Shown here: positions 1 to 64,000 of the stretch, piece by piece | Numbering within the stretch: position 1 is the first letter of the stretch | Layout of the letters: each line of letters starts with the position of its first letter | NCBI RefSeq assembly: GCF_900101115.1 | Contig: NZ_FNFU01000004.1 | Span: forward strand, 62,001 to 126,000 | Source of the DNA: Cryobacterium psychrotolerans | GTDB taxonomy: Bacteria; Actinomycetota; Actinomycetes; Actinomycetales; Microbacteriaceae | Length of the DNA: 64,000 bases | Reading direction: 5' to 3' | Position numbers and translations under genes: made by a program | Notes under the pieces: generated by a model | Told to the model about the DNA's origin: nothing | Database searches by the model: none | The model's input: the letters and a program-made list of their open reading frames with translations, nothing else

Positions 1-29
1 ACCCGGTCGGTGGCAGGTTGCCCGCAGCC

Positions 30-70
30 GTTCACCTCCCGTTCACCAACCGGGGGGAGGTCCGTTAACC
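30..70 (+). promoter_or_regulatory. PHO box (PhoP-binding direct repeats) upstream of pstS
   Basis: Two copies of GTTCACC lie exactly 11 bp apart (30-36 and 41-47), and a related GTTAACC follows at 64-70. Direct repeat units of 11 nt beginning GTTCACC are the classic actinobacterial PhoP operator. The position, about 110 bp before the pstS start, suits activation of the pst operon under phosphate starvation. The repeats are seen directly; PhoP binding is inferred from the Streptomyces consensus. Confidence 0.8.
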
Positions 71-153
71 CGCCCGGGTAGCGTAGCTCGCGGGCCAGCA
101 CCGGCCCTGCCCAGCAGTTAGTCACTTGCATTCAACCCTCGAAAGGGATCCTC

Positions 154-1239
154 GTGAATTTCAAGCAGTATGGCCGACCCGCGGTCATCGCTATCGCAGC
201 CGCCCTCGCACTCTCCTCCTGCGCCGCCAACGAGGGCGCAGCCCCCGACAAGGCCGCGAGCGACCTGTCCGGCACGATCAACGCCGGCGGCGCCTCCTCG
301 CAGCAGGCAGCACAGGAAGCGTGGACCGCCGCCTTCCAGACGACAAACCCCGACGTCACGATCAACTACGACCCCTCCGGCTCCGGAGCGGGCCGCGAAG
401 CCTTCATCTCCGGCGGCTCCGACTTCGCCGGCTCGGACTCGTTCCTGAAGGACGAAGAGCTGGCGGGCGAGTTCGCCACCTGCGCCCCCGACGCCAAGGC
501 AGTCGACCTGCCCGTGTACATCTCGCCGATCGCCGTGATCTTCAACGTCGAGGGAGTCACCGACCTCAACCTGGACGCCGCCACGCTCGCCAAGATCTTC
601 AAGGGCGACATCACGACCTGGAACGACCCGGCAATCGCCGCCCTGAACAAGGACGCGAAGCTCCCGTCGACGCCGATCACCGCCGTGCACCGCTCGGACG
701 ACTCGGGCACCACGAAGAACTTCGCGGACTACCTGGGCCAGAACGCGCCCGATGTGTGGACCGAAAAGGCCGAAGACCCGTTCCCGTACAAGACCGGCGA
801 GGGCGCGCAGGGCACCTCCGGTGTCGTTGACGCCGTCACCAATGGCGTGGGCACCATCGGCTACGCCGACGCCTCACGCGCCGGAGACCTGGGCGTCGCA
901 AAGATCAAGGTCGGCGACAAGTTCGTCGGTTACACCGCGGACGCCGCGGCCGCCGTCGTGAACGACTCGCCCCTCGTAGAGGGCCGCGACGCCAGCGACC
1001 TCGCCATCGCCCTCGACCGCAAGACCACCGACGCGACGCACTACCCGCTCGTTCTGGTGAGCTACGCGATCGTCTGCACCGAGTACGCCGACGCCGACAA
1101 GGCCGCACTCGTCAAGGAGTACGTCGGCTACATGGCGGGCGCCGAGGGACAGGCCGAGGCGGCCAAGTCCGCCGGAGCCGCCCCGCTCTCGACCGAGTTG
1201 CAGGACAAGGTCGCGGCGGTACTGAAAACCGTCAAGTAA
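154..1239 (+). CDS. pstS: Phosphate ABC transporter substrate-binding lipoprotein PstS
   Basis: This is the extracytoplasmic phosphate receptor of the PstSCAB importer, 361 aa, the usual family length. It starts with GTG, with GAAAGGGA about 7 nt upstream. The signal peptide is short and hydrophobic and ends in a lipobox (LSSC, Cys23), so the protein should be lipid-anchored outside the membrane. Family features visible are the N-terminal GTINAGGASS segment, the SGSGAGREAFISGG phosphate-contacting region (about residues 73-90) and HRSDDSGTT (about 179). It is the first gene of pstSCAB, behind a PHO box. A strong hairpin separates it from pstC, which would allow more PstS than permease. Confidence 0.96.
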   Translation: MNFKQYGRPAVIAIAAALALSSCAANEGAAPDKAASDLSGTINAGGASSQQAAQEAWTAAFQTTNPDVTINYDPSGSGAGREAFISGGSDFAGSDSFLKDEELAGEFATCAPDAKAVDLPVYISPIAVIFNVEGVTDLNLDAATLAKIFKGDITTWNDPAIAALNKDAKLPSTPITAVHRSDDSGTTKNFADYLGQNAPDVWTEKAEDPFPYKTGEGAQGTSGVVDAVTNGVGTIGYADASRAGDLGVAKIKVGDKFVGYTADAAAAVVNDSPLVEGRDASDLAIALDRKTTDATHYPLVLVSYAIVCTEYADADKAALVKEYVGYMAGAEGQAEAAKSAGAAPLSTELQDKVAAVLKTVK

Positions 1240-1251
1240 CACAACTCGAAC

Positions 1252-1299
1252 CTGCCCGGCCCGGAACGTCGCATTGCATGCGGCTGACGGGTCGGGCAG
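1252..1299 (+). terminator. Attenuator-like hairpin between pstS and pstC
   Basis: Bases 1252-1263 pair with 1288-1299: 12 bp with one G-U. The loop is 24 nt and no T-tract follows. It sits 12 nt after the pstS stop and 75 nt before pstC. Partial termination or 3'-end protection of the pstS message is the usual role of such hairpins in pst operons; that role is inferred here. Confidence 0.55.
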
Positions 1300-1374
1300 A
1301 CTGGGGTTTGTGGCCGTCGGCTCCATTCCCCCGTTACAACGACTTCACCCAAGCGCTCCAGGGAGACACCGGCA

Positions 1375-2319
1375 ATGACCACCGCAGTTGACCGCGATGC
1401 ACTCCGGACCACCCAGCGGGTCGGCGACCGGGTCTTTTCCACCGCCACGATCGTGGCCGGCAGTCTCATCCTCGCGGTGCTCGCCGCCGTCGCCATCTTC
1501 CTGTTCGTGCAGAGCATCCCGGCATTCCTGGCCGTCCCGGAGGACTTCGACCCGGGCGTGTCCAACTTCTGGGCCTACGTCTGGCCGCTCGCGTTCGGCA
1601 CCCTCTGGTCGGCCTTGCTCGCGCTGATCATGGCCATCCCCGTGGCCATCGGAATCGCGCTGTTCATCTCGCACTACGCTCCGCGCAAGGTGTCGCAGGG
1701 CCTGGGCTACATCATCGACCTGCTCGCCGCGGTGCCGTCCGTGGTCTTCGGCCTGTGGGGCATCGGCGTGCTGGCGCCCATGCTTCAGCCGTTCTACAGC
1801 ACCCTGGTCGAATGGTTCGGCTGGTTCCCGCTCTTCGCTGGGCCGGTCTCCGGTACCGGCCGCACGATTTTCACCGTCGCGATCGTCCTCGCCGTCATGG
1901 TCCTGCCGATCATCACCGCGATCTCGCGGGAGGTCTTCCTGCAGACGCCGGTCCTGCACGAGGAAGCCGCCCTTGCCCTCGGCGCCACCCGCTGGGAAAT
2001 GATCACCATGGCCGTGCTCCCCTTCGGACGCGCGGGCATCATCTCGGCCGCCATGCTCGGCCTCGGCCGCGCCCTCGGCGAGACCATGGCCGTCGCCATG
2101 GTGCTCTCCCCGAGCCCCCAGGTCATCTTCCAGCTGCTGACCTCGCAGAACCCGACCACCATCGCGGCGAACATCGCGCTGAACTTCCCTGAGGCGCACG
2201 GCGTCGGCGTGAACATCCTGCTCGCGACCGGGCTGATCCTGTTCGTCATCACCCTCGCCGTGAATATGCTCGCCCGCTACATCATCAACCGCCGCAAGGC
2301 ATTCTCGGGAGCGAACTGA
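1375..2319 (+). CDS. pstC: Phosphate ABC transporter permease PstC
   Basis: This is one of the two membrane subunits of the phosphate importer (314 aa). About six membrane segments are visible, the first at residues 22-44. The cytoplasmic EAA loop that docks on PstB is at about residues 195-207 (EEAALALGATRW). The ATG start has AGGGAGA about 9 nt upstream. Its TGA stop shares one base with the pstA ATG (TGATG), so the two permeases are translationally coupled and likely made in equal amounts. Confidence 0.95.
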   Translation: MTTAVDRDALRTTQRVGDRVFSTATIVAGSLILAVLAAVAIFLFVQSIPAFLAVPEDFDPGVSNFWAYVWPLAFGTLWSALLALIMAIPVAIGIALFISHYAPRKVSQGLGYIIDLLAAVPSVVFGLWGIGVLAPMLQPFYSTLVEWFGWFPLFAGPVSGTGRTIFTVAIVLAVMVLPIITAISREVFLQTPVLHEEAALALGATRWEMITMAVLPFGRAGIISAAMLGLGRALGETMAVAMVLSPSPQVIFQLLTSQNPTTIAANIALNFPEAHGVGVNILLATGLILFVITLAVNMLARYIINRRKAFSGAN

Positions 2320-3407
2320 TGAGCACCACCACCGTCGGCGCGCCGCTCACCAACTCGCTCACCGCCGGCAAACTCCCCAAGCACACGTCCCTGGCCGTCC
2401 TGGCGGCGAGCTGGCTGGTGGCCGGTGCCGTGTTCCTGATGCTGCAGCTGTCGGGAGCCAGCGAGGATTTCAACATCGCCGGCACGCTCGTCTTCGGCAC
2501 CGTGCTCTACGGCATCGCCATCTACCTGCTCTCCTACTTCGTCGAGGGAGTGCGCAAGGCCAAGGACCGCCTGGTCACCGCCCTCGTGACGGCAGCGTTC
2601 GTGGTCGCGCTCCTGCCGCTCGTGTCACTGGTCGTGACGACCGTCACCAACGGCCTGCCCGCGTTCCTCACGCCGACGTTCTTCACGTCGTCGCAGCGCA
2701 ACGTGGTCGGCGCCGGCGGCGGCGCCCTGCACGCGGTCGTGGGCACACTGCTCATCACCGGACTGGCCGGGATCATTTCGGTTCCGATCGGGCTGCTCGC
2801 CGCGATCTACCTCACCGAGTACGGGCGCGGCCGCCTCGCGCGCGGCATCACGTTCTTCGTCGACGTGATGACCGGGATCCCCTCGATCGTCGCCGGGCTG
2901 TTCGCCTTCGCCCTCTTCTCGCTCCTGTTCGACGACCCCGGGATCCGCTTCGGGTTCGGTGGGGCGATCGCGTTGTGCGTGCTGATGATTCCGGTGGTCG
3001 TGCGCTCGAGCGAGGAAATGCTCAAGCTCGTGCCCAACGAACTGCGTGAGGCCGCGTACGCGCTCGGGGTTCCGAAGTGGCTCACGATCGTCAAGGTCGT
3101 GCTGCCGACATCCATCGCCGGAATCATCACCGGCGTCATGATCTCGATCTCCCGCGTGATCGGCGAGACCGCGCCGCTGCTGATCATCTCCGGCTTCACG
3201 GCGAGCATGAACTACAACCTGTTCAGCGAGCGGATGATGACGCTGCCGGTGTTCGTGTACAACCAGTACGCCAACCAGGGCACCGACGCGCAGGCCTACA
3301 TCGACCGGGCCTGGGCCGGCGCGCTGACGCTCATCCTGATCGTCATGGTGCTCAACGGCCTCGCCCGGCTCATCGCCAAGATCTTCTCCCCCAAGCTCGG
3401 CCGCTAG
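2319..3407 (+). CDS. pstA: Phosphate ABC transporter permease PstA
   Basis: This is the second permease subunit (362 aa), partner of PstC. The EAA loop is at about residues 243-254 ([12 protein letters not shown]). The N-terminus is longer than in the E. coli protein, with two extra hydrophobic segments before the transporter core, as is usual for actinobacterial PstA. The start codon overlaps the pstC stop by one base. PstB follows 20 nt downstream. Confidence 0.94.
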
Positions 3408-3427
3408 CCGTCAACTCGAAGGATTAC

Positions 3428-4207
3428 ATGTCCAAGCGCATCGAAGTCACCGACCTCAACGCCTTCTACGGCAAGTTCCTCGCCGTCGAAGGGGTCTCCC
3501 TGACGATCGAGCCCCGCAGCGTGACGGCCTTCATCGGGCCCAGCGGCTGCGGCAAGTCCACCCTGCTGCGCACCCTCAACCGCATGCACGAGGTCATCCC
3601 GGGCGCCTACGTCGAGGGCGAGGTGCTCATCGACGGCAACAACCTGTACGGTCCCGGCGTGGACCCGGTGCTCGTTCGCCGCCAGGTGGGCATGGTGTTC
3701 CAGCGCCCGAACCCGTTCCCCACCATGTCGATCCAGGACAACGTGCTGGCCGGCGTGAAGCTCAACAACCGACGGATGTCCAAGGGCGACGCAGATGACC
3801 TCACCGAGAAGTCCCTCCGCGGCGCCAACCTCTGGAACGAGGTCAAGGACCGCCTGAACGGGCCGGGTTCGGGCCTCTCCGGCGGCCAGCAGCAGCGCCT
3901 CTGCATCGCCCGCGCGATCGCGGTCGAGCCCGACGTCATCCTGATGGACGAGCCGTGCTCGGCGCTCGACCCCATCTCCACGCTCGCGATCGAGGACCTC
4001 ATCGAGGAGATGAAGGCCGACTACACGATCGTGATCGTGACACACAACATGCAGCAGGCATCCCGCGTCTCCGACCGCACGGCCTTCTTCAACATCGCCG
4101 GCACCGGAAAGCCGGGCAAGCTGATCGAGTACGACGACACGACCACGATCTTCTCCAACCCGAGCGTGCAGTCCACCGAGGACTACGTCTCCGGCCGCTT
4201 CGGCTAA
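3428..4207 (+). CDS. pstB: Phosphate ABC transporter ATP-binding protein PstB
   Basis: This is the ATPase that powers phosphate import (259 aa). Walker A is GPSGCGKST at about 37-45, the signature is LSGGQQQRL at about 150, and Walker B is VILMDEP at about 170. The reading frame stays open far upstream into pstA, but the ATG at 3428 has GAAGGA 4 nt upstream and gives the normal family length. It is the last gene of pstSCAB. No phoU follows; the next gene is convergent. Confidence 0.96.
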
Positions 4208-4208
4208 C

Positions 4209-4223
4209 CCGCCCGTCAGGCGG
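4209..4223. terminator. Short hairpin between convergent pstB and pabC-like gene
   Basis: CCGCC (4209-4213) pairs with GGCGG (4219-4223) around a 5-nt loop. It spans the 8-bp gap and the two facing stop codons, so it could serve both directions. The stem is short and lacks a T-tract, hence the low confidence. Confidence 0.3.
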
Positions 4224-5103
4224 TGCGGCCGAGCAGGTAGGCGTTGAAGGCGCTGGTGCGCTCGGCGTCGACCGGGAACGGTGCGCCGTCGAGCTCGGTC
4301 ACGGCGACGGCGAGGCGCACGCTGGAGACCAGCCAGGCGGCATCCGCTGCCCGCAGCTCGTCGACCGGGATGTCGCGGTATTCGACGCTCTCCCCCGCCG
4401 CCTCCAGGTACTCGAACAGGCTCTGCTGGGTGGTGCCGTGCAGGATGGCGCCGCTCGGCGCCGGGGTGACGTACCTGCCGCCCGAGCGGATGACCACGCT
4501 CGAGGTGGGTCCCTCCATCACGTAGCCGTCGTGGGTGACGAAGATGGTGTCGTCCGCGCCGCGGCGTTTGGCCTCGCGCAGCGCGGCCATGTTGATCGCG
4601 TAGCTGAGCGTCTTGGCGCCCATGAGCAGCCAGGGCGCGACCTCGGCGACCCCCCGCGGGTAGCCGCGGTCGAGCGTGATCACGCGCACACCCTGGTCGC
4701 GAACGGCGCGGTAGTCGGGCGCCCTGGTCGCATGCAGCCAGGCCGTCGGCGCCGGCCCCGACTCGACGCCGCGGCTCAGCACGAACTTGAGGGCGAGTTC
4801 GCCGCCCTTGGGAAGACGGTCCACCGCGTGGGCGATGGCCGCGCGCCACTGGGCCGGATTCGGTACCGGGAGTTCGCAGATCTGGGCGGAGTTCACCAGG
4901 CGGCTGATGTGCGGCTCGACCTCCTGCGGGTGGCCGTTGACCACGCTGAGCGTCTCGAAGATGCCGTCGCCGCGCTGCGTGCTGAGCTCCCCCACCCGCA
5001 ACGCCGGTGCGGCGGAGTCCATCTCGTGGAAGGTGTCCTCGAAGTTTGTGCGGGACGAATCCGCGGGCACCGGGTCGATCAGCAGGGTGAAGGGCAGGTT
5101 CAT
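4216..5103 (-). CDS. pabC: Class IV aminotransferase, probable aminodeoxychorismate lyase
   Basis: This is a PLP enzyme of fold type IV (295 aa). The PLP lysine is in GAKTLSYAINM (about residues 162-172). An EGPTSS motif about 35 residues further on binds the cofactor phosphate and carboxylate side. The N-terminal QRGDGIFET motif is typical of 4-amino-4-deoxychorismate lyase, which releases pyruvate to give p-aminobenzoate for folate. Branched-chain or D-amino-acid transaminases share the fold, so substrate is inferred. It is a single-gene unit, convergent with pstB. Confidence 0.75.
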   Translation of the reverse strand: MNLPFTLLIDPVPADSSRTNFEDTFHEMDSAAPALRVGELSTQRGDGIFETLSVVNGHPQEVEPHISRLVNSAQICELPVPNPAQWRAAIAHAVDRLPKGGELALKFVLSRGVESGPAPTAWLHATRAPDYRAVRDQGVRVITLDRGYPRGVAEVAPWLLMGAKTLSYAINMAALREAKRRGADDTIFVTHDGYVMEGPTSSVVIRSGGRYVTPAPSGAILHGTTQQSLFEYLEAAGESVEYRDIPVDELRAADAAWLVSSVRLAVAVTELDGAPFPVDAERTSAFNAYLLGRTA

Positions 5104-5148
5104 GCCCCGAGCCTACTGGGATCTCCGGGCCCGGGCAGGGCCGCTGGC

Positions 5149-5174
5149 GAGTGTCAGCTCTGAGTGTCAGCTCT
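5149..5174. repeat. Perfect 13-bp tandem duplication at the rskA stop codon
   Basis: GAGTGTCAGCTCT occurs twice head to tail (5149-5161, 5162-5174). The proximal copy contains the rskA stop codon, so the second copy is a spare non-coding duplicate just after the gene. It looks like recent replication slippage. Confidence 0.85.
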
Positions 5175-6021
5175 GGATGGCGACGATCGGCGCCGAGGTG
5201 GGCTGCGGCGAGCCGCCCTGCGGCTCGACGGTCACGCCGACCTGGTCGCCGGCATGCATGGTGCCCTCAAGCACCCGCCAGACCGTTCCGGATCCGGTCG
5301 AGTCGAACGTTCCGGCGGGGACCGCCCCGGCGTCGTTCATGTACCAGAGCTGGTAGTCCTGGTCGGCCGACAGCGCGGGCAGGTCCTGGACCATCAGTGC
5401 CGACAGCCCGAGCTCACCCGACCAGACCAGGGTGGCCGGCTGGCCGTCCGTGGTCGTGGTTGCGGCGCGCTGGGCGTCGGGAGCGGCGTTGATCTCGGCG
5501 AGCTGGGCCGCCTGCTGCTGCTCGAACTGGTTCGAGTTCAGGGCCTGGCCGACGAAGGTACCGCCTGCGAACAGGGCGACGGCTGCCGCGGCGGCGACCA
5601 GCATCCCGGCCGGGCGCTGGAACCAGCGCCTCTGGGCGCGGTCGGCCGCGGCGGAGCGCCTGGTGGAGCGCTCGGCGGGCGCCGCGGCGGGCACGCCGAC
5701 GCCGGACTCGGTCACGCCGGCGGCCGGAGCGGCCTCGGGCGCCGACTGTTCGGCCGGAGCGGCCTCGGGCACGGGAAGCGGGGGCAGCTGCGGGGTGGAG
5801 GCGAGCCGGGCCATCAGGCTCGCCTTGAGGCCTTCGGACGGCTGGACCGGGTCCGCCGCCAGGCCGAGCGCGAGCGCGGTTTCGCCGAGCTCCGCCGCCT
5901 CGGTCCTGGCCTCGTCGGATCCGGCCAGGTACGCCTCGTAGACGGCCTTGTCGTCCGCGCCGAGCGCGTTCAGGGCATAGGCGCCGGACAGGTCGGCCGG
6001 GTTCTGCTTCTGCTCGGTCAT
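5167..6021 (-). CDS. rskA: Anti-sigma-K factor RskA
   Basis: This is a membrane-anchored anti-sigma factor (284 aa). The cytoplasmic N-terminal domain has the LSGAYALNALG motif seen at the start of RskA proteins. A single membrane helix lies at about residues 138-157, and an extracytoplasmic C-terminal RskA domain follows. It should hold SigK inactive until regulated intramembrane proteolysis releases it. The ATG overlaps the sigK stop by four bases (ATGA), so the pair is translationally coupled. An Ala/Pro/Ser-rich linker precedes the membrane helix. Confidence 0.9.
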   Translation of the reverse strand: MTEQKQNPADLSGAYALNALGADDKAVYEAYLAGSDEARTEAAELGETALALGLAADPVQPSEGLKASLMARLASTPQLPPLPVPEAAPAEQSAPEAAPAAGVTESGVGVPAAAPAERSTRRSAAADRAQRRWFQRPAGMLVAAAAAVALFAGGTFVGQALNSNQFEQQQAAQLAEINAAPDAQRAATTTTDGQPATLVWSGELGLSALMVQDLPALSADQDYQLWYMNDAGAVPAGTFDSTGSGTVWRVLEGTMHAGDQVGVTVEPQGGSPQPTSAPIVAIQS

Positions 6022-6629
6022 GACGCCACCCCCAATTCGTCTCGCAAGCGGATCATCCCGTCACGCAGACGGGTTTTCACGGTGCCGAGCGGAATGTCCA
6101 GGCGTTCGGCGACTTCGCTGTGACTGAACCCGCCGTAGTACGCGAGGCTGACCGCCTCGCGTTGGAGTTCCGTCAGTCTGGACATCGCCTTCTTCACCCT
6201 TTCGTGCTCGATTCGAACTTCTACGGTTTCGGAAACATGGTCGTATTCGACCGCGAGATCGCGGATTCCGATCTTCTGGTCCCGGTCGCGCCCGGCCTGC
6301 GACGCGCGAATCCGGTCGACCGCCCGCCGGTGGGCCATCGTCATAATCCAGGTCGATGCCCCGCCACGCGTCGGTTCGAACCGTGTAGCGCTCTGCCAGA
6401 TCTCCAGGAAGATCTCCTGGGTCACTTCTTCGGACTGTGCATGGTCGACCAGCAGGCGTTTGACGAGGCCAAGAACCCGCGGGGCGATCTCGTCGTACAG
6501 TTCTCCGAATGCCGCCTGGTCCCCGTGCGCGATCCGGCCGAGCAGCTCCTTCCTGGTGGCAGGAGCCGTCGACTCGGAGTCGTACGTGGAGTCGGCAGTC
6601 ATGAGAACAAGCATGTCAGGTCTCGTCAT
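6018..6629 (-). CDS. sigK: ECF RNA polymerase sigma factor SigK
   Basis: This is an ECF19-type sigma factor (up to 203 aa). Region 2 lies at about residues 42-110 and includes DHAQSEEVTQEIFLEIWQ. Region 4 lies at about 150-200, with a helix-turn-helix in AERLDIPLGTVKTRL. Three in-frame ATGs (6629, 6614, 6602) precede the conserved sequence and none has a clear ribosome-binding site; the shortest still keeps the whole domain. It is followed by its anti-sigma gene rskA. In mycobacteria this pair controls secreted antigens under redox control; the local regulon is unknown. Confidence 0.92.
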   Translation of the reverse strand: MTRPDMLVLMTADSTYDSESTAPATRKELLGRIAHGDQAAFGELYDEIAPRVLGLVKRLLVDHAQSEEVTQEIFLEIWQSATRFEPTRGGASTWIMTMAHRRAVDRIRASQAGRDRDQKIGIRDLAVEYDHVSETVEVRIEHERVKKAMSRLTELQREAVSLAYYGGFSHSEVAERLDIPLGTVKTRLRDGMIRLRDELGVAS

Positions 6630-6643
6630 GTTCCATGTAGAGG

Positions 6644-6670
6644 GTTCGGTGCCGAGTCCCGCGCGGATTG
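6644..6670 (-). promoter_or_regulatory. Candidate SigK-type autoregulatory promoter
   Basis: On the minus strand CAATCC (6670-6665) and CCGAAC (6649-6644) lie 15 bp apart, just upstream of sigK. They resemble the SigK promoter pattern CCATCC / CCGAAT, with one mismatch in each box and a slightly short spacer. Autoregulation is common for this sigma family. This is only a pattern match. Confidence 0.35.
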
Positions 6671-6720
6671 GTCGAATGTCTCGTGTCCGGGCAACCGGTG
6701 GCCCCCTCGACAGTCGCGTG

Positions 6721-6748
6721 GGACGACCGGAGGTGGACGACCGGAGGT
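6721..6748. repeat. Perfect 14-bp tandem duplication upstream of sigK
   Basis: GGACGACCGGAGGT is present twice without a gap. It lies between the candidate sigK promoter and the large inverted repeat at 6752-6831. Confidence 0.85.
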
Positions 6749-6751
6749 GAA

Positions 6752-6831
6752 GGTCGGGCCGCAGAACGCCTCTCGGCGTGCGGCCGCTCTAGGCGGCGAA
6801 TATTGGAGCCCGGGGTTACTGCGGCCCGACC
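6752..6831. other. Large inverted repeat with nested hairpins, candidate structured RNA or terminator
   Basis: A perfect 13-bp inverted repeat (6752-6764 with 6819-6831) encloses two smaller hairpins: ACGCC/GGCGT with a TCTC loop (6766-6779) and GCCGC/GCGGC with a 5-nt loop (6783-6797). The result is an 80-nt multi-branch structure. It lies 79 nt downstream of the unknown gene ending at 6910 and about 120 nt upstream of sigK, so it could terminate the first or act in the leader of the second. No tRNA T-loop motif or anticodon arm is present. Function is unknown. Confidence 0.5.
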
Positions 6832-6909
6832 ATAACCCAGTGTAAACGAGGTCGGCCGCGGTCGGCGCGCTGTTCGCCCTGAGCGATGGCCTCGCCCGGG
6901 GCGGCTCGT

Positions 6910-7539
6910 TCAGTCGAGCGAGTGGTGGCGCCAGAGGCGGGCGCAGGCGGCGAAGTCCTGGGCGGTGGTGGAGAACCGGAGCGCCCGCGTGGTGAGCTCG
7001 GACGACCGGGCCGGCTCGGTGGCATCCAGGTCGTCGGCAACGCTCGTGCACCCGGCTCCGGTGACCCGGCAGAACGCGGCGGCGCGGTCGAGTGCGACGG
7101 CGAAGTCGCCGGAGAACGCGCCGCGGAGGATCTCGTCGGCCACCGCGATGATCTCGGCCGGTCCCGTCGGGATCGACGCGCCCGCCACGACGGGGTCGAT
7201 CGACACGGTCACGTCCACCCCACGCTGGTAGAGGAACGCCGTGCCGTCGGGGTCCTGCCGGATCAGCAGCCGAATCAGGTACATGCGCCAGAGCGCGCCG
7301 GGCAGGCTGCGGGGCGTGGCCCGGGACCACAGCTCGGCGACCGTGTCGATTCCGTGCTCGTCGGTGTACGCGATGAGGCGCTCGACGATGCGCGGATCCG
7401 GGTCGCTGCGCACGCGGGCCAGGAGGGCCTGGGCGGTTTCATGGGCGACGCGGCTGATCGACGCCGGGTCGTCCCCGCCCTGGAACGATTCGAACTTGCT
7501 GCCGGAGAACTGGGTCGGCTTGTGGAAGTCCTCTGCCAT
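6910..7539 (-). CDS. Conserved actinobacterial protein of unknown function
   Basis: The 209-aa product has no signal peptide, membrane segment or catalytic motif that I recognise. The sequence is mostly helical and mixed in charge, with an alanine-rich C-terminal part. The start is preceded by GAGGACAC. Codon use matches that of neighbouring genes. It is transcribed toward sigK but separated from it by 280 bp containing a strong inverted repeat, so it is probably an independent unit. Confidence 0.7.
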   Translation of the reverse strand: MAEDFHKPTQFSGSKFESFQGGDDPASISRVAHETAQALLARVRSDPDPRIVERLIAYTDEHGIDTVAELWSRATPRSLPGALWRMYLIRLLIRQDPDGTAFLYQRGVDVTVSIDPVVAGASIPTGPAEIIAVADEILRGAFSGDFAVALDRAAAFCRVTGAGCTSVADDLDATEPARSSELTTRALRFSTTAQDFAACARLWRHHSLD

Positions 7540-7630
7540 CGTGTCCTCCCTCGGTTTGTCGGATGGTCGTGGGCCTGCATCAACGGTACCGACAAAAGCT
7601 CCGGGAAATCCGCGATAGATTATTACCCGC

Positions 7631-7703
7631 GGGCCTCTAGCTCAGTTGGTAGAGCAAAGGACTTTTAATCCTTGGGTCGTCGGTTCGAGCCCGACGGGGC
7701 CCA
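7631..7703 (+). tRNA. tRNA-Lys (anticodon UUU)
   Basis: The 73-nt cloverleaf is complete. The 7-bp acceptor stem pairs 7631-7637 with 7696-7702, with discriminator A at 7703. The D-loop contains AGTTGGTAGA, the anticodon stem AAGGA/TCCTT encloses TTT at 7664-7666, and the T-arm reads GTCGG TTCGAGC CCGAC. The 3' CCA is not encoded. Confidence 0.98.
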
Positions 7704-7816
7704 CCCTCGCGCCTCTCGTGCGCCTCCGGCGCCGAATCAGGCAGCTTCGCTCCCAGTTCCCTCGGTTATCCTGATCGCGGCCCGCGAACACTACGAGCGA
7801 TACGAGAGGATGCCGA

Positions 7817-8998
7817 ATGCAGGACCCGATCCTCCTGGACGTGCTGCTCGTGCTCGTGCTCGTCGCCTCGCTGGTCAACGGCTATCGCAGCGGCCTGGTG
7901 CGCAGCCTGAGCGGCATCGCCGGGATCGTCGCCGGCGGCACCGTCGCGTTCTTCCTCGTTCCGCTGATCGGGCCCTGGATTCAGGCACCGGAATGGCGCA
8001 CGCCGGTGACCCTGGGGGCCGCACTGGTGCTCGTGCTCGGCGGCTTCACGGTCGGGGAGTCGATCGGCCACGCCATCCGTCGCCGCGCGCACCGCACGAG
8101 ACTCCGCGTGGTCGACCGGGTGCTCGGCGCGGGCGTCGCCCTGGTCGCGACCGCCCTGGTGATCTCCATGCTGGCGTTCAGCATCGGCGCCCTCGGGGTG
8201 CCGTTCCTGTCGCCGGCGATCGCCTCGTCCGGAACGGTCCGGACGATCAACGAGCTGACCCCCGACCCGGTGGAGCGCTTCCTCGCCCAGCTTCGCTCGA
8301 GCGCAGTGGAGGATGGGCTGCCCCGCATCGTCGAGGCCTTCACCGGTCCCAGCCCGGACATCCCCACTGTCGATACCGGCAGCCCCGCCCTTGTCACCGC
8401 GGCGCGGTCGGTGCTGAAGATCACCGGGAACGCCTATGCGTGCGGGCAGAACCAGTCGGGCAGCGGCTTCGTCGTGGCCGCCGGCCGCGTCGTCACGAAC
8501 GCGCACGTCGTCGCCGGCGTGAGCGAACCTGTGGTCGAGGTGCCGGGCGGCGGCGCCCTGCCGGGCCGGGTGGTTTACTTCGACCCGGTCGACGACCTCG
8601 CCGTGATCGCGGTCAGCGGCCTCACCGCAGCCCCGCTCCAGCTGACCGGGAACCTCGCGCCGGGAACCGAGGCAGTCACCGACGGCTACCCCCTCGGCGG
8701 CCCCTTCGACTCCGATCCGGCCGAGGTGCTCTCCGTCGCCTCGGTCGGCGTGGCCGACATCTACGGCCAGAACCCGTCGCCGCGGCAGGTCTACACGCTC
8801 GCCTCCGACGTGCAGCAGGGCGAGTCGGGCGGGCCGCTGCTCAGCCTCGGCGGAGAGGTGGCCGGCGTCATCTTCGCCAAGGCCGAGGACACGCCCAACG
8901 TCGGCTACGCGCTGGCGATGGAGGAACTCGCGCCGGTCGCGGCCCGGGCGGCATCGCTTAGCTCACCGGTCGCATCCGGTCACTGTGTCAACGACTAG
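7817..8998 (+). CDS. MarP-like membrane-anchored serine protease (CvpA domain + trypsin domain)
   Basis: The product has 393 aa. The first ~150 residues form four hydrophobic segments of CvpA type. The rest is an extracytoplasmic trypsin-like protease with His230 (TNAHVV), Asp259/260 (DDLAVI) and Ser337 (GESGGP). This architecture is that of mycobacterial MarP, needed for acid and oxidative stress survival. MarP-type disulphide cysteines are plausible (Cys near residue 212 and near the C-terminus). GAGAGGA precedes the ATG by about 6 nt. It is apparently monocistronic, just after tRNA-Lys. Confidence 0.88.
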   Translation: MQDPILLDVLLVLVLVASLVNGYRSGLVRSLSGIAGIVAGGTVAFFLVPLIGPWIQAPEWRTPVTLGAALVLVLGGFTVGESIGHAIRRRAHRTRLRVVDRVLGAGVALVATALVISMLAFSIGALGVPFLSPAIASSGTVRTINELTPDPVERFLAQLRSSAVEDGLPRIVEAFTGPSPDIPTVDTGSPALVTAARSVLKITGNAYACGQNQSGSGFVVAAGRVVTNAHVVAGVSEPVVEVPGGGALPGRVVYFDPVDDLAVIAVSGLTAAPLQLTGNLAPGTEAVTDGYPLGGPFDSDPAEVLSVASVGVADIYGQNPSPRQVYTLASDVQQGESGGPLLSLGGEVAGVIFAKAEDTPNVGYALAMEELAPVAARAASLSSPVASGHCVND

Positions 8999-9114
8999 TT
9001 GTACCCGGCAGCACCGCGGCGATTCGTGCGCCTGGGGCCGCCATTGGTACGTTGCTCGGTAGCAGTTGTCACTCTCTTCGCTGAGGCTGGCCCGGCGATC
9101 AAAGGAGATCCTGC

Positions 9115-10761
9115 ATGCTCTCGTACACCGACGCACCGTCAGACCAGCCGCTTCTCGAATGCACCATCGGTGTGGATTTCGAACGAAATGTGGCGCTGTT
9201 CGGCGATCGTGACGCCCTCATCGAGGCCGCCACGGGCCGAAAATGGACCTACACCGACCTGAACGCCGAGGTGGATGCGCTGGCCCGCGGCCTGCTCTCC
9301 CTCGGGGTCCGGCGCGGCGACCGGATCGGCATCTGGTCGCCCAACTGCGCCGAGTGGACGATCGTGCAGTACGCCACCGCGAAGGTCGGAGCGATCCTCG
9401 TTAACGTGAACCCGGCGTTCCGCTACGGCGAATTGGAATACGTCGTCAGGCAGTGCGGGATGCGCATGCTCATCACCGCCCCGTCGGACAAGAACAGCGA
9501 CTACGCCGCGATGGCGCGCACGGCGCACCAGGACTGCGAGGACCTGGCCGAGCTCGTCTTCATCGAGCCCGACGGCCACGCACGGCGTCCGGGCGAGTTC
9601 AGCTACGCCGAGGTGGCGGCCGGGTCGGCCGACGTCGCCCCGGCGGAGCTGGCCGCGCGCCTGGCCGGACTCGAAGCGACCGACCCGATCAACCTGCAGT
9701 ACACCTCGGGCACCACGGGCTTCCCCAAGGGCGCCACGCTCACGCACCGCAACATCCTCAATAACGGATTCTTCATCGGCGAGCTGCTCGATTACACCGA
9801 GCAGGACCGGGTCGTGCTGGCCGTGCCGTTCTACCACTGCTTCGGCATGGTCATCGGCAACCTCAATATCTACTCGCACGGCGCCGCGGCCATCCTCCCC
9901 GGCCGCAGCTTCAGCCCGGCCGCGGTGCTGCAGGCCGTGCAGGACCATCGGGGCACCTCGCTCTACGGCGTCCCGACCATGTTCGTCGCCGAGCTGGCGC
10001 TGGCCGACTTCGCCGACTACGACCTCTCCACCCTGCGTACCGGGGTGATGGCCGGGTCGACCTGCCCGGTCGAGGTGATGAAGCGCGTCATCGGCGAGAT
10101 GCACATGAAGGATGTGGCCATCTGTTACGGCATGACGGAGACCGCGCCCGTCTCGACGATGACCCGCAGCGATGACGGCATCGACCGCCGCACGTCGACG
10201 GTCGGCCGGACCATGCCGCACCTGGAGAACAAGATCGTCGACCCGGACACCGGCCTGACGGTGGAGCGCGGCGTCATCGGCGAACTGTGCACGCGCGGCT
10301 ACAGCGTCATCTCCGGGTACTGGAACGAGCCGGAGAAGACCGCCGAGGCGATCGACGGCGACGGCTGGATCCACACCGGCGACCTCGCCGTCATGGACGA
10401 GGCCGGGTACATCAGCGTCGAGGGCCGGATCAAGGACATGGTCATCCGCGGCGGGGAGAACATCTACCCGCGCGAGATCGAGGAGTTCCTCTACCTGCAC
10501 CCCTCCATCCAGGACGTGCAGGTCATCGGCGTCCCCGACGAGAAGTACGGGGAGGAACTGATGGCCTGCATCATCCTCAAGCCCGGCGCCGAGATGATCT
10601 CGGCCGACGACCTCGCCGATTTCTGCCGCGGCCGACTCGCCCACTTCAAGGTGCCCAGGTTCACGGACGTCCGGGAGAGCTTCCCGATGACGGTCTCCGG
10701 CAAGATCCGCAAGATCGACATGCGGGACGAGGCGATCGCCCGGATGCGCCTGGGTGCCTGA
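9115..10761 (+). CDS. AMP-binding acyl-CoA synthetase (FadD/AlkK type)
   Basis: This adenylate-forming ligase (548 aa) activates a carboxylic acid to its CoA thioester with ATP. The P-loop-like motif YTSGTTGFPKG is at about 196-206. Further motifs are YGMTETAPVS (about 342), TGDLAVMD (about 422) and a C-terminal SGKIRK with the catalytic lysine. The length and motif pattern fit medium or long-chain fatty acid ligases. The exact substrate cannot be read from sequence. AAAGGAGATC gives a strong ribosome-binding site before the ATG. No beta-oxidation genes are adjacent. Confidence 0.85.
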   Translation: MLSYTDAPSDQPLLECTIGVDFERNVALFGDRDALIEAATGRKWTYTDLNAEVDALARGLLSLGVRRGDRIGIWSPNCAEWTIVQYATAKVGAILVNVNPAFRYGELEYVVRQCGMRMLITAPSDKNSDYAAMARTAHQDCEDLAELVFIEPDGHARRPGEFSYAEVAAGSADVAPAELAARLAGLEATDPINLQYTSGTTGFPKGATLTHRNILNNGFFIGELLDYTEQDRVVLAVPFYHCFGMVIGNLNIYSHGAAAILPGRSFSPAAVLQAVQDHRGTSLYGVPTMFVAELALADFADYDLSTLRTGVMAGSTCPVEVMKRVIGEMHMKDVAICYGMTETAPVSTMTRSDDGIDRRTSTVGRTMPHLENKIVDPDTGLTVERGVIGELCTRGYSVISGYWNEPEKTAEAIDGDGWIHTGDLAVMDEAGYISVEGRIKDMVIRGGENIYPREIEEFLYLHPSIQDVQVIGVPDEKYGEELMACIILKPGAEMISADDLADFCRGRLAHFKVPRFTDVRESFPMTVSGKIRKIDMRDEAIARMRLGA

Positions 10762-10785
10762 GCGCCCGGGGCCCGTGCCCCGGAA

Positions 10786-12693
10786 CTACCCGGTGGGACC
10801 GGCCCGGAGGTCGTCGAAGGAGACGACGAGGGAGGTGGGGCTGGCACTGCCGCTCAGGTAGTTGTACAGGCCGATGCCTCCCGCAGACTGGAGCGCGGCG
10901 GTGGAGTCGGTGGCGGTGAGCTGCCAGGCGACCGGCTCGGTCGTGCCGACCTTCCATACCGTGGCCCGGATCGTCGTCGGCGAGAGTCCCGTCACCTGCA
11001 CGCGAAGCTGGAGGCGGTCGCCTGAGAGGTAGGTCAGGCCTGGGACGGTCGTGCTGAGCAGCACCGTGTTCGTGCTGCGCTGCAGCTGCAGCTTCACCGA
11101 TCCGTTCGCATCCACGACGACGCGCGCGCCGTAGGTGGCCGCGCCCACGCGCCGCCCGATCAGGCCCGCATAGATGCTGCTGGCCGTCGGCCTGGTGAAG
11201 GACACGGTTGCGCTGAGCTCGGTGTCGCTGGAGGACACGCCGTCCAGGTACGCGAACCGGTTCGACCCGGCCGGGCTGGTCACTGCGGCTGCGCCGCCGT
11301 CGACGGCGAAGTTGGCCGCCGTGCCGGACGTCGTCCAGGCTCCACCGATCTCGGCCGACCCGAGGCCATTGCTGACCGTTCGGGTGAACGAGTCCTGCGC
11401 CAATGTCGACCCCGCGGGCGGCGGTGGTGGGGGCGGCGGTGTGACCTCGGACACCGTGAGAGCGTGGCCGACCATACCCGTGGCGCCGGCATTGTCCGTC
11501 ACCGTCAGGGTGACCTGGTAGGTACCCGCGGCGGCATAGGTGTGGCTCGCCGTCACGCCGGTCGCCGTCGCCCCGTCACCGAAGGTCCACGCATAGGACG
11601 CAATCGTCCCGTCCGCGTCCGTGGACCCCGACCCGTTCACGGTCGCGGTCAGGGCATTCGCGCTGCTCGTGAACGCCGCGACGGGCGCCGCGTTCGACGC
11701 GACGGCGCCGAAGGGGATGCGCTGGACCTTCAGCACCGCCGCATCGGCCACGACGGTGAACTTCGTCCACTCGCTGGTGCCGCCCTTGACGGTGATCCTG
11801 GACAGGTTCGGCACAGCGGATGCGACGCCATAGTAGGAGCGCCAGGTCGACGACATCAGGGGCTTGTCGCTGGCCCAGTTGTGGGTGTCCCCGTTGACCA
11901 GGAAGACCGGTTTGGCGAAGCTCAGGCTCTCGGCTGCGATCGTCTTCACGAGCGATTGGAAGGCGGTTCGGTAGGTCGAGCCGTCCGCTCCGGGGGCGAA
12001 CATGTCCGCCTGCGTGATCAGGACCACGGCACGGCTTCCGTTGGCCCTGGCCTGCGCGAAGGCGTCGCGCATCAGGGTGTTGCCGGCGTTCGTCCGGGCG
12101 GTCACCTCCGCCTTCTGCGCCGTCGTCGGCGATGAGTAGCCCAGGCCCGTCCACGTGTTGAGGTCGTTGTTGGAGCCGACGATGTGCACGGCCGCGATGG
12201 TCATCCCGCCGGCGTCGAAGAGCACGTTTTCGGGGTACCCTGACTGCGCGCTGACGCCGATCCGGTTCATCCCCAGCGTTGTTCCCGGGGCCGGGAAGAA
12301 CGTCCTGCGCACAGCGCTCAACCGATCCAGGGGGTTGGCCTTCCCCACGGTCGCGCGGTGGCAATCGGCCCATTCGTTGTCGCCGGGAGTGTAGACGAAG
12401 GGGTCGACGAATCGGTCGAACTGTGTCTTGATCGCCGAGTAGTACGAGTCGGTGCAATTGAGGGGGCTACTGATGTCGCCGAGATGGCTGGCCAGCTGAA
12501 CCGTAGGGTCGGCATTGATCTGGTCGATCTGACGGGGGAATGCCGCAATCTGGGCGGACCCGTACGGCACGTCGCCGATCACCGCGAAGGAGAACGAATC
12601 GGCGGCGGCGGCCGGCACCGGGGCGGCGGCCAGCGGGAGGCCGGCCAGCAGGAGCGCCGCTGCAATGACGGGGACGAATTTCCTGGATCGCAC
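10786..12693 (-). CDS. Secreted metallophosphoesterase with PKD and C-terminal carbohydrate-binding-like domain
   Basis: The product is about 635 aa from the GTG at 12693, which has TTGGAG 5 nt upstream and is followed at once by a signal peptide; the frame stays open further upstream without support. Metallophosphoesterase motifs are GDVPYG, GDNEWADC, GSNND and NGDTHNW. A PKD domain follows (FGDGATA motif), then a run of eight prolines and a jelly-roll-like C-terminal domain. It is probably an exported phosphatase acting on extracellular phosphate esters and anchored to polysaccharide. Substrate is unknown. Confidence 0.82.
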   Translation of the reverse strand: MRSRKFVPVIAAALLLAGLPLAAAPVPAAAADSFSFAVIGDVPYGSAQIAAFPRQIDQINADPTVQLASHLGDISSPLNCTDSYYSAIKTQFDRFVDPFVYTPGDNEWADCHRATVGKANPLDRLSAVRRTFFPAPGTTLGMNRIGVSAQSGYPENVLFDAGGMTIAAVHIVGSNNDLNTWTGLGYSSPTTAQKAEVTARTNAGNTLMRDAFAQARANGSRAVVLITQADMFAPGADGSTYRTAFQSLVKTIAAESLSFAKPVFLVNGDTHNWASDKPLMSSTWRSYYGVASAVPNLSRITVKGGTSEWTKFTVVADAAVLKVQRIPFGAVASNAAPVAAFTSSANALTATVNGSGSTDADGTIASYAWTFGDGATATGVTASHTYAAAGTYQVTLTVTDNAGATGMVGHALTVSEVTPPPPPPPPAGSTLAQDSFTRTVSNGLGSAEIGGAWTTSGTAANFAVDGGAAAVTSPAGSNRFAYLDGVSSSDTELSATVSFTRPTASSIYAGLIGRRVGAATYGARVVVDANGSVKLQLQRSTNTVLLSTTVPGLTYLSGDRLQLRVQVTGLSPTTIRATVWKVGTTEPVAWQLTATDSTAALQSAGGIGLYNYLSGSASPTSLVVSFDDLRAGPTG

Positions 12694-12787
12694 GGATGCT
12701 CCAAGCCGGGCGCGCTGCCCACGATGACGACGACGGAGCCTGCGACATGCACGAGTCGAAGGAGGTCCGGACAGCAAAAACGGTACA

Positions 12788-12842
12788 CCGGGCGCGCGAG
12801 TCTCCGCTACGGCCATAAGGAGATTGGCCGCGGAGCGCCCGG
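12788..12842 (-). terminator. Nested stem-loop downstream of the DUF445 gene
   Basis: CCGGGCGC (12788-12795) pairs with GCGCCCGG (12835-12842), and inside it CTCCGC pairs with GCGGAG (12802-12807 with 12830-12835) and GGCC with GGCC. It lies 13 nt downstream of the DUF445 stop on the minus strand. There is no T-tract. The outer and inner stems share one base, so they may be alternatives. Confidence 0.4.
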
Positions 12843-12854
12843 CGGGTCAGCGGA

Positions 12855-14147
12855 TCAGCGGGTCAGGGCGAGCATTCCCTGGGCCACCGCGAAGATCACC
12901 AATCCGGCGAGCGCGCCGACGACCGTGCCGTTGATCCGGATGAACTGCAGGTCCCGGCCCACCTGCAGTTCGATCTTCTCGGACGTCTCGGCGGCATCCC
13001 ACCGTTCGACGGTTTCGGTGATCACCCCGGCGATCTCGTGGCGGTAGCTCTGCACGAGGTGGCTGAGCGCGTCGGCCAGCCAGCGGTCGATCCGGGCGCC
13101 GAGGGCGGCGTCTTCGGCCAGCCGCTCCCCGACATCCGTCACGGTCGACTGGATGCCGGCGCGCAGGCCGCTCGACGGGTCGGCCAGGGCGTCCGCCAGC
13201 GTCGCCTTGGCCGACTCCCAGGCCTCGCCGGCCAACTCACGCAGCCGGGCGTTGTCGAACAGGCCGGCCTTCAACGACTCGACCCGGGCGATGGTGTCCG
13301 GGTCGTGCTGCAGGTCGCTCATCAGTTCGGCCAGGTACCGGTCGATCGCCTGCCGGAGCGGATGCCCGGGCTGCGCTCGCACCGCGGCGACGAGGCCGAG
13401 CACCTCCCGGTAGGCCTTGTCGTCGACCATCTCGCCGACGAAACCGGGCAGCCAGCGCGGCAGCCGCTGGGACACGGCATCCCCGAATGCCTCCGGGTGA
13501 GCGGCCAGCCAGTGTTCGGTGCGTTCGAGCACCGCGTCGACGGCCGCCTCCTGCTGCCCCGCGGCGACCAGGCGCGAACCCACCCGGCCGAGGCTCGGCG
13601 CCCACTCCGGGCGCAGCAGGTGCTCGCGCACCACGGCCTCGATCAGGTCCTTCACGGCCTCGTCGCCGAGCAGCCGGAGCATGCCCGTGCCCGCGACCGC
13701 GAGTTCGTCGGCGACCCGCCGGGCGTTCTGCGGCCGACCCAGCCAGCCGCCGAGCCGCCGGGACACCCCGAGGGACTCGAGTTTGCCGCGCACGACGACT
13801 TCGGAGAGGAAGTTCGTCTCGACGAATTCGCCCAGGCTCGCGCCGATCTCGTCCTTGCGCCGGGCGATGATGTTCGTGTGCGGGATGCGCAGCCCGAGCG
13901 GGTAGCGGAACAACGCGGTCACCGCGAACCAGTCCGCGATCGCGCCGACCATGCCGCCCTCGGCCGCGGCCCGCACGTACTCCAGCGCCGGGTAGCGCTC
14001 CTGCAGGGCGAAGGAGACGGCGAAGACGACGGCCATCACGCCGAGCAGCCCGGCCGCGAGGCGCTTCATCCTCGTGAGGGCCGCCCGGCGGGCCGCGTCC
14101 TGCGGGCCCAGGGCGGGCCGGGCCGGGGCCGTCCGCGCGTCAGCCAC
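12855..14147 (-). CDS. DUF445 family membrane protein
   Basis: The product has 430 aa. An N-terminal hydrophobic segment lies at about residues 30-48, followed by the conserved block with GAIADWFAVTALFR and the FLSEVVV region. A long helical middle and a C-terminal membrane segment complete it. This matches the widespread DUF445 (YheB/YjiN) proteins, whose biochemical role is not established. GTG start; its first codons overlap the end of the epimerase gene by 8 bp, so the two are probably cotranscribed. Confidence 0.85.
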   Translation of the reverse strand: MADARTAPARPALGPQDAARRAALTRMKRLAAGLLGVMAVVFAVSFALQERYPALEYVRAAAEGGMVGAIADWFAVTALFRYPLGLRIPHTNIIARRKDEIGASLGEFVETNFLSEVVVRGKLESLGVSRRLGGWLGRPQNARRVADELAVAGTGMLRLLGDEAVKDLIEAVVREHLLRPEWAPSLGRVGSRLVAAGQQEAAVDAVLERTEHWLAAHPEAFGDAVSQRLPRWLPGFVGEMVDDKAYREVLGLVAAVRAQPGHPLRQAIDRYLAELMSDLQHDPDTIARVESLKAGLFDNARLRELAGEAWESAKATLADALADPSSGLRAGIQSTVTDVGERLAEDAALGARIDRWLADALSHLVQSYRHEIAGVITETVERWDAAETSEKIELQVGRDLQFIRINGTVVGALAGLVIFAVAQGMLALTR

Positions 14148-15087
14148 CGAAGCCCTCGTGACGGATGCCCCAGCGCAGGGTCCAGGACTCGCCCGGCGCC
14201 AGGGCGCGCAGGCCGGCCCCTGAGTTGAAGGCGTTGGCGGGCGCGGTCATCGGCTCGATCGCGACGGCCTGCCCGCGCACGGGTTCGCTTCCTTCGGCGC
14301 TGACCGGGAAGTTCCGCGGTGTGAACACCTGCACGTACCGCATGTTCTCATCGCCCCAGAGCACGACGCGGCGTCCGTCCGGCGCCGTGAGCGAGTGCTC
14401 CGTGCGCCCGTTCGTGAACGCCACGCTGCCGAAGCCGTCGTCGAGGTCGAGGTCCCGCACCGTTTGGCCGTTCCGGAGGTCGAAGGGGGTGCCGTCGACC
14501 GGCGTCTCGCCGACCGGGTTCAGCCGGTCGTCGACGTCGATGTGGGTACCGGCCGCGACCCGCAGCACGAGGTCGCCGGTGGGCACGTCGCCGATCTTCA
14601 GGTACGGGTGGGCGCCGAGGGCGACCGGGGCATCCGCCTGCCCGACGTTCCGCAGAACGTGGGTGACCTCGAGGCCGTCGGCGGCCAGGGTATAGGTGAC
14701 CTCGGTGTCGAGCTGGAACGGGTAGCCGGTCTGCGGGAAGACCGTGGCGCCGAGGGTGACCGATCCCGCCGTGCGGTCGAGCTCGCGGTAGGGAGCGAAC
14801 CGGAGCAGGCCGTGGCTGGCGTTGCGCAGGGCCGGCTCGGTCAGCGCGAGCTCCCGCTGCACGCCGTCGTGAACCCAGACGCCGTCTCGGATGCGGTTGG
14901 GCCAGGGAACCAGCACGATCCCGGCGGCCTTCGGCGGCACCGCCTCGGACGGGAAGGTTTCGACCAGGTCTATGCCGCCAACGGAATACGCCCGGAGGCC
15001 GGCCGCGACCTCGGTGACGGTCGCCCGGGCCGGCCCGGCCGGCGTCGCCGCCGTCAATTCGTACTGGTGTCCCGTTGCTGCGCGCAT
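14140..15087 (-). CDS. Aldose 1-epimerase family protein
   Basis: The 315-aa galactose-mutarotase-like protein has the conserved sugar-binding motifs PWPNRIRDG (about residues 61-69) and GAHPYL (about 158-163), the latter carrying the catalytic histidine. The catalytic glutamate would be near the C-terminus (VAIEPMTAPANAF region). It interconverts anomers of a hexose or sugar phosphate. No sugar operon is adjacent, so the substrate is open. It overlaps the DUF445 gene by 8 bp. Confidence 0.82.
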   Translation of the reverse strand: MRAATGHQYELTAATPAGPARATVTEVAAGLRAYSVGGIDLVETFPSEAVPPKAAGIVLVPWPNRIRDGVWVHDGVQRELALTEPALRNASHGLLRFAPYRELDRTAGSVTLGATVFPQTGYPFQLDTEVTYTLAADGLEVTHVLRNVGQADAPVALGAHPYLKIGDVPTGDLVLRVAAGTHIDVDDRLNPVGETPVDGTPFDLRNGQTVRDLDLDDGFGSVAFTNGRTEHSLTAPDGRRVVLWGDENMRYVQVFTPRNFPVSAEGSEPVRGQAVAIEPMTAPANAFNSGAGLRALAPGESWTLRWGIRHEGFGG

Positions 15088-15133
15088 GGGTTCAGCCTAT
15101 TCCGGCCCGGAGCGCCTCGCGCCGGCGCGGACC

Positions 15134-16030
15134 CTAGCCCTTCGAGGCCGCGTTGATCGTGATCGTGTCGATCCCACCGTCCGAAACTCCCCAGGCCTCG
15201 AGGATCTCGGCGTAGGAGCCGTCGTCGACCATGGACTGCAGCGCCGCCTGCACGGCTTCGGCCATGCCGGAATCCTTGGCGACGGCCATGCCGTAGGGCG
15301 CCGCGTCAAAGGTCTCCCCCGCGGTCTGCAGCTTGCCCTTGAGCTGTTCGATCGCATAGAGGGTGACGGGCGAGTCAGCGGTGAACGCGTCGGCCTGGCC
15401 GAGCGTCACGGCGGTGGCGGCGGCATCCTGAGTGTCCAGGGCAACCTTCTCGATCGGCTTCTTGCCCGCGGCCACGCAGGCGGCGCTCTTCTCCGGGATC
15501 TCGACGGTGTCCTGGTAGGTCGTCGACTGCACGGCGACCTTGAGTCCGCAGGCATTGTCCGGGTCCACCGTCTTGCCGGTGGCCGAGGCCCACTGGATGC
15601 CCGCGGTGTAATAGTTCACGAAGTCGACCTGCTTCTCCCGCTCCAGGTTGTCGGTGAAGGAGGACTGGCCGACGTCGATCGTGCCTCCGACGATCCCGGG
15701 GATGATGTTTTCGAACCGGGCGATCGTGTAGCTCGGGGTAAGCCCGAGCTTCGCCGCAATCGCGTCGCTGACCTCGATGGCCCAGCCGATGGGCTCGCCC
15801 GCATCGTTCTTGAATTCATTCGGCGCGTAGTTCGGGCTGGTCCCGAAGACGAGGGTTCCCGCCTTCGCGAGCGAGTCCGGCAGGAGCGCGGCGGCCGCGT
15901 CATCCTTCTCGACGACCGTCCCGGACGGTGCCGGGCTCCCCTCCGCGCTCGGCGCGGAATTGTCGACACAGCCGGTCAGCAACAGGGTTGCGATGGCGGC
16001 GAGGGCGGGGAGGGCATGACGAGCGCGCAT
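15134..16030 (-). CDS. Amino-acid-type ABC transporter substrate-binding lipoprotein (SBP_bac_3)
   Basis: The product is 298 aa from the ATG at 16030, preceded by AAAGGAT; the upstream extension of the frame has no support. The signal peptide ends in a lipobox (LLTGC). The fold is that of polar amino-acid receptors: GTSPNYAPNEF near the start, then AIEVSDAIAAKLG and NIIPGIVGGTIDVG. The ligand is probably a polar amino acid. No permease or ATPase gene is next to it, so it is an orphan receptor that must use a transporter encoded elsewhere or act as a sensor. Confidence 0.85.
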   Translation of the reverse strand: MRARHALPALAAIATLLLTGCVDNSAPSAEGSPAPSGTVVEKDDAAAALLPDSLAKAGTLVFGTSPNYAPNEFKNDAGEPIGWAIEVSDAIAAKLGLTPSYTIARFENIIPGIVGGTIDVGQSSFTDNLEREKQVDFVNYYTAGIQWASATGKTVDPDNACGLKVAVQSTTYQDTVEIPEKSAACVAAGKKPIEKVALDTQDAAATAVTLGQADAFTADSPVTLYAIEQLKGKLQTAGETFDAAPYGMAVAKDSGMAEAVQAALQSMVDDGSYAEILEAWGVSDGGIDTITINAASKG

Positions 16031-16061
16031 GGACGATCCTTTGGTTGGGAGTGGTCCCACC

Positions 16062-16538
16062 CTAGGGGACGACGGCGGTGGCCCTGCCGCCGGTGATGCG
16101 CACCAGCTCGTCGAACGTGGTCGGGAACACCGTGTGGGCGTGGCCCGCGGCCGCCCATACGACGGGGTAGCCGGCGAGCGCGACATCCACCAGGGTGCGC
16201 ACCGGCGACGGATGCCCCACCGGCGCGACCCCGCCGATCACCTGCCCGGTCGCCTGTTTGACGGTCTCCTTGGAGGCCCGCCCGATCGTGCCGCCCAGCT
16301 GCTCCCCCAGCCACGCGGCATCGACCCGGTGGGCGCCGCTGGTGAGCACGAGCAGCGGCTCGCCGTCGAGGGTGAAGATGAGCGAGTTGGCGATCGCGCC
16401 GATCTCGATGCCGAGGGCCTCTGCCGCGGCCTGGGCGGTGGTGGCCGCCTCGTCGAACCAGCGGATCTCGGGGTGGAGGCCGTGCCGGCCGAGCGCGCTG
16501 CGAACGAGGTCGACGGCGGGATGTTCGGTGTTCACCAT
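16062..16538 (-). CDS. YbaK/ProX-type aminoacyl-tRNA deacylase
   Basis: This is a 158-aa single-domain protein of the YbaK/EbsC/ProX editing family, which hydrolyses mischarged tRNA (for example Cys- or Ala-tRNA-Pro). Family landmarks are NSLIFTLDG, the lysine in GRASKETVKQATG, and GGVAPVGHP. The specificity (Cys or Ala) cannot be decided from sequence. It sits 31 nt upstream of the lipoprotein gene and 40 nt from the divergent carbonic anhydrase gene, so both starts share one short promoter region. Confidence 0.85.
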   Translation of the reverse strand: MVNTEHPAVDLVRSALGRHGLHPEIRWFDEAATTAQAAAEALGIEIGAIANSLIFTLDGEPLLVLTSGAHRVDAAWLGEQLGGTIGRASKETVKQATGQVIGGVAPVGHPSPVRTLVDVALAGYPVVWAAAGHAHTVFPTTFDELVRITGGRATAVVP

Positions 16539-16578
16539 GCCCGAAAGTCTAAACGGCGGCCGCGACTAGGCTGCGGGT

Positions 16579-17118
16579 ATGGCAATCGATCCTTCCGCGC
16601 GCATCATCGTGCTCCCGAACCTTCCCGCCCCGAGCGTGGCCGACTCCGCCTTCGTGGCCTCGGGGGCCGTCCTGGTGGGCCGGGTCACCCTGGCCGGGCG
16701 GGCGAGCGTCTGGTACAACTCCGTGCTCCGCGCCGAGGCGGAGCCGATCACGATCGGCGAGGGGTCGAACCTGCAGGACAACGTGTCCTGCCACGTCGAC
16801 GGCGGCTACCCGCTCACCGTCGGGCGCAATGTGTCGGTCGGCCACGGCGCGGTGCTGCACGGCTGCACGATCGAAGACGACGTGCTGATCGGCATGGCGT
16901 CGACGGTCATGAACGGCGCCGTCATCGGCGCCGGCTCCCTCATCGCGGCCGGCGCGGTCGTGCTCGAGGGAACCGTGGTTCCCCCCGGCTCTCTGGTCGC
17001 CGGGGTGCCGGGCAAGGTGCGCCGGGCCCTGACGGACGACGAGATCGCCGGCAACCGCCACAACGCCGAGGAGTACCTCAGGCACTCCGCCCTGCACCGC
17101 GCAGCCATCCAGGACTGA
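16579..17118 (+). CDS. Gamma-carbonic anhydrase-like left-handed beta-helix protein
   Basis: The 179-aa product is built of hexapeptide repeats (patterns such as VGRVTLAGRASVWYNSV and IGMASTVMNGAVIG). Three histidines in CHVDGG, SVGHG and VLHGC are placed like the zinc ligands of gamma-class carbonic anhydrases. It matches the short YrdA/PaaY type. Enzyme activity in this branch is often low or untested, so carbonic anhydrase function is inferred. Confidence 0.85.
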   Translation: MAIDPSARIIVLPNLPAPSVADSAFVASGAVLVGRVTLAGRASVWYNSVLRAEAEPITIGEGSNLQDNVSCHVDGGYPLTVGRNVSVGHGAVLHGCTIEDDVLIGMASTVMNGAVIGAGSLIAAGAVVLEGTVVPPGSLVAGVPGKVRRALTDDEIAGNRHNAEEYLRHSALHRAAIQD

Positions 17119-17183
17119 TCCGGGGCGCAGCCGGCGCGCATCCGGGGCTGGAGCCGGCGTGCGCGAGCCCGGGCGCGTCCTGA

Positions 17184-18881
17184 CTACGGCAGGACGACGG
17201 GCGCGAGTTCCTCCCACAGGTCCCCCGGGCCGGGGTTGCCGGCCGCGGAGCGTCCGCCGAGGTGTTTCACCGTTCCCCAGACCGCGTTGAGCGCGGTCGT
17301 GACGGCACCCTCCGCCCAGCCGGCGGTGAACGAGATGTCGTCGCCGGCGAGGAAGATGCCCTTCTGGGAATCCGGAAGCTCGTCCTGCATGAAGTGGCCG
17401 AAGAGACGCTCCTGATACCGGTAGTGGCCGGGCAGGTTGTTCTTGAACGCCCCCATGAAGTTGGGGTCGGCCTCCCAGGAGACGGTGATCGGTTCGCCGA
17501 CGATGTGCGAACCGATGTCCAGCTTCGGGTAGATCTGACGCAGGGAGTGCAGCATGAGCGTCGTTCGCTCGTCCGCGCTCAGCGACAGCCACTTCAGTGC
17601 GTCGTCGTTCCAGGTGTATGAGAGCAGGATCACCGCGGGTTTGTCCGGTCCGTCGTCGATCAGGTACGTCGCCCGGGGCAGGCGGTCGGTGAGCGTCATG
17701 CTCAGCACGTGGCGGCCGGTCTCAGGGTCGATGTCGTTCCAGAACGGGCGGTCCACCATGACGAATGTCTTCGAGGACTGCATGTAGTGGCTGCGTTCGA
17801 TGGCGGTCCACAGCCTCGGCGGGAACAGGCCCTCTTCGGTGTCGATGCGCGCGGAGAGCAGCCATGATTGGCAGGTCACGATGGCGGCCTCGAATTCGCT
17901 GGCCCCGCCCCACTTCTCGCCGATCCGGATGCCGCCGCCCGGCCCGCGCCGGATGGACGCCACCGCGCCGCGGGGCACTCCGTTGTGCAGGCTCGACAGT
18001 GTCGTCCCGGCCGGCCAGTGCACGATGTTCTCCGGTGCGTGCGTCCAGAGTCCGTCCGGCAGCCGCTGCGCCCCGCCGACGATACGCCGGTGCTTGTCGT
18101 CGGCGTCCGTGAAGACGACCCGGAGGATTTCGAGGATGGAATTGGAGAAGTCGGTGTCCCAGCCGCCCGTGCCGAAGCCGACCTGCCCGAACGCCTCCCG
18201 GTGGGCGAAGCTCTTCTCCCGGAAGGCCGCGCTGGCGCCGATGAAACCGTAGAAGGTTTGCTCGTCGAGCTCGGCCACGAGCCGGTTCCAGATCTTCTTG
18301 ATCCCCGTGACATCGCGCCGCCGGATCGCACCCTGGATCGCGGCGAGGTCAGCGTCTTCGAGCAGGGCGCGGCGCCAGGCATCCGCCACCTCGGTGAAGA
18401 ACGGCGGGAGGTCCTCGTCCGTCTCCGCATACCACGACTCGCCCTCGAGCTCGATCAACGTGCTCGGCGTCACGTCGGAGAGCGGATTCGGGAATTCCCG
18501 GGTCTCGAGGCCCACCGTGTCGACGTAGTGGTAGAACGCCCGGCCCGACTCGGGGAACCGCATACCGCCGAGGTCGGCGACGACACCCGGCGCGGCGGCG
18601 AACCCCTGCGTCTTCAGCCGTCCGCCGATGCGATCGGCCTCGTAGAGCACCGGGTGCAGGCCGAGCCTCAGGAGTTCATAGGCGGCGATCACGCCCGACA
18701 ACCCGGCCCCGATCACGGCGACCTTCGTGCCGTGCTTGAGTGCGGGCACCTCGCCGAGTCCGGCCGGATGCGCCAGGTAGTGGTCGTAGCTGAACGGGAA
18801 GTCCGGGTTCAGCATGGTGATCGGCAGCCCGCCGGCCTCGCCGGAGAGGGGTGTGTGCGGAAGATTGGTTGCCAGGGTCAT
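17184..18881 (-). CDS. Flavin monoamine oxidase family protein, probable L-lysine 2-monooxygenase (DavB-like)
   Basis: The FAD enzyme is 565 aa from the ATG at 18881, with GAGGAAA upstream. The FAD dinucleotide motif is GAGLSG at 58-63, followed by YEADRIGGRL. GGMRFP, FGTGGWD, MQSSKTFVMVDRPFW and SWEADPNFMGAF match, from memory, the lysine/tryptophan 2-monooxygenase branch (DavB, IaaM), which turns an amino acid into the amide one carbon shorter. The adjacent nitrilase-fold amidase (4 nt away) would then make 5-aminovalerate from lysine. Tryptophan or another amino acid cannot be excluded. Confidence 0.72.
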   Translation of the reverse strand: MTLATNLPHTPLSGEAGGLPITMLNPDFPFSYDHYLAHPAGLGEVPALKHGTKVAVIGAGLSGVIAAYELLRLGLHPVLYEADRIGGRLKTQGFAAAPGVVADLGGMRFPESGRAFYHYVDTVGLETREFPNPLSDVTPSTLIELEGESWYAETDEDLPPFFTEVADAWRRALLEDADLAAIQGAIRRRDVTGIKKIWNRLVAELDEQTFYGFIGASAAFREKSFAHREAFGQVGFGTGGWDTDFSNSILEILRVVFTDADDKHRRIVGGAQRLPDGLWTHAPENIVHWPAGTTLSSLHNGVPRGAVASIRRGPGGGIRIGEKWGGASEFEAAIVTCQSWLLSARIDTEEGLFPPRLWTAIERSHYMQSSKTFVMVDRPFWNDIDPETGRHVLSMTLTDRLPRATYLIDDGPDKPAVILLSYTWNDDALKWLSLSADERTTLMLHSLRQIYPKLDIGSHIVGEPITVSWEADPNFMGAFKNNLPGHYRYQERLFGHFMQDELPDSQKGIFLAGDDISFTAGWAEGAVTTALNAVWGTVKHLGGRSAAGNPGPGDLWEELAPVVLP

Positions 18882-18885
18882 TGAT

Positions 18886-19719
18886 TCACGTTTCCTCAGT
18901 CGTGCGGTTCTGTTCCCAGGCTCGGTAGAGCCCGGGTCTGCGGTCGGCGAGGTAGTCCACGTCCACGTCGGGGACCGACAGGTCGGCGTAGACGAGGCCG
19001 GAGGCGCTCCCCGCGTCGACGAGGAGGTTTCCGTCCGGCCCGGCGACGACGCTCGCACCGGCCAGCTCGAGTCCGTCCTCGACGCCGACGTGATTCGAGT
19101 AGGCGACGATCAGGGAGTTCTCGAGCGCGCGGGCCGGCACGAGCACCCGGGCGACGTTTTCGTACCCCGCGGCCAGGGCGGTCGGCACGAGCACGACCTG
19201 GGCGCCCCGGAGCGCCGCGGCACGCACCGTCTCCGGGAACTCGACGTCGTAGCAGATCAGCAACTCCATGCGCAGGCCCAGCAGCTCCGCGACCCGCGGC
19301 GCCTCCGCGCCCGGCCGGAAACTGGAGCGCTCCGCCGGCCCAAACAGGTGGGACTTGGCGTAGCCGAGAATGACCGTGCCGGTATTGTCGACGAGGGTCG
19401 CCGTGATCTCCCGCTCGTCGGCCGGGCCCGGTCCGGGCAGGCTGAAGGCGAGCGCGATTCCCCGGTTCGCCGCGATCGCCCGGAGCGACTCGTGGGCGCC
19501 CGCGACCGACGCCGCCGAGACGGACTCGGCGATCAGCGTCGGTGCATACCCGGTGGCGAACAGTTCCGGCGTGAGCAGAAGGTCCGCTCCGGCTTCCCTG
19601 GCCTCGAGGGCGGAGGCGTCGACCAGGGCGAGGTTCTCCGTGAGGGCCAGCGGCTCCGCCCTCGCCTGGAGCATGGCCAGCCGGACGGTCCGGGTGTCGT
19701 GCCCTGGCTGGCGATCCAC
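18886..19719 (-). CDS. Nitrilase-superfamily amidase, probable 5-aminovaleramidase (DavA-like)
   Basis: The 277-aa carbon-nitrogen hydrolase has the complete triad Glu52 (TPELF), Lys122 (YAKSHLFG) and Cys156 (LLICYDVEFPE). It acts on amides. It lies 4 nt upstream of the flavin oxidase gene in the same direction, so the pair makes an oxidase-amidase pathway of the DavB-DavA type. The YAKSHLFG and CYDVEFPE segments are those of the short-chain amidase branch that includes DavA. No davTD genes (5-aminovalerate to glutarate) are in the window. Confidence 0.72.
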   Translation of the reverse strand: MDRQPGHDTRTVRLAMLQARAEPLALTENLALVDASALEAREAGADLLLTPELFATGYAPTLIAESVSAASVAGAHESLRAIAANRGIALAFSLPGPGPADEREITATLVDNTGTVILGYAKSHLFGPAERSSFRPGAEAPRVAELLGLRMELLICYDVEFPETVRAAALRGAQVVLVPTALAAGYENVARVLVPARALENSLIVAYSNHVGVEDGLELAGASVVAGPDGNLLVDAGSASGLVYADLSVPDVDVDYLADRRPGLYRAWEQNRTTEET

Positions 19720-19773
19720 CGGACCTCCTCGGTCGCTCTGCCTCCATCGTGCCCCGGATGTGCCGGGGGCCCG

Positions 19774-20658
19774 CTACTTGCGGAGGGACTGTTCGGCGGC
19801 CTTGACCACGTTGCCCAGCAGCATGGCGCGGGTCATCGGTCCGACGCCGCGGGGGTTGGGCGAGAGGTGGCCGGCGACCGCCGCGACATCCGGATGCACA
19901 TCCCCGGTCAGCGTGCCCTTGCCGGTGACCGGGTCGGTCACCCGGGTGATGCCGACGTCGAGCACGGCCGCCCCGGGCTTGACCCAGTCGGCCTGCACGA
20001 GGTGCGGCACCCCGACGGCGGCGACGACGATGTCCGCGCGTCGGACCTCGCCCGGCAGGTCGACGGTGCGCGAGTGGGTGAGGGTCACCGTGGCATCCAG
20101 CCCCTTGCGGGTGAAGAGCAGGCCGAGCGGACGGCCGACGGTGAGTCCGCGGCCGATCACGACGACCTTCCGGCCGACGATCGGCACGTCGTAGCGGCGC
20201 AGCAGCTCGACGATGCCCGCCGGGGTGCAGGGAAGCGGCGAGTTGAGCTCGCCCTCGATACCGAGCACGAGCCGGCCGAGGTTGGTCGGGTGCAGCCCAT
20301 CGGCATCCTTGGCCGGGTCGATCAGTTCGAGCATGGCGTTGTCGTTGTGGCCGACCGGCAGCGGCAGCTGGATGATGTACCCGGTCACCTCGCGGCTGGC
20401 GTTGAGGTCGGCGATGGCGGCCCGCACATCGGCCGAGGTCGCCGAGGCGGGCAGGTCGATCCGGATCGACTCGATGCCGACCTCGGCGCAGTCGCGGTGC
20501 TTGCCCGCGACGTAGGAGCGGGATCCGGGATCGTCGCCGACGAGCAGGGTGCCGAGGCCCGGCACGATGCCGTGGGAGCGGAGGGCCGAGATGCGTTCGG
20601 CCAGCTCGGCCTTGACCGCGGACGCCGTCGCGACCCCGTCGAGAGTGATTGCCGTCAT
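19774..20658 (-). CDS. folD: Bifunctional methylenetetrahydrofolate dehydrogenase/cyclohydrolase FolD
   Basis: The 294-aa protein interconverts 5,10-methylene-, 5,10-methenyl- and 10-formyl-tetrahydrofolate with [13 protein letters not shown] carries the catalytic lysine (about residue 52). GYIIQLPLP and [11 protein letters not shown] (NADP loop) are further signatures, with VLDVGI near the end. It follows glyA by about 80 nt and probably shares its ZTP-riboswitch-controlled transcript, linking one-carbon supply to purine status. Confidence 0.95.
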
Positions 20659-20736
20659 GAGTGATCCATTCTGTCGGTCAGTCCTTCAGCGAATTCGGCC
20701 CGGGCCCCGGCGAGGGCCGGGGCCCGGGTCTGGCCG

Positions 20737-22035
20737 TTACTGCTGCAGGCCCGGGTAGAGCGGGAAGGCCGCGGTGAGCACCTTCACCCGGGCGCGGAGG
20801 GCCGGGATGTCGGCATCCGGCTTGAGCGCCTCGGCGATGATGTCGGCGACGACGGTGAACTCGGCGTCGCCGAAGCCGCGCGTGGCGAGGGCCGGCGTGC
20901 CGATCCGCAGGCCGCTGGTCACCATCGGCGGGCGGGGGTCGAACGGGACGGAGTTGCGGTTGACCGTGATGCCGACCTCGTGCAGGGCGTCCTCGGCCTG
21001 CTGGCCGTTGATCGGCGAGTTGCGGAGGTCGGCGAGCACGAGGTGAACGTCGGTTCCGCCGGTGAGCACGTCGACGCCGCCGGCCTTCGAGTCCTCGGCG
21101 GTGAGGCGGTCGGCGAGGATGCTCGCGCCGCGCAGGGTGCGCTCCTGGCGCTCCTTGAACTCGGGCTCGCCCGCCAGCTTGAACGCGGTCGCCTTCGCGG
21201 CGATGACGTGCATGAGCGGGCCGCCCTGCTGGCCGGGGAACACGTTGGAGTTGAGCTTCTTGGCCAGCGTCATGTCGCGGGAGAGAATGAAGCCCGAGCG
21301 GGGACCGGCGAGGGTCTTGTGCACGGTGCTCGAGACGACGTCGGCGTGCGGAACCGGGGACGGGTGCAGCCCGGCGGCGACGAGGCCGGCGAAGTGCGCC
21401 ATGTCGACCCAGAGCAGCGCGCCGACCTCGTCGGCGATGTTGCGGAAGGCCGCGAAGTCGAGGTGGCGCGGGTAGGCCGACCAGCCGGCGATGATGACCT
21501 TGGGCTTGTGCTCGAGTGCTTTGTCGCGCACGACGTCCATGTCGACACGGAAGGTCTCGGGGTCGACGCCGTAGGCGACCGGGTTGTACAGCTTGCCGGA
21601 GAAGTTGAGCTTCATGCCGTGGGTGAGGTGGCCGCCGTGGGCGAGCTCGAGGCCGAGGATGGTGTCGCCGGGCGTGGCGATCGCGGAGAGCACGGCCGCG
21701 TTGGCGGTCGCCCCGGAGTGCGGCTGCACGTTGGCGTACTCGGCGCCGAAGAGGGCCTTGGCCCGGTCGATCGCGAGCTGCTCGGCGACGTCGACGTATT
21801 CGCAGCCGCCGTAGTAGCGGCGGCCCGGGTAGCCCTCGGCGTACTTGTTGGTCAGCACGGAACCCTGCGACTGCAGGATGGCGCGCGGAACGAAGTTCTC
21901 GCTTGCGATCATCTCGAGGTAGTCGCGCTGGCGTCCGAGCTCCTGTTCGAGGACGGCGGCGATCTCGGGGTCAACGTCCTGCAGGGAATCGTTGAACGTG
22001 GAGGGCACGGAGTGGGCTGGCACGGTGGTGGACAC
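20737..22035 (-). CDS. glyA: Serine hydroxymethyltransferase GlyA
   Basis: The enzyme converts serine and tetrahydrofolate to glycine and methylene-tetrahydrofolate. Family motifs are [20 protein letters not shown] and the PLP lysine in [13 protein letters not shown] choose the GTG at 22035 (432 aa): AAGGAG stands 6 nt before it. The in-frame ATG at 22053 would place that ribosome-binding site inside the coding sequence and abut the riboswitch. It is first in a glyA-folD unit. Confidence 0.93.
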
Positions 22036-22065
22036 GGGGGTCTCCTTAGACATATCGGTGGATGC

Positions 22066-22150
22066 TGCGGCCCAGGCGTGCGGCCACTAACCGTGTCAGT
22101 CGCTCCCCGATGGTGACCCATCTTCGTGCTACGCCAGTTGCGACACGAAC
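22066..22150 (-). promoter_or_regulatory. ZTP (pfl-motif) riboswitch in the glyA leader
   Basis: On the minus strand the leader carries the conserved ZTP-riboswitch blocks in order: a P1 stem GTGTC (22146-22142) with GACAC (22097-22093), CTGGCG (22137-22132), TGGGTCACCA, GGGGAGCG (22108-22101), and the 3' hairpin segment CGCCTGGGC (22078-22070). This class senses ZTP/ZMP, a signal of 10-formyl-folate shortage, and usually turns on glyA, folD or purH. The last block ends about 35 nt before the glyA GTG, close enough to control the AAGGAG. Confidence 0.88.
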
Positions 22151-22242
22151 GATCCTATCAGCCCGGGCGGGTGCCCGGCTCGTCTGTGACGAGCACGTCG
22201 TCACGAGCACATGCCCGCGTATTGCCGGGCTCCCTGGCCGGC

Positions 22243-23481
22243 TCAGGTGGCCCGTCGGCGCACGATCCGCCCGCTGACCAGCGCCAACGTGAACGCGGCG
22301 ACCAGGATGCCGGCGTAGACGAACGGGACGACCGCGAGCCCGACGGTGTCGAGCAGCACCGCCCCGAGCAGGGCGCCGCCGCCGATCCCGGTGTTGAACG
22401 CGGTCGTGTAGAACGCGCTCGCGGTGTCGCGGATGCGGTGCGAGGCGGCGTGCAGGAGCCTGGTCTGCATCAGCGGGGGCAGCACGCCGAAGGCGAGCCC
22501 CCAGAGCACGAAGGCCGTGACGGCCACCGGAAGCGTCTCGGTGGACACGGCGAGCACGGTGACGCTGACTGCGGCGAGCGCGAGGCTGACCAGCAGGCCG
22601 CGCTGCGGCCGGGGGCCGAAGACCGTGCCGGCGAGGATGAGGCCGACGACGCCGGCGATCCCGAAGAGGAAGAGCAGGGGCGCGACGTCGACGCCCCGGA
22701 CCCCCACCTCCTCGATCAGGAACGGTGCGATGTAGGTGTAGAACGTGAAGTGGCCGATCATTGTCACCGCCGTGATGACGCAGACCAGCACGACGGCGGG
22801 GACCGTCGGGTCCCGGCGGGGCGGGGCGGCGCCGGGGGCGGATGCCGCGGCATCCGTCGTGCCGGCGTAGTGCTCGACCGGCGGCAGCAGGCGCCAGACG
22901 AGCACGGCACCGGCGAGCATGAGCCCGGCCAGCACGGCGAAGGACAGGCGCCAGCCGAGCAGTTGCCCGGCGGCCGTTGCGACGGGCACGCCGAAGACGA
23001 AGGCCACGGTTCCGCCGGCGATCGTGATCGACACGGCGCGGCCGATCTGCTCCTTCGGCACGAGGTGCGCGGCGTAGGCGCCGACGACCGACCAGAAGAG
23101 CCCGTGGGCCATCCCGCCGACCACCCGGGAGACGACGAGGAACTCGTAGGTGGGCGCGACGGCAGTGAGCACGTTGCTGAGCGCGAAGACGATCAGCACG
23201 GCCACGATCAGCCCGTGCCGGGGCAGGCGTCGGGTCAGGTGGGCCAGCGGCGTGCTCGTGAGCACCACGGTGAAGGCGAACCAGCTGACGAGCAGCCCGA
23301 TCCGGGACTGGGTGACGTCGAGGTCCCGGCTCATCTCCGGCAGCAGCCCGGTCGGCAGCATCTCGCTCGTCACCGAGAGGAAGACGGCGGAGGAGAGCGT
23401 GATCAGGCCGAGCCAGGGGAAGGCCGCCTGGCCGCGGAGCGGAACGTGGGGGGTGGTTTTCGACATGGGGCCATGGCTCAC
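22243..23481 (-). CDS. MFS transporter, DHA1 (drug:H+ antiporter / arabinose efflux) type
   Basis: The 412-aa protein has twelve predicted membrane helices. After TM2 come the DHA1 signatures RLPRHGLIV (motif A-like) and VSRVVGGMAHGLFWSVVGAY. It is probably a proton-coupled exporter of sugars or drugs; the substrate is unknown. The region 23482-23630 between it and the divergent purU holds both promoters. No regulator gene is adjacent. Confidence 0.82.
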   Translation of the reverse strand: MSHGPMSKTTPHVPLRGQAAFPWLGLITLSSAVFLSVTSEMLPTGLLPEMSRDLDVTQSRIGLLVSWFAFTVVLTSTPLAHLTRRLPRHGLIVAVLIVFALSNVLTAVAPTYEFLVVSRVVGGMAHGLFWSVVGAYAAHLVPKEQIGRAVSITIAGGTVAFVFGVPVATAAGQLLGWRLSFAVLAGLMLAGAVLVWRLLPPVEHYAGTTDAAASAPGAAPPRRDPTVPAVVLVCVITAVTMIGHFTFYTYIAPFLIEEVGVRGVDVAPLLFLFGIAGVVGLILAGTVFGPRPQRGLLVSLALAAVSVTVLAVSTETLPVAVTAFVLWGLAFGVLPPLMQTRLLHAASHRIRDTASAFYTTAFNTGIGGGALLGAVLLDTVGLAVVPFVYAGILVAAFTLALVSGRIVRRRAT

Positions 23482-23630
23482 GGACGGCGGATCCTGCCGT
23501 TCACACCGGTGGGGCGGGGCAAGGATCGACTGCGCGCCAGCGTGCGCGCCCGGGGCCGAGCGGATTCCGACGGCCGTAAGCAGTCTAACCGACGGGCGCG
23601 CGGCCGCCTGGGGGCCGCTAATCTGGGGGC

Positions 23631-24503
23631 ATGACCAGTAACCCGCCGCCGGTTGCCCACCACCACTGGGTGGTCACGCTGGTCTGCGCCGACCGGCCCG
23701 GCATCGTGCACGCGGTCAGCGGGGCGATCGTGCGGGCCCGCGGCAACATCACCGAGAGCCAGCAATTCTCCAGCGCCGACACCGGCCGGTTCTTCATGCG
23801 CCTGCAGGTGGAGTCCCCCGCCGACCGGGCGGAGCTCGAGGCCGGGCTGGCCCCCGTGGTCGACCGTTACGAGATGACCTCCGTCATCGACGTCGTCGGC
23901 CGCCCTCTCCGCACGCTCGTGCTCGCCTCGACGGCCGGGCACTGCGTCAACGACCTGCTCTTCCGCCAGCGCGCCGGCCAGCTGCCGGTCGAGATCCCGC
24001 TGGTGCTCAGCAACCACGGCACCCTGCGTGACCTGGTCGGCTTCTACGGCGTGCCCTTCGAATCGCTGCCGATCACGGATGCCGCCAGCAAGGCCGCGTT
24101 CGAGGCTCGCGTCGTCGACGCGGTCGAGCAGAACGACATCGAGCTCGTCGTGCTCGCCCGGTTCATGCAGATCCTCTCCCCCGGACTGTGCGAGCGCCTC
24201 GCCGGCCGGGCCATCAACATCCACCACTCGTTCCTGCCCGGCTTCAAGGGCGCCAACCCGTACCGGCAGGCGCACGCCCGCGGGGTGAAGCTGATCGGCG
24301 CGACCGCACACTTCGTGACCGGCGACCTCGACGAGGGACCGATCATCGAGCAGAACGTCGTGCGCGTGGACCACTCCCGCACGCCGGGCGAGCTCGTCGC
24401 GATCGGCCAGGACGAGGAGAGCCGCACGCTCAGCCAGGCGGTCAAGTGGTTCGCGGAAAACCGGGTGCTCGTCGACGGCGCCCGCACCATCATCTTCAAG
24501 TAA
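23631..24503 (+). CDS. purU: Formyltetrahydrofolate deformylase PurU
   Basis: The 290-aa protein hydrolyses 10-formyl-tetrahydrofolate to formate and tetrahydrofolate, supplying formate for PurT or balancing folate pools. An N-terminal ACT domain (about 10-85, CADRPGIVHAVS) precedes the formyltransferase fold. Catalytic signatures are NIHHSFLPGFKGANPY (about 200-215), the histidine in ATAHFV and the aspartate in DLDEGPIIEQ. A 65-nt palindrome begins 14 nt after its stop. Confidence 0.94.
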   Translation: MTSNPPPVAHHHWVVTLVCADRPGIVHAVSGAIVRARGNITESQQFSSADTGRFFMRLQVESPADRAELEAGLAPVVDRYEMTSVIDVVGRPLRTLVLASTAGHCVNDLLFRQRAGQLPVEIPLVLSNHGTLRDLVGFYGVPFESLPITDAASKAAFEARVVDAVEQNDIELVVLARFMQILSPGLCERLAGRAINIHHSFLPGFKGANPYRQAHARGVKLIGATAHFVTGDLDEGPIIEQNVVRVDHSRTPGELVAIGQDEESRTLSQAVKWFAENRVLVDGARTIIFK

Positions 24504-24516
24504 CCCCCTCTCCCCT

Positions 24517-24581
24517 CCCGCGAAACCGCACTTGTGCGCGTTATGAACGCGTTTTAGTGCGCACAACTGCGGTTTCGCGGG
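24517..24581 (+). repeat. 65-nt palindromic 3'-end element, copy A (after purU)
   Basis: The arms begin CCCGCGAAACCGCA and end TGCGGTTTCGCGGG, giving a stem of about 27 bp with an 11-nt loop. It follows the purU stop by 13 nt, in plus orientation as judged by the loop (TTATGAACGC, then TTTTA). Two inner stem pairs are G-U on the plus-strand RNA. There is no T-tract. Four sister copies lie in this window. Confidence 0.9.
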
Positions 24582-24617
24582 GAGTCGGTGACGGGACAGG
24601 GTCGGTAGGATTGGCGG

Positions 24618-24971
24618 GTGAAAGAGACAGGCGAGACCACGATCGGCCCCAACGACGTCCTGAGGTTCCTGCTGGAGCTCTTCGCCTTCGTCAGCCTCGG
24701 CTTCTGGGGGTTCGCCGCGTGGCCGCTGCCCTGGCCCGGCGTGCTCGTGGGCATCCTGGCGCCGGCCTTCGCGATTGTGCTCTGGGGCCTGTTCCGCTCG
24801 CCCAAGGCCGTGTTCCGGCTCGACCCGTTCGGCAAGGCCGTCGTCGAGATCGCCGTCTTCGGTGCGGCGGCACTGGCCTGGTGGGACCTCGACCAGCCCG
24901 TCGTCGCAGCGGTCTTCGCGCTCGTCGCCACGGTCAGCGGCGTCATCTCCGGCCGCAAGGAACTCAGCTGA
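24618..24971 (+). CDS. DUF2568 (YrdB-like) membrane protein
   Basis: The 117-aa protein has four membrane segments and the family pattern LRFLLELFAF near the N-terminus, then FRSPKAVFRL between segments. The role of the family is unknown. It overlaps the convergent MFS gene at 24964 by 8 bp (tail to tail). Confidence 0.78.
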   Translation: MKETGETTIGPNDVLRFLLELFAFVSLGFWGFAAWPLPWPGVLVGILAPAFAIVLWGLFRSPKAVFRLDPFGKAVVEIAVFGAAALAWWDLDQPVVAAVFALVATVSGVISGRKELS

Positions 24972-26172
24972 CGCGCGTCTCCCGCGGCATCCGCATCGCG
25001 TAGGCGGACGTCGCCAGGAACAGCACCGCCCCCACCGCGAACGCGGCCGGGTAGGACAGGGTGTCGGCGAGCAGGCCCGCGACCAGCGGCCCGACGATGG
25101 CGCCGGCGTCGGCGAACATCGAGAACACGGCGACCGGCCGCCCCCCGGATGCCCCGGCCGCGTCCCCGACCGCCGCGGCCGGCGCGGTCCCCATGAACGC
25201 CGCCGCCACCCCGTACAGGCAGAGCAGGCCGGTGAGCAGCCAGATGTTGCCCGCGAAGGGTACGGCCAGGATCGTCACGGCGGCGAGCGCGAAGGCCCCG
25301 ATCATCGCCGGCCGGCGGCCGACCAGGTCGACGAACCGGCCTGCCGGGCCGAGCGCCAGCGTCTGGGCGACCGCCGCGGCGGCGAAGGCGAGGCCCGTCC
25401 ACGAACTGGGACCCTTGAGCACCTCGACGACGAGCACGGGGATGAGGGAGTTGCGCACGCCGAACGAGGTCCAGCCCTGCGAGAAGTTGGCCAGGCAGGC
25501 GGCGCGGAAGCGGCGGTCGCGAAGCACCGTGCGGAACGGGATGCGATCGGCCTGGGCGCCGGAACCGGCGGCGGCGGCGGCGCGGGTGGCCGGGCGCAGC
25601 AGGACGAGGCCGACCAGGCCGGCGACCGCGAGGGTCGCCGCGTAGAAGAAGAACGGGGCGGTCAGCGAGATCGTGGCCAGCAGCCCGCCGAGCGCGGGGC
25701 CGGCCATGCCGCCGATCAGGAAGCCGCCCTGGTAGAAACCGATCGCCCTGGCCCGGATGCCGGGCGAGGTCGAACCGAGCAGCAGCGTCATCGCCGACAC
25801 GGTGAACATGGCCGAGCCGATGCCGCCGACACCGCGGAGCAGGAGCAGCTGCGGGTAGTCCTGGGCGATGCCGACCAGCCCGCTGGACACGGCGACGATT
25901 CCGATCCCGACGGCCAGCGTCGTGCGCTCGCCCCACCAGTCGATGAAGCGCGGGCAGAACGGGCTGGCGACCAGCCGCATCAGGGCGAAGGCCGAGACGA
26001 CGGCCCCCACCTCGACATAGCCGACTCCGAAGCTGCGCACGTACACGGGCAGCACCGGCACGACCACGCCGAACCCGACCATGACGAAGAACGCGATGAC
26101 GCCGAGCACGTAGACGTCACGGGAGAAGCGGGGCCTCACCGGCCGAGCTCGTCGCATCCCCTCTCGTCGCAT
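24964..26172 (-). CDS. MFS transporter
   Basis: The protein is about 400 aa with twelve predicted helices. Motif-A-like RFIDWWGERT follows TM2 and GRFVDLVGRRP lies after TM8. It resembles multidrug or metabolite exporters; the substrate is unknown. The start is ambiguous: a perfect 15-bp tandem duplication repeats the ATG with its GAGGGG (ATG at 26172 and 26157), so two equivalent starts five codons apart exist. Confidence 0.8.
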   Translation of the reverse strand: MRREGMRRARPVRPRFSRDVYVLGVIAFFVMVGFGVVVPVLPVYVRSFGVGYVEVGAVVSAFALMRLVASPFCPRFIDWWGERTTLAVGIGIVAVSSGLVGIAQDYPQLLLLRGVGGIGSAMFTVSAMTLLLGSTSPGIRARAIGFYQGGFLIGGMAGPALGGLLATISLTAPFFFYAATLAVAGLVGLVLLRPATRAAAAAGSGAQADRIPFRTVLRDRRFRAACLANFSQGWTSFGVRNSLIPVLVVEVLKGPSSWTGLAFAAAAVAQTLALGPAGRFVDLVGRRPAMIGAFALAAVTILAVPFAGNIWLLTGLLCLYGVAAAFMGTAPAAAVGDAAGASGGRPVAVFSMFADAGAIVGPLVAGLLADTLSYPAAFAVGAVLFLATSAYAMRMPRETRVS

Positions 26173-26178
26173 CCCCTC
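26149..26178. repeat. Perfect 15-bp tandem duplication of a translation start
   Basis: TCGTCGCATCCCCTC occurs twice in a row (26149-26163, 26164-26178). On the minus strand each copy contains GAGGGG immediately followed by ATG. Because 15 is a multiple of three, the MFS frame is preserved and simply gains five codons. Confidence 0.9.
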
Positions 26179-26206
26179 AGGTTACGGTGTGCGCGGCAGG
26201 CAGAGA

Positions 26207-26246
26207 GAGAGGCGGCGACGGATGTTGCCTTCCGTCGCCGCCTCTC
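26207..26246 (-). terminator. Strong terminator hairpin of the S8 protease gene
   Basis: A perfect 16-bp stem (26207-26222 with 26231-26246) surrounds an 8-nt loop. It starts 23 nt downstream of the protease stop on the minus strand and is followed there by a TC-rich tail. It also separates the protease from the MFS gene start. Confidence 0.8.
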
Positions 26247-26269
26247 CGCTAGTGCTGGTTCGGTTGGTG

Positions 26270-29200
26270 CTAGTTCTTCACCGACACGATCGTCGAGAAG
26301 CCGGAGGTGCCGTAGCGCACCAGCCCCAGGTAATCGGTCCCGGAAGTCAGCCCGGACCACGACGCCGTGTACTGCGTTTCGATGCCCTGGACACCGTCGA
26401 TGGAGGCCGGGACCGTGAAGGTTCCGACGCCGCCGTCCGGCATGACCGAGAAGCTGGTCAGGTCGTAGGTGTCGTTGCCGCTGAAGACCGACACGATGAC
26501 CTGGTAGTACCCGGCGATCGGGTTCATCAGGTCGACGTGTTCGTCCGTCGCCGCCGTGGCCGACTGCCAGCCATCGACCGCGGTGCCGCCCTTGCCGTCC
26601 AGCCGGTAGACGATGAGGTCCAGGTCGGCGGCATCGGTCAGCGAGTCGAGGTCGAAGCGCTGCAGCGCCGTCCCCGCCGGAACCTGCACGTTGAAGGTGA
26701 TCTCCGTGCCGGCGACTCCGTTACCGCTGTAGGCCTTGCCCGGGCCGCCCTTCTTCTCTTTGAGCTGCACGCCGGCCGCGAGGCCGTCGGTCGTCAGGGC
26801 GATGGGGCCGGTCGAACCCGGCGTCACGGCGATCTCCACGGAGCCGGACACGCCGGTTCCGTTGGCGGAACCGGGCGCCTCGATCGTGACGGGCTTGACC
26901 GCCAGCGGGCTGTGCACCACGGTGGTGCCGCTCGTCCAGTTCAGCGAACCGGTCGCGAACGTGTCGAGGGGCGCCGTGGTGCGGGTGAACGTCACCGTGT
27001 AGGACTTGACCTGGTTGGCCGAGTCGAACACGAGCTCCGCCGGTGAGGTCACCGCGGTGATGCCGTTGAGTCCGATCACCGTGGGGGTGAAGGTGCCCGC
27101 CTGCGTGGACGTCACCGTGCGGGTGACCGTCTCCGCCTTGGTGAGGGATCCGATGCCGATGGACGCCAGGTTGAGGTTCGACGGGTCGATCGCCGCGACA
27201 TCGTCCGAGCCTTGCCAGGTGTAGCCGGCGCCCTTGATGAAGGACCACCAGTCGTCCGCGCCGTTGAGGTAGACGAAGCCCGGGTTGAAGAACTTCGTCG
27301 GGTCGACGTGGCCCGCCCCCTGGGTGAACGGGTCGGTCACTGCTCCGCCGGTCGCATTCTTCGTGTCGTAGGCGGTGGTCATGAACGCCGACTTCACCTC
27401 GGCCGGGCTGGCCGTGGGCTTCTCACCGAAGTACAGCGCGGCGAGACCGGCCATGTGCGGCGACGACATCGACGTTCCGGACAGGAACTTGTACGTGCCG
27501 GCGTCGCCCGCGGCGTTCGCGCCGCCGGCCAGGATGGCGACACCGGGGGCCGAGATGTCCGGCTTGATGATGTCGCTGCCGTCGGCCAGGACCGGTCCCC
27601 GCGAGGAGAATCCGGCAACCTGCGGCGTAGCCGGCGTCGTGCCGAGTTCGTTGCCCGGCGTGAGCGTCACCGTCGCACCGGCGGTGCCGGCGTAGGCGAA
27701 GGCCGTGGCGTAGGCGTCGCCGTTCAGGTGCACGGACGGAACCGAGTGCTGGTCCAGGTCGAGCGAACTCGACGACGGGTTCACCAGCACCATGCCGATA
27801 CCACCGGCGCGCTTGACCTCGGCCGACTTGTCGACGCGGGCGTACACGCCGCGTGCGCAGAAGACGATCTTGCCGGCCACCTTGGTCGGGTCGAGCGAAC
27901 CCGGTCCGCAGAGCAGCGGGTCGACGCCGCGGCGGGCCGCGACGAGGTCGCCGCGCACCAGGGAACCGGTCACACCGGTCGTCGGGACCGTGATCGAGCC
28001 ACCGGCGAACTTCGCGCCGCTGCCGAAGGTGGCGGTGGCCTCGTAGCTCGGGATGGTGCTGGCCGCGACGGTGGTGATCCACGGTGAGGCGTTGTCCAGC
28101 GTCGACGCCGCCGAGCCGGAGTTACCGGCCGAGGCTGCGACGAAGATGCCGGCGGATGCCGCGCCGAGGAAGGCCATGTCGGTGGCGGACACCGTGGTCT
28201 GGGCCGCTCCGCCGCCGATGGAGAAGTTGATCACGTCAACGCCGTCCTTGGTGGCCTGGTCGATCGCGGCGACGAGGTCGCTGGTTGCGCATCCGTCGTC
28301 GTCCTGGCTGACCGCGTCGGGACCCGACCAGCAGACCTTGTATGCGGCGATCTTGGCTGCCGGAGCGACACCCGAGATGGTGCCGAAGTCGATGCCGCCG
28401 ACGGATGCCGCGACCGCGTGGTTGCCCACCGCGGTGCTGCCGGTGTGCGAACCGTGTCCGTCGCCGTCTCGCGGGGAGACGTACTCGCCGACGTCGGCGC
28501 TGCCGATCTGCGAGGCGGCGAAACCGTTGACGTAGTACCGGGCTCCGACGATCTTGGTGCTGCAGTCGGCGGCGGTGAACTGCTCGCCGGTGACACAGGC
28601 GCCGGTAAAGGTGCCCCCGTCGGACTTGGCGAAGCTGATGCTGCCGTCGGCCGTGCGGTACGGCGCGGCGCCGCTGGCCGTGCCCAGCGGAGCGCCGGTG
28701 AACGAGGCATTCTCCGGCGCGATGCCGGTGTCGACGATGCCGACGACGACGCCGGCGCCTGCCGTGGCGACGCCGCCCGTGGACTCCCAAAGACCGCCGA
28801 GGCCGTCGGCCTTGCCGAGGCCGAGGAACTCGGTCGAGGACTGCGCCGTGATCTGGCGGATCGAGTCCTTCTCCAGCGAGAGCACGGCACGGTTGGCGTA
28901 GAGCGTGGCGGCCTGGGCCGCGGTGAGGGTGGCAGCGAAGCCGTTGATGGCAGTCGTGTAGGAGTAGTCGATGCTCACGCCCGCGGCCGCCGCGATCTTC
29001 TTCTGCTGGGCCTTGAGGTGGCCGGCGTACGCCTTCGAGTCCTTCGACCGGGCGTCGAGCTGCTTGCCCTTGGCCGGCTTCGTGGCCGCGAAACCGTTGA
29101 CCCCGCCGGAGTACGTGGCGACAGCGCTGGCCGCCAGGGTGACCATGTAGCGGCCGTCCTCGAAGCTCGCGGACGGCTTGGCCGCCGCCGCGCTGGTTGT

Positions 29201-29356
29201 GGGCTGGGCCACGGCCGTTGCAGCGGTTCCGCCGAGAAGGGCCGCAGCGGCCACCATCCCGACCGTCAGTGTGAGGGCGGTCGCGCTGCGGAGCAGCGCG
29301 CGGCTTGATCGTGGTTCGTGGCCCGAGGTGCTCGGTCGCCGGGTGCGTAAGGTCAC
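26270..29356 (-). CDS. Secreted S8 (subtilisin-like) serine peptidase
   Basis: The product is about 1028 aa from the GTG at 29356; a TTG at 29425 would extend it. The signal peptide is long and twin-Arg-free, ending near AVAQP. An I9 propeptide-like region follows. The catalytic residues lie in VDTGIAP (Asp), GHGSHTGS (His) and GTSMSSPHMAG (Ser). A PA domain is inserted before the Ser motif, and Fn3-like C-terminal domains follow. It has no sortase motif or membrane anchor and is probably released into the medium. Neither start has a clear ribosome-binding site. Confidence 0.9.
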   Translation of the reverse strand: MTLRTRRPSTSGHEPRSSRALLRSATALTLTVGMVAAAALLGGTAATAVAQPTTSAAAAKPSASFEDGRYMVTLAASAVATYSGGVNGFAATKPAKGKQLDARSKDSKAYAGHLKAQQKKIAAAAGVSIDYSYTTAINGFAATLTAAQAATLYANRAVLSLEKDSIRQITAQSSTEFLGLGKADGLGGLWESTGGVATAGAGVVVGIVDTGIAPENASFTGAPLGTASGAAPYRTADGSISFAKSDGGTFTGACVTGEQFTAADCSTKIVGARYYVNGFAASQIGSADVGEYVSPRDGDGHGSHTGSTAVGNHAVAASVGGIDFGTISGVAPAAKIAAYKVCWSGPDAVSQDDDGCATSDLVAAIDQATKDGVDVINFSIGGGAAQTTVSATDMAFLGAASAGIFVAASAGNSGSAASTLDNASPWITTVAASTIPSYEATATFGSGAKFAGGSITVPTTGVTGSLVRGDLVAARRGVDPLLCGPGSLDPTKVAGKIVFCARGVYARVDKSAEVKRAGGIGMVLVNPSSSSLDLDQHSVPSVHLNGDAYATAFAYAGTAGATVTLTPGNELGTTPATPQVAGFSSRGPVLADGSDIIKPDISAPGVAILAGGANAAGDAGTYKFLSGTSMSSPHMAGLAALYFGEKPTASPAEVKSAFMTTAYDTKNATGGAVTDPFTQGAGHVDPTKFFNPGFVYLNGADDWWSFIKGAGYTWQGSDDVAAIDPSNLNLASIGIGSLTKAETVTRTVTSTQAGTFTPTVIGLNGITAVTSPAELVFDSANQVKSYTVTFTRTTAPLDTFATGSLNWTSGTTVVHSPLAVKPVTIEAPGSANGTGVSGSVEIAVTPGSTGPIALTTDGLAAGVQLKEKKGGPGKAYSGNGVAGTEITFNVQVPAGTALQRFDLDSLTDAADLDLIVYRLDGKGGTAVDGWQSATAATDEHVDLMNPIAGYYQVIVSVFSGNDTYDLTSFSVMPDGGVGTFTVPASIDGVQGIETQYTASWSGLTSGTDYLGLVRYGTSGFSTIVSVKN

Positions 29357-29485
29357 TTGTGGTGTCCAATCCGTTCGTCGTTGAATGGCATGCTGCCCCC
29401 CGGCCGAGGGACGTGCACGAATCAAAAACTAGCCGATGATCGGTGCATTGTGTCGACAATCACCCCCGTACTGGGGGCATGACGC

Positions 29486-31387
29486 TCAATCCCTGGCGAA
29501 GGAGGGTGCAGCGCGCCCAGGCACCGCCACGGCGGAGCGCGCGGCATCCCGCCGGCCGCCGATCGCGCGCAGGGCGTTCAGGATCGTGGCCAGGTCGACG
29601 AGTTCCTGGGCGAGCGCCCCGGCGGTGGCCGGGATGAACCCGAACGCGGCCGCCACCATGAGGCCCAGGCTCAGGATGATTCCCAGCCAGATGCTCTGCA
29701 GTGCGATCCGGATCGTGTCCTGCCCGATGGCGACGGCGCGCGCCGTGCGGGACAGGTCGTCGAGCAGGATGACGACGTCGGCCGATTCGCTGGCGGCCGT
29801 CGCACCCCTGGCTCCCATCGCGATCCCGATGTCGGCGACCGCGAGCACCGGAGCGTCGTTGACGCCGTCGCCCACCATGATGACCGGGCGGCGGGAGATC
29901 GCCTTCACGGCGTTCACCTTGTCGCCCGGCAGGCAGTCGCTCTGCACGCGAGTGATGCCGACCAGCCCCGCAATGTGCTCCGCCGTCGGCCGGGCATCCC
30001 CGGTGAGCATGACGGTGTCGCGCACCCCGCGGGCCGCGAATGCAGCGATCGTGGCCTTCGCGTTGTCGCGCAGCCGGTCGCTGGCCACGAGGCTCCCGGC
30101 GAACTTCCCGTCGACGGCCACGTAGATCGCGAGTTCGCCGCCGTCGAGCGGCGTGGCGGCGGCATCCGGAGCACGGTCGATGATGAACGACAGCTTGCCG
30201 ACCGAAACCTCGCGTTCGCCGAAGCGGGCGACCACCCCGCGAGCGGCGACTTCGCCGGCCTGCTCGGTGCTCGTGAGCTCCACGCCCTGGTCGCGGGCGG
30301 CCGCGATGACGGACGCCGCGAGCACGTGGGAGGAGTACTGCTCGGCGGACGCCGCGAGCGCGAGCACCTCGCGCTCCGTGAACGGATGCTCCGGGCGCAC
30401 GGCGACGATGGTCGGCTGGCCGTGGGTGAGCGTGCCGGTCTTGTCGAACACGACGGTGCGGGCGCGGGCGAGCTTCTCGAGCACGCCGCCGCCCTTCACG
30501 ATGATGCCGTTGCGGGCGGCGCGGCTCATGCCGCCCATGAACGCGACCGGCGCCGAGATCAGCAGCGGGCACGGGGTGGCGACGACGAGCACCTCGGCGA
30601 AACGGGCCGGATCTCCGCTGAAGAACCAGGCGAGGCCCGCGATGGCCAGCGACACGGCCGTGAACGGCACCGCGTAGCGGTCGGCGAGGCGCACGACGGG
30701 CGCCTTGCTGGCCGCCGCTTCCTCGACCAGCGCGATGATCTGCTGGTACTGGCTGTTCGAGGCGGTCGCGGTCGCCCGGACGGTGGCCGCGGCCGTTCCG
30801 TTGATGGATCCGCTGAGCACGGGATCGCCGCTGCCGCGCTCGACCGGGAGGCTTTCCCCGGTCAGGGACGACTCGTCGAAGGACGCCGTCTCGGACACGA
30901 GGTCGCCGTCCACGGGGACGATTTCGGCCGGGCGCACCAGGATCACGTCGCCGACCTGCACCCGGCCCGCCGGGACATCCTCGACCTCTCCCTGCCCGTC
31001 TCGCACCCGGTGCGCGATCTGCGGTGCGCGCTTCAGCAGGGAGTCCAGCTCCCGCTTGGCGCGGCTGACCGCGTAGTCCTCGAGGGCGGCTCCGCCGGAG
31101 AGCATGAGCACGATGATGAGCGTGGCGATGTACTCGCCGACGAGCACGGTGGCGACGATGGCCGTGATGGCGAGGAAGTCGATGCCGAAGCTGCCCCGGC
31201 GCAGCTGCCTGACCATGCCGACGGCCTCGATCCCGGCGACGAACAGGCCGAAGCCACTGAAGAGCCACCGCACCCCTGCGGTCTCACCGCTCAGCCAGAG
31301 GACCACCCCGACCACGGCGACCAGGATGGTGGCCGCGACGATCGGATACCGGCGTGCGGCATGGGCAAAGGTTCGCATGCTCAACAT
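29486..31387 (-). CDS. P1B-type heavy-metal-translocating ATPase
   Basis: The pump is 633 aa from the ATG at 31387 (GGGGGA just upstream; a second ATG at 31378). The frame stays open far into icd, but this upstream part is not protein-like. Motifs are the membrane metal site TPCPLL, phosphorylation site DKTGTLTHG, TGDA and GDGVNDAP. The N-terminal HMA metal-binding domain is absent and the CPx motif is CPL rather than CPC. It could export Cd, Zn, Co or similar ions; the ion is not decided. No metalloregulator gene is adjacent. Confidence 0.88.
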   Translation of the reverse strand: MLSMRTFAHAARRYPIVAATILVAVVGVVLWLSGETAGVRWLFSGFGLFVAGIEAVGMVRQLRRGSFGIDFLAITAIVATVLVGEYIATLIIVLMLSGGAALEDYAVSRAKRELDSLLKRAPQIAHRVRDGQGEVEDVPAGRVQVGDVILVRPAEIVPVDGDLVSETASFDESSLTGESLPVERGSGDPVLSGSINGTAAATVRATATASNSQYQQIIALVEEAAASKAPVVRLADRYAVPFTAVSLAIAGLAWFFSGDPARFAEVLVVATPCPLLISAPVAFMGGMSRAARNGIIVKGGGVLEKLARARTVVFDKTGTLTHGQPTIVAVRPEHPFTEREVLALAASAEQYSSHVLAASVIAAARDQGVELTSTEQAGEVAARGVVARFGEREVSVGKLSFIIDRAPDAAATPLDGGELAIYVAVDGKFAGSLVASDRLRDNAKATIAAFAARGVRDTVMLTGDARPTAEHIAGLVGITRVQSDCLPGDKVNAVKAISRRPVIMVGDGVNDAPVLAVADIGIAMGARGATAASESADVVILLDDLSRTARAVAIGQDTIRIALQSIWLGIILSLGLMVAAAFGFIPATAGALAQELVDLATILNALRAIGGRRDAARSAVAVPGRAAPSFARD

Positions 31388-31458
31388 TCTTCCCCCGGCA
31401 GGCGCCCCTCGCCAGCAAGGACAGGCTCTCCTGACCGATGCCCGGCCCCGGACGCGGA

Positions 31459-31488
31459 ACGGCCCCGACCTGGTGAGGTCGGGGCCGT
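31459..31488 (-). terminator. Terminator hairpin of icd
   Basis: A perfect 13-bp GC-rich stem (31459-31471 with 31476-31488) has a GGTG loop. It begins 15 nt downstream of the icd stop on the minus strand. There is no strong T-tract, as usual in actinobacteria. Confidence 0.75.
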
Positions 31489-31503
31489 CGCCGTGCGAAA
31501 CGG

Positions 31504-32718
31504 TCAGGCCAGGCGCGCCTGCAGGTTCTGGTCGATCGCAGCGAGGAACTCCTCGGTGGTCTGGAACGCCTGGTCCGGACCCACGAGCAGGGCGAGGTCC
31601 TTGGTCATCTTGCCGCTCTCGACGGTCTTGATGACGACGTCTTCCACCGTGAGCGCGAACTCGGCCAGGGCGGCGTTGTCGTCCAGCTTGGCCCGGTGGG
31701 TGAGCCCACGGGTCCAGGCGTAGATCGACGCGATCGGGTTGGTCGAGGTGGGCTTGCCCTGCTGGTGCTGGCGGTAGTGGCGCGTCACGGTACCGTGGGC
31801 GGCCTCGGCCTCGACGACCTTGCCGTCCGGCGTCGAGAGAACGCTGGTCATCAGGCCGAGCGAGCCGAAGCCCTGCGCGACGGTGTCCGACTGCACGTCG
31901 CCGTCGTAGTTCTTGCAGGCCCAGACGTAACCGCCCTCCCACTTCATGGCGGATGCCACCATGTCGTCGATGAGGCGGTGCTCGTAGGTGAGGCCGGCAG
32001 CCTCGTAGGCGGACTTGAACTCGGCGTCGAAGATCTCCTGGAAGATGTCCTTGAACCGGCCGTCGTAGGCCTTGAGGATGGTGTTCTTCGTGGAGAGGTA
32101 CACCGGGTAGTTGCGCTCGAGGCCGTAGTTGAGCGAGGCGCGGGCGAAGTCCGTGATCGACTTGTCGAGGTTGTACATGCCCATGGCGACACCGCTGCCG
32201 GGCGACTGGAAGACCTCGAACTGCTGCGGCGCGCTGCCATCCTTCGGGGTGAAGGTCATGCTGAGCGTGCCTTCGCCTTCGAAGCGGAAGTTCGTGGCCT
32301 TGTACTGGTCGCCGAACGCGTGGCGGCCGATGATGATCGGCTTGTTCCAGCCCGGAACCAGGCGGGGGATGTTGGAGATGATGATCGGCTCGCGGAAGAT
32401 CGTGCCGCCGAGGATGTTGCGGATGGTGCCGTTGGGCGAGGCCCACATCTTCTTCAGGCCGAATTCCTCGACCCGCGCCTCGTCGGGCGTGATGGTCGCG
32501 CACTTGACGCCGACGCCGTGCTTCTGGATGGCGTGTGCCGCGTCGACCGTGATCTGGTCGTCGGTCTCGTCGCGCTTCTGGATCGACAGGTCGTAGTACT
32601 CGAGGTCGATGTCGAGGTACGGGTGGATCAGCGTGTCCTTGATGGCATGCCAGATAATGCGGGTCATCTCGTCGCCGTCGAGCTCGACGACTGTGCCTTC
32701 AACCTTGATCTTCGACAA
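31504..32718 (-). CDS. icd: NADP-dependent isocitrate dehydrogenase
   Basis: This TCA-cycle enzyme (404 aa) converts isocitrate to 2-oxoglutarate. The sequence is of the eukaryote-like homodimeric type: [10 protein letters not shown] at 14-23, SPNGTIRN (about 94-101) for substrate binding, and [10 protein letters not shown] near 309 for NADP. The start codon is TTG at 32718, with GAGGAG 6 nt upstream. The gene is divergent from the GNAT gene and ends in a strong hairpin. Confidence 0.95.
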
Positions 32719-32874
32719 TGGTTCTCCTCAAAAAGTAGGTGGGCCGCGAATGGCCGACGCCAAGCTTACTAGAGGAGTGCAAGTATCTTGACATCGAGAG
32801 ACTTTGCCGAGAGTTCATCCTGTGCGTACGGCTGCCGACTACCGACCGGACCGGCCGCAGGTTAGCCTGTTCCC

Positions 32875-33327
32875 ATGGCGACGCTACGACTGGAAGAACT
32901 GTCCGCACGCAACATCGTTGCGGCCAATAACCTGAGCCTGAAACCCGGCCAGGAGCAATTCATCGCACCGGTCTCCTATTCCGTAGCGGCCACCGTCATC
33001 AACCCGGCCACCGCCTGGCAGCGCGTGGTGCTCCAGGGCGACGACGTCGTCGGCTTCATTCACGGCAACTTCGACCCCGAAGCCGAGCACGAGGAGTTCC
33101 GCGCGTGCATCTGGCGGATCAACGTCGACGCGGCGGCCCAGGGCAAGGGCGTGGGCAAGTTCGCCGCGGAGGCCCTCGCCGAGGAGGCCCGCTCGCGCGG
33201 GTTCGACCACATCAACGTGATCTGGGAGCCGGGCGAAGAAGGCCCGGAGGAGTTCTTCCACCGGATCGGCTTCCGGGACGTCGGGCAGACCCAGTACGGC
33301 GAAACCATCGGCGCGCTGCAGCTGTAG
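32875..33327 (+). CDS. GNAT family N-acetyltransferase
   Basis: The 150-aa protein has the acetyl-CoA-binding pattern in VDAAAQGKGVGKFAAEAL (motif A, about residues 84-101) and a C-terminal GFRDVGQTQYGE typical of diamine/spermidine-acetyltransferase-like GNATs. The substrate is unknown. The next gene starts 3 nt after its stop, so the two are cotranscribed and probably translationally coupled. Confidence 0.83.
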   Translation: MATLRLEELSARNIVAANNLSLKPGQEQFIAPVSYSVAATVINPATAWQRVVLQGDDVVGFIHGNFDPEAEHEEFRACIWRINVDAAAQGKGVGKFAAEALAEEARSRGFDHINVIWEPGEEGPEEFFHRIGFRDVGQTQYGETIGALQL

Positions 33328-33329
33328 CG

Positions 33330-33644
33330 GTGCGTTTCACCCCCGACAGCGCGTTCGTGGCGGACGTGCTCGACATCGTCGACACGATCCCACCCGGCAG
33401 GGTGATGACCTACGGCGACGTTGCCGCCGCGCTCGGCTCGCGCGCCGCGAGGGCCGTCGGCCAGGTCATGTCCCATTACGGGTCGGATGTTCCGTGGTGG
33501 CGTGTCATCCGGGCCGGCGGCCACCCGCCGATCGAGCACGAGGACCGCGCCCTGCCGTTCTACCTCGCCGAGGGCACACCGCTCGTCACGAGCGCGACGG
33601 CGTATCGGATCGACTACCCGGCCGCACGGTGGTCCCCCTCCTGA
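33330..33644 (+). CDS. Alkyltransferase-like (ATL) DNA damage-recognition protein
   Basis: The 104-aa protein is of the MGMT fold, starting at GTG 33330. The helix-turn-helix lies in GRVMTYGDVAAALG. The active-site PCHR of O6-alkylguanine transferases is replaced by PWWR, so the alkyl-accepting cysteine is missing. ATL proteins bind O6-alkylguanine and hand it to nucleotide excision repair. There is no ribosome-binding site of its own; coupling to the GNAT stop 2 nt upstream is likely. Confidence 0.83.
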   Translation: MRFTPDSAFVADVLDIVDTIPPGRVMTYGDVAAALGSRAARAVGQVMSHYGSDVPWWRVIRAGGHPPIEHEDRALPFYLAEGTPLVTSATAYRIDYPAARWSPS

Positions 33645-33666
33645 ACGCCGGCCGTACTAGTCTCGG

Positions 33667-33680
33667 TGCAAGCGTTTGCA
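33667..33680. promoter_or_regulatory. LacI/CcpA-family operator upstream of alpha-amylase
   Basis: TGCAAGCGTTTGCA fits the LacI-family palindrome TGNAANCGNTTNCA at every fixed position. It lies 25 bp before the amylase GTG. It implies repression by a sugar-responsive LacI-type regulator (MalR-like) encoded elsewhere. It also argues against the TTG at 33676 as the start, since that would lie inside the operator. Confidence 0.75.
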
Positions 33681-33705
33681 TTGGGGCTGCGCGGGAAGCG
33701 GTGCC

Positions 33706-35199
33706 GTGGTCTCTGTTCGAATGCCGGCCGCGGCGACGCTGATCGCGGCATCCGTCGCCCTGCTCTCCGGATGCTCCGGGCTGTCGACTGCGGGCACCGT
33801 CGCCGCGGACCAGCCGGCCGGCACGCACGACGTGGGCGTGCAGCTGTTCCAGTGGAACTGGGACTCGATCGCCCGCGAATGCACCGACACCCTCGGCCCC
33901 AACGGCATCGCCTGGGTGCTCGCCTCTCCCCCGAACGAGCACGTCACCGGGCCGGAGTGGTGGACGAGCTACCAGCCGGTCAGCTACCGCGTCGAGTCCC
34001 GACTCGGCACGCGGGAGCAGTTCGAGTCGATGGTGTCGACCTGCCACGAGGCGGGGGTCGACGTGCTCGCCGACGCCGTCGTGAACCACATGACAGGCCG
34101 GGACGAACCCGGCGTCGGCTGGGCCGGCAGCCGCCACGGGCACTACGACTACCCGGGGCTCTACTCCGACGCCGCCGGGGACTTCCACCACTGCGGACGG
34201 GGCGAGGGCGACGACATCGCCAACTACCGGGCCGCGTTCGACGTGCAGAGCTGCGAACTCGTGAACCTCGCCGACCTGGCCACCGAGACGCCGCACGTGC
34301 GCAAGACCATCACGGCGTACCTGGCCGACCTGCTCTCGCTCGGCGTCGACGGCTTCCGGATCGACGCGGCCAAGCACATCCCGGCCGCCGACCTGGCGGC
34401 GATCCTCGCGCCGCTGCCACCCGACGCCTACGTCGTGCAGGAGGTCATCCGCGGTTCCCGGGAGGCGGTCCAGCCCGAGATGTACACGGGCAACGGCGAC
34501 GTGTTCGAGTTCGGTTTCGCGCGCGAGCTGGAGGGCATGGTCGAGTCCGGCACGATGAGCGTCAGCGAGGGATTCGGTGAGGACTGGGGCTTCCTGCCCG
34601 GCCGCATCGCCCGCACCTTCGTCGACAACCACGACACGGAACGCAACGGGGAGACCCTGAACTACACGGATGGTGCCCAGTACGTTCTCGCGAATGTGCT
34701 GACCCTGGCCCTCCCCTACGGCTCCCCCGTGCTCTACTCCGGCTACGCCTTCAGCGCCGGCGACGACGGGCCGGCGCAGGACGCATCCGGCCGGGTGCAG
34801 GACGCGGACTGCGGCACGGTCGGACCGGAGGTGAGCCATTCCGACGGGGACTGGGTCTGCCAGCACCGCTGGGACGCGATCGCCGGCATGGTGTCCTGGC
34901 GGAGCGCCGTCGGCGACGCGCCGCTCGAAAACTCGTGGACCCGGGGCGACGCGTACGCGTTCAGCCGCGGCGAGCGCGGGTTCGTCGCCATGAACGCGGG
35001 CGACGAACCGCTGACCCGCCGGTTTCAGACCGGCCTGGCCGCCGGCCGCTATTGCGACGTCGTGACCGGCGGCGGCACGCCGACGGCGGCCGAAGCCTGC
35101 TCGGGCGGGTCCGTCGAGGTCGCCGCCGACGGCACGGCCAGGGTCACCGTGCCGCCCGGGGGCGCCGTTGCCCTGCACGTGGGGGCCCGGCTGTCCTGA
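33706..35199 (+). CDS. Lipoprotein alpha-amylase (GH13)
   Basis: The product is 497 aa from the GTG at 33706 (GGGAAG 7 nt upstream). A lipobox LLSGC ends the signal peptide, so the enzyme is surface-anchored. GH13 motifs are DAVVNHM, GFRIDAAKHI (Asp nucleophile), the acid Glu in YVVQEVI and FVDNHDTE. The opening VGVQLFQWNWDSIA and overall layout fit the animal/Streptomyces-like alpha-amylases. It endohydrolyses starch. A compact C-terminal beta domain is present; there is no separate starch-binding domain. Confidence 0.92.
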   Translation: MVSVRMPAAATLIAASVALLSGCSGLSTAGTVAADQPAGTHDVGVQLFQWNWDSIARECTDTLGPNGIAWVLASPPNEHVTGPEWWTSYQPVSYRVESRLGTREQFESMVSTCHEAGVDVLADAVVNHMTGRDEPGVGWAGSRHGHYDYPGLYSDAAGDFHHCGRGEGDDIANYRAAFDVQSCELVNLADLATETPHVRKTITAYLADLLSLGVDGFRIDAAKHIPAADLAAILAPLPPDAYVVQEVIRGSREAVQPEMYTGNGDVFEFGFARELEGMVESGTMSVSEGFGEDWGFLPGRIARTFVDNHDTERNGETLNYTDGAQYVLANVLTLALPYGSPVLYSGYAFSAGDDGPAQDASGRVQDADCGTVGPEVSHSDGDWVCQHRWDAIAGMVSWRSAVGDAPLENSWTRGDAYAFSRGERGFVAMNAGDEPLTRRFQTGLAAGRYCDVVTGGGTPTAAEACSGGSVEVAADGTARVTVPPGGAVALHVGARLS

Positions 35200-35251
35200 A
35201 CTGCCGCCCGGCCTGCGCTGCCGCCCGATGCACCCGCGGCAGGTTTCCGGT

Positions 35252-37057
35252 TCAGACCAGCGACTCCCGCCAGGCCGCGTGCAACTGCGCAAACCGGCCG
35301 GTGCCCGTGATGAGCTCCTCCGGGGTGCCGTCCTCGACGATCCGGCCGTTCTCCATCACGAGCACCCGGTCGGCGATCGCGACGGTCGACAGCCGGTGCG
35401 CGATGATCACCGCGGTGCGATCGCTCAGCAGGGTCTGCAACGCCTCCTGCACGAGGCGCTCGCTCGGGATGTCGAGCGAGGAGGTCGCCTCATCGAGGAT
35501 GAGCACCGCGGGGTCGGCGAGGAACGCCCGGGCGAACGAGATCAGCTGACGCTGGCCGGCGGATACGCGCCCGCCGCGCTTGTTCACGTCCGTGTCGTAC
35601 CCGGAGGGGAGCCCCTCGATGAAGCCGTGCGCGCCCACCGCCCGCGCGGCCGCCGTGATCTCGTCCAGCGTCGCATCCGGCTTGCCGATCGCGATGTTGT
35701 CGGCGACGGACCCGCTGAACAGGTACGCCTCCTGGGTGACCATGACGATCGCCCGGCGCAGGTCCTTCGGGTGCAGGTCGCGCAGGTCGACGCCATCGAG
35801 CAGCACCCGGCCCTCCGACGGGTCGTAGAACCGCGAGATGAGCTTGGCCAGCGTCGACTTTCCCGCGCCGGTCGAGCCGACGAGGGCGATGGTCTGCCCG
35901 GACGGGATCGTGAGGTCGAAGTGCGGCAGCACGACCCGATCGGTCTTGTAGGCGAATTGCACGTTGTCGAAGCGCACGTCGCCGTCGGCCTTCCACAGGT
36001 CGACCGGCTTGATCGGGTCGGGCACGCCGGGGCGTTCCTCGAGCACGCCGGAGATCTTCTCGAGCGCCGCCGCGGCCGACTGGTAGGAGTTGTAGAACAT
36101 CGCCATCTCCTCCATCGGGTCGAAGAAGCGTCGCGTGTAGAGCAGCGCGGCCAGGAGCGCGCCGATCGCCAGCTGGCCGTCGGCGACGCGGAACGCGCCC
36201 ACCAGCAGCACGGCGGCGACCGTGACGTTGCCGATCAGCACGAGTCCGGGGTCGAAGATGCCGAACAGCTGGATGACCCGGCCGTTCACGTCGCGGTAGC
36301 TCTCGACCAGGCCGGCGAACTGCTTCTCGTTGCGCTTCTCCTTGCGGAACGCCTTGACCGCCCGGATGCCGGTCATCGTCTCGACGAAGTGCACGATCAG
36401 GCTCGCCGAGGCGACGCGGGACTGCCGGAACAGGGTCTGCGAGCGCAGCTGGAACCAGCGGGTGAGCACGATGAGCGGCACGAGCGCGGCGAACAGCACG
36501 AGGCCGCTCTGCCCGTCGAGCGTGAACAGGGCGATGGCGGTGAAGACCATGTAGAGCACGCCCTGCACCAGCTGGTTGATGCCCGAGTCGAGCAGCTCCC
36601 GAATCGTGTCGAGGTCGCTGGTCTGGCGCGAGATGATCCGGCCCGACGTGTACGACTCGTGAAACTCGAGGCTCAGCTTCTGGGTGTGCAGGAACACACG
36701 CTTCCGCAGGTCGATCAGCACGGCCTGGCTGATCCTCGCGGACAGCACGGTGTACCAGGCGATCAGCAGCGCGCCGATGATCCCGGTCAGCAGGTAGGCG
36801 CCGCCGGCCAGGGCCAGCGGCATCCAGTCCTGCTGCATGAGCGCCGGCAGGCCCTTGTCGATGCCGAAGGCGATCAGCAGCGGGCCGGCCACCTGCGCGG
36901 CCGTGGAGACGACCACGACGAGCATGGCCCCCACCACCGGCCAGCGCAGCGGGTGCAGCAGCGAGCCGAGCAGCCTCAGCGACCGTCGGCGGATCTGGGC
37001 GCTTTCCGCCCGGGTGAAGTCATGGCGTTCTTCGCCCTCTACCCCGGTGACACTCAC
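35252..37057 (-). CDS. ABC exporter half-transporter (type IV, subunit 2, canonical ATPase site)
   Basis: The 601-aa protein has six N-terminal membrane helices (to about 320) and a C-terminal nucleotide-binding domain: Walker [10 protein letters not shown], signature VSAGQRQL, Walker [13 protein letters not shown] with the catalytic Glu. Its ATG overlaps the stop of the upstream half-transporter by four bases, so the two probably form a heterodimer of the LmrCD/BmrCD type. The export substrate is not evident. Confidence 0.9.
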
Positions 37058-38847
37058 AGCGAGTCCTCTTTCCGCATCGACTCTCGTCGTTCTTCGTCCT
37101 CCAGGCTGGAGATGACGAACTTGTAGTGCTCGCTGGTCGCGAGCAGCTCGGAGTGCCGCCCGACGGCCGTGATCCGGCCGTTCTCGAGCAGCGCCACCCG
37201 GTCGGCCAGCATGACCGTCGAGGGGCGGTGGGCCACGACCAGCGCCGTGGTCGACGCGAGCACCTCGCGCAGGGCCGCCTCGACGAGCGCCTCAGTGTCG
37301 ACGTCGAGCGCCGACAACGGGTCGTCGAGCACGAGCACGGCCGGCCTGGCGGCGACCGCCCGGGCGAGCGCCAGGCGCTGCCGCTGGCCGCCGGAGAGGC
37401 TCATGCCTTCCTCGCCGACGAGCGTGTCGACGCCCTGGGGCAGGTCGTGCACGAAGCCCGCCTGCGCGATCTGCAGGGCCTCCTCGAGCACGGCATCCGC
37501 TTCGGGGCTCGGCTCCGCGAACTCGGACCGGCCCAGCAGCACGTTGTCGCGAACGGATGCCGAGAACAGGGTGGCGTCCTCGAACGCCATCGCCAGGTGC
37601 GTGCGCAGCTCCTCACGGCCGAGGTCGCGCACGTCGACGCCGTCGAGGGTGACCCGGCCGCCCGTCACGTCGTACATGCGCGTGGTCAGGGCGGTCAGCG
37701 TGGACTTGCCGGAGCCGGTGAGCCCGACCAGGGCCATGGTCTCGCCCGGTTCGAGCACGAGGTCGATGCCGTCCAGCAGGTCGGGGAACCGCTCGGGCGA
37801 ATCCTGGTACCGGAAGTGCACGTCCTCGAACGCCAGCCGGCCGAGGGGCTTCTCGACCGTGACCGGACGCTCGGGATCGGTGATCGTGTTCGGCGCGTCG
37901 AGGATGTCGAAGAACCGGTCGGTCGCCGTGCGCGCGTCGAACGTCATCGACAGCAGGAAACCGATCGATTCGACCGGGAAGCGCAGCACGGTCGCCGTGG
38001 CGAAGAAGGCGACCAGTTCGCCCGCGCTGAGCTGCCCCTGCCCGGCCAGCCAGACACCGGCGACGAGGCAGAGCGCGAAGGCGACATCCGGAACCAGCAG
38101 CAGCCAGAGCCAGATGCCGGCGATCGCCCTGGCCTTCTCGATCTCCGTGCCGCGCAGGCTTTCAGCCTGGCTGGCGAAGTTCTTCATCGCGTACGTGCCG
38201 CGGCCGAACGCCTTGAGCACGCGGATGCCGTGCACCGACTCCTCGACGGCGGTCGCGAGGTCGCCGGCCTGGTCCTGGCTGCGCCGGGCGATGATCGAGT
38301 ATTTCTCCTCGAACACGTAGCCGTAGATCCAGATCGGGATCGAGCAGACGACGAAGATCACGCCGAGGATCCAGTTCATCGAGACCAGGATCACGACGCC
38401 GACGACGATGGTGAGGAAGTTCACCACGAGCAGCACCAGCCCGAACGAGATCCACCGGCGGATCAGGTTCAGGTCGCTCACCGCGCGGGAGAGCAGCTGC
38501 CCGCTCGGCCAGCGGTCGTGGAACGTGACGGGGAGGTCCTGCAGCCGGGCGTAGAGGCCGTTGCGCATGCGGGCCTCAATGAAGGTGCCGGGGCGCAGCA
38601 CGAACCAGCGCCGCAGCGCGATCAGGATCGCCTCGACGACGCCGAGGGCGAGCACCATCAGCACGGCCGGCCAGATCTGGCTCGGGTCGCCCTGCGACAG
38701 CGGACCGTCGACGAGGCGCTGCAGCACCTGCGGGATCGCGAGCGCGACCAGGCCGGCGAGCAGGGCGGCGGCCATGCCGAGATAGATGCGCGGCATCGCC
38801 GGCTTGGCGTACGGGTAGAGGCGCAGCAGCGTGCGGAAGGTGTTCAT
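37054..38847 (-). CDS. ABC exporter half-transporter (subunit 1, degenerate ATPase site)
   Basis: The product is about 597 aa from the ATG at 38847, where GGAGG stands 8 nt upstream; an ATG at 38907 would add 20 residues. The architecture is six helices plus an ATPase. Walker A is GLTGSGKST and the signature LSGGQRQRL. Walker B ends [11 protein letters not shown]: the catalytic Glu is Asp, as in the degenerate site of heterodimeric exporters. A 35-codon ORF and hairpins lie in its leader, and substrate-induced control is possible. Confidence 0.88.
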
Positions 38848-39008
38848 CCGGCCTTCCTCCCGGGCGTCCGGGCCGGCTGGCGGTGAGTGTTCGGCGAGTG
38901 CGGTCATGTGTGGGGGTCCTGAAAAAGTGAGCGTGGCGTCAAGAAAAACGGGCATCGGCGATCGAAGTCGCTCGAGGGCGGCGGAAGACGTGCGCTTCCG
39001 GCGTGACG

Positions 39009-39024
39009 GGCGGCAGGTGCCGCC
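39009..39024 (-). other. Hairpin in the ABC-exporter leader
   Basis: GGCGGC pairs with GCCGCC around AGGT. A second small hairpin (39074-39078 with 39083-39087) covers the stop codon of the 35-aa ORF just upstream. Together they give the ~230-nt leader the ingredients of translational attenuation, but no mutually exclusive structure was proven. Confidence 0.4.
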
Positions 39025-39076
39025 GACGACGTGCTGCGGTGGGGTGAGTGGGGTGGGGTGGCTGTGCGCGGGGCCG

Positions 39077-39184
39077 CTAAGGAGCGGTGAGCGGGCCGGC
39101 GATGGAGGCGGCGGCGTTGGGGGCGCCAAAGGCAGTGCCGGTGTTCGCAGCCATCGCGACCCTGAGCTGTGCTGTCTTTGTCAT
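39077..39184 (-). CDS. Small ORF (35 aa), candidate leader peptide of the ABC exporter
   Basis: The ATG at 39184 has a perfect AGGAGG 6 nt upstream, the best ribosome-binding site in the neighbourhood. The peptide begins [14 protein letters not shown], is rich in Ala, Thr, Gly and Pro, has no Cys, and ends GPLTAP. It lies 230 nt before the first half-transporter gene in the same direction. Possible roles are a regulatory uORF that senses ribosome-targeting drugs, or a small exported peptide. No homologue is known to me. Confidence 0.5.
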
Positions 39185-39279
39185 GTCGGCCTCCTGAGCG
39201 CGTCGTTCTTCGTCTTTGCCCCCCTGATCAGGCAGCCTTTCAGACTAGGCCCCCCGCCCCCCGCACCGCAACCACAACT

Positions 39280-39344
39280 CCCGCGAAACCGCAATTGTGC
39301 GCGTTAAAACACGCTCATATCGCGCACAACTGCGGTTTCGCGGG
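39280..39344 (-). repeat. 65-nt palindromic 3'-end element, copy B (after ddaH)
   Basis: The arms are the same as copy A, with one substitution in the arm (A for G). By its loop (TATGAGCG, then TTTTA read on the minus strand) it is oriented minus, like ddaH, whose stop lies 6 nt upstream. The arm substitution makes a G-U pair on the minus-strand RNA but an A-C mismatch on the other strand. Confidence 0.9.
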
Positions 39345-39350
39345 GGTGTG

Positions 39351-40121
39351 TCAACGCACCCGCACGCTGAGGCAGGTGACGCAGCCCTCGAGCTTCTCGA
39401 ATTCGGAGATGCCGACCGTGACGACGGTGTAGCCCAGCCCGCGGAACAGGTCCGCGCTGCGGGGCGCTGCGGACGACATGAGCACGGTCTGCTCGTCGAG
39501 CACGACGACGGCGGTGCCTTCGGCCTCCGGCACGGCCAGGAAACGATCGAACAGGCCCTCGTCGTCGACGAGCGGCGGGAAGCCGATGACGGTTCCGTCG
39601 GGCAGCGCGGTGACCGCGGTCTTCAGGTGCAGCGCGCCGCTGACGGGCACGGCAACCACGGTGTACCCGAGCGGGCCGACGATCGCGGTCAGCTGGCGCA
39701 CGCCCTCGGCGTTCGTGCGCAGGCTCCGGCCGACGTACACGGTGTTCCCCACCTTGAGCACGTCGCCGCCGTCGAGCGTGCCCGGCAGCTCGAGCCGGCG
39801 CACGGTGCCGCCGAGCCGGCGCACGGCCGCCTCCGCCCCGGCGCTCTCGCCGCGCCGGCTCTCGGCCCCCGGGCTCGTGACGACGGCCACGTCGCCGAAC
39901 ATGACGACGGCATCCTCGATGAAAACGGAGTCCGGAGCCTCGTCGGCCGGATCGACCTCTCGGGTCTCCCAGCCCGCGGCGGCGAGCGCCTCGACGTAGT
40001 CGCGCCACTGCGCGCGGGCCAGCTCCAGGTCGACCGGGGTGCGTTCGATGTGGGTCAGCTGCCCCGCGGCGAGGTTCGCGGCCGGCCTCCGGACCAGGGC
40101 AATGCGTCTCGCGTGCGTCAT
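39351..40121 (-). CDS. ddaH: Dimethylargininase (DDAH)
   Basis: The 256-aa guanidine-modifying enzyme hydrolyses dimethylarginine to citrulline and dimethylamine. The pentein-fold catalytic residues are visible: His in GALHLKTAV, the acidic FIEDAVVMFG region, and the C-terminal nucleophile Cys250 in VTCLSVR. Length and C-terminal Cys match bacterial DDAH rather than arginine deiminase (about 400 aa). It is flanked on both sides by 65-nt palindromes. Confidence 0.85.
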   Translation of the reverse strand: MTHARRIALVRRPAANLAAGQLTHIERTPVDLELARAQWRDYVEALAAAGWETREVDPADEAPDSVFIEDAVVMFGDVAVVTSPGAESRRGESAGAEAAVRRLGGTVRRLELPGTLDGGDVLKVGNTVYVGRSLRTNAEGVRQLTAIVGPLGYTVVAVPVSGALHLKTAVTALPDGTVIGFPPLVDDEGLFDRFLAVPEAEGTAVVVLDEQTVLMSSAAPRSADLFRGLGYTVVTVGISEFEKLEGCVTCLSVRVR

Positions 40122-40150
40122 CCCGTCAGCCTACTTCCCGCCGCTTCACC

Positions 40151-40215
40151 CCCGCGAAACCGCAGTTGTGCGCGTTATTCGGCGTTCATAACGTGCACGA
40201 CTGCGGAATCGCGAG
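40151..40215 (-). repeat. 65-nt palindromic 3'-end element, copy C (after amino-acid dehydrogenase)
   Basis: This is the most degenerate copy: one arm carries GGAATCGCGAG instead of GGTTTCGCGGG, so the outer stem has mismatches. Minus orientation is given by the loop TTATGAACGC, identical to copy A. It lies 12 nt after the dehydrogenase stop and 30 nt upstream of the ddaH start. Confidence 0.85.
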
Positions 40216-40227
40216 GGTGGTGCGGGG

Positions 40228-41307
40228 CTATTCGGCGGCGTCGAGGCGGGCTGCGGCGAGGCGCTCGGCTGCCTCCAGCGTCGTGATGCCCTGCGCGCGC
40301 GCATCCGTGAAGATGGTCGCGACGGTGTCGCCGATGGCGTCCACCCGGGCGGCGATGGCGTCGAGGTCGGCGCCCGGCTCGCCGGCGTACGCGAGGTAGA
40401 TCACGCCGCCCGCGTTGACGACGAAGTCGGGGGCCCAGAGGATGCCTCGGGCGTCCAGTTCGGCGGCGCCCTCGGACGACTCGAGCTGGTTGTTGGCGGC
40501 GCCGACGACGCCGAGCACATTGAGCTCGCCGATCACCTGCGGAGTGAGGACCCCGCCGAGGCCGCAGGGCACGAACAGGTCGGCCTGCACGCGGTGCGCT
40601 CCGGCCACGGGCACCCAGTCGGCGCCGAGTTCCTCGGCCAGCTCGCGCTTGTCGAGGTTGACGTCGGTCACGGTCAGCTGAGCTCCGGCGGCGGCGAGCG
40701 CCCGGGCGAGGCGGCCGCCGACCTGGCCCAGGCCGGAGATCACGATGTGGCGTCCGGACACCTCACGGCTGCCGAACAGCGCCTCGAGGGTGGCGACGAG
40801 GCTCGCGTAGACGCCGGCGGCGGTCGCGTCGGCCGGTTCGCCCACGCCCCCGCTGGATGCGGGCAGGCCGCAGACGTTCGGGGTGCGCTCGGCGACGATG
40901 GCCATGAGCTCGGCGCTCGTGCCGACATCCTCAGCGGTCATGTAGGCGCCGTTCAGGCTTTCAATGGCGTCGCCGAGGTCGAGCATGGCGTCGCGCTTCT
41001 GCTCGTCGGTGAGCACGGTGCCGACCGGCAGATAGATGACGGACTTGCCGCCGCCGCGGGTGAGGCCCGCGGCCGAGTTCTTGAGCGTCATCGCAGCCGA
41101 GAGGCGCAGCGCATCGGCGACGGCTTCGGTCCAGTTCTCGTACTGCCAGACTCGGGCGCCGCCGAGGGCCTGGCCGAGGCGGGTGGAGTGCACGGCGACC
41201 GTGATGACGAGCCCGGAGCGGACGCCCGTGGTGATGAGCACGCGTTCGTGCGTGAACGGGATTCCGGCGAGAGCATCCAGCGACAGTGATGGTTGCGAGA
41301 GGGTCAT
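40228..41307 (-). CDS. Leu/Val/Phe-type amino-acid dehydrogenase
   Basis: The product is 359 aa from the ATG at 41307 (AGGAAG about 9 nt upstream); the upstream in-frame extension is unsupported. It is of the Glu/Leu/Phe/Val dehydrogenase fold: the catalytic lysine is in LTRGGGKSVIYLP (about residue 83), the Rossmann motif GLGQVGGRLA near 180, and NAGGVIYLAY near 290. It oxidatively deaminates a branched-chain or aromatic amino acid with NAD. The exact substrate is open. Neighbour ddaH suggests amino-acid catabolism. Confidence 0.85.
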   Translation of the reverse strand: MTLSQPSLSLDALAGIPFTHERVLITTGVRSGLVITVAVHSTRLGQALGGARVWQYENWTEAVADALRLSAAMTLKNSAAGLTRGGGKSVIYLPVGTVLTDEQKRDAMLDLGDAIESLNGAYMTAEDVGTSAELMAIVAERTPNVCGLPASSGGVGEPADATAAGVYASLVATLEALFGSREVSGRHIVISGLGQVGGRLARALAAAGAQLTVTDVNLDKRELAEELGADWVPVAGAHRVQADLFVPCGLGGVLTPQVIGELNVLGVVGAANNQLESSEGAAELDARGILWAPDFVVNAGGVIYLAYAGEPGADLDAIAARVDAIGDTVATIFTDARAQGITTLEAAERLAAARLDAAE

Positions 41308-41394
41308 GAATGGTTCTTCCTGTGGTGGCCTTGTGGGCGGTGTGTGTCGCCTGATTGTGTCGGGCGGATACCTCAACCCTAAAGCCTTCCCCTC

Positions 41395-41459
41395 CCCGCG
41401 AAACCGCAGTTGTGCGCGCTAAAACCCGCGCATAACGCGCACAACTGCGGTTTCGCGGG
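41395..41459 (-). repeat. 65-nt palindromic 3'-end element, copy D (after purH)
   Basis: The arms are perfect to the consensus. It touches the purH stop codon (41460-41462) directly. The minus orientation follows from the loop TTATG...TTTTAG. One inner pair is U-G on the minus-strand RNA and would be C-A on the plus strand. Confidence 0.9.
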
Positions 41460-43145
41460 CTAGTGGAAGAAGTGGCGCTCGCCGGTGAAGTACATGGTCA
41501 CGCCGGCCAGGGCCGCGGCGGCGATGACCTCCTCGTCGCGCACCGAGCCGCCGGGCTGCACGACCGCGGTGACGCCGGCGTCGAGCAGCACCTGCAGGCC
41601 GTCAGCGAAGGGGAAGAACGCGTCCGAGGCCGCGACCGAGCCGGCCGCGCGGTCGCCGGCGCGCAGCACGGCGAGGTGGCACGAGTCGACCCGGTTGACC
41701 TGGCCCATGCCAACGCCGACGGATGCCCCGCCGCGCGCCAGCAGGATGGCGTTCGACTTCACGGAGCGGCAGGCCTTCCACGCGAACTCGAGGTCGGCGC
41801 GAGTGGCCTCGTCGGCTTCCGGGCCCGCCACGAGCGTCCAGCCAGCCGAGCTGAACTCCTCGAATGTGTCGGACTCCTGCACCAGCAGGCCGCCGGAGAT
41901 CTGGCGCAGCTCGAGTGAGGAGCGGCGGTAGTCGGCCGGCAATTCCAGGAGGCGGATGTTCTTCTTGGCGCGGAGGAGTTCGAATGCGGCCGGCTCGAAT
42001 CCCGGCGCGACGAGCACCTCGGTGAAGATCTGGCTGACCGTCTCGGCCATGCCGAGGGTGACCGTGCGGTTGGCGGCGATCACGCCGCCGAACGCGGAGA
42101 CCGGGTCGCAGTCGTGGGCCCGCCGGTGGGCGGACGCAATCGCATCCGGCGCCTTGCCCGCGGCGACGGCGATGCCGCAGGGGTTGGCGTGCTTGATGAT
42201 CGCGACGGCCGGCTGGTCGAAGTCGAAGGCGGCGCGCACCGCGGCATCCGCGTCGACGTAGTTGTTGTAGGACATCTCCTTGCCGTGCAGCTGCAGGGCC
42301 TGCGCGATTCCCTGCCCGCCCTCGCCGGCGTAGAGCGCGGCAGACTGGTGGGCGTTCTCGCCGTAGCGCAGCACGGCGCTGCGGGTGGCCTCGATGACCA
42401 GGGCGTCCGGGAAGAACGGGATGTCGATGTCCTCGTCGGCGCCGGTCACGGCGTCGAATGCTTCAAGGATGTCTTCGGCGAGCGTCTCGGTGTCGTCGGC
42501 CCACTGGTCGTACACGTTCTCGGTGAACCAGGCCGACACCGACAGGTCGTAGCCGGCGGTGTGCTCGAAGGCGAGCGAGGCGAGCTTCTGGCGCTGGCGC
42601 AGCGTCGTGCCGCCGGTCCCGACCGCGGCGATGATCTCGGGGTAGTCCTCCGGGTCGACCACGATCGCGACGTTCGCGTGGTTCTTCGCCGAGGCGCGCA
42701 CGAGGGCGGGGCCGCCGATGTCGATCTGCTCGATCACGTCGGCCGGGGCAGCGCCGGACTGCACGGTCTCGACGAACGGGTACAGGTTTACCACGACGAG
42801 CTCGAAGGCGGCGATGCTCAGGTCCTTCAGCTGGTCCTCATGCGCCTCGAGGCGCAGGTCGGCCAGGATGCCGGCGTGAACGGCGGGGTGCAGCGTCTTC
42901 ACCCGGCCGTCGAGGGATTCCGGGAAGCCGGTGACCGTGGAGACATCCGTCACCTCGTGGCCGGCCGCGCGAATGGTGGCCGCCGTCGACCCGGTCGAGA
43001 CGATTTCGACTCCCGCGGCGACGAGCGCGTCGGCGAGGTCGATCAGGCCGGCCTTGTCGCTGACCGAGATGAGGGCGCGCCGCACGGGGATGACGTCCCG
43101 GTCGCGGTAGAGGCTCGCTGCGGTGCTCTGTGTGTGGCCGCTCAT
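41460..43145 (-). CDS. purH: Bifunctional AICAR formyltransferase/IMP cyclohydrolase PurH
   Basis: This enzyme carries out the last two steps of IMP synthesis (561 aa). The N-terminal IMP cyclohydrolase begins [12 protein letters not shown], with [13 protein letters not shown]. The C-terminal formyltransferase has KHANPCGIA and the catalytic DPVSAFGG region; AFFPFADG is near the end. The ATG at 43145 overlaps the purN stop by four bases (ATGA). The frame is open another 770 bp upstream, but that part is purN antisense-frame noise. It consumes 10-formyl-folate, whose level the ZTP riboswitch at glyA reports. Confidence 0.95.
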
Positions 43146-43735
43146 GTGTGGGAAAGCTCCTTGAGGTTGACGTGTCCGTTGGCGATGTCGAGCACTGCCT
43201 GCACCAGCAGGCGACGCTCGACGGTCTTGATGCGTTCGTGCAGGGTGGTCTCGGTGTCGCCCGCCAGGACGGGCACCCGTTCCTGCGCGATGATCGGTCC
43301 CTCGTCGACGCCGTTGTCGACGACGATGAGGCTGGCCCCGGTCTGGCCGGCCCCCGCGGCCAGGGCGTCCCGGACGCCGTGGGCGCCGGGGAACTCGGGC
43401 AGGTAGGCCGGATGCGTGTTGACCAGGTTCGGGGAGAGCGCGGCGACGACGCGCGGCGGCAGCAGGCGCATCAGGCCGCTGAGCACGACGAGGTCCGGCT
43501 GCCACTGCTGGATCTGCGCGAGGAGTTCGTCTCCCCAGGCCTCCCGGTCGGCGTGCGAGGAATAGGGGACGGTGAAGGTGGGCACGCCGAACTCTTCGCC
43601 GAGGGCGAGTCCGTCGGCGTCGCGGTCGGCGCCGATCGCGACGACCCGCGCGGGAAACTCGGCGTCCTCGGACGCCTCGAGCAGGGCGCGGAGGTTGGAT
43701 CCCCCGCCGGAGATCAAAACGACCAGTGACAGCAC
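43142..43735 (-). CDS. purN: Phosphoribosylglycinamide formyltransferase PurN
   Basis: The 197-aa enzyme formylates GAR with 10-formyl-tetrahydrofolate in purine synthesis. N-terminal ISGGGSNL binds the phosphate, [12 protein letters not shown] carries the catalytic Asn-His pair, and VDEGPII carries the Asp. GTG start. It is translationally coupled to purH by an ATGA overlap, and the DUF6350 gene ends 9 nt upstream of it. Confidence 0.95.
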
Positions 43736-43744
43736 CCTTCGAGC

Positions 43745-44968
43745 TTACCGTTTCGCGAAGGAGCGCCCTTCGGCCCGTACGATCGCCGGGCGCCCACCGA
43801 CCAGCATGCCGAGGCCGGCGGCCAGGCCGACCTCCACAGCGGCGAGCGCGCCGACCAGGAACGGGTCGGGTCCGACCATCGACAGGCGGCCGGGGCCGAT
43901 CGCACCGGCCGACCACCAGGCGAGCAGCCCGAGCAGGATGCCGGCCACGAGCCCCATCGACAGTCCGGTGACCAGGCGCTCCGCGGCGCCCGGCAGCGGG
44001 GCATCCGTCCCCTCGGACCTGCGGCGGGTCATCCGTGCGGCGCCGAAGCCGATCAGCACGGGCACGACCAGACCGACGAACCCGAGTTCGAGGGTGCCGT
44101 GCGGCAGCGCGCCGAGGATCGGGAGCCCGGGGACCGCGCCGAGGGCGGTCCCGACCGGCGACAGGCTCGTGCCGACGCCGACGGCGATGCCCGGGCCGAC
44201 GAACCAGGCCGCGGCCCAGATGACGAGGTTCGGGATGAGCGCGAGCTGCGCCAGGGTGAGAATGATGCCGCCCAGGACCCCGGACTGCAGGGTTTCGTAC
44301 AGGCCGATGATGGTCGCGTAGTTGATCAGGGTGAGCACGGCGACGGCGACTGCGGAGACCCCGATCACGCCGACGGCCGCCGCGCTCCCGCCGCGGAGCG
44401 CCCCCGCGACGACCGCGCGGGCCGTCTTCGGCAGGTCCGCGAACCGCTCACGGATCCCGCGGGCGCCGGAGCCCAGCTCCGAGCCCACCAGCACGCCGGA
44501 CGCGTAGACCAGGGTCGGCAGGAGCATCCCCTGCGGCACGGAGGGACGCACGAGCTCGGTGCCCGCCGAGAGGGTGACCAGGGTGGCGAGCAGGCCGTAG
44601 GCGGAGATCGCGGAGAGCACGCCGACCCAGCGGTGCGGGGTCGCGGCGGCGCGGCGGCCCGTTCGCACCCCGAGCACGACGGCCGGCAGGGCGACGCCGA
44701 GGAAGGCGATGGTGACCGGGAACGGCTCGAGGGCGGCCGGCATCCCGAGCGCGGAGACGACGGCGGGGCCGAGCTGCACGTGGAGGTCCACCCCGTTGCC
44801 GAGCAACCACGCGTCGGCGGCGGCCCGCCAGAAGACGAGCCAGTCGAGGCCGAGGTCCACCTGCGTCGCCCAGAGCACGGTCAGGGGCACGAGCGCGATG
44901 CCGATGCCGATGGCTACGACAATGAGCGCCTCGAGCGCGGCGAGCAGGGCTGTCGTTAAGCGGTTCAT
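43745..44968 (-). CDS. DUF6350 family integral membrane protein
   Basis: The 407-aa protein has about ten hydrophobic segments and a short cytoplasmic tail. This position, between sucCD and purNH, is characteristic of an actinobacterial membrane protein of unknown function (DUF6350). It probably forms one transcription unit with purN-purH (9 nt apart). No catalytic motif is visible. Confidence 0.8.
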
Positions 44969-45042
44969 CGGCCTCTGAGCCTACCCGCCGATCCGGCCGC
45001 ACCGGGCGCGCGCGTGCGGTGCGTGCGAATTCGACGGAGATT

Positions 45043-45147
45043 CTACTTGCGGTACGGCTCCTTGATCATCGCGACGATCGCCGCGAGGCCGAGAGTCGCG
45101 CCGACGAGAACGAATCCGGTGAGAAAGAGGGTGAGAAAAGTCGCCAT
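45043..45147 (-). CDS. Small single-span membrane protein (34 aa), probably leaderless
   Basis: The ORF encodes a peptide beginning MATFLTLFLTGFV, a single hydrophobic helix of about 22 residues, and ending with a basic tail EPYRK. No ribosome-binding site precedes the ATG, but a -10-like CATAAT ends 7 nt upstream, which fits leaderless transcription. It lies between sucD's terminator and DUF6350. I do not recognise a named family. Confidence 0.6.
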   Translation of the reverse strand: MATFLTLFLTGFVLVGATLGLAAIVAMIKEPYRK

Positions 45148-45154
45148 AGGAACC

Positions 45155-45160
45155 ATTATG
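45155..45160 (-). promoter_or_regulatory. Candidate -10 box of a leaderless transcript
   Basis: CATAAT on the minus strand ends 7 nt before the ATG at 45147, so transcription would start at or next to the start codon. No clear -35 box is seen, and the terminator hairpin at 45172-45197 occupies that region. Confidence 0.4.
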
Positions 45161-45171
45161 GCGCACGCGAA

Positions 45172-45197
45172 AGGGCCCGGCGATAACGCCGGGCCCT
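45172..45197 (-). terminator. Rho-independent-type terminator of the sucC-sucD operon
   Basis: A perfect 11-bp GC stem (45172-45182 with 45187-45197) encloses an ATAA loop (TTAT on the transcribed strand), followed on the minus strand by a short TTT. It starts 16 nt downstream of the sucD stop. Confidence 0.85.
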
Positions 45198-45213
45198 CTC
45201 ACTGGATGCTTGT

Positions 45214-46101
45214 TTACAGTGCGGCGAGAACCTCGCGCAGCAGGGTGGCGGTCTCGCTCGGCGTCTTGCCGACCTTGACCCCGGCGGCCTCAAGGGCCTC
45301 CTTCTTGCCCTGGGCGGTTCCGGCCCCGTTGGAGACGATGGCGCCGGCGTGGCCCATGGTCTTGCCCTCGGGGGCGGTGAAGCCGGCGACGTAGCCGACG
45401 ACGGGCTTGGTGACGTGCGCCCGGATGTAGTCGGCCGCCTTCTCCTCGGCGTCGCCGCCGATTTCGCCGATCATGACGATCGCCTTGGTCTCCGGGTCCG
45501 CCTCGAACGCCTCGAGGGCGTCGATGTGGGTGGTGCCGATGATGGGGTCGCCGCCGATGCCGATCGCGGTGGAGAAGCCGAGGTCGCGCAGTTCGTACAT
45601 CATCTGGTAGGTCAGGGTGCCCGACTTGGAGACGAGGCCGATCGGGCCCTTGCCGGTGATGTTCGCCGGCGTGATGCCGACGAGCGCCTCACCGGGGGTG
45701 ATGATGCCGGGGCAGTTCGGCCCGATGATGCGGGTCTTGTTGCCCTTTGCCTGGGCGTAGGCCCAGAACTCGGCGGAGTCCTGCACCGGGACGCCCTCGG
45801 TGATGATGACGAGCAGCGGGATGCCCGCGTCGATCGCTTCGATCACGGCGTCCTTGGTGAAGGCGGGCGGGACGAACGCGATGGAGACATCCGCGCCGGT
45901 CTTTTCCATCGCCTCGGCGACCGTGCCGAACACGGGCAGCTCGACGTCGCCGTGCACCACGGTGGTGCCGGCCTTGCGGGCGTTCACTCCGCCGACGACC
46001 TGGGTGCCGGCCTTGAGCATGAGGGCGGTGTGCTTGGTGCCCTCGCCGCCGGTGATGCCCTGGACGATGACCCTGGAGTCCTTGTTGAGGAAGATTGACA
46101 T
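45214..46101 (-). CDS. sucD: Succinate-CoA ligase alpha subunit SucD
   Basis: The 295-aa alpha subunit binds CoA and carries the phosphohistidine. CoA-binding [10 protein letters not shown] lies near residue 15, [12 protein letters not shown] in the middle, and the active-site [14 protein letters not shown] near 245. It forms succinyl-CoA synthetase with SucC, 11 nt upstream. The terminator follows 16 nt after the stop. Confidence 0.96.
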
Positions 46102-46112
46102 TCTCGGAATCC

Positions 46113-47282
46113 TTACTTCGCGGCGTGGGCGAGTTCGGCGGCCTTGGCGGCGCCCTCGTCCATCGTTGCGGCCAGTGTGACGAGCGGGTGGTTGGCCTCG
46201 GCCAGGATGCGGCGGCCCTCGTCGACGTTGTTGCCGTCGAGGCGCACGACGAGCGGCTTGTTCGCGGACGTGCCGAGTTCGGCGAGCGCGCCCACGATGC
46301 CCTTGGCGACGGCGTCGCAGGCGGTGATGCCGCCGAAGACGTTGACGAAGACCGACTTGACCTGCGGGTCGCCGAGGATGACGTCGAGGCCGGCAGCCAT
46401 GACCTCTGCGGATGCTCCGCCCCCGATATCGAGGAAGTTGGCCGGCTTCACTCCGCCGTGGTTCTCACCCGCGTACGCGACGACGTCGAGGGTGCTCATG
46501 ACGAGCCCCGCGCCGTTGCCGATGATGCCGACCTCGCCGTCGAGCTTGACGTAGTTGAGGTCGTTCTCCTTGGCCTTCGCCTCGAGCGGGTCGGCCGCCG
46601 CGGCGTCTTCGAGGAACGCGTGCTTCGGGTGGCGGAAGCCGGCGTTCTCGTCGAGCGTGACCTTGCCGTCGAGGGCGATGATGTCGCCTTCTTCGGTGAG
46701 CACGAGCGGGTTGACCTCGACCAGGGTCGCGTCTTCGCCCGTGAACACGTTGTAGAGCTGCACGAAGATCGGTGCGACCTTGTCGACGAGCTCGGCCGGG
46801 AACTTCGCGTCGATCGCGATCTCCCGGGCCTTGGCCAGGTCGATCCCGGCGAGCGGGTCGATCGACACGTAGGCGAGCGCCTCCGGCTTTTCGACCGCCA
46901 GGACCTCGATCTCCACGCCGCCTTCGTAGCTGGCGAGCGAGAGGTACGAGCGGTTCGCCCGGTCGAGCAGCACGGAGAAGTAGAACTCCTGCGCGATGCG
47001 CGCGCCACCGGCGACCATGACCCGGTTGACGGTGTGGCCCTTGATGTCGAGGCCGAGGATGGCGCGGCCAGCTGCTTCCGCGTCATCCGGGGTCTTCGCG
47101 ACCTTGACGCCGCCGGCCTTGCCTCGGCCGCCGACCTTGACCTGCGCCTTGACGACGACGACGCCGCCCAGCTTCTCGGCGGCCGCGCGCACCTCTTCGG
47201 GTGTGTCCGCGACGATTCCCGGAAGCACCGGGACTCCATACTGCTCAAACAGGTCTCTTGCCTGGTATTCGTAAAGATCCAC
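46113..47282 (-). CDS. sucC: Succinate-CoA ligase (ADP-forming) beta subunit SucC
   Basis: The product is 389 aa from the GTG at 47282, with GGAAGAG upstream; an ATG 36 nt further up has poorer support. The protein begins with [15 protein letters not shown], the typical N-terminus. [15 protein letters not shown] is the ATP-grasp region, and the nucleotide/succinate part contains [13 protein letters not shown]. The 216 bp upstream of the start, shared with the divergent VIT-family gene, hold both promoters. Confidence 0.95.
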
Positions 47283-47498
47283 GCTGCTCTTCCAATCCGC
47301 GTCATAGCGTTCGTGCATGGTGAGGGGTGTCGGGCGACGCAGTCGATGTCGGATTTAGCTCGACGTCAAGACATACGACCCGGTCAAACTCTACAGTCCG
47401 GGCCAAACAGTCGCTAATCGCCGCCGTCGGCAGGCGGCCGGGCCGGGGCATACCGCGCGTCGCTGGCGCGGGCATCCCCGGGGTGATTTGCTGTACCC

Positions 47499-48209
47499 AT
47501 GACTGAACAAGCACATGGCGTAGACCCGCACACGGCCGGACACGCGTCCCGGCTCAACTGGCTCCGCGCCGGGGTGCTCGGCGCCAACGACGGCATCGTG
47601 TCCGTCGCCGCGCTGGTCGTGGGTGTCGCCGCCGCGACGACGGATTCCGCTGCAATCCTGATCGCGGGCGTCGCGGCCCTGCTCGCCGGCGCCATCTCGA
47701 TGGCCCTGGGCGAGTACGTGTCGGTGAGCAGCCAGCGGGACACCGAACGGGCGCTGATCGCCAAGGAGCGCTACGAACTCGAGCACATGCCCGAACAGGA
47801 GCTCGCCGAACTCGCCGGGCTGTACGAGGCGAAGGGGCTGAGCCCCGCGACGGCCAGGCAGGTGGCGGTCGAGCTGACCGAGCACGACGCACTCGGAGCC
47901 CACCTCGAGGTGGAGCTCCACATCGGCACCGAGGAACTGTCCAACCCGTGGCACGCCGCGTTCGCCTCGGCGCTCGCCTTCACCGTCGGCGCCATCCTGC
48001 CGCTCCTGTCGGTGCTGCTCCCGCCGCCCGAGTGGCGCGTGCCGGCCACGTTCCTCTCCGTCGTCATCGCCCTGGTCATCACCGGTTGGCTCAGCGCCTA
48101 CCTCGGCGGAAGCCCGAAGGGCCGCGCCATCGGCCGGATCGTGGTCGGAGGCGGCCTCGCCCTCGTCGTCACCTACGCGATCGGCGCCCTGATCGGCACC
48201 GCCGTCTAA
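47499..48209 (+). CDS. VIT1/CCC1 family Fe/Mn transporter
   Basis: The 236-aa protein has five predicted helices, with the family signature GANDGIVSVAALVVGVA in TM1 and ISMALGEYVSVSSQRDTE after TM2. A cytoplasmic, Glu-rich metal-binding segment follows (about 95-145). It probably exports or sequesters Fe2+ or Mn2+. A 65-nt palindrome starts at its stop codon. Confidence 0.88.
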   Translation: MTEQAHGVDPHTAGHASRLNWLRAGVLGANDGIVSVAALVVGVAAATTDSAAILIAGVAALLAGAISMALGEYVSVSSQRDTERALIAKERYELEHMPEQELAELAGLYEAKGLSPATARQVAVELTEHDALGAHLEVELHIGTEELSNPWHAAFASALAFTVGAILPLLSVLLPPPEWRVPATFLSVVIALVITGWLSAYLGGSPKGRAIGRIVVGGGLALVVTYAIGALIGTAV

Positions 48210-48273
48210 CCGCGAAAGCGCAGTTGTGCGCGTTATACGTGCCGTTTAGCGTGCACAACTGCGGTTTCGCGGG
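48209..48273 (+). repeat. 65-nt palindromic 3'-end element, copy E (after the VIT-family gene)
   Basis: The first base of the element is the last base of the TAA stop. Orientation is plus, like the gene. Two inner pairs are G-U/U-G on the plus-strand RNA. One outer pair (position 10) is a G-G mismatch. It ends 22 nt before the DUF3054 start. Confidence 0.9.
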
Positions 48274-48295
48274 AAATTGGGGGGAGGATGGAGGG

Positions 48296-48646
48296 ATGAT
48301 ATTCGCCGCGGCCATCGACGTCGCCCTCGTGTTCGCGTTCGTGCTGATCGGGCGAGCCAGCCACGGCGAGGACCTCCTCGGTGTCCTGAACACGCTCTGG
48401 CCGTTCCTCGGCGGGCTTGTCGCCGGCTGGCTGGTCATGCGGGCGTGGCGCAGCCCGCGGCGGATCGTCTGGACCGGCATCGGAATCTGGCTGGGCACCG
48501 CCGCGGGCGGACTGGCGCTGCGCCTGGTCGGCGGGCAGGGCGTGCAGCCGAGCTTCGCGATCGTGACCGTGCTGGTCCTGGGCGTGTTCCTGCTCGGCTG
48601 GCGGGGCGTCGCGCTGCTGGTTCGCCGCGTCCGGTCGCCCCGCTGA
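48296..48646 (+). CDS. DUF3054 membrane protein
   Basis: The 116-aa protein has four membrane segments and the family's FVLIGRASHGED at residues 14-25. ATG 48296 is preceded by GGAGGATGGAGGG. Function is unknown. It lies in an actinobacterial intergenic style after the VIT-family gene, separated from it by a 65-nt palindrome. Confidence 0.8.
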   Translation: MIFAAAIDVALVFAFVLIGRASHGEDLLGVLNTLWPFLGGLVAGWLVMRAWRSPRRIVWTGIGIWLGTAAGGLALRLVGGQGVQPSFAIVTVLVLGVFLLGWRGVALLVRRVRSPR

Positions 48647-48764
48647 ACCCGCCGCGGCCCGGCCGGATTCGCCGGGGTGCGGCCCGGCCCGGCGGTTGCG
48701 GCCCTGCGCGGCGGCACGGAATCATGGACAGGTCGCACTTGCGGCCGGAAGGACCACGCTCGCC

Positions 48765-50084
48765 ATGAGGGATGACGCCGCCACGGGCACGCCTCCGCGC
48801 CGTCGGCCCGGGCTGCCCCGGGCCGCGCGGCCCTTCCGGGAGGGGCAGTACCGCATCCTGATCGGCGCGATGACGCTGTCGCTGTTCGGTGCCGGCATGT
48901 GGCTGGTCGCCGTGGTCTGGCAGGTGATCGAGCTCGGCGGAGGCCCGATCGAGCTCTCGATGGTCGCCACCGGCTCGGCAGCCGGTCTGCTCGCGGCCGT
49001 CCTGATCGGCGGGGTCGCCGCCGACCGCATCCCCCAGCGCCGGATCATGCTCACGGTCGAGGCCACCAAGACCGTGGCCATCGCGGTCGCCGCCGTTCTG
49101 GCGTTCACGGGGTCCGTCGACGTCTGGAACCTGGCCGTCATTTCCTTCGCGCTGGGCGTGGCCGACGGATTCTTCTACCCGGCCTATTCGGCGCTGCTGC
49201 CCTCGATCCTCCCGGCCGGGGAACTCCTCGCCGCGAACGGCGTCGAGGGGGTGCTGCGGCCGATGGTCATGCAGGCGGCCGGCCCCGCCGTCGCCAGCGC
49301 CGCCATCGCGGCCTCCTCGCCGGGCTTCGCCTTCGCGCTGATTGCCGGCGCCCAGCTGCTGGCCGCCGTCGCCCTCGCGTTCCTGCGCCCCACGGCCCTG
49401 CGCCGTGAGCCGCCCGCCCCGGACGCGCCCCGGCAGCATCCGTTTCTGGCGGTGCTCGTGGATGTGCGCGCGGGCTTCGCCTACATGATCAGGACTCCGT
49501 GGCTGCTCGGCACGCTCTCCTATTTCACCCTGCTGGTGCTCGTGCTGATGGGGCCGATCGAGGTGCTGCTGCCGTTCGCAGTGAAGGACCAGGCCGGCGG
49601 CGGACCGGGCGGCTTCGCCCTGGCCCTGGCCGCCTTCGGGATCGGCGGGGCGGCCGGATCGGTGGTCGTCGCCTCGCGCCGGCTGCCGCGCCGCTACCTG
49701 ACCGTGATGAACGCACTCTGGGGGCTCGGCTGCGTGCCCCTGGCGGTCATCGGGCTGACAACCGAGCTGTGGGTCATGATCGTCGCGCTCTTCCTGGTCG
49801 GGTTCGCCTTCCAGGCGGGAACCGTGATCTGGGGCACCCTGCTGCAGCGGAGGGTCCCCCCGGCGATGCTCGGCCGGGTATCGAGCCTGGATTTCTTCGT
49901 CTCTCTGGCCTTCATGCCGGTTTCGATGGCGCTCGCGGGGCCGGTAGGCGAGGCCATCGGCCTCGCACCGGCCTTCCTGGTCGCCGGACTCGTGCCGCCG
50001 GTCCTCGCGCTGAGTGCGATCGTCATCTTCCGGATGTCCCGAGACGAGTTGGAGCATCCGCTCGACCCGGGCGACGAGCCCTGA
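48765..50084 (+). CDS. MFS transporter (MFS_3, EntS-like)
   Basis: The product is about 439 aa from the ATG at 48765 (GGAAGGA 11 nt upstream); the preceding in-frame part is unlikely to be translated. Twelve helices are predicted, with the RIPQRRIM loop after TM2. This branch includes siderophore and macrolide exporters (EntS, MefA-like), so an export role is inferred. The substrate is not known. Confidence 0.82.
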   Translation: MRDDAATGTPPRRRPGLPRAARPFREGQYRILIGAMTLSLFGAGMWLVAVVWQVIELGGGPIELSMVATGSAAGLLAAVLIGGVAADRIPQRRIMLTVEATKTVAIAVAAVLAFTGSVDVWNLAVISFALGVADGFFYPAYSALLPSILPAGELLAANGVEGVLRPMVMQAAGPAVASAAIAASSPGFAFALIAGAQLLAAVALAFLRPTALRREPPAPDAPRQHPFLAVLVDVRAGFAYMIRTPWLLGTLSYFTLLVLVLMGPIEVLLPFAVKDQAGGGPGGFALALAAFGIGGAAGSVVVASRRLPRRYLTVMNALWGLGCVPLAVIGLTTELWVMIVALFLVGFAFQAGTVIWGTLLQRRVPPAMLGRVSSLDFFVSLAFMPVSMALAGPVGEAIGLAPAFLVAGLVPPVLALSAIVIFRMSRDELEHPLDPGDEP

Positions 50085-50097
50085 GGCGCCTGCCCGG

Positions 50098-50337
50098 TCA
50101 GTCCTGCTCTTCGCCCTGGTCGCGATCCTCGTCGCGATCCTCGCGATCCTCGCGATCCAGATCGACCGGGCGCTCGTCGGCGTCGGTCGCCCACTCGTCG
50201 TTCTCGTCCTCGCCGCCCGCGAGGTCCTCGTCGAGGGTCAGGTTGGTGTCGTCGACCTCACGGTTCTCGTCGACCCCCTCGCTGCCGAGGCCGGGCCGCC
50301 TGGGCCACAGCGCGTCCGGGTCGCTTGCCATCATCAC
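50098..50337 (-). CDS. Small, highly acidic protein of unknown function
   Basis: The ORF (79 aa; ATG 50337 or 50331) is rich in Asp and Glu and has no membrane segment or cysteine. Its C-terminus contains repeats (DREDREDRDEDRD), encoded by tandem 9-bp-like units. Composition suggests a disordered cytoplasmic protein. The MFS gene ends 13 nt away on the opposite strand (convergent). Confidence 0.55.
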   Translation of the reverse strand: MMMASDPDALWPRRPGLGSEGVDENREVDDTNLTLDEDLAGGEDENDEWATDADERPVDLDREDREDRDEDRDQGEEQD

Positions 50338-50440
50338 AACTCCTCACGTGCTCCCGGCGGAGGGGAAGGCTCCCCCGCGCGAGCCACGGTACGCCCGTCC
50401 CCAGGCCCGGGCAAGGCGCTTCCGGCGCGCCGCGGGCTGG

Positions 50441-51232
50441 TCAGGAGGCGGGGCGGCGGAGCCCGGGCGTGGCGAGCAGGCGGCCGTCCCGGAGCACAGC
50501 CAGCACCTCGATCGACCAGCGGTCGGTGCTCTCGTCCAGCGTCTTCTCGCCGCCGGCGACGATCGCCGTGGCGATCACGTCCGCCGTGACGATGTCGCCC
50601 GCGAACACGCTGACCTGCCGGTAGGGCGAGGGCGCACCGGGCAGCGCCGTCCAGATGTGCTCCCCGCGTTCGGCGCTGCCCGAGGTCGCGACCGCGCGCA
50701 TCCGCCCGGTCTGCGGCACGCCGGCCAGCACGGCGCCTCGGTGCAGCGGGTCCACGATCCCGCTCATCCAGTCCGAGCCCGGCGTCGGGCGCCCGCCGAC
50801 CAGGATGTCCCCGCCCCCGTTGATGCTCCAGCCGGCCAGGCCGAGACCGGCGAGCACCCCACCGGCCTCGTGTATCGCCAGCGCCTTGACGATCCCGGAG
50901 AGGTCGAGCACGCCGTCGGCCCGGTGCGGGGTGAAGACCCCGTTGGTGCGATCACGCCAGTCCAGGGCCAGCGCATAGCAGTCGCGCAGCTCCCGGCTCG
51001 CGTCGGTGAGACGGATGTCGCCCCGGGCGATCCGGCTGAGTTCGGAGTCTGCCCGGTACAGGCTGAACCGCTCGTCCCAGCGTCGGAAGGTGTCCCGGGC
51101 CGCGGCGTGGGCCGCCCGGCGCACCGACTCGCCGGCGTCGCCGGCAGGGCCGGCCAGCCGCAGGCTGACGACCGTTCCCATCGACTCGAACGTGAGCGAG
51201 GGACGCCCGCCGGGATCAGAAGTTCGCGGCAT
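50441..51232 (-). CDS. apbE: FAD:protein FMN transferase ApbE
   Basis: The 263-aa enzyme, from the ATG at 51232, covalently attaches FMN to Ser/Thr of target proteins. The ApbE motifs are MGTVVSLRL near the start, DLSGIVKALAI (about 120) and INGGGDILVGG (about 146), with a metal-ligand Asp in the last domain (TADVIATAI). There is no signal peptide, so it acts in the cytoplasm or through an unusual route. The start overlaps the FMN-binding gene by 17 bp; its product is the likely substrate. Confidence 0.9.
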   Translation of the reverse strand: MPRTSDPGGRPSLTFESMGTVVSLRLAGPAGDAGESVRRAAHAAARDTFRRWDERFSLYRADSELSRIARGDIRLTDASRELRDCYALALDWRDRTNGVFTPHRADGVLDLSGIVKALAIHEAGGVLAGLGLAGWSINGGGDILVGGRPTPGSDWMSGIVDPLHRGAVLAGVPQTGRMRAVATSGSAERGEHIWTALPGAPSPYRQVSVFAGDIVTADVIATAIVAGGEKTLDESTDRWSIEVLAVLRDGRLLATPGLRRPAS

Positions 51233-51704
51233 CGAGAGCGGACTGCAGGGACTGGAGGTACCCCTCGGTCGTGTAGGTCGCGCCACCGATGTTCTGCACC
51301 GAGGCCGACTGCGCCGACAGAACCTCCTCGCGGAGCACGGGCGCGGCCCGATTGCTGATCGCCACCGACTTGCCATCGCGGTCGGTCAGCCGCAGCGCGG
51401 TGACGTCGGTGATCGCGCCCCCGGCGATGGTCACCGACACCTGCACGGGGCCGAACCGGGTCTGCACGGCGGAGCCGGTGAATGTGCCGGACGGCGCGGC
51501 CGCTGCGGCCGGCGCGGCAGCTGCGGGAGCGCCGCCGGGCGAGGCGGCACCCGAGGAGTCGGACGTGCCCGCCGCCGTGCCCGCCGCCGTGCCCGCCGGC
51601 GACAGGACGCCGGCCTGGACGCCGGCCTGGACGCCCAGCTCCCAGCCTGCGGCCAGGACCGCCACGGAGGCCAGAGCGGCGAAGGCCGATGCTCGCTTTC
51701 TCAC
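51216..51704 (-). CDS. FMN-binding (flavinylated) exported protein
   Basis: The product is 162 aa from the GTG at 51704. An N-terminal membrane/signal segment (9-25) is followed by an Ala/Gly/Pro-rich linker with short repeats, then a C-terminal FMN_bind domain (about 73-160). The GGATYT motif at 140-145 resembles the flavinylation site (S/T)GA(S/T), with Thr143 the likely attachment point. It forms an electron-transfer module with the ferric reductase upstream and ApbE downstream. The start overlaps the reductase stop (GTGA). Confidence 0.82.
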   Translation of the reverse strand: MRKRASAFAALASVAVLAAGWELGVQAGVQAGVLSPAGTAAGTAAGTSDSSGAASPGGAPAAAAPAAAAAPSGTFTGSAVQTRFGPVQVSVTIAGGAITDVTALRLTDRDGKSVAISNRAAPVLREEVLSAQSASVQNIGGATYTTEGYLQSLQSALDAANF

Positions 51705-53128
51705 CAGTCGAACCTTTCGTAGTGGATTTGCCGGGTCGGCACGTGAGCCGCCCGGGCGTCGGCCACGACCGCGTCGGTCCAGCGCCTGGGCCCGCAGACG
51801 TACACGTCCGCCTCGCCCACGTCCGGCACGAGGGATGCCAGCGTGATGCCGGCGGCCGCGGCATCCACCGGCAGCCAGCTGTCGACGCCGGCCGGCCGGT
51901 GCCCGGCGATGACCCGCAGGGTGGCCCCGCGGCGAGCGCACAGCGCGGCCATTTCGTCGGCAAGGTAGAGCTCTCCCGGCGACGGCGCCCGCAGGATGAC
52001 CGTCGCGCCGCCCGGCTCGAACGACGCGCTCTCCAGCAGCGAGCGGATCGGCGCGACGCCGATGCCCGCGGCCACGAGCACGATCCGGGGCGAGGTCCTG
52101 GCCCGTTCCGTGAACAGTCCGTAGGGGCCCTCAAAGCTCACCCGGGTGCCCGTGGGCAGGGTGGGGAGCGCGGCCGATGCGTCGCCGAGGCCGCGAACGG
52201 TGATCCGCAGCGTGTCTCCGCCCGGCGCGGCCGACAGCGAGAAGGGGTGCGCCTGCCACCAGAGGCCGGGCGTCCAGAACCTCCAGATGAAGAACTGGCC
52301 CGCGCTCGCGTTCAGCTTGCGGAGTCCGCGCCCGGTGAGGCGAAGGGAGACGACGCCGGGGGCGACCCGGTCGACGCCGGCAACAACGAGGCGGTGCCGG
52401 ATGGAGCGCACCGTCGGGATGATGAAGCGGAACAGCAGGATCGAGCCGGCGACCCCGGCGTAGAGGGCCAGCCAGTAGTAGCGCTGGATCGATCCGTCGC
52501 GGAGCAGCCCGCCGACGCTCAGCTGGTGCGGGATCGACACGAGCACCGCTGCGTAGGCGAGCAGGTGCACGGCGTGCCAGGCCTCGTAGCGGAAACGGCG
52601 GCGCACCACGACGATCGAGCTGACCACGACGGTGACCAGCAGGGCCAGCCCGACGAAGGCGAGCGGCATGTCGGGAAGCTGGGTGAGCATGGTCCACACC
52701 TCCGCCGGGAGGGTGGAGTTGTCGGCGAGCGCGTAGCCGCCGATCAGCAGGGCGCCGTGGCCGAGGAGCAGGTAGAGCGCGGGCTTTCCGAGGGACTGGT
52801 GCACGGCCATGGCCCGGTCGTGGCCGAAGGCACGGTCGATCAGGGGCAGGCGCGCGGCCAGCAGCAGCATGACCAGCAGAAGGTCGCTGCCGACCAGCCC
52901 GCTCAGGATGCCGAGCGACGTGAGCGCGTCGGCCGGCGTCGTGAACCGTACGGCGCCGCCGTCGGCGAGGAAGATCGCGATGACGAGGGCGACCGAGACG
53001 ACGCTGAGCACCTGCAGCGTGTCGGCCAGGCGCATCCGCCGCTGGTACGCCGGGTGCACTGGCGGCGCGGACGGTGCGCGGGCGGGGCGTCTCCTGGTCG
53101 TGTCGATGCTCATGAGAGCCAGCATCAT
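51701..53128 (-). CDS. Ferric-reductase-like transmembrane flavoprotein
   Basis: The 475-aa protein has six membrane helices. Histidines in VHQSLG, LLGHGALL and AWHAVHLLAY are likely heme ligands. A FAD/NAD(P)H reductase domain follows (HPFSLSAAPG, GIGVAPIRSLLE, YVCGPRRW). It carries electrons from NAD(P)H across the membrane. The start overlaps the preceding small ORF by four bases (ATGA), which supports the ATG at 53128; an ATG at 53113 is an alternative. It heads the reductase-FMN protein-apbE operon. Confidence 0.87.
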   Translation of the reverse strand: MMLALMSIDTTRRRPARAPSAPPVHPAYQRRMRLADTLQVLSVVSVALVIAIFLADGGAVRFTTPADALTSLGILSGLVGSDLLLVMLLLAARLPLIDRAFGHDRAMAVHQSLGKPALYLLLGHGALLIGGYALADNSTLPAEVWTMLTQLPDMPLAFVGLALLVTVVVSSIVVVRRRFRYEAWHAVHLLAYAAVLVSIPHQLSVGGLLRDGSIQRYYWLALYAGVAGSILLFRFIIPTVRSIRHRLVVAGVDRVAPGVVSLRLTGRGLRKLNASAGQFFIWRFWTPGLWWQAHPFSLSAAPGGDTLRITVRGLGDASAALPTLPTGTRVSFEGPYGLFTERARTSPRIVLVAAGIGVAPIRSLLESASFEPGGATVILRAPSPGELYLADEMAALCARRGATLRVIAGHRPAGVDSWLPVDAAAAGITLASLVPDVGEADVYVCGPRRWTDAVVADARAAHVPTRQIHYERFDW

Positions 53129-53403
53129 CCCCGAGGCAATCGAACGGCTATCGGGAAGCTGAGAACCGGCTGTGGGCTTCCGATGCGCCCGCCCTGCCGG
53201 TCAGGCTGCTGCCGGCCGCAGAGCGAGGTCATCGCCCCGAAGGCCGCATAGGGCGCCAGATCGACGCGCCCCAATGCCACGAGCACGATCAGCGGCACCA
53301 GGACCGCCACGGTCGCGCGGAAGGCGACCTCGACATCGAGGGCCCGCAGCGACGTGATCCGTTCGAGCAGGGTCTCCGGCCTCTCGCGCCTCTCGCCGCC
53401 CAC
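53125..53403 (-). pseudogene. Remnant of a FUSC-type (aromatic acid exporter) membrane protein
   Basis: The 92-aa frame starts at GTG 53403. Residues 20-65 read like the N-terminus of FUSC-like exporters (FRATVAVLVP, then APYAAFGAMTSLCG), but the frame ends soon after instead of continuing for 300-600 residues; the tail (CGRQQPD onward) is unrelated. It looks truncated. It overlaps the ferric reductase start by four bases (ATGA), so it might still drive coupled translation. Confidence 0.55.
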
Positions 53404-53439
53404 GCCCTCGCCCTCGCCCTCGCCCTCGCCCTCGCCCTC
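53404..53439. repeat. Hexanucleotide tandem repeat (GCCCTC)6
   Basis: Six perfect copies of GCCCTC (GAGGGC on the minus strand) lie between the pcrA stop and the FUSC-remnant GTG. The purine-rich strand repeats the Shine-Dalgarno-like GAGGGC directly before that GTG. The unit is a multiple of three, so length changes would not alter frame but could tune translation. Confidence 0.9.
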
Positions 53440-53450
53440 GCCCCGGGCGA

Positions 53451-55940
53451 CTACAGTTTCTCGATCGGGGCGATCTTGATCAGCAGCTTTTTCGCGCCCG
53501 CCGTGTCGAATTGCACGTGCGCGATCCGCTTGGCACCGTCACCGGTGACCTGGTTGACGCGCCCGTCGCCGAAGTCGACGTGACGGATGCGGTCGCCGGC
53601 CGCCAGAGTGAGGTCGCCGTTGTCGCGCACTGTCCCGGTGACCCGGTTGGCCCACTCGGTCTTCGGCTTCGGCGCGGGCGGCAGGCCCGGCGGCGTGCCG
53701 TCCCGCTTGCCGAATCCGCCCCCGAAACCGTCCCGGCGGGCGTTCAGCGCGCGCGGCTGGGTTCCGCCGCGCGAGTTCGCCATGCCCGGCGACTGCTTCC
53801 AGTCGATCAGGTCGACCGGGATCTCCTGCAGGTAGCGGCTCGGCATCGCCACGTTGATGTCGCCGAACTGGGCCCTGGTCATCGCCAAAGACAGGTAGAG
53901 CCGCTGGCGGGCGCGGGTGATGCCCACGTAGAACAGCCGGCGTTCCTCGGCCGGTCCGCCCGGTTCGCCGGCGGACATCTGGTGCGGCAGCAGCCCCTCC
54001 TCGACCCCGGTGAGGAACACGGCCTCGTATTCGAGGCCCTTCGCGGTGTGCAGCGTCATCAGCGACACGGTCCCGGATGCGTCGTCGAGGTCGTCCGCGG
54101 CGGCCACGAGCGACACCTGGGTGAGGAAGTCGACCAGGCCGCTGTCGGGGTTCTCCCGGTTGAAGTCCTTCGTCTGGGCGACGAGTTCCTCGATGTTCTC
54201 CGCCCGGGCTTCGTCTTGCGGGTCGCGGCTGTTGCGGAGGCCGGCGAGCAGGGTGCTCCCGTCGAGCAGGAAGGTGAGCAGCTCCGAGACGTTCGCCGGG
54301 CCGGCCGGGCTGGCCGGGCTGGCCGGGTCGAGCTTGAGCGCGGCCTCGTCGAGCAGGGTGGACAACGCCAGGATGGCCCCGGTGACCTTCGGGCCGAGCC
54401 CCAGCGCGCCGGCGTTCCGCATGGCCTGCCGGAAGGTGATCTGGTTCGCCTCCGCGAAGCTGGCCAGCTGCGTTTCCGTGGCCGGGCCGATGCCGCGCTT
54501 GGGGGTGTTCAGGATGCGCCGCAGGGCCAGTTCGTCGACGGGGTTGGCGACCGAGATCAGGTAGGCGAGCGCATCCTTGATCTCGGCGCGTTCGTAGAAC
54601 TTGGTTCCGCCGACGACCCGGTACGGCACGGCGGCGCGCACGAGGATCTCTTCCAGCGCCCGGGTCTGGGCGTTGGTGCGGTAGAACACGGCCATGTCGC
54701 GGTAGGCCATCCCGGCCTGGTGGAGCACCGCGATCTCGTCGGCGACGAACTGGGCCTCGTCGTGGCCGGAGTACGCGGTGTAGCCGACGATCTTCTCGCC
54801 GTCGCCGCCCGCGCTCCACAGCTTCTTCTCTTTCCGGTCGAAGTTGTGGCCGATCACGGCGTTGGCTGCCGAGAGGATGTTCTGGGTCGAGCGGTAGTTC
54901 TGCTCGAGCAGGATTACCTTCGTGCCGGGGAAGTCGCGTTCGAACTCGCTGATGTTGCGGGTGTCCGCGCCGCGGAAGGCGTAGATCGACTGGTCGGAGT
55001 CGCCCACGACGGTGAGCGAGGCACCGGGGATCGCGCCCGTTGCGTCGCGCAGATTGCGCACGTGCACGCCGTCCGCTTCCATCTCCTCGGCCAGCTCCCG
55101 CGAGACCGGCCGGGTGAGCTCGCGGACGAGCGCGTACTGGGCATGGTTGGTGTCCTGGTATTCGTCGACCAGGAGGTGCCGGAACCGTCGCCGGTACAGC
55201 GCCGCCACGGCGGGGAAGGCGCGGAACAGGTAGACCGTCTCGCCGATCAGGTCGTCGAAGTCGAGGGCGCTGGCCGCGCGCAGCCGGCTCGTGTACTGCC
55301 GGAAGATCTCGACGAACATGACCTCCTGCGGGTCGCTCATGTTCGCGTTGCGGGCGTAGGAGTCGACATCCGCCAGCTCGTTCTTGAGCTTGGAGATTCT
55401 CGCGGACACGTTGCCGGGGGTGAAGCCGAGGGTGTCGGCGTCGAGGGACTTGATGATGCGTTTGAGGGTGACCTTGGTGTCGGCGGAGTCGTAGATGCTG
55501 AACGTGCTCGTCAGGCCCGCCTTCTCGGCCTCCCGGCGCAGGATGCGCACGCAGGAGGAGTGGAAGGTGGAGATCCACATTCCGTCGGCGCCCTGGCCGA
55601 GGATCGCCCTGACCCGGTCCCGCATCTCGGCGGCGGCCTTGTTGGTGAAGGTGATGGCCAGGATCTGGCTGGGCCAGGCCTCCCGGGTCTCGAGCAGGCT
55701 GGCGATGCGGCGGGTGAGCACGCTGGTCTTGCCCGAGCCGGCGCCGGCGATGATGAGCAGTGCGGGGCCGCGGTACTCGACGGCCTCGCGCTGCTGGGGG
55801 TTGAGCCCGTCGAGCAACGGGCTCCGGTATCTCTCTCCGCCGGCGGCACCCGGGCCGAAGCCGGGCCCGTCCATGATCACGGGCGTGGCAGTGGGGGCCG
55901 TGGTCGCGGGGGCGCTGTCCGGGGCTATGGGGGTCGTCAT
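53451..55940 (-). CDS. pcrA: UvrD/PcrA-type ATP-dependent DNA helicase
   Basis: The superfamily 1A helicase (829 aa from the ATG at 55940; a GTG at 55973 is the alternative) acts in excision repair and replication-fork restart. Motif I is AGAGSGKTS near residue 70, motif II DEYQDTN, motif III GDSDQSIYAFRG, and motif VI VGITRARQRLYLS. A variable C-terminal region (TUDOR-like, about 60 residues) closes it. A -10-like TAGAAT lies 10 nt before the ATG, which supports the shorter start. Confidence 0.93.
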   Translation of the reverse strand: MTTPIAPDSAPATTAPTATPVIMDGPGFGPGAAGGERYRSPLLDGLNPQQREAVEYRGPALLIIAGAGSGKTSVLTRRIASLLETREAWPSQILAITFTNKAAAEMRDRVRAILGQGADGMWISTFHSSCVRILRREAEKAGLTSTFSIYDSADTKVTLKRIIKSLDADTLGFTPGNVSARISKLKNELADVDSYARNANMSDPQEVMFVEIFRQYTSRLRAASALDFDDLIGETVYLFRAFPAVAALYRRRFRHLLVDEYQDTNHAQYALVRELTRPVSRELAEEMEADGVHVRNLRDATGAIPGASLTVVGDSDQSIYAFRGADTRNISEFERDFPGTKVILLEQNYRSTQNILSAANAVIGHNFDRKEKKLWSAGGDGEKIVGYTAYSGHDEAQFVADEIAVLHQAGMAYRDMAVFYRTNAQTRALEEILVRAAVPYRVVGGTKFYERAEIKDALAYLISVANPVDELALRRILNTPKRGIGPATETQLASFAEANQITFRQAMRNAGALGLGPKVTGAILALSTLLDEAALKLDPASPASPAGPANVSELLTFLLDGSTLLAGLRNSRDPQDEARAENIEELVAQTKDFNRENPDSGLVDFLTQVSLVAAADDLDDASGTVSLMTLHTAKGLEYEAVFLTGVEEGLLPHQMSAGEPGGPAEERRLFYVGITRARQRLYLSLAMTRAQFGDINVAMPSRYLQEIPVDLIDWKQSPGMANSRGGTQPRALNARRDGFGGGFGKRDGTPPGLPPAPKPKTEWANRVTGTVRDNGDLTLAAGDRIRHVDFGDGRVNQVTGDGAKRIAHVQFDTAGAKKLLIKIAPIEKL

Positions 55941-55950
55941 ATCACTGTCA

Positions 55951-55956
55951 ATTCTA
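55951..55956 (-). promoter_or_regulatory. Candidate -10 box for pcrA
   Basis: TAGAAT on the minus strand is 10 nt upstream of the ATG at 55940, so the transcript would have almost no leader. No LexA-type box is evident nearby. This is a pattern match only. Confidence 0.35.
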
Positions 55957-55982
55957 GGTGTTGCCTCCGACACGCGGCCGCG

Positions 55983-56987
55983 TCAGAGCTCGTCCCTGAC
56001 CATCACGGCGAGGTCGGGGTGGTCCACGAAGACCCCGTCGATCCCCGTGCGCATGATGGTCCGGAATTCCGTCAGCCAGTCGCCGTAGTCGGCCTTCAGC
56101 CTGCCCCGCCGGAACGACTTCGCCAGGAACCGGTTCTCGGGCCGCAGGGTCCAGCAGTAGATCTCCAGCCCGGCGGCGTGGGCCTGGTCGACGAGATCGG
56201 AGGCGCCGAGGACCCTCCCGGCCTCATCCGTCTCGAGGATGAGCGACTTGTCGACGCTGATGCCGTCGACCCGGCCGCTGAGCCCGTAGAGGCCCGCCCC
56301 GGTGAGGTAGTCGGCGTAATGCGGGGCCTTCGCCCCGAGCCGCGCCACCTGGTCGAACGGTTTGCCGCGCGCTTCGATGAGGTACACCCGTTTGCCGTAG
56401 ATGCCGCGGGCGTAGATCCCGTCGAGCACGCCCTGCTCGAAGCTCTCGATCGTGAGGCGCCCGTCGGCCCCGTTCCAGCCGGCCGCGTTCACCTCCTCGG
56501 CGAACAACTCGTCCAGGGGCAGGCCGATCGAGTCGAAGTAGGTAGCGTGCTTGATCTCGGCGACCATCCCGAAGGCCCGCTTCTCATGCTCGGCCGCCCG
56601 GTCGATGATCTCGAAAACGTCTCGCAGGCGCAGGATCGGGAACCGGCCGTCGAAGGTGGCGCTGCTCCGGCGGATCTCGGGGATCCGCTCCCGGGCGCGG
56701 AGGGTGCTGAGTTCCGGCCAGGTGAAGTCCTCGGTGAACCAGCCGGTGAGTTCCTTACCGTCGAGTAGCTTCGTCGCGCGCCGGTCCGCGAACTCGGCGC
56801 GGGAGGCGACATCCGTCGTGCCGGAGATCTCGTTTTCGTGCCGCACGACGAGCACGCCGTCGCGGGTGGCCACGATGTCCGGTTCGACCGCGTCCGCGCC
56901 GAGCGCGAAGGCCAGTTCGTAGGCGGAACGGGTGTGCTCCGGCCGGTAACCGCTCGCGCCTCGGTGGCCAATGACGATCGGTTTCAT
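55983..56987 (-). CDS. glpQ: Glycerophosphodiester phosphodiesterase GlpQ
   Basis: The 334-aa GDPD-family protein hydrolyses glycerophosphodiesters to glycerol-3-phosphate and an alcohol. The N-terminal GHRGASGYRPEHT carries the catalytic His and Arg. EPDIVATRDGVLVVRHE carries the metal-binding acidic residues and the second His. It lacks a signal peptide, so it is probably cytoplasmic. The size fits the longer GlpQ-type rather than the 250-aa UgpQ-type. Confidence 0.9.
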   Translation of the reverse strand: MKPIVIGHRGASGYRPEHTRSAYELAFALGADAVEPDIVATRDGVLVVRHENEISGTTDVASRAEFADRRATKLLDGKELTGWFTEDFTWPELSTLRARERIPEIRRSSATFDGRFPILRLRDVFEIIDRAAEHEKRAFGMVAEIKHATYFDSIGLPLDELFAEEVNAAGWNGADGRLTIESFEQGVLDGIYARGIYGKRVYLIEARGKPFDQVARLGAKAPHYADYLTGAGLYGLSGRVDGISVDKSLILETDEAGRVLGASDLVDQAHAAGLEIYCWTLRPENRFLAKSFRRGRLKADYGDWLTEFRTIMRTGIDGVFVDHPDLAVMVRDEL

Positions 56988-57024
56988 TCCCCAAGATTAG
57001 CCGCGCGACTGCCAGAATCGACGC

Positions 57025-57540
57025 GTGACCATCGTGATCGAACCCGCCACGCGCGTGCACCGCCGGGGCGGCTATCGCGCGCGCTACCTGGCCGGCCTGG
57101 CCGCGGTGGTGCTGGGCGTCGCCGCCACCAACCTGACGAGCACGTACAGCCTGTTTTTCCTTCTCCTCGGACCGGCGGTGCAGCTGACCGGCTGGCTGGT
57201 GCTCCCCGGCGCGCTCTGGCGGCGCCTCGTTGTGATCGTGCCCGGCCTGGTGGCCGGCCTGGTGCTCATCGGCGGGGCCGACTTCGCCGGGGCGTGGGTC
57301 GTGCTGCTGGCCGGCTGGCTCCTCGTGCGACACCGCCCGGCGCTGAGCTACCTCGCCGTGCTGCCCCTCGTCGTCACGGTCTTCCTGCTCAAGTTCACGC
57401 TGAGCGAGTACAGCCAAAACTGGCTGGGCCTGCTGATCGGCGCGATCGTGACCGTCGGCTGCGCCTGGGCGGCCGCCTGGCTGGCGTCAATTAGGCCCGT
57501 ACCGGGCATTTCCGAGCGGATGCCCAGCGTGTCTGAATAG
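57025..57540 (+). CDS. Integral membrane protein of unknown function
   Basis: The 171-aa product starts at GTG 57025 and has about six hydrophobic segments, with a basic N-terminus (RVHRRGGYRARY) that favours the inside. No known motif is recognised. It lies between divergent glpQ and the Bax-inhibitor gene, and its stop is 73 nt before that gene, so the two might be cotranscribed. Confidence 0.65.
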   Translation: MTIVIEPATRVHRRGGYRARYLAGLAAVVLGVAATNLTSTYSLFFLLLGPAVQLTGWLVLPGALWRRLVVIVPGLVAGLVLIGGADFAGAWVVLLAGWLLVRHRPALSYLAVLPLVVTVFLLKFTLSEYSQNWLGLLIGAIVTVGCAWAAAWLASIRPVPGISERMPSVSE

Positions 57541-57612
57541 AATCAACGTGGAACATCCCCCGGCGCCGACGTGGCGACGGCCGACACCCGACCGAATGTG
57601 AGCCAGGAAACC

Positions 57613-58419
57613 ATGGCAACCTCCAACCCCGCCTTCTCGCGCAACGCCGCCTTCGGCGCGCCCGGTGCGCTGGCCTCGACCAAGGTACTCTCGCCCACCG
57701 AACTGCAGGACCTGTACAACGCCCCCGCCGCGGGCGCCCAGGACACCGACCGGATGAGCTACGAAGACACCATCGCGAAGACGACGCTGAGCTTCGCGCT
57801 GCTGCTCGTGGCCGCCGCCGCGTCGTGGTTCCTCACGCCGAGCATGATGTTCCTGCCCATCCTCGGTGCGATCGTCGGCCTCGTGCTCGGCCTGGTCAAC
57901 ACGTTCAAGAAGGAGCCGTCCCCGGGACTCATCCTCGCCTACGCGGTCGCCGAGGGCCTCTTCGTCGGCGGCATCTCGGTGATCTTCGAGCAGCTCTACC
58001 CGGGCGTCGTCGTGCAGGCCGTGCTGGCCACCCTCGTCGTCGTCGGCGTGACGCTCGCCCTGTTCGCGAACGGCAAGATCCGCGCCTCGAAGAAGGCCAC
58101 CAAGGTCTTCATGATCGCGATGGTCGGCTACCTGGTGTTCTCGCTGGTCAACTTCGGCCTGGTCGCCTTCGGCGCCCTCGACAGCCCGTTCGGCCTGCGC
58201 AGCGCCGAGTTCATGGGCATCCCGCTCGGCCTGATCATCGGCGTCCTCGCCGTGATCATGGCCGCGTACTCCCTGGTGCTCGACTTCGACTTCATCCAGC
58301 GGGGCGTGAACAACCGCGCCCCCCGCAAGTTCGGCTGGTCCGGCGCCTTCGGCATCATGGTCACCGTCGTCTGGCTGTACGTGGAGCTGCTGCGCATCTT
58401 CGCGATCGCCCGCGACTAG
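57613..58419 (+). CDS. Bax inhibitor-1/YccA family membrane protein
   Basis: The product is 268 aa from the ATG at 57613 (AGGAAA 3-8 nt upstream; an earlier in-frame ATG-like start is unlikely). A polar N-terminal tail of about 55 residues precedes seven hydrophobic segments. It matches the actinobacterial YccA-like group (TEGLFVGGISVIFE-like segment near the middle, FDFIQRGVNNRAP near the end). The role is unclear, perhaps ion leak or membrane stress. It ends in a strong terminator. Confidence 0.85.
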   Translation: MATSNPAFSRNAAFGAPGALASTKVLSPTELQDLYNAPAAGAQDTDRMSYEDTIAKTTLSFALLLVAAAASWFLTPSMMFLPILGAIVGLVLGLVNTFKKEPSPGLILAYAVAEGLFVGGISVIFEQLYPGVVVQAVLATLVVVGVTLALFANGKIRASKKATKVFMIAMVGYLVFSLVNFGLVAFGALDSPFGLRSAEFMGIPLGLIIGVLAVIMAAYSLVLDFDFIQRGVNNRAPRKFGWSGAFGIMVTVVWLYVELLRIFAIARD

Positions 58420-58442
58420 CACCCCCGCAGGACAGACACGGC

Positions 58443-58474
58443 AGCACGGGCCGCCCCTCGGGGCGGCCCGTGCT
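58443..58474 (+). terminator. Strong terminator after the Bax-inhibitor-like gene
   Basis: A palindromic stem of about 15 bp (58443-58457 with 58460-58474, loop closing over CCTCGG) begins 24 nt after the stop and is followed by ACTTCC. It has very high GC and no T-tract. Confidence 0.75.
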
Positions 58475-58553
58475 ACTTCCCGTCCCGCTGCTTCCCCGCC
58501 CGGCAAGCTCGGCACCGCGGCGGCACGGCGGAGAGGTGGAGAGGCGGAGAGGC

Positions 58554-58775
58554 TCAGTCGACGGCTTCGACCTGGGTGCGGATGTAGCTCTGCTCCCCGG
58601 AGGACAGCCGCACGACACCCGAATCGGCCGGAGGAGCCGTGCCGGCGAGGGCGTACACGGCCGCCAGCGCGGCCGGGCTGAGCTGCGCAGCCAGGTCGGC
58701 GAGGATCTCGTGCTTGAAGGTGACGTCCAGCGGAGGCCACCACCGCTCGATCGGGGGAAGGCCGTTGCTGTTCAT
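58554..58775 (-). CDS. Small conserved hypothetical protein
   Basis: The 73-aa product follows a strong AAAGGAGG, 5 nt before the ATG at 58775. It is soluble, with an IERWWPPLD motif near residue 10 and a helical middle rich in alanine. It is convergent with the terminator of the Bax-inhibitor gene. It lies just downstream of the broken 2TM gene on the same strand. I do not recognise a named family. Confidence 0.6.
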   Translation of the reverse strand: MNSNGLPPIERWWPPLDVTFKHEILADLAAQLSPAALAAVYALAGTAPPADSGVVRLSSGEQSYIRTQVEAVD

Positions 58776-58871
58776 GTCAGCCTCCTTTCAGGGCGAATGC
58801 ATGCGGGACGCAGGGCGTGTAGGCGCGGGGCGCGAGGTGCAGCCGCGTAAGGCAGGGGATCGCCGCGGCGC

Positions 58872-59176
58872 TCAGCGCCCGCCGCGCAGTTCTCGATCGA
58901 TGTCGGATTCGGTGATCGGCCGACGGTAGAGGGTGTTCCAGGCGTCGAGCCGCAGCGCCAGGCCCCAGCCGGCGAGCACCCAGCCGGGCCAGAAGTAGCC
59001 CCTCCCGGTGACCGCCCAGACCCCGACCAGGAACGCGTTGACCACCACGTAAGGACGATGTCGCCGACGAGCTTGCGTTTTCTCTCCAGCCGCCGCCGGG
59101 CATCCGCGCGTTCGGGCGGCGGGGCACCGAAGTCGTCGGGCGGAAGGGGCCGTCCCGGTTCGGCATTCATCGACAT
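58872..59176 (-). pseudogene. 2TM-domain protein disrupted by a frameshift
   Basis: AGGAGG stands 8 nt before the ATG at 59176. The first part (about 40 residues, ending RKRKLVGDIVL) is in one frame. The typical 2TM continuation (YVVVNAFLVGVWAVTGRG, GYFWPGW) is in the -1 frame from about 59049. The junction needs one extra base, so a 1-bp deletion (or sequencing error) broke the gene. The intact product would be about 100 aa with two membrane helices. Confidence 0.75.
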
Positions 59177-59276
59177 GGAGCCACCTCCTGCAACCGACAC
59201 GGCGCATGTCATCTCCTCCGAAAGATACCCGCCCCGCGCCCCATCCACCATGCCCCGCTCACCACGCCCACAACAC

Positions 59277-59341
59277 CCGCCGAACTGTGAGTTTGGCACC
59301 TTCGTTGGGCTCGGGAAGGTGCCAAACTCACAGTTCGGCGG
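59277..59341. repeat. 65-nt perfect palindrome, unrelated sequence (copy F)
   Basis: A perfect 26-bp inverted repeat begins CCGCCGAACTGTGAG and surrounds a 13-nt loop: 26+13+26 = 65 nt, the same size as copies A-E but with no sequence similarity. It does not abut a stop codon. Removing the adjacent MITE would leave it about 60 nt after the guaA stop. Confidence 0.8.
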
Positions 59342-59371
59342 AGGGGACCAGAGGCCAGGGGCCAGAGGCCA

Positions 59372-59399
59372 GGGGGCCAGGGCTAGGGGGCCAGGGCTA
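59372..59399. repeat. 14-bp tandem duplication in a G-rich tract
   Basis: GGGGGCCAGGGCTA is repeated twice. The whole tract from 59351 is built of GGCCAGGG-like units. It directly borders the MITE-like element, whose TA flank is part of the second copy. Confidence 0.85.
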
Positions 59400-59537
59400 G
59401 GGCGTGTCTCCCAATTCGTTGGTGTGGGAACGATGCGCTCGTAGTACGCCGCTTCGCGGGCGATGCGCCACCTGCGCAGCGGCGCACCACCCGCGCAACT
59501 CAATTCCGCGCGAAGTCCGGCTTTGGGAGACACACCC
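59400..59537. mobile_element. MITE-like non-autonomous element near guaA
   Basis: The terminal inverted repeats GGGCGTGTCTCCCAA (59400-59414) and TTGGGAGACACACCC (59523-59537) match at 14 of 15 positions. TA flanks both ends, consistent with a TA target as used by IS630 or some IS5-family transposases. The 138-bp body has no ORF, so it is a non-autonomous derivative. It lies 7 bp downstream of the guaA stop codon. Confidence 0.7.
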
Positions 59538-59544
59538 TAGGGGG

Positions 59545-61124
<1,580 letters not shown>

Positions 61125-61128
<4 letters not shown>

Positions 61129-61562
61129 GGGCGTGCCTCCAGGGTGGCAGCGGATGCTTCCCGGTCAGCGAGGAAGGCCTCGACTTCCCGGGCCACCCTC
61201 ACCTCCAGGAAGAAGGACAGGGTGGGGATGATTCCGCCGAGGGCGATCAGCAGGAACCGGGTGAACGGCCAGCGCATCATGCTCCAGAGCTGGAAGTCGC
61301 TGAACAGGTAGAGCACGTAGAACCAGCCGTGCACGATCAGGATGCCGGTGCTCAGGTTCACGCCGGTGAGCGTGCCGGTCGGGGAGAAGGCGAGGAAGCC
61401 GTTCGGACCGCCGAGTTCGAGTTCGTGGCCGAAGGCGTACTTCACGAGCATCTCGGCACAGAGGAGCAGCAGAAAGACTCCGGTGATGACCGAGGAAATC
61501 TTGTAGAGCCGGAGAGCACCGGGGATCCTGGGAATGTCGGCGGGCTTCGGTTCGAGTGACAT
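61125..61562 (-). CDS. DUF3817 membrane protein
   Basis: The 145-aa protein has three membrane segments and the family pattern [20 protein letters not shown], then [10 protein letters not shown]. Its stop overlaps the guaA start (GTGA). This DUF3817-guaA pair is common in actinobacteria. The function is unknown. Confidence 0.85.
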
Positions 61563-61572
61563 GCGCCTAATT

Positions 61573-62343
61573 CTACGTGGCCGCCGCAGCGGCCTCGGCC
61601 TCGTCCCGTTCCCGCTCCCAGGCGTCCCTCACCAGCCGGTACCAGAGGAAGACCGCGAAGCCGGCGAAGACTGCCCACTCGAGCGCGTAGAAGATGTTGA
61701 GCCAGTTCAGCTCGACGTCGTCGCCGGGGACCGGGGAGTCGATCACGGTAAGGCCGTCGGCCGCGTCGGTGTCGACGAGGTATCCGGAGTACACGGGCTG
61801 CTCGGTGTACTCCGCCCAGAGGTTGAGCAGGGCGGCGGGCGACACCGTGGTCATCGTGTGCGGGTCCCGGCCGTCGCCCGGCACCTCGGGGGCTTCGGCC
61901 GGCACGAACCGGCCGGTGATCGTGGCCGCCTGGCCGGGGGCATCCGTCGCCAGCGCCGCCATCACCGCGCGGGCGTCGTCCTCGTCCGCGGCCCAGCCGC
62001 GGGCGACGGGGATGCTCGCCGAATCGGTGTCGGTCACGAAATGGCCGACCACCCAGAACCCGGAGGTTCCGCCGTTGAAGCGGTCACTGACCAGCTGGTC
62101 GTCGCCGGGCACGAAGGCGCCGCTCGCGCGCACCATCTGGCCGGTCGCCTTCGTCGGCGCCGCGCCGCCGGGCTGGACGACGTCCGCCAGCGGCAGCACC
62201 GTCTCGGTGGTGCGCTGCACAACCTCGCCGGAGTCGATCGCCCGCTCCAGCTGCCACTGGCCGAGGATCGCGAAGGCCGCCGCGACCCCGAGGGCCAGCA
62301 GCAGCGCCAGTACCCAGCGGGGGCGCATCATCATCCTGATCAC
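61573..62343 (-). CDS. SURF1 family cytochrome oxidase assembly protein
   Basis: The 256-aa protein has a transmembrane helix near each end (about 8-25 and 212-230) and the soluble SURF1 loop between. It probably helps insert heme a or assemble cytochrome aa3. GTG start overlapping the antiporter stop (GTGA). DUF3817 starts 10 nt downstream of its stop, so antiporter-SURF1-DUF3817-guaA form one transcription unit. Confidence 0.85.
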   Translation of the reverse strand: MIRMMMRPRWVLALLLALGVAAAFAILGQWQLERAIDSGEVVQRTTETVLPLADVVQPGGAAPTKATGQMVRASGAFVPGDDQLVSDRFNGGTSGFWVVGHFVTDTDSASIPVARGWAADEDDARAVMAALATDAPGQAATITGRFVPAEAPEVPGDGRDPHTMTTVSPAALLNLWAEYTEQPVYSGYLVDTDAADGLTVIDSPVPGDDVELNWLNIFYALEWAVFAGFAVFLWYRLVRDAWERERDEAEAAAAAT

Positions 62344-63782
62344 GTGTAGTCGCCCGGCCGTTCGCGTGTGTCCGGCTTCTGCTCGGTGTCCTCCGGCGGA
62401 AAGCGATCGGCAATGAAGTCGGCCATCGAGTCCGTCGGCGGCTCCCGCGGCTGGTCCGGTTTATCATCGGGGCCTCTGACCTGCTCGACCACCCGTTGCA
62501 CGGCGCGCTGCGTGCCGTGGTCGACTCCGGAGCCGATCTCGGCGGTCGCGGCCTCGACCAGGGCGATCTCCTCGACCAGCAGCGGATCCCGCGGCACCTT
62601 GCGCGGGTGCGCCTTCGGTTTCGTGCGCCGCAGGGCGGTGCCGATCCGCTCCGACCGCGCGGCGAAGAGCGGCCCGAGGATGGCCATCAGCAGCACGTAC
62701 AGGCCGGCGAACGGCTGCAGGCGCTCGTCCAGCCCGGCGCCGATGGACAGGGTCGCCAGGATCAGCGTGAACTCGCCGCGGTTCACGAGGATGGCCGCGG
62801 AGTTCAGGCCCTCGACCAGTCCCATCCGGTGCAGCCTGGCCAGCAGCAGCCCGGAGATGATATTCAGCGCAAACGTCATCACGACGGCGATCAGCACGAT
62901 GCCGATGACCGAGCCGAACTCGGCCATGTTCAGGGCGAGTCCGAAGTTGAGGAAGAAGAACGCGCCGAACACGTCGCGCAGCGGCACGGCGACCCGCTCG
63001 ATCTTGCCGCGGTAGGTGCTGGCGCCGAGGACGACGCCGATCAGGAACGCGCCGATCGCATCCGTCACCCCGATGATTTCGCCGATGCCGGCGAAGAGCA
63101 CGACCAGCCCGAAGAAGAGGATGGTGAACAGCTCGTCGTCTTTCGTGCGCACGAGCCGGGACACGACCCGGCCGCCCCAGCGCGCGAGCGAGAACATGAC
63201 GATCAGGAACAGGAAGGCGATGCTCAGCTGCAGCACGATCGGCCAGACCTCGGTCTTGCCGCTGAGCACGACGGACACGATGGCGAGGTAGATCGCGATG
63301 AAGATGTCGCCGACGACGGTGACGCCGAGGATCATCGGCGTTTCCTTGTTGGCCAGGCGCCGGAGCTCGATCAGCAGCTTGGTGATGATCGCGCTCGAGG
63401 AGGTGCCGGTCATCCCGGCGATGACGAGGGCTTCCCGGGTTCCCCAGCCGACCATCATTCCGAAGGCGAAGCCGAGTCCCATGTTGATCAGCACGTACGA
63501 GCCGCCGGAGATCAGGAGCTTGCCGGCGTTGTCGAAGAATTCCTCCTGGTCGAACTCGAGGCCGAGGCTGAACAGGAGCAGGATCAGGCCGAAGACGGCG
63601 ATCAGCTCGATATCGGCGGACTCGAAGTTGAGGGGGAACCACCCGGTGTGCGGGCTCGCCAGCAGGCCGACGATCATGTAAATCGGAATTGACGGAAGCC
63701 CGATCAGCTTCCCGAGACGCCCCAGGATGTAGGAAATGACGAGCAGGACGCCCAGGATGATGAGGTCTTCGCCGATATGCAT
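62340..63782 (-). CDS. Cation:proton antiporter, CPA2 (KefB-like)
   Basis: The 480-aa protein has about 12 helices followed by an 80-residue cytoplasmic tail. Family motifs are LGLEFD near residue 73 and GMTGTSSSAIITKLL near 125. It probably exchanges K+ for H+. A TrkA-C-type subunit lies 3 nt upstream and should control it. Its stop overlaps the SURF1 start (GTGA). Confidence 0.87.
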   Translation of the reverse strand: MHIGEDLIILGVLLVISYILGRLGKLIGLPSIPIYMIVGLLASPHTGWFPLNFESADIELIAVFGLILLLFSLGLEFDQEEFFDNAGKLLISGGSYVLINMGLGFAFGMMVGWGTREALVIAGMTGTSSSAIITKLLIELRRLANKETPMILGVTVVGDIFIAIYLAIVSVVLSGKTEVWPIVLQLSIAFLFLIVMFSLARWGGRVVSRLVRTKDDELFTILFFGLVVLFAGIGEIIGVTDAIGAFLIGVVLGASTYRGKIERVAVPLRDVFGAFFFLNFGLALNMAEFGSVIGIVLIAVVMTFALNIISGLLLARLHRMGLVEGLNSAAILVNRGEFTLILATLSIGAGLDERLQPFAGLYVLLMAILGPLFAARSERIGTALRRTKPKAHPRKVPRDPLLVEEIALVEAATAEIGSGVDHGTQRAVQRVVEQVRGPDDKPDQPREPPTDSMADFIADRFPPEDTEQKPDTRERPGDYT

Positions 63783-63785
63783 CGG

Positions 63786-64000
63786 TTAGCCTCCGGGCGG
63801 CGAATCAACGGACTTGGCCTTGACCTCACCGGTACGGAAAAAGGTGAAGGCCTTGACGACCTTCTCGGGCGAGCCCGCGACGACGAGCGTGTCGCCGGGG
63901 AAGACCTTGAAGTCGGGCGCGGGCGCGGGATTTGCCGACTCGCCGCGGACCACGGCGACGACAGTGAGTCCGGCGATTCCCCGCTCGGCCGGGTTGCCGA
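63786..64000 (-). CDS. TrkA-C domain regulatory subunit of the antiporter (partial)
   Basis: Only the last 71 codons are present; the 5' part lies beyond the window edge. The fragment has the TrkA-C signature (GLTVVAVVRGE, then FPGDTLVVAGSPEKV) and ends in a Lys/Ser/Pro tail. These domains bind a regulatory ligand such as c-di-AMP or nucleotides. It precedes the antiporter by 3 nt, so the two make a two-component K+/H+ antiporter of the KhtTU/AmhMT type. Confidence 0.75.
   Translation of the reverse strand, partial: GNPAERGIAGLTVVAVVRGESANPAPAPDFKVFPGDTLVVAGSPEKVVKAFTFFRTGEVKAKSVDSPPGG

Follow-up and report, generated by a model that had tools for sequence, protein, structure and literature searches.

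A 65-bp palindrome dispersed through the genome of Cryobacterium psychrotolerans is probably a non-autonomous mobile element, serving as the recognition site of a homing-endonuclease-like nuclease whose gene lies between two of its copies. The palindrome is associated with the nuclease gene in this genome and in relatives, and the family, taken together with the probable nuclease gene that it flanks, is suggestive of a kind of bacterial mobile repeat that comes with a dedicated enzyme.

Palindromes in the window and across the genome

Five palindromes of exactly 65 nt had been predicted in the window, the whole 64,000-nt stretch of C. psychrotolerans DNA that was analysed, and all five were recovered. 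Each had been placed 0-14 nt after a stop codon, which holds for four: the plus-strand copy 24517..24581 begins 13 nt past the stop of the plus-strand gene 23631-24503, and the minus-strand copies 39280..39344, 40151..40215 (with a symmetric centre) and 41395..41459 follow the minus-strand genes 39351-40121, 40228-41307 and 41460-43145 by 6, 12, and 0 nt. The fifth, 48209..48273 on the plus strand, instead overlaps the last stop base of the plus-strand VIT1 gene (47574-48209). Of the neighboring genes, 23631-24503, 39351-40121, and 41460-43145 were named purU, ddaH, and purH in the original prediction, and 40228-41307 belongs to the Glu/Leu/Phe/Val dehydrogenase family. All five copies have co-directional genes on both sides. 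A search of the window against Rfam returned tRNA and the ZTP riboswitch as the sole matches.

A covariance model located at least 84 distinct copies in the genome, and a separate scan recovered the same 84 places; the length is 65 nt in every one of them. A simpler pattern covering the inner part of both arms, with up to three mismatches, found 80 places, and its reversed control none. Degenerate or truncated copies were absent at E≤0.1 with default filters from the 68 sources around the 84. The architecture is that of two inverted 32-bp half-sites separated by one central base, with CCCGCG..CGCGGG at the ends, and the smallest spacing between any two copies is about 0.7 kb. Four palindrome families occur in the genome, each adjoining a nuclease gene (loci L049, L317, L318, and L316). 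The second has 27 exact-pattern copies with a centre of 11 nt in 27/27, although 5-20 nt was allowed, and the fourth, likewise of 65 bp, is represented in the window at 59277..59341 (no strand assigned) and adjoins a second C. psychrotolerans nuclease gene (L316) as well as a nuclease gene of C. tagatosivorans (L321).

Two other identities were considered and set aside. Exact 15-mer matches, compared by eye, gave no solitary half-sites of a full-size IS outside the 84 elements, and integron attC sites do not fit copies that are dispersed behind housekeeping genes and have no R-box-like ends. Two exact 20-mer matches were seen in betaproteobacteria, where the surrounding sequence forms no palindrome and appears to be coding by frame reading.

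The expected genome-wide placement at stop codons was borne out. Seventy of the 84 copies overlap a facing stop codon or are no more than 30 nt away from one, against 20.7% of intergenic insertion points in the neighborhoods of the copies (p=2e-34). Convergent intergenic regions hold 45/84 copies (10% by insertion points) and divergent regions 2/84 (32% expected). Orientation with the gene, which had been described as strict, proved to be a bias rather than a rule: among 37 copies between tandem genes, 21 are sense, 6 antisense (p=0.006), and 10 have a symmetric centre.

Conservation of the arms and placement at 3' ends

This placement is what would be expected if the palindrome were an element at the 3' ends of host mRNA, either a terminator working in both directions or an RNA-stabilizing hairpin, common to many genes and kept by selection, with the nuclease link being secondary. 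The convergent setting of more than half of the copies and the sense bias favor such a reading, as do the strong RNA hairpins predicted for the four window elements that were folded (-43.6 to -56.3 kcal/mol). In addition, unrelated hairpins resembling terminators occur in at least four related species in the purH-side interval before the dehydrogenase gene (L177, L178, L187, and L190). Given these hairpins and the genome-wide 3'-end location, a 3'-end role of the element for the host is possible.

The pattern of conservation points elsewhere. Deviations in the arms comprise 131 single changes, 13 paired changes, and five unpaired doubles; the paired class shows some excess over the five expected, which speaks for an RNA structure, but most changes are uncompensated. 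Among tandem copies, the single arm changes comprise 17 G-U wobbles, 19 A-C mismatches, and 32 others, and thus show no preference for wobble pairing. No U-tract follows the element, the sense strand averaging 1.65 T per 10 nt across 127 facing ends, with four or more T in the 10 nt past the element at 11/127. A terminator scan flagged no element among the four that it covered, a result that is uninformative since the scan accepts loops of 3-8 nt only. Because the bases are fixed, changes are mostly uncompensated, and G-U pairs are not preferred over A-C, conservation looks more like that of a pair of 32-bp half-sites recognized in double-stranded DNA than like that of an RNA hairpin. The fixed length and the downstream start codons that lie close behind some tandem copies also sit poorly with an mRNA element, which would further leave unexplained the matched palindromes around nuclease genes and the arms specific to each nuclease described below. 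Selection on an mRNA element is therefore an unlikely account of the family. The original prediction of a dispersed mRNA 3'-end element is partly supported, in that the location at 3' ends stands, while a role in mRNA is not favored as the cause of conservation. The matched palindromes found on both sides of a nuclease gene point to a DNA-level, mobile-element origin, and they carry the caution that hairpins common to the 3' sides of many stop codons can be mobile DNA and not host terminators.

The nuclease gene and its palindromes

In the C. psychrotolerans genome (G000), the nuclease gene flanked by two palindromes lies outside the window, on the minus strand at C18:68506-69447 (L049:3007-3948). 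Its product of about 300 aa has a Vsr/EDxHD-like C-terminal domain and a separate N-terminal region; the Pfam match is weak (E 0.0013), and the C-terminal domain falls in the DUF559/MTES_1575 superfamily (PF04480, PF18741). Residues E207, H257, and D267 are present in 24/24 subfamily members and D240 in 23/24, and these catalytic-type residues may be equivalent to those of I-Bth0305I. In an AF2 model (pLDDT 90), the best meaningful PDB match was the I-Bth0305I catalytic domain (3r3p; TM 0.74 by target length, rmsd 3.4), although its Foldseek E value was 0.046 and no PDB match reached E 0.001.

Palindrome pairs around the nuclease gene were likewise found in C. tagatosivorans (L275), in genomes G021 (L271), G019 (L270), and G008 (L349), and in other genera (G146, L267; G361, L335), and in each of the seven units, that of C. 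psychrotolerans included, the arms at the flanks are the same as, or very similar to, those of the palindrome scattered through the respective genome. In a first set of loci, a palindrome adjoins the gene in 19/24 subfamily members and stands on both sides in 15/24, compared with 1/20 other DUF559/MTES_1575 loci (p=5e-7); with the five flanked seed sequences left out, the count is 14/19 (p=1e-5). Five of the 24 have no adjacent palindrome, one of which (L325) stops at a contig end. Among 33 further homologues examined with the same size and distance criterion, palindromes accompany 11/18 nearer and 2/15 distant members, the remaining 13/15 distant homologues being without. In the first set, the upstream palindrome lies 48-157 nt ahead of the start codon and the downstream one at -45 to +84 from the stop, and the arms are matched at both ends in most two-sided units. 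Five plasmid or phage records contain a homologue; palindromes were seen beside the gene in 4/4 of those inspected, at a looser score, and in two of them the arms agree between the two sides.

The association has exceptions. A second, partly overlapping set of loci outside the subfamily included 5/38 with palindromes, two of these five being one and the same place, L065. A DUF559-type ORF at that locus (L065:2974-3528), with an element on each side, was rejected as a subfamily member; it is absent from the seed-HMM matches and may be degenerate or an unrelated neighbor. Ordinary genes are flanked by palindrome pairs too, at L268 and L272 as well as in C. psychrotolerans, and the flanked state is not clustered on the nuclease tree. 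Genome G001 gave 28 both-strand model matches (about 14 palindromes), and its subfamily nuclease (L347) is not flanked; in G048 and G069, there was no subfamily nuclease among the loci examined.

From sequence comparison, the nuclease is under purifying selection (dN/dS 0.19, 0.31, and 0.15), and the arms differ between nucleases in a way that tracks nuclease similarity (Mantel rho 0.41, p=0.001; 16 loci). Purifying selection would also fit a palindrome that is an operator or binding site for the nuclease acting as a chromosome-organizing, repair, or defense protein, in which case the repeats would be functional and not mobile. DNA-type conservation, fixed length, arms that change more slowly than the centre, and sites common to two species are consistent with this. 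However, the sites between purH and ddaH are confined to one lineage and arm sequence differs with each nuclease, and in both respects the repeats resemble elements that spread more than they do a conserved regulon; a functional, immobile site is accordingly quite improbable.

The lineage restriction emerged from orthologous loci. All five window copies are present in C. tagatosivorans, those at 24517, 39280, 40151, and 48209 as orthologous copies and that at 41395 at locus L176; the last is missing from 28/28 other fetched Cryobacterium loci. The three elements near the dehydrogenase gene are occupied in both species and in 0/28 of those other loci, which were drawn from 35 further genomes that have a strong homologue and of which 9/28 were shortened by contig ends. 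This is the presence/absence difference at orthologous sites expected of a mobile repeat. Between C. psychrotolerans and C. tagatosivorans no movement was visible, 46/46 mappable sites being occupied in both. This figure covers 46 of the 84 sites, the other 38/84 being unmappable, and is biased, since it was mostly through the repeat that the C. tagatosivorans loci were retrieved. Borders of the 84 copies showed no excess of direct repeats indicative of target-site duplication (k=2-10, five offsets).

Under the mobile-palindrome reading, the nuclease would bind the palindrome as a dimer and cut DNA; the palindrome, alone or along with the gene, would then be copied to new sites by strand transfer or by repair of the break. 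Copies may settle or survive directly downstream of stop codons, the place of least damage, and there the hairpin may take on a secondary role in ending or protecting the transcript.

Relationship to known systems

Like intrinsic terminators, the palindromes are strong hairpins behind stop codons, but they differ in that one sequence is common to 84 places, conservation appears to be of the DNA type, and a U-tract is lacking. They would resemble MITEs in being short, non-autonomous inverted repeats served by an enzyme in trans; unlike MITEs, they show no target duplication, and what encloses the gene is a pair of complete palindromes instead of two half terminal repeats. The nuclease shares the superfamily of its C-terminal domain with DUF559/MTES_1575 proteins at large, from which it differs in that palindromes occur mainly with one subfamily, 19/20 and 33/38 other loci being without. 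A nuclease subfamily of unknown role thereby gains a concrete partner and a function open to testing, and exact-term searches of open-licence PMC text retrieved no description linking such palindromes with DUF559 nucleases.

A review (PMC3943268) describes the EDxHD enzyme I-Bth0305I as dimerizing on a target site nearly 60 bp long. A Vsr-like catalytic fold, as modeled, is shared with that enzyme (PDB 3r3p), and the (nearly) invariant E, D, H, and D residues may be, whereas the gene described here is free-standing on the chromosome and flanked by its presumed multi-copy site, the protein has a separate N-terminal region, and cleavage is putative. The many natural pairs of nuclease and target with diverging specificity provide material for studying the evolution of long-site recognition.

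The closest parallel in layout is with REP/REPIN sequences and their RAYT transposases, characterized (PMC2817692) by dispersed extragenic palindromes in several families per genome, a cognate gene flanked by two copies, and repeat and enzyme that diverge together. This shared layout could mean a REP/RAYT system of the known kind whose tyrosine (HUH) transposase is as yet unfound, but the Y1 transposase domain PF01797 was detected in 0/25 genomes, including that of C. psychrotolerans, with control genomes positive in 5/14, and such an explanation is very remote. REP are given in another account (PMC3733652) as repeats of 20-40 bp with a GTAG/CGTC tag, whereas the element here is 65 bp (mostly 55-70 bp in relatives) and ends in CCCGCG..CGCGGG. 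The flanked cognate gene is present with a different enzyme, a Vsr/EDxHD-type nuclease in place of a Y1 HUH transposase; the sparse spacing of the copies and the Actinomycete hosts are further differences. The odds are about even that these palindromes constitute a distinct class of mobile repeat, in which long palindromes are spread by a dimerizing Vsr/EDxHD nuclease, one palindrome per nuclease, across Micrococcales and other Actinomycetes, parallel to and independent of REP/RAYT. The comparison suggests at least two origins, with unrelated nuclease folds, for mobile palindromes that have a cognate enzyme.

Distribution of the family 1 palindrome

The five copies of the family 1 palindrome in the window, at 24517, 39280, 40151, 41395 and 48209, lie exactly where they were first located and are each exactly 65 nt long. 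A covariance model built from 14 copies, used together with arm patterns to search the 3.25 Mb genome of C. psychrotolerans (45 contigs), gave at least 84 distinct copies. In 68 sources around these copies, the 168 model matches at E ≤ 0.1 were the same 84 read on both strands; all were 65 nt, and no truncated or decayed copies appeared at this threshold. According to a purpose-written codon-usage gene finder, 45 copies lie between convergent, 37 between co-directional and two between divergent genes. A facing stop codon is overlapped or lies no more than 30 nt away in 70 of the 84 copies, and the gene end runs into the element in 10. Copies inserted at random into the intergenic sequence of these loci would fall this close in 20.7% of cases, a null valid for these neighbourhoods rather than the whole genome because the loci were picked for their repeats. 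The original prediction that copies sit close to stop codons is thus borne out genome-wide. Its assertion that they are always oriented with the gene reduces to a bias, tandem copies being sense in 21 cases, antisense in 6 and symmetric in 10. Family 1 is a real and strong feature.

All 46 mappable sites are common to this genome and C. tagatosivorans, which argues, within sample bias, against recent spreading between the two. The dehydrogenase neighbourhood carries three elements in both species and none in the 28 other Cryobacterium loci fetched, where the best match has at least 19 mismatches over 48 arm positions; these loci come from 28 of the 35 other genomes with a strong homologue, and contig ends shorten nine of them. 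Palindromes in other Cryobacterium genomes are 65 nt or nearly so (length varies slightly in G001), with different arms and a common outer CGCGARA. The outer-part pattern is present in 16 of 398 Microbacteriaceae genomes, in many of them only once, and several of the single matches look like chance by eye.

Conservation of the half-sites

Across 168 half-sites, positions 3, 5-7, 12-13 and 18-20 are invariant and positions 4, 14, 16, 21 and 27 almost never vary, while variable positions include 1, 11, 15, 17 and 22. Arm deviations were single in 131 cases and paired in 13; independence predicts 5 paired, and the excess therefore points to some compensation. Tandem copies had G-U wobbles no more often (17) than A-C mismatches (19). 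Between C. psychrotolerans and C. tagatosivorans, 4.9% of arm sites and 18.8% of centre sites have diverged (36 pairs of fixed length), and the listed model matches in both are all 65 nt although the model permitted gaps. Likewise, the centre of a second palindrome family (family 2) is 11 nt in 27 of 27 copies, the search having permitted 5-20. Fixed length and the conservation pattern of the half-sites together suggest that a symmetric protein recognises the element as double-stranded DNA. The centre is apparently inverted between species with the arms retained (L085:2949 and L094:2960 versus L121 and L117 of C. tagatosivorans), as template switching within a hairpin would produce.

Nuclease genes and their flanking palindromes

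Genes enclosed by two elements include two that look endonuclease-like, L049, whose product weakly matches PF18741 in its C-terminal part (E 0.0013), and L065 (PF18741/PF04480); some PF04480 and PF18741 matches in other genomes also adjoin palindromes. An HMM made from five flanked proteins identified 24 subfamily members in 51 sources chosen from matches to these two Pfam families. A palindrome of at least 45 nt within 250 nt of the gene was found for 19 of the 24, on both sides for 15, and a looser scan additionally recovered the upstream palindrome of L317. Of the 20 other DUF559/MTES_1575 loci retrieved along with them, one (L350, both sides) had such a palindrome anywhere. In 9 of the 12 loci compared, the upstream arms match the downstream ones with scores of 0.83-1.0; agreement is low in L335 and L352, yet arms are visibly shared over unequal lengths, and the two palindromes of L340 differ from each other. 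On the protein tree the flanked state required 5 changes, the same as shuffles, and did not cluster, so that being flanked appears to be a general trait of the subfamily, with exceptions dispersed among its members.

In a second set of 33 further distinct homologues from other loci, with the gene start set by the HMM match and the same size and distance limits, palindromes accompanied 11 of 18 nearer homologues (E below 1e-25) and 2 of 15 distant ones, one of the two in a cut locus (L375); three of the 33 (L288, L313, L361) had them on both sides. Loci without a subfamily match, a set overlapping the 20 controls, had a palindrome anywhere in 5 of 38 (L243, L312, L295, L297, L303), L243 and L312 both representing the place of L065. 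Two DUF559/MTES_1575 loci outside the subfamily, L350 (1797-1857 and 3093-3153; G008) and L303 (1310-1382 and 2435-2505; G048), each carry two palindromes, and the association may therefore extend beyond the subfamily.

Family 2 (GTTGCGGANAAAGTRCCTTC, fixed 11-nt centre) is present at 27 places in C. psychrotolerans, and palindromes of this family (L317:1136-1186 and 2274-2324) flank its own nuclease gene (L317:1257-2243). Family 4 is represented in the window by a perfect-arm 65-bp palindrome (CCGCCGAACTGTGAG..., 59277-59341), relatives of which adjoin a second nuclease gene in C. psychrotolerans and C. tagatosivorans. A further set with GGTCGAGTTC-like arms (L061:3920-4067, L090:3810-3903, L078:1160-1516) was seen without an identified nuclease. 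Elsewhere in the window, a ZMP/ZTP riboswitch (Rfam RF01750) lies at 22063-22151 on the minus strand, immediately 5' of the minus-strand gene at 20737-22053.

An AF2 model computed for the L049 protein from 24 sequences (pLDDT 90, pTM 0.88) had no PDB matches at E ≤ 0.001. The most notable of the first matches is the I-Bth0305I catalytic domain (TM 0.74 by target, rmsd 3.4 Å, ~100 columns), alongside mitoribosome entries of poor rmsd. Among the 24 sequences, E207, H257 and D267 show no variation, and 23 have D at the position of D240. Three nucleases compared between C. psychrotolerans and C. tagatosivorans give dN/dS values of 0.15-0.31.

Wider occurrence and proposed mechanism

Homologues at E ≤ 1e-10 occur in 89 of 296 sampled Actinomycetota genomes, with palindrome-bearing loci among those returned from sample families f1, f6, f17, f19, f20 and f21. 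Protein searches found homologues in one phage and four plasmid records. Palindromes lie beside the gene in 4 of 4 records inspected, under a looser criterion than that of the subfamily count, and two have the same arms on both sides; the fifth record, from Nonomuraea and covering 38% of the query, falls outside these four. As a background rate, palindromes of at least 45 nt turned up in 4 of a set of 28 unrelated Cryobacterium loci (about 2.6-4 kb). On Arthrobacter plasmid NZ_AP024648.1, the palindrome adjoining the nuclease homologue (L398:2428-2493) includes GCAGTTGTGCGCG, which forms the arm core of family 1 in Cryobacterium.

Most likely, the two half-sites are bound by a nuclease dimer, and a break would lead to copying of the palindrome, at times together with a gene enclosed by two copies. 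Sites directly behind genes would be the most favourable for insertion or survival. Use of the element by the host as a transcript end, one of the roles first proposed for it, is possible and would be secondary. The feature is filed as a mobile palindromic repeat with a cognate nuclease that would bind, cut and promote its copying. Its layout is the same as that of REP/RAYT systems; the search for a RAYT was negative, and a different enzyme stands in its place.
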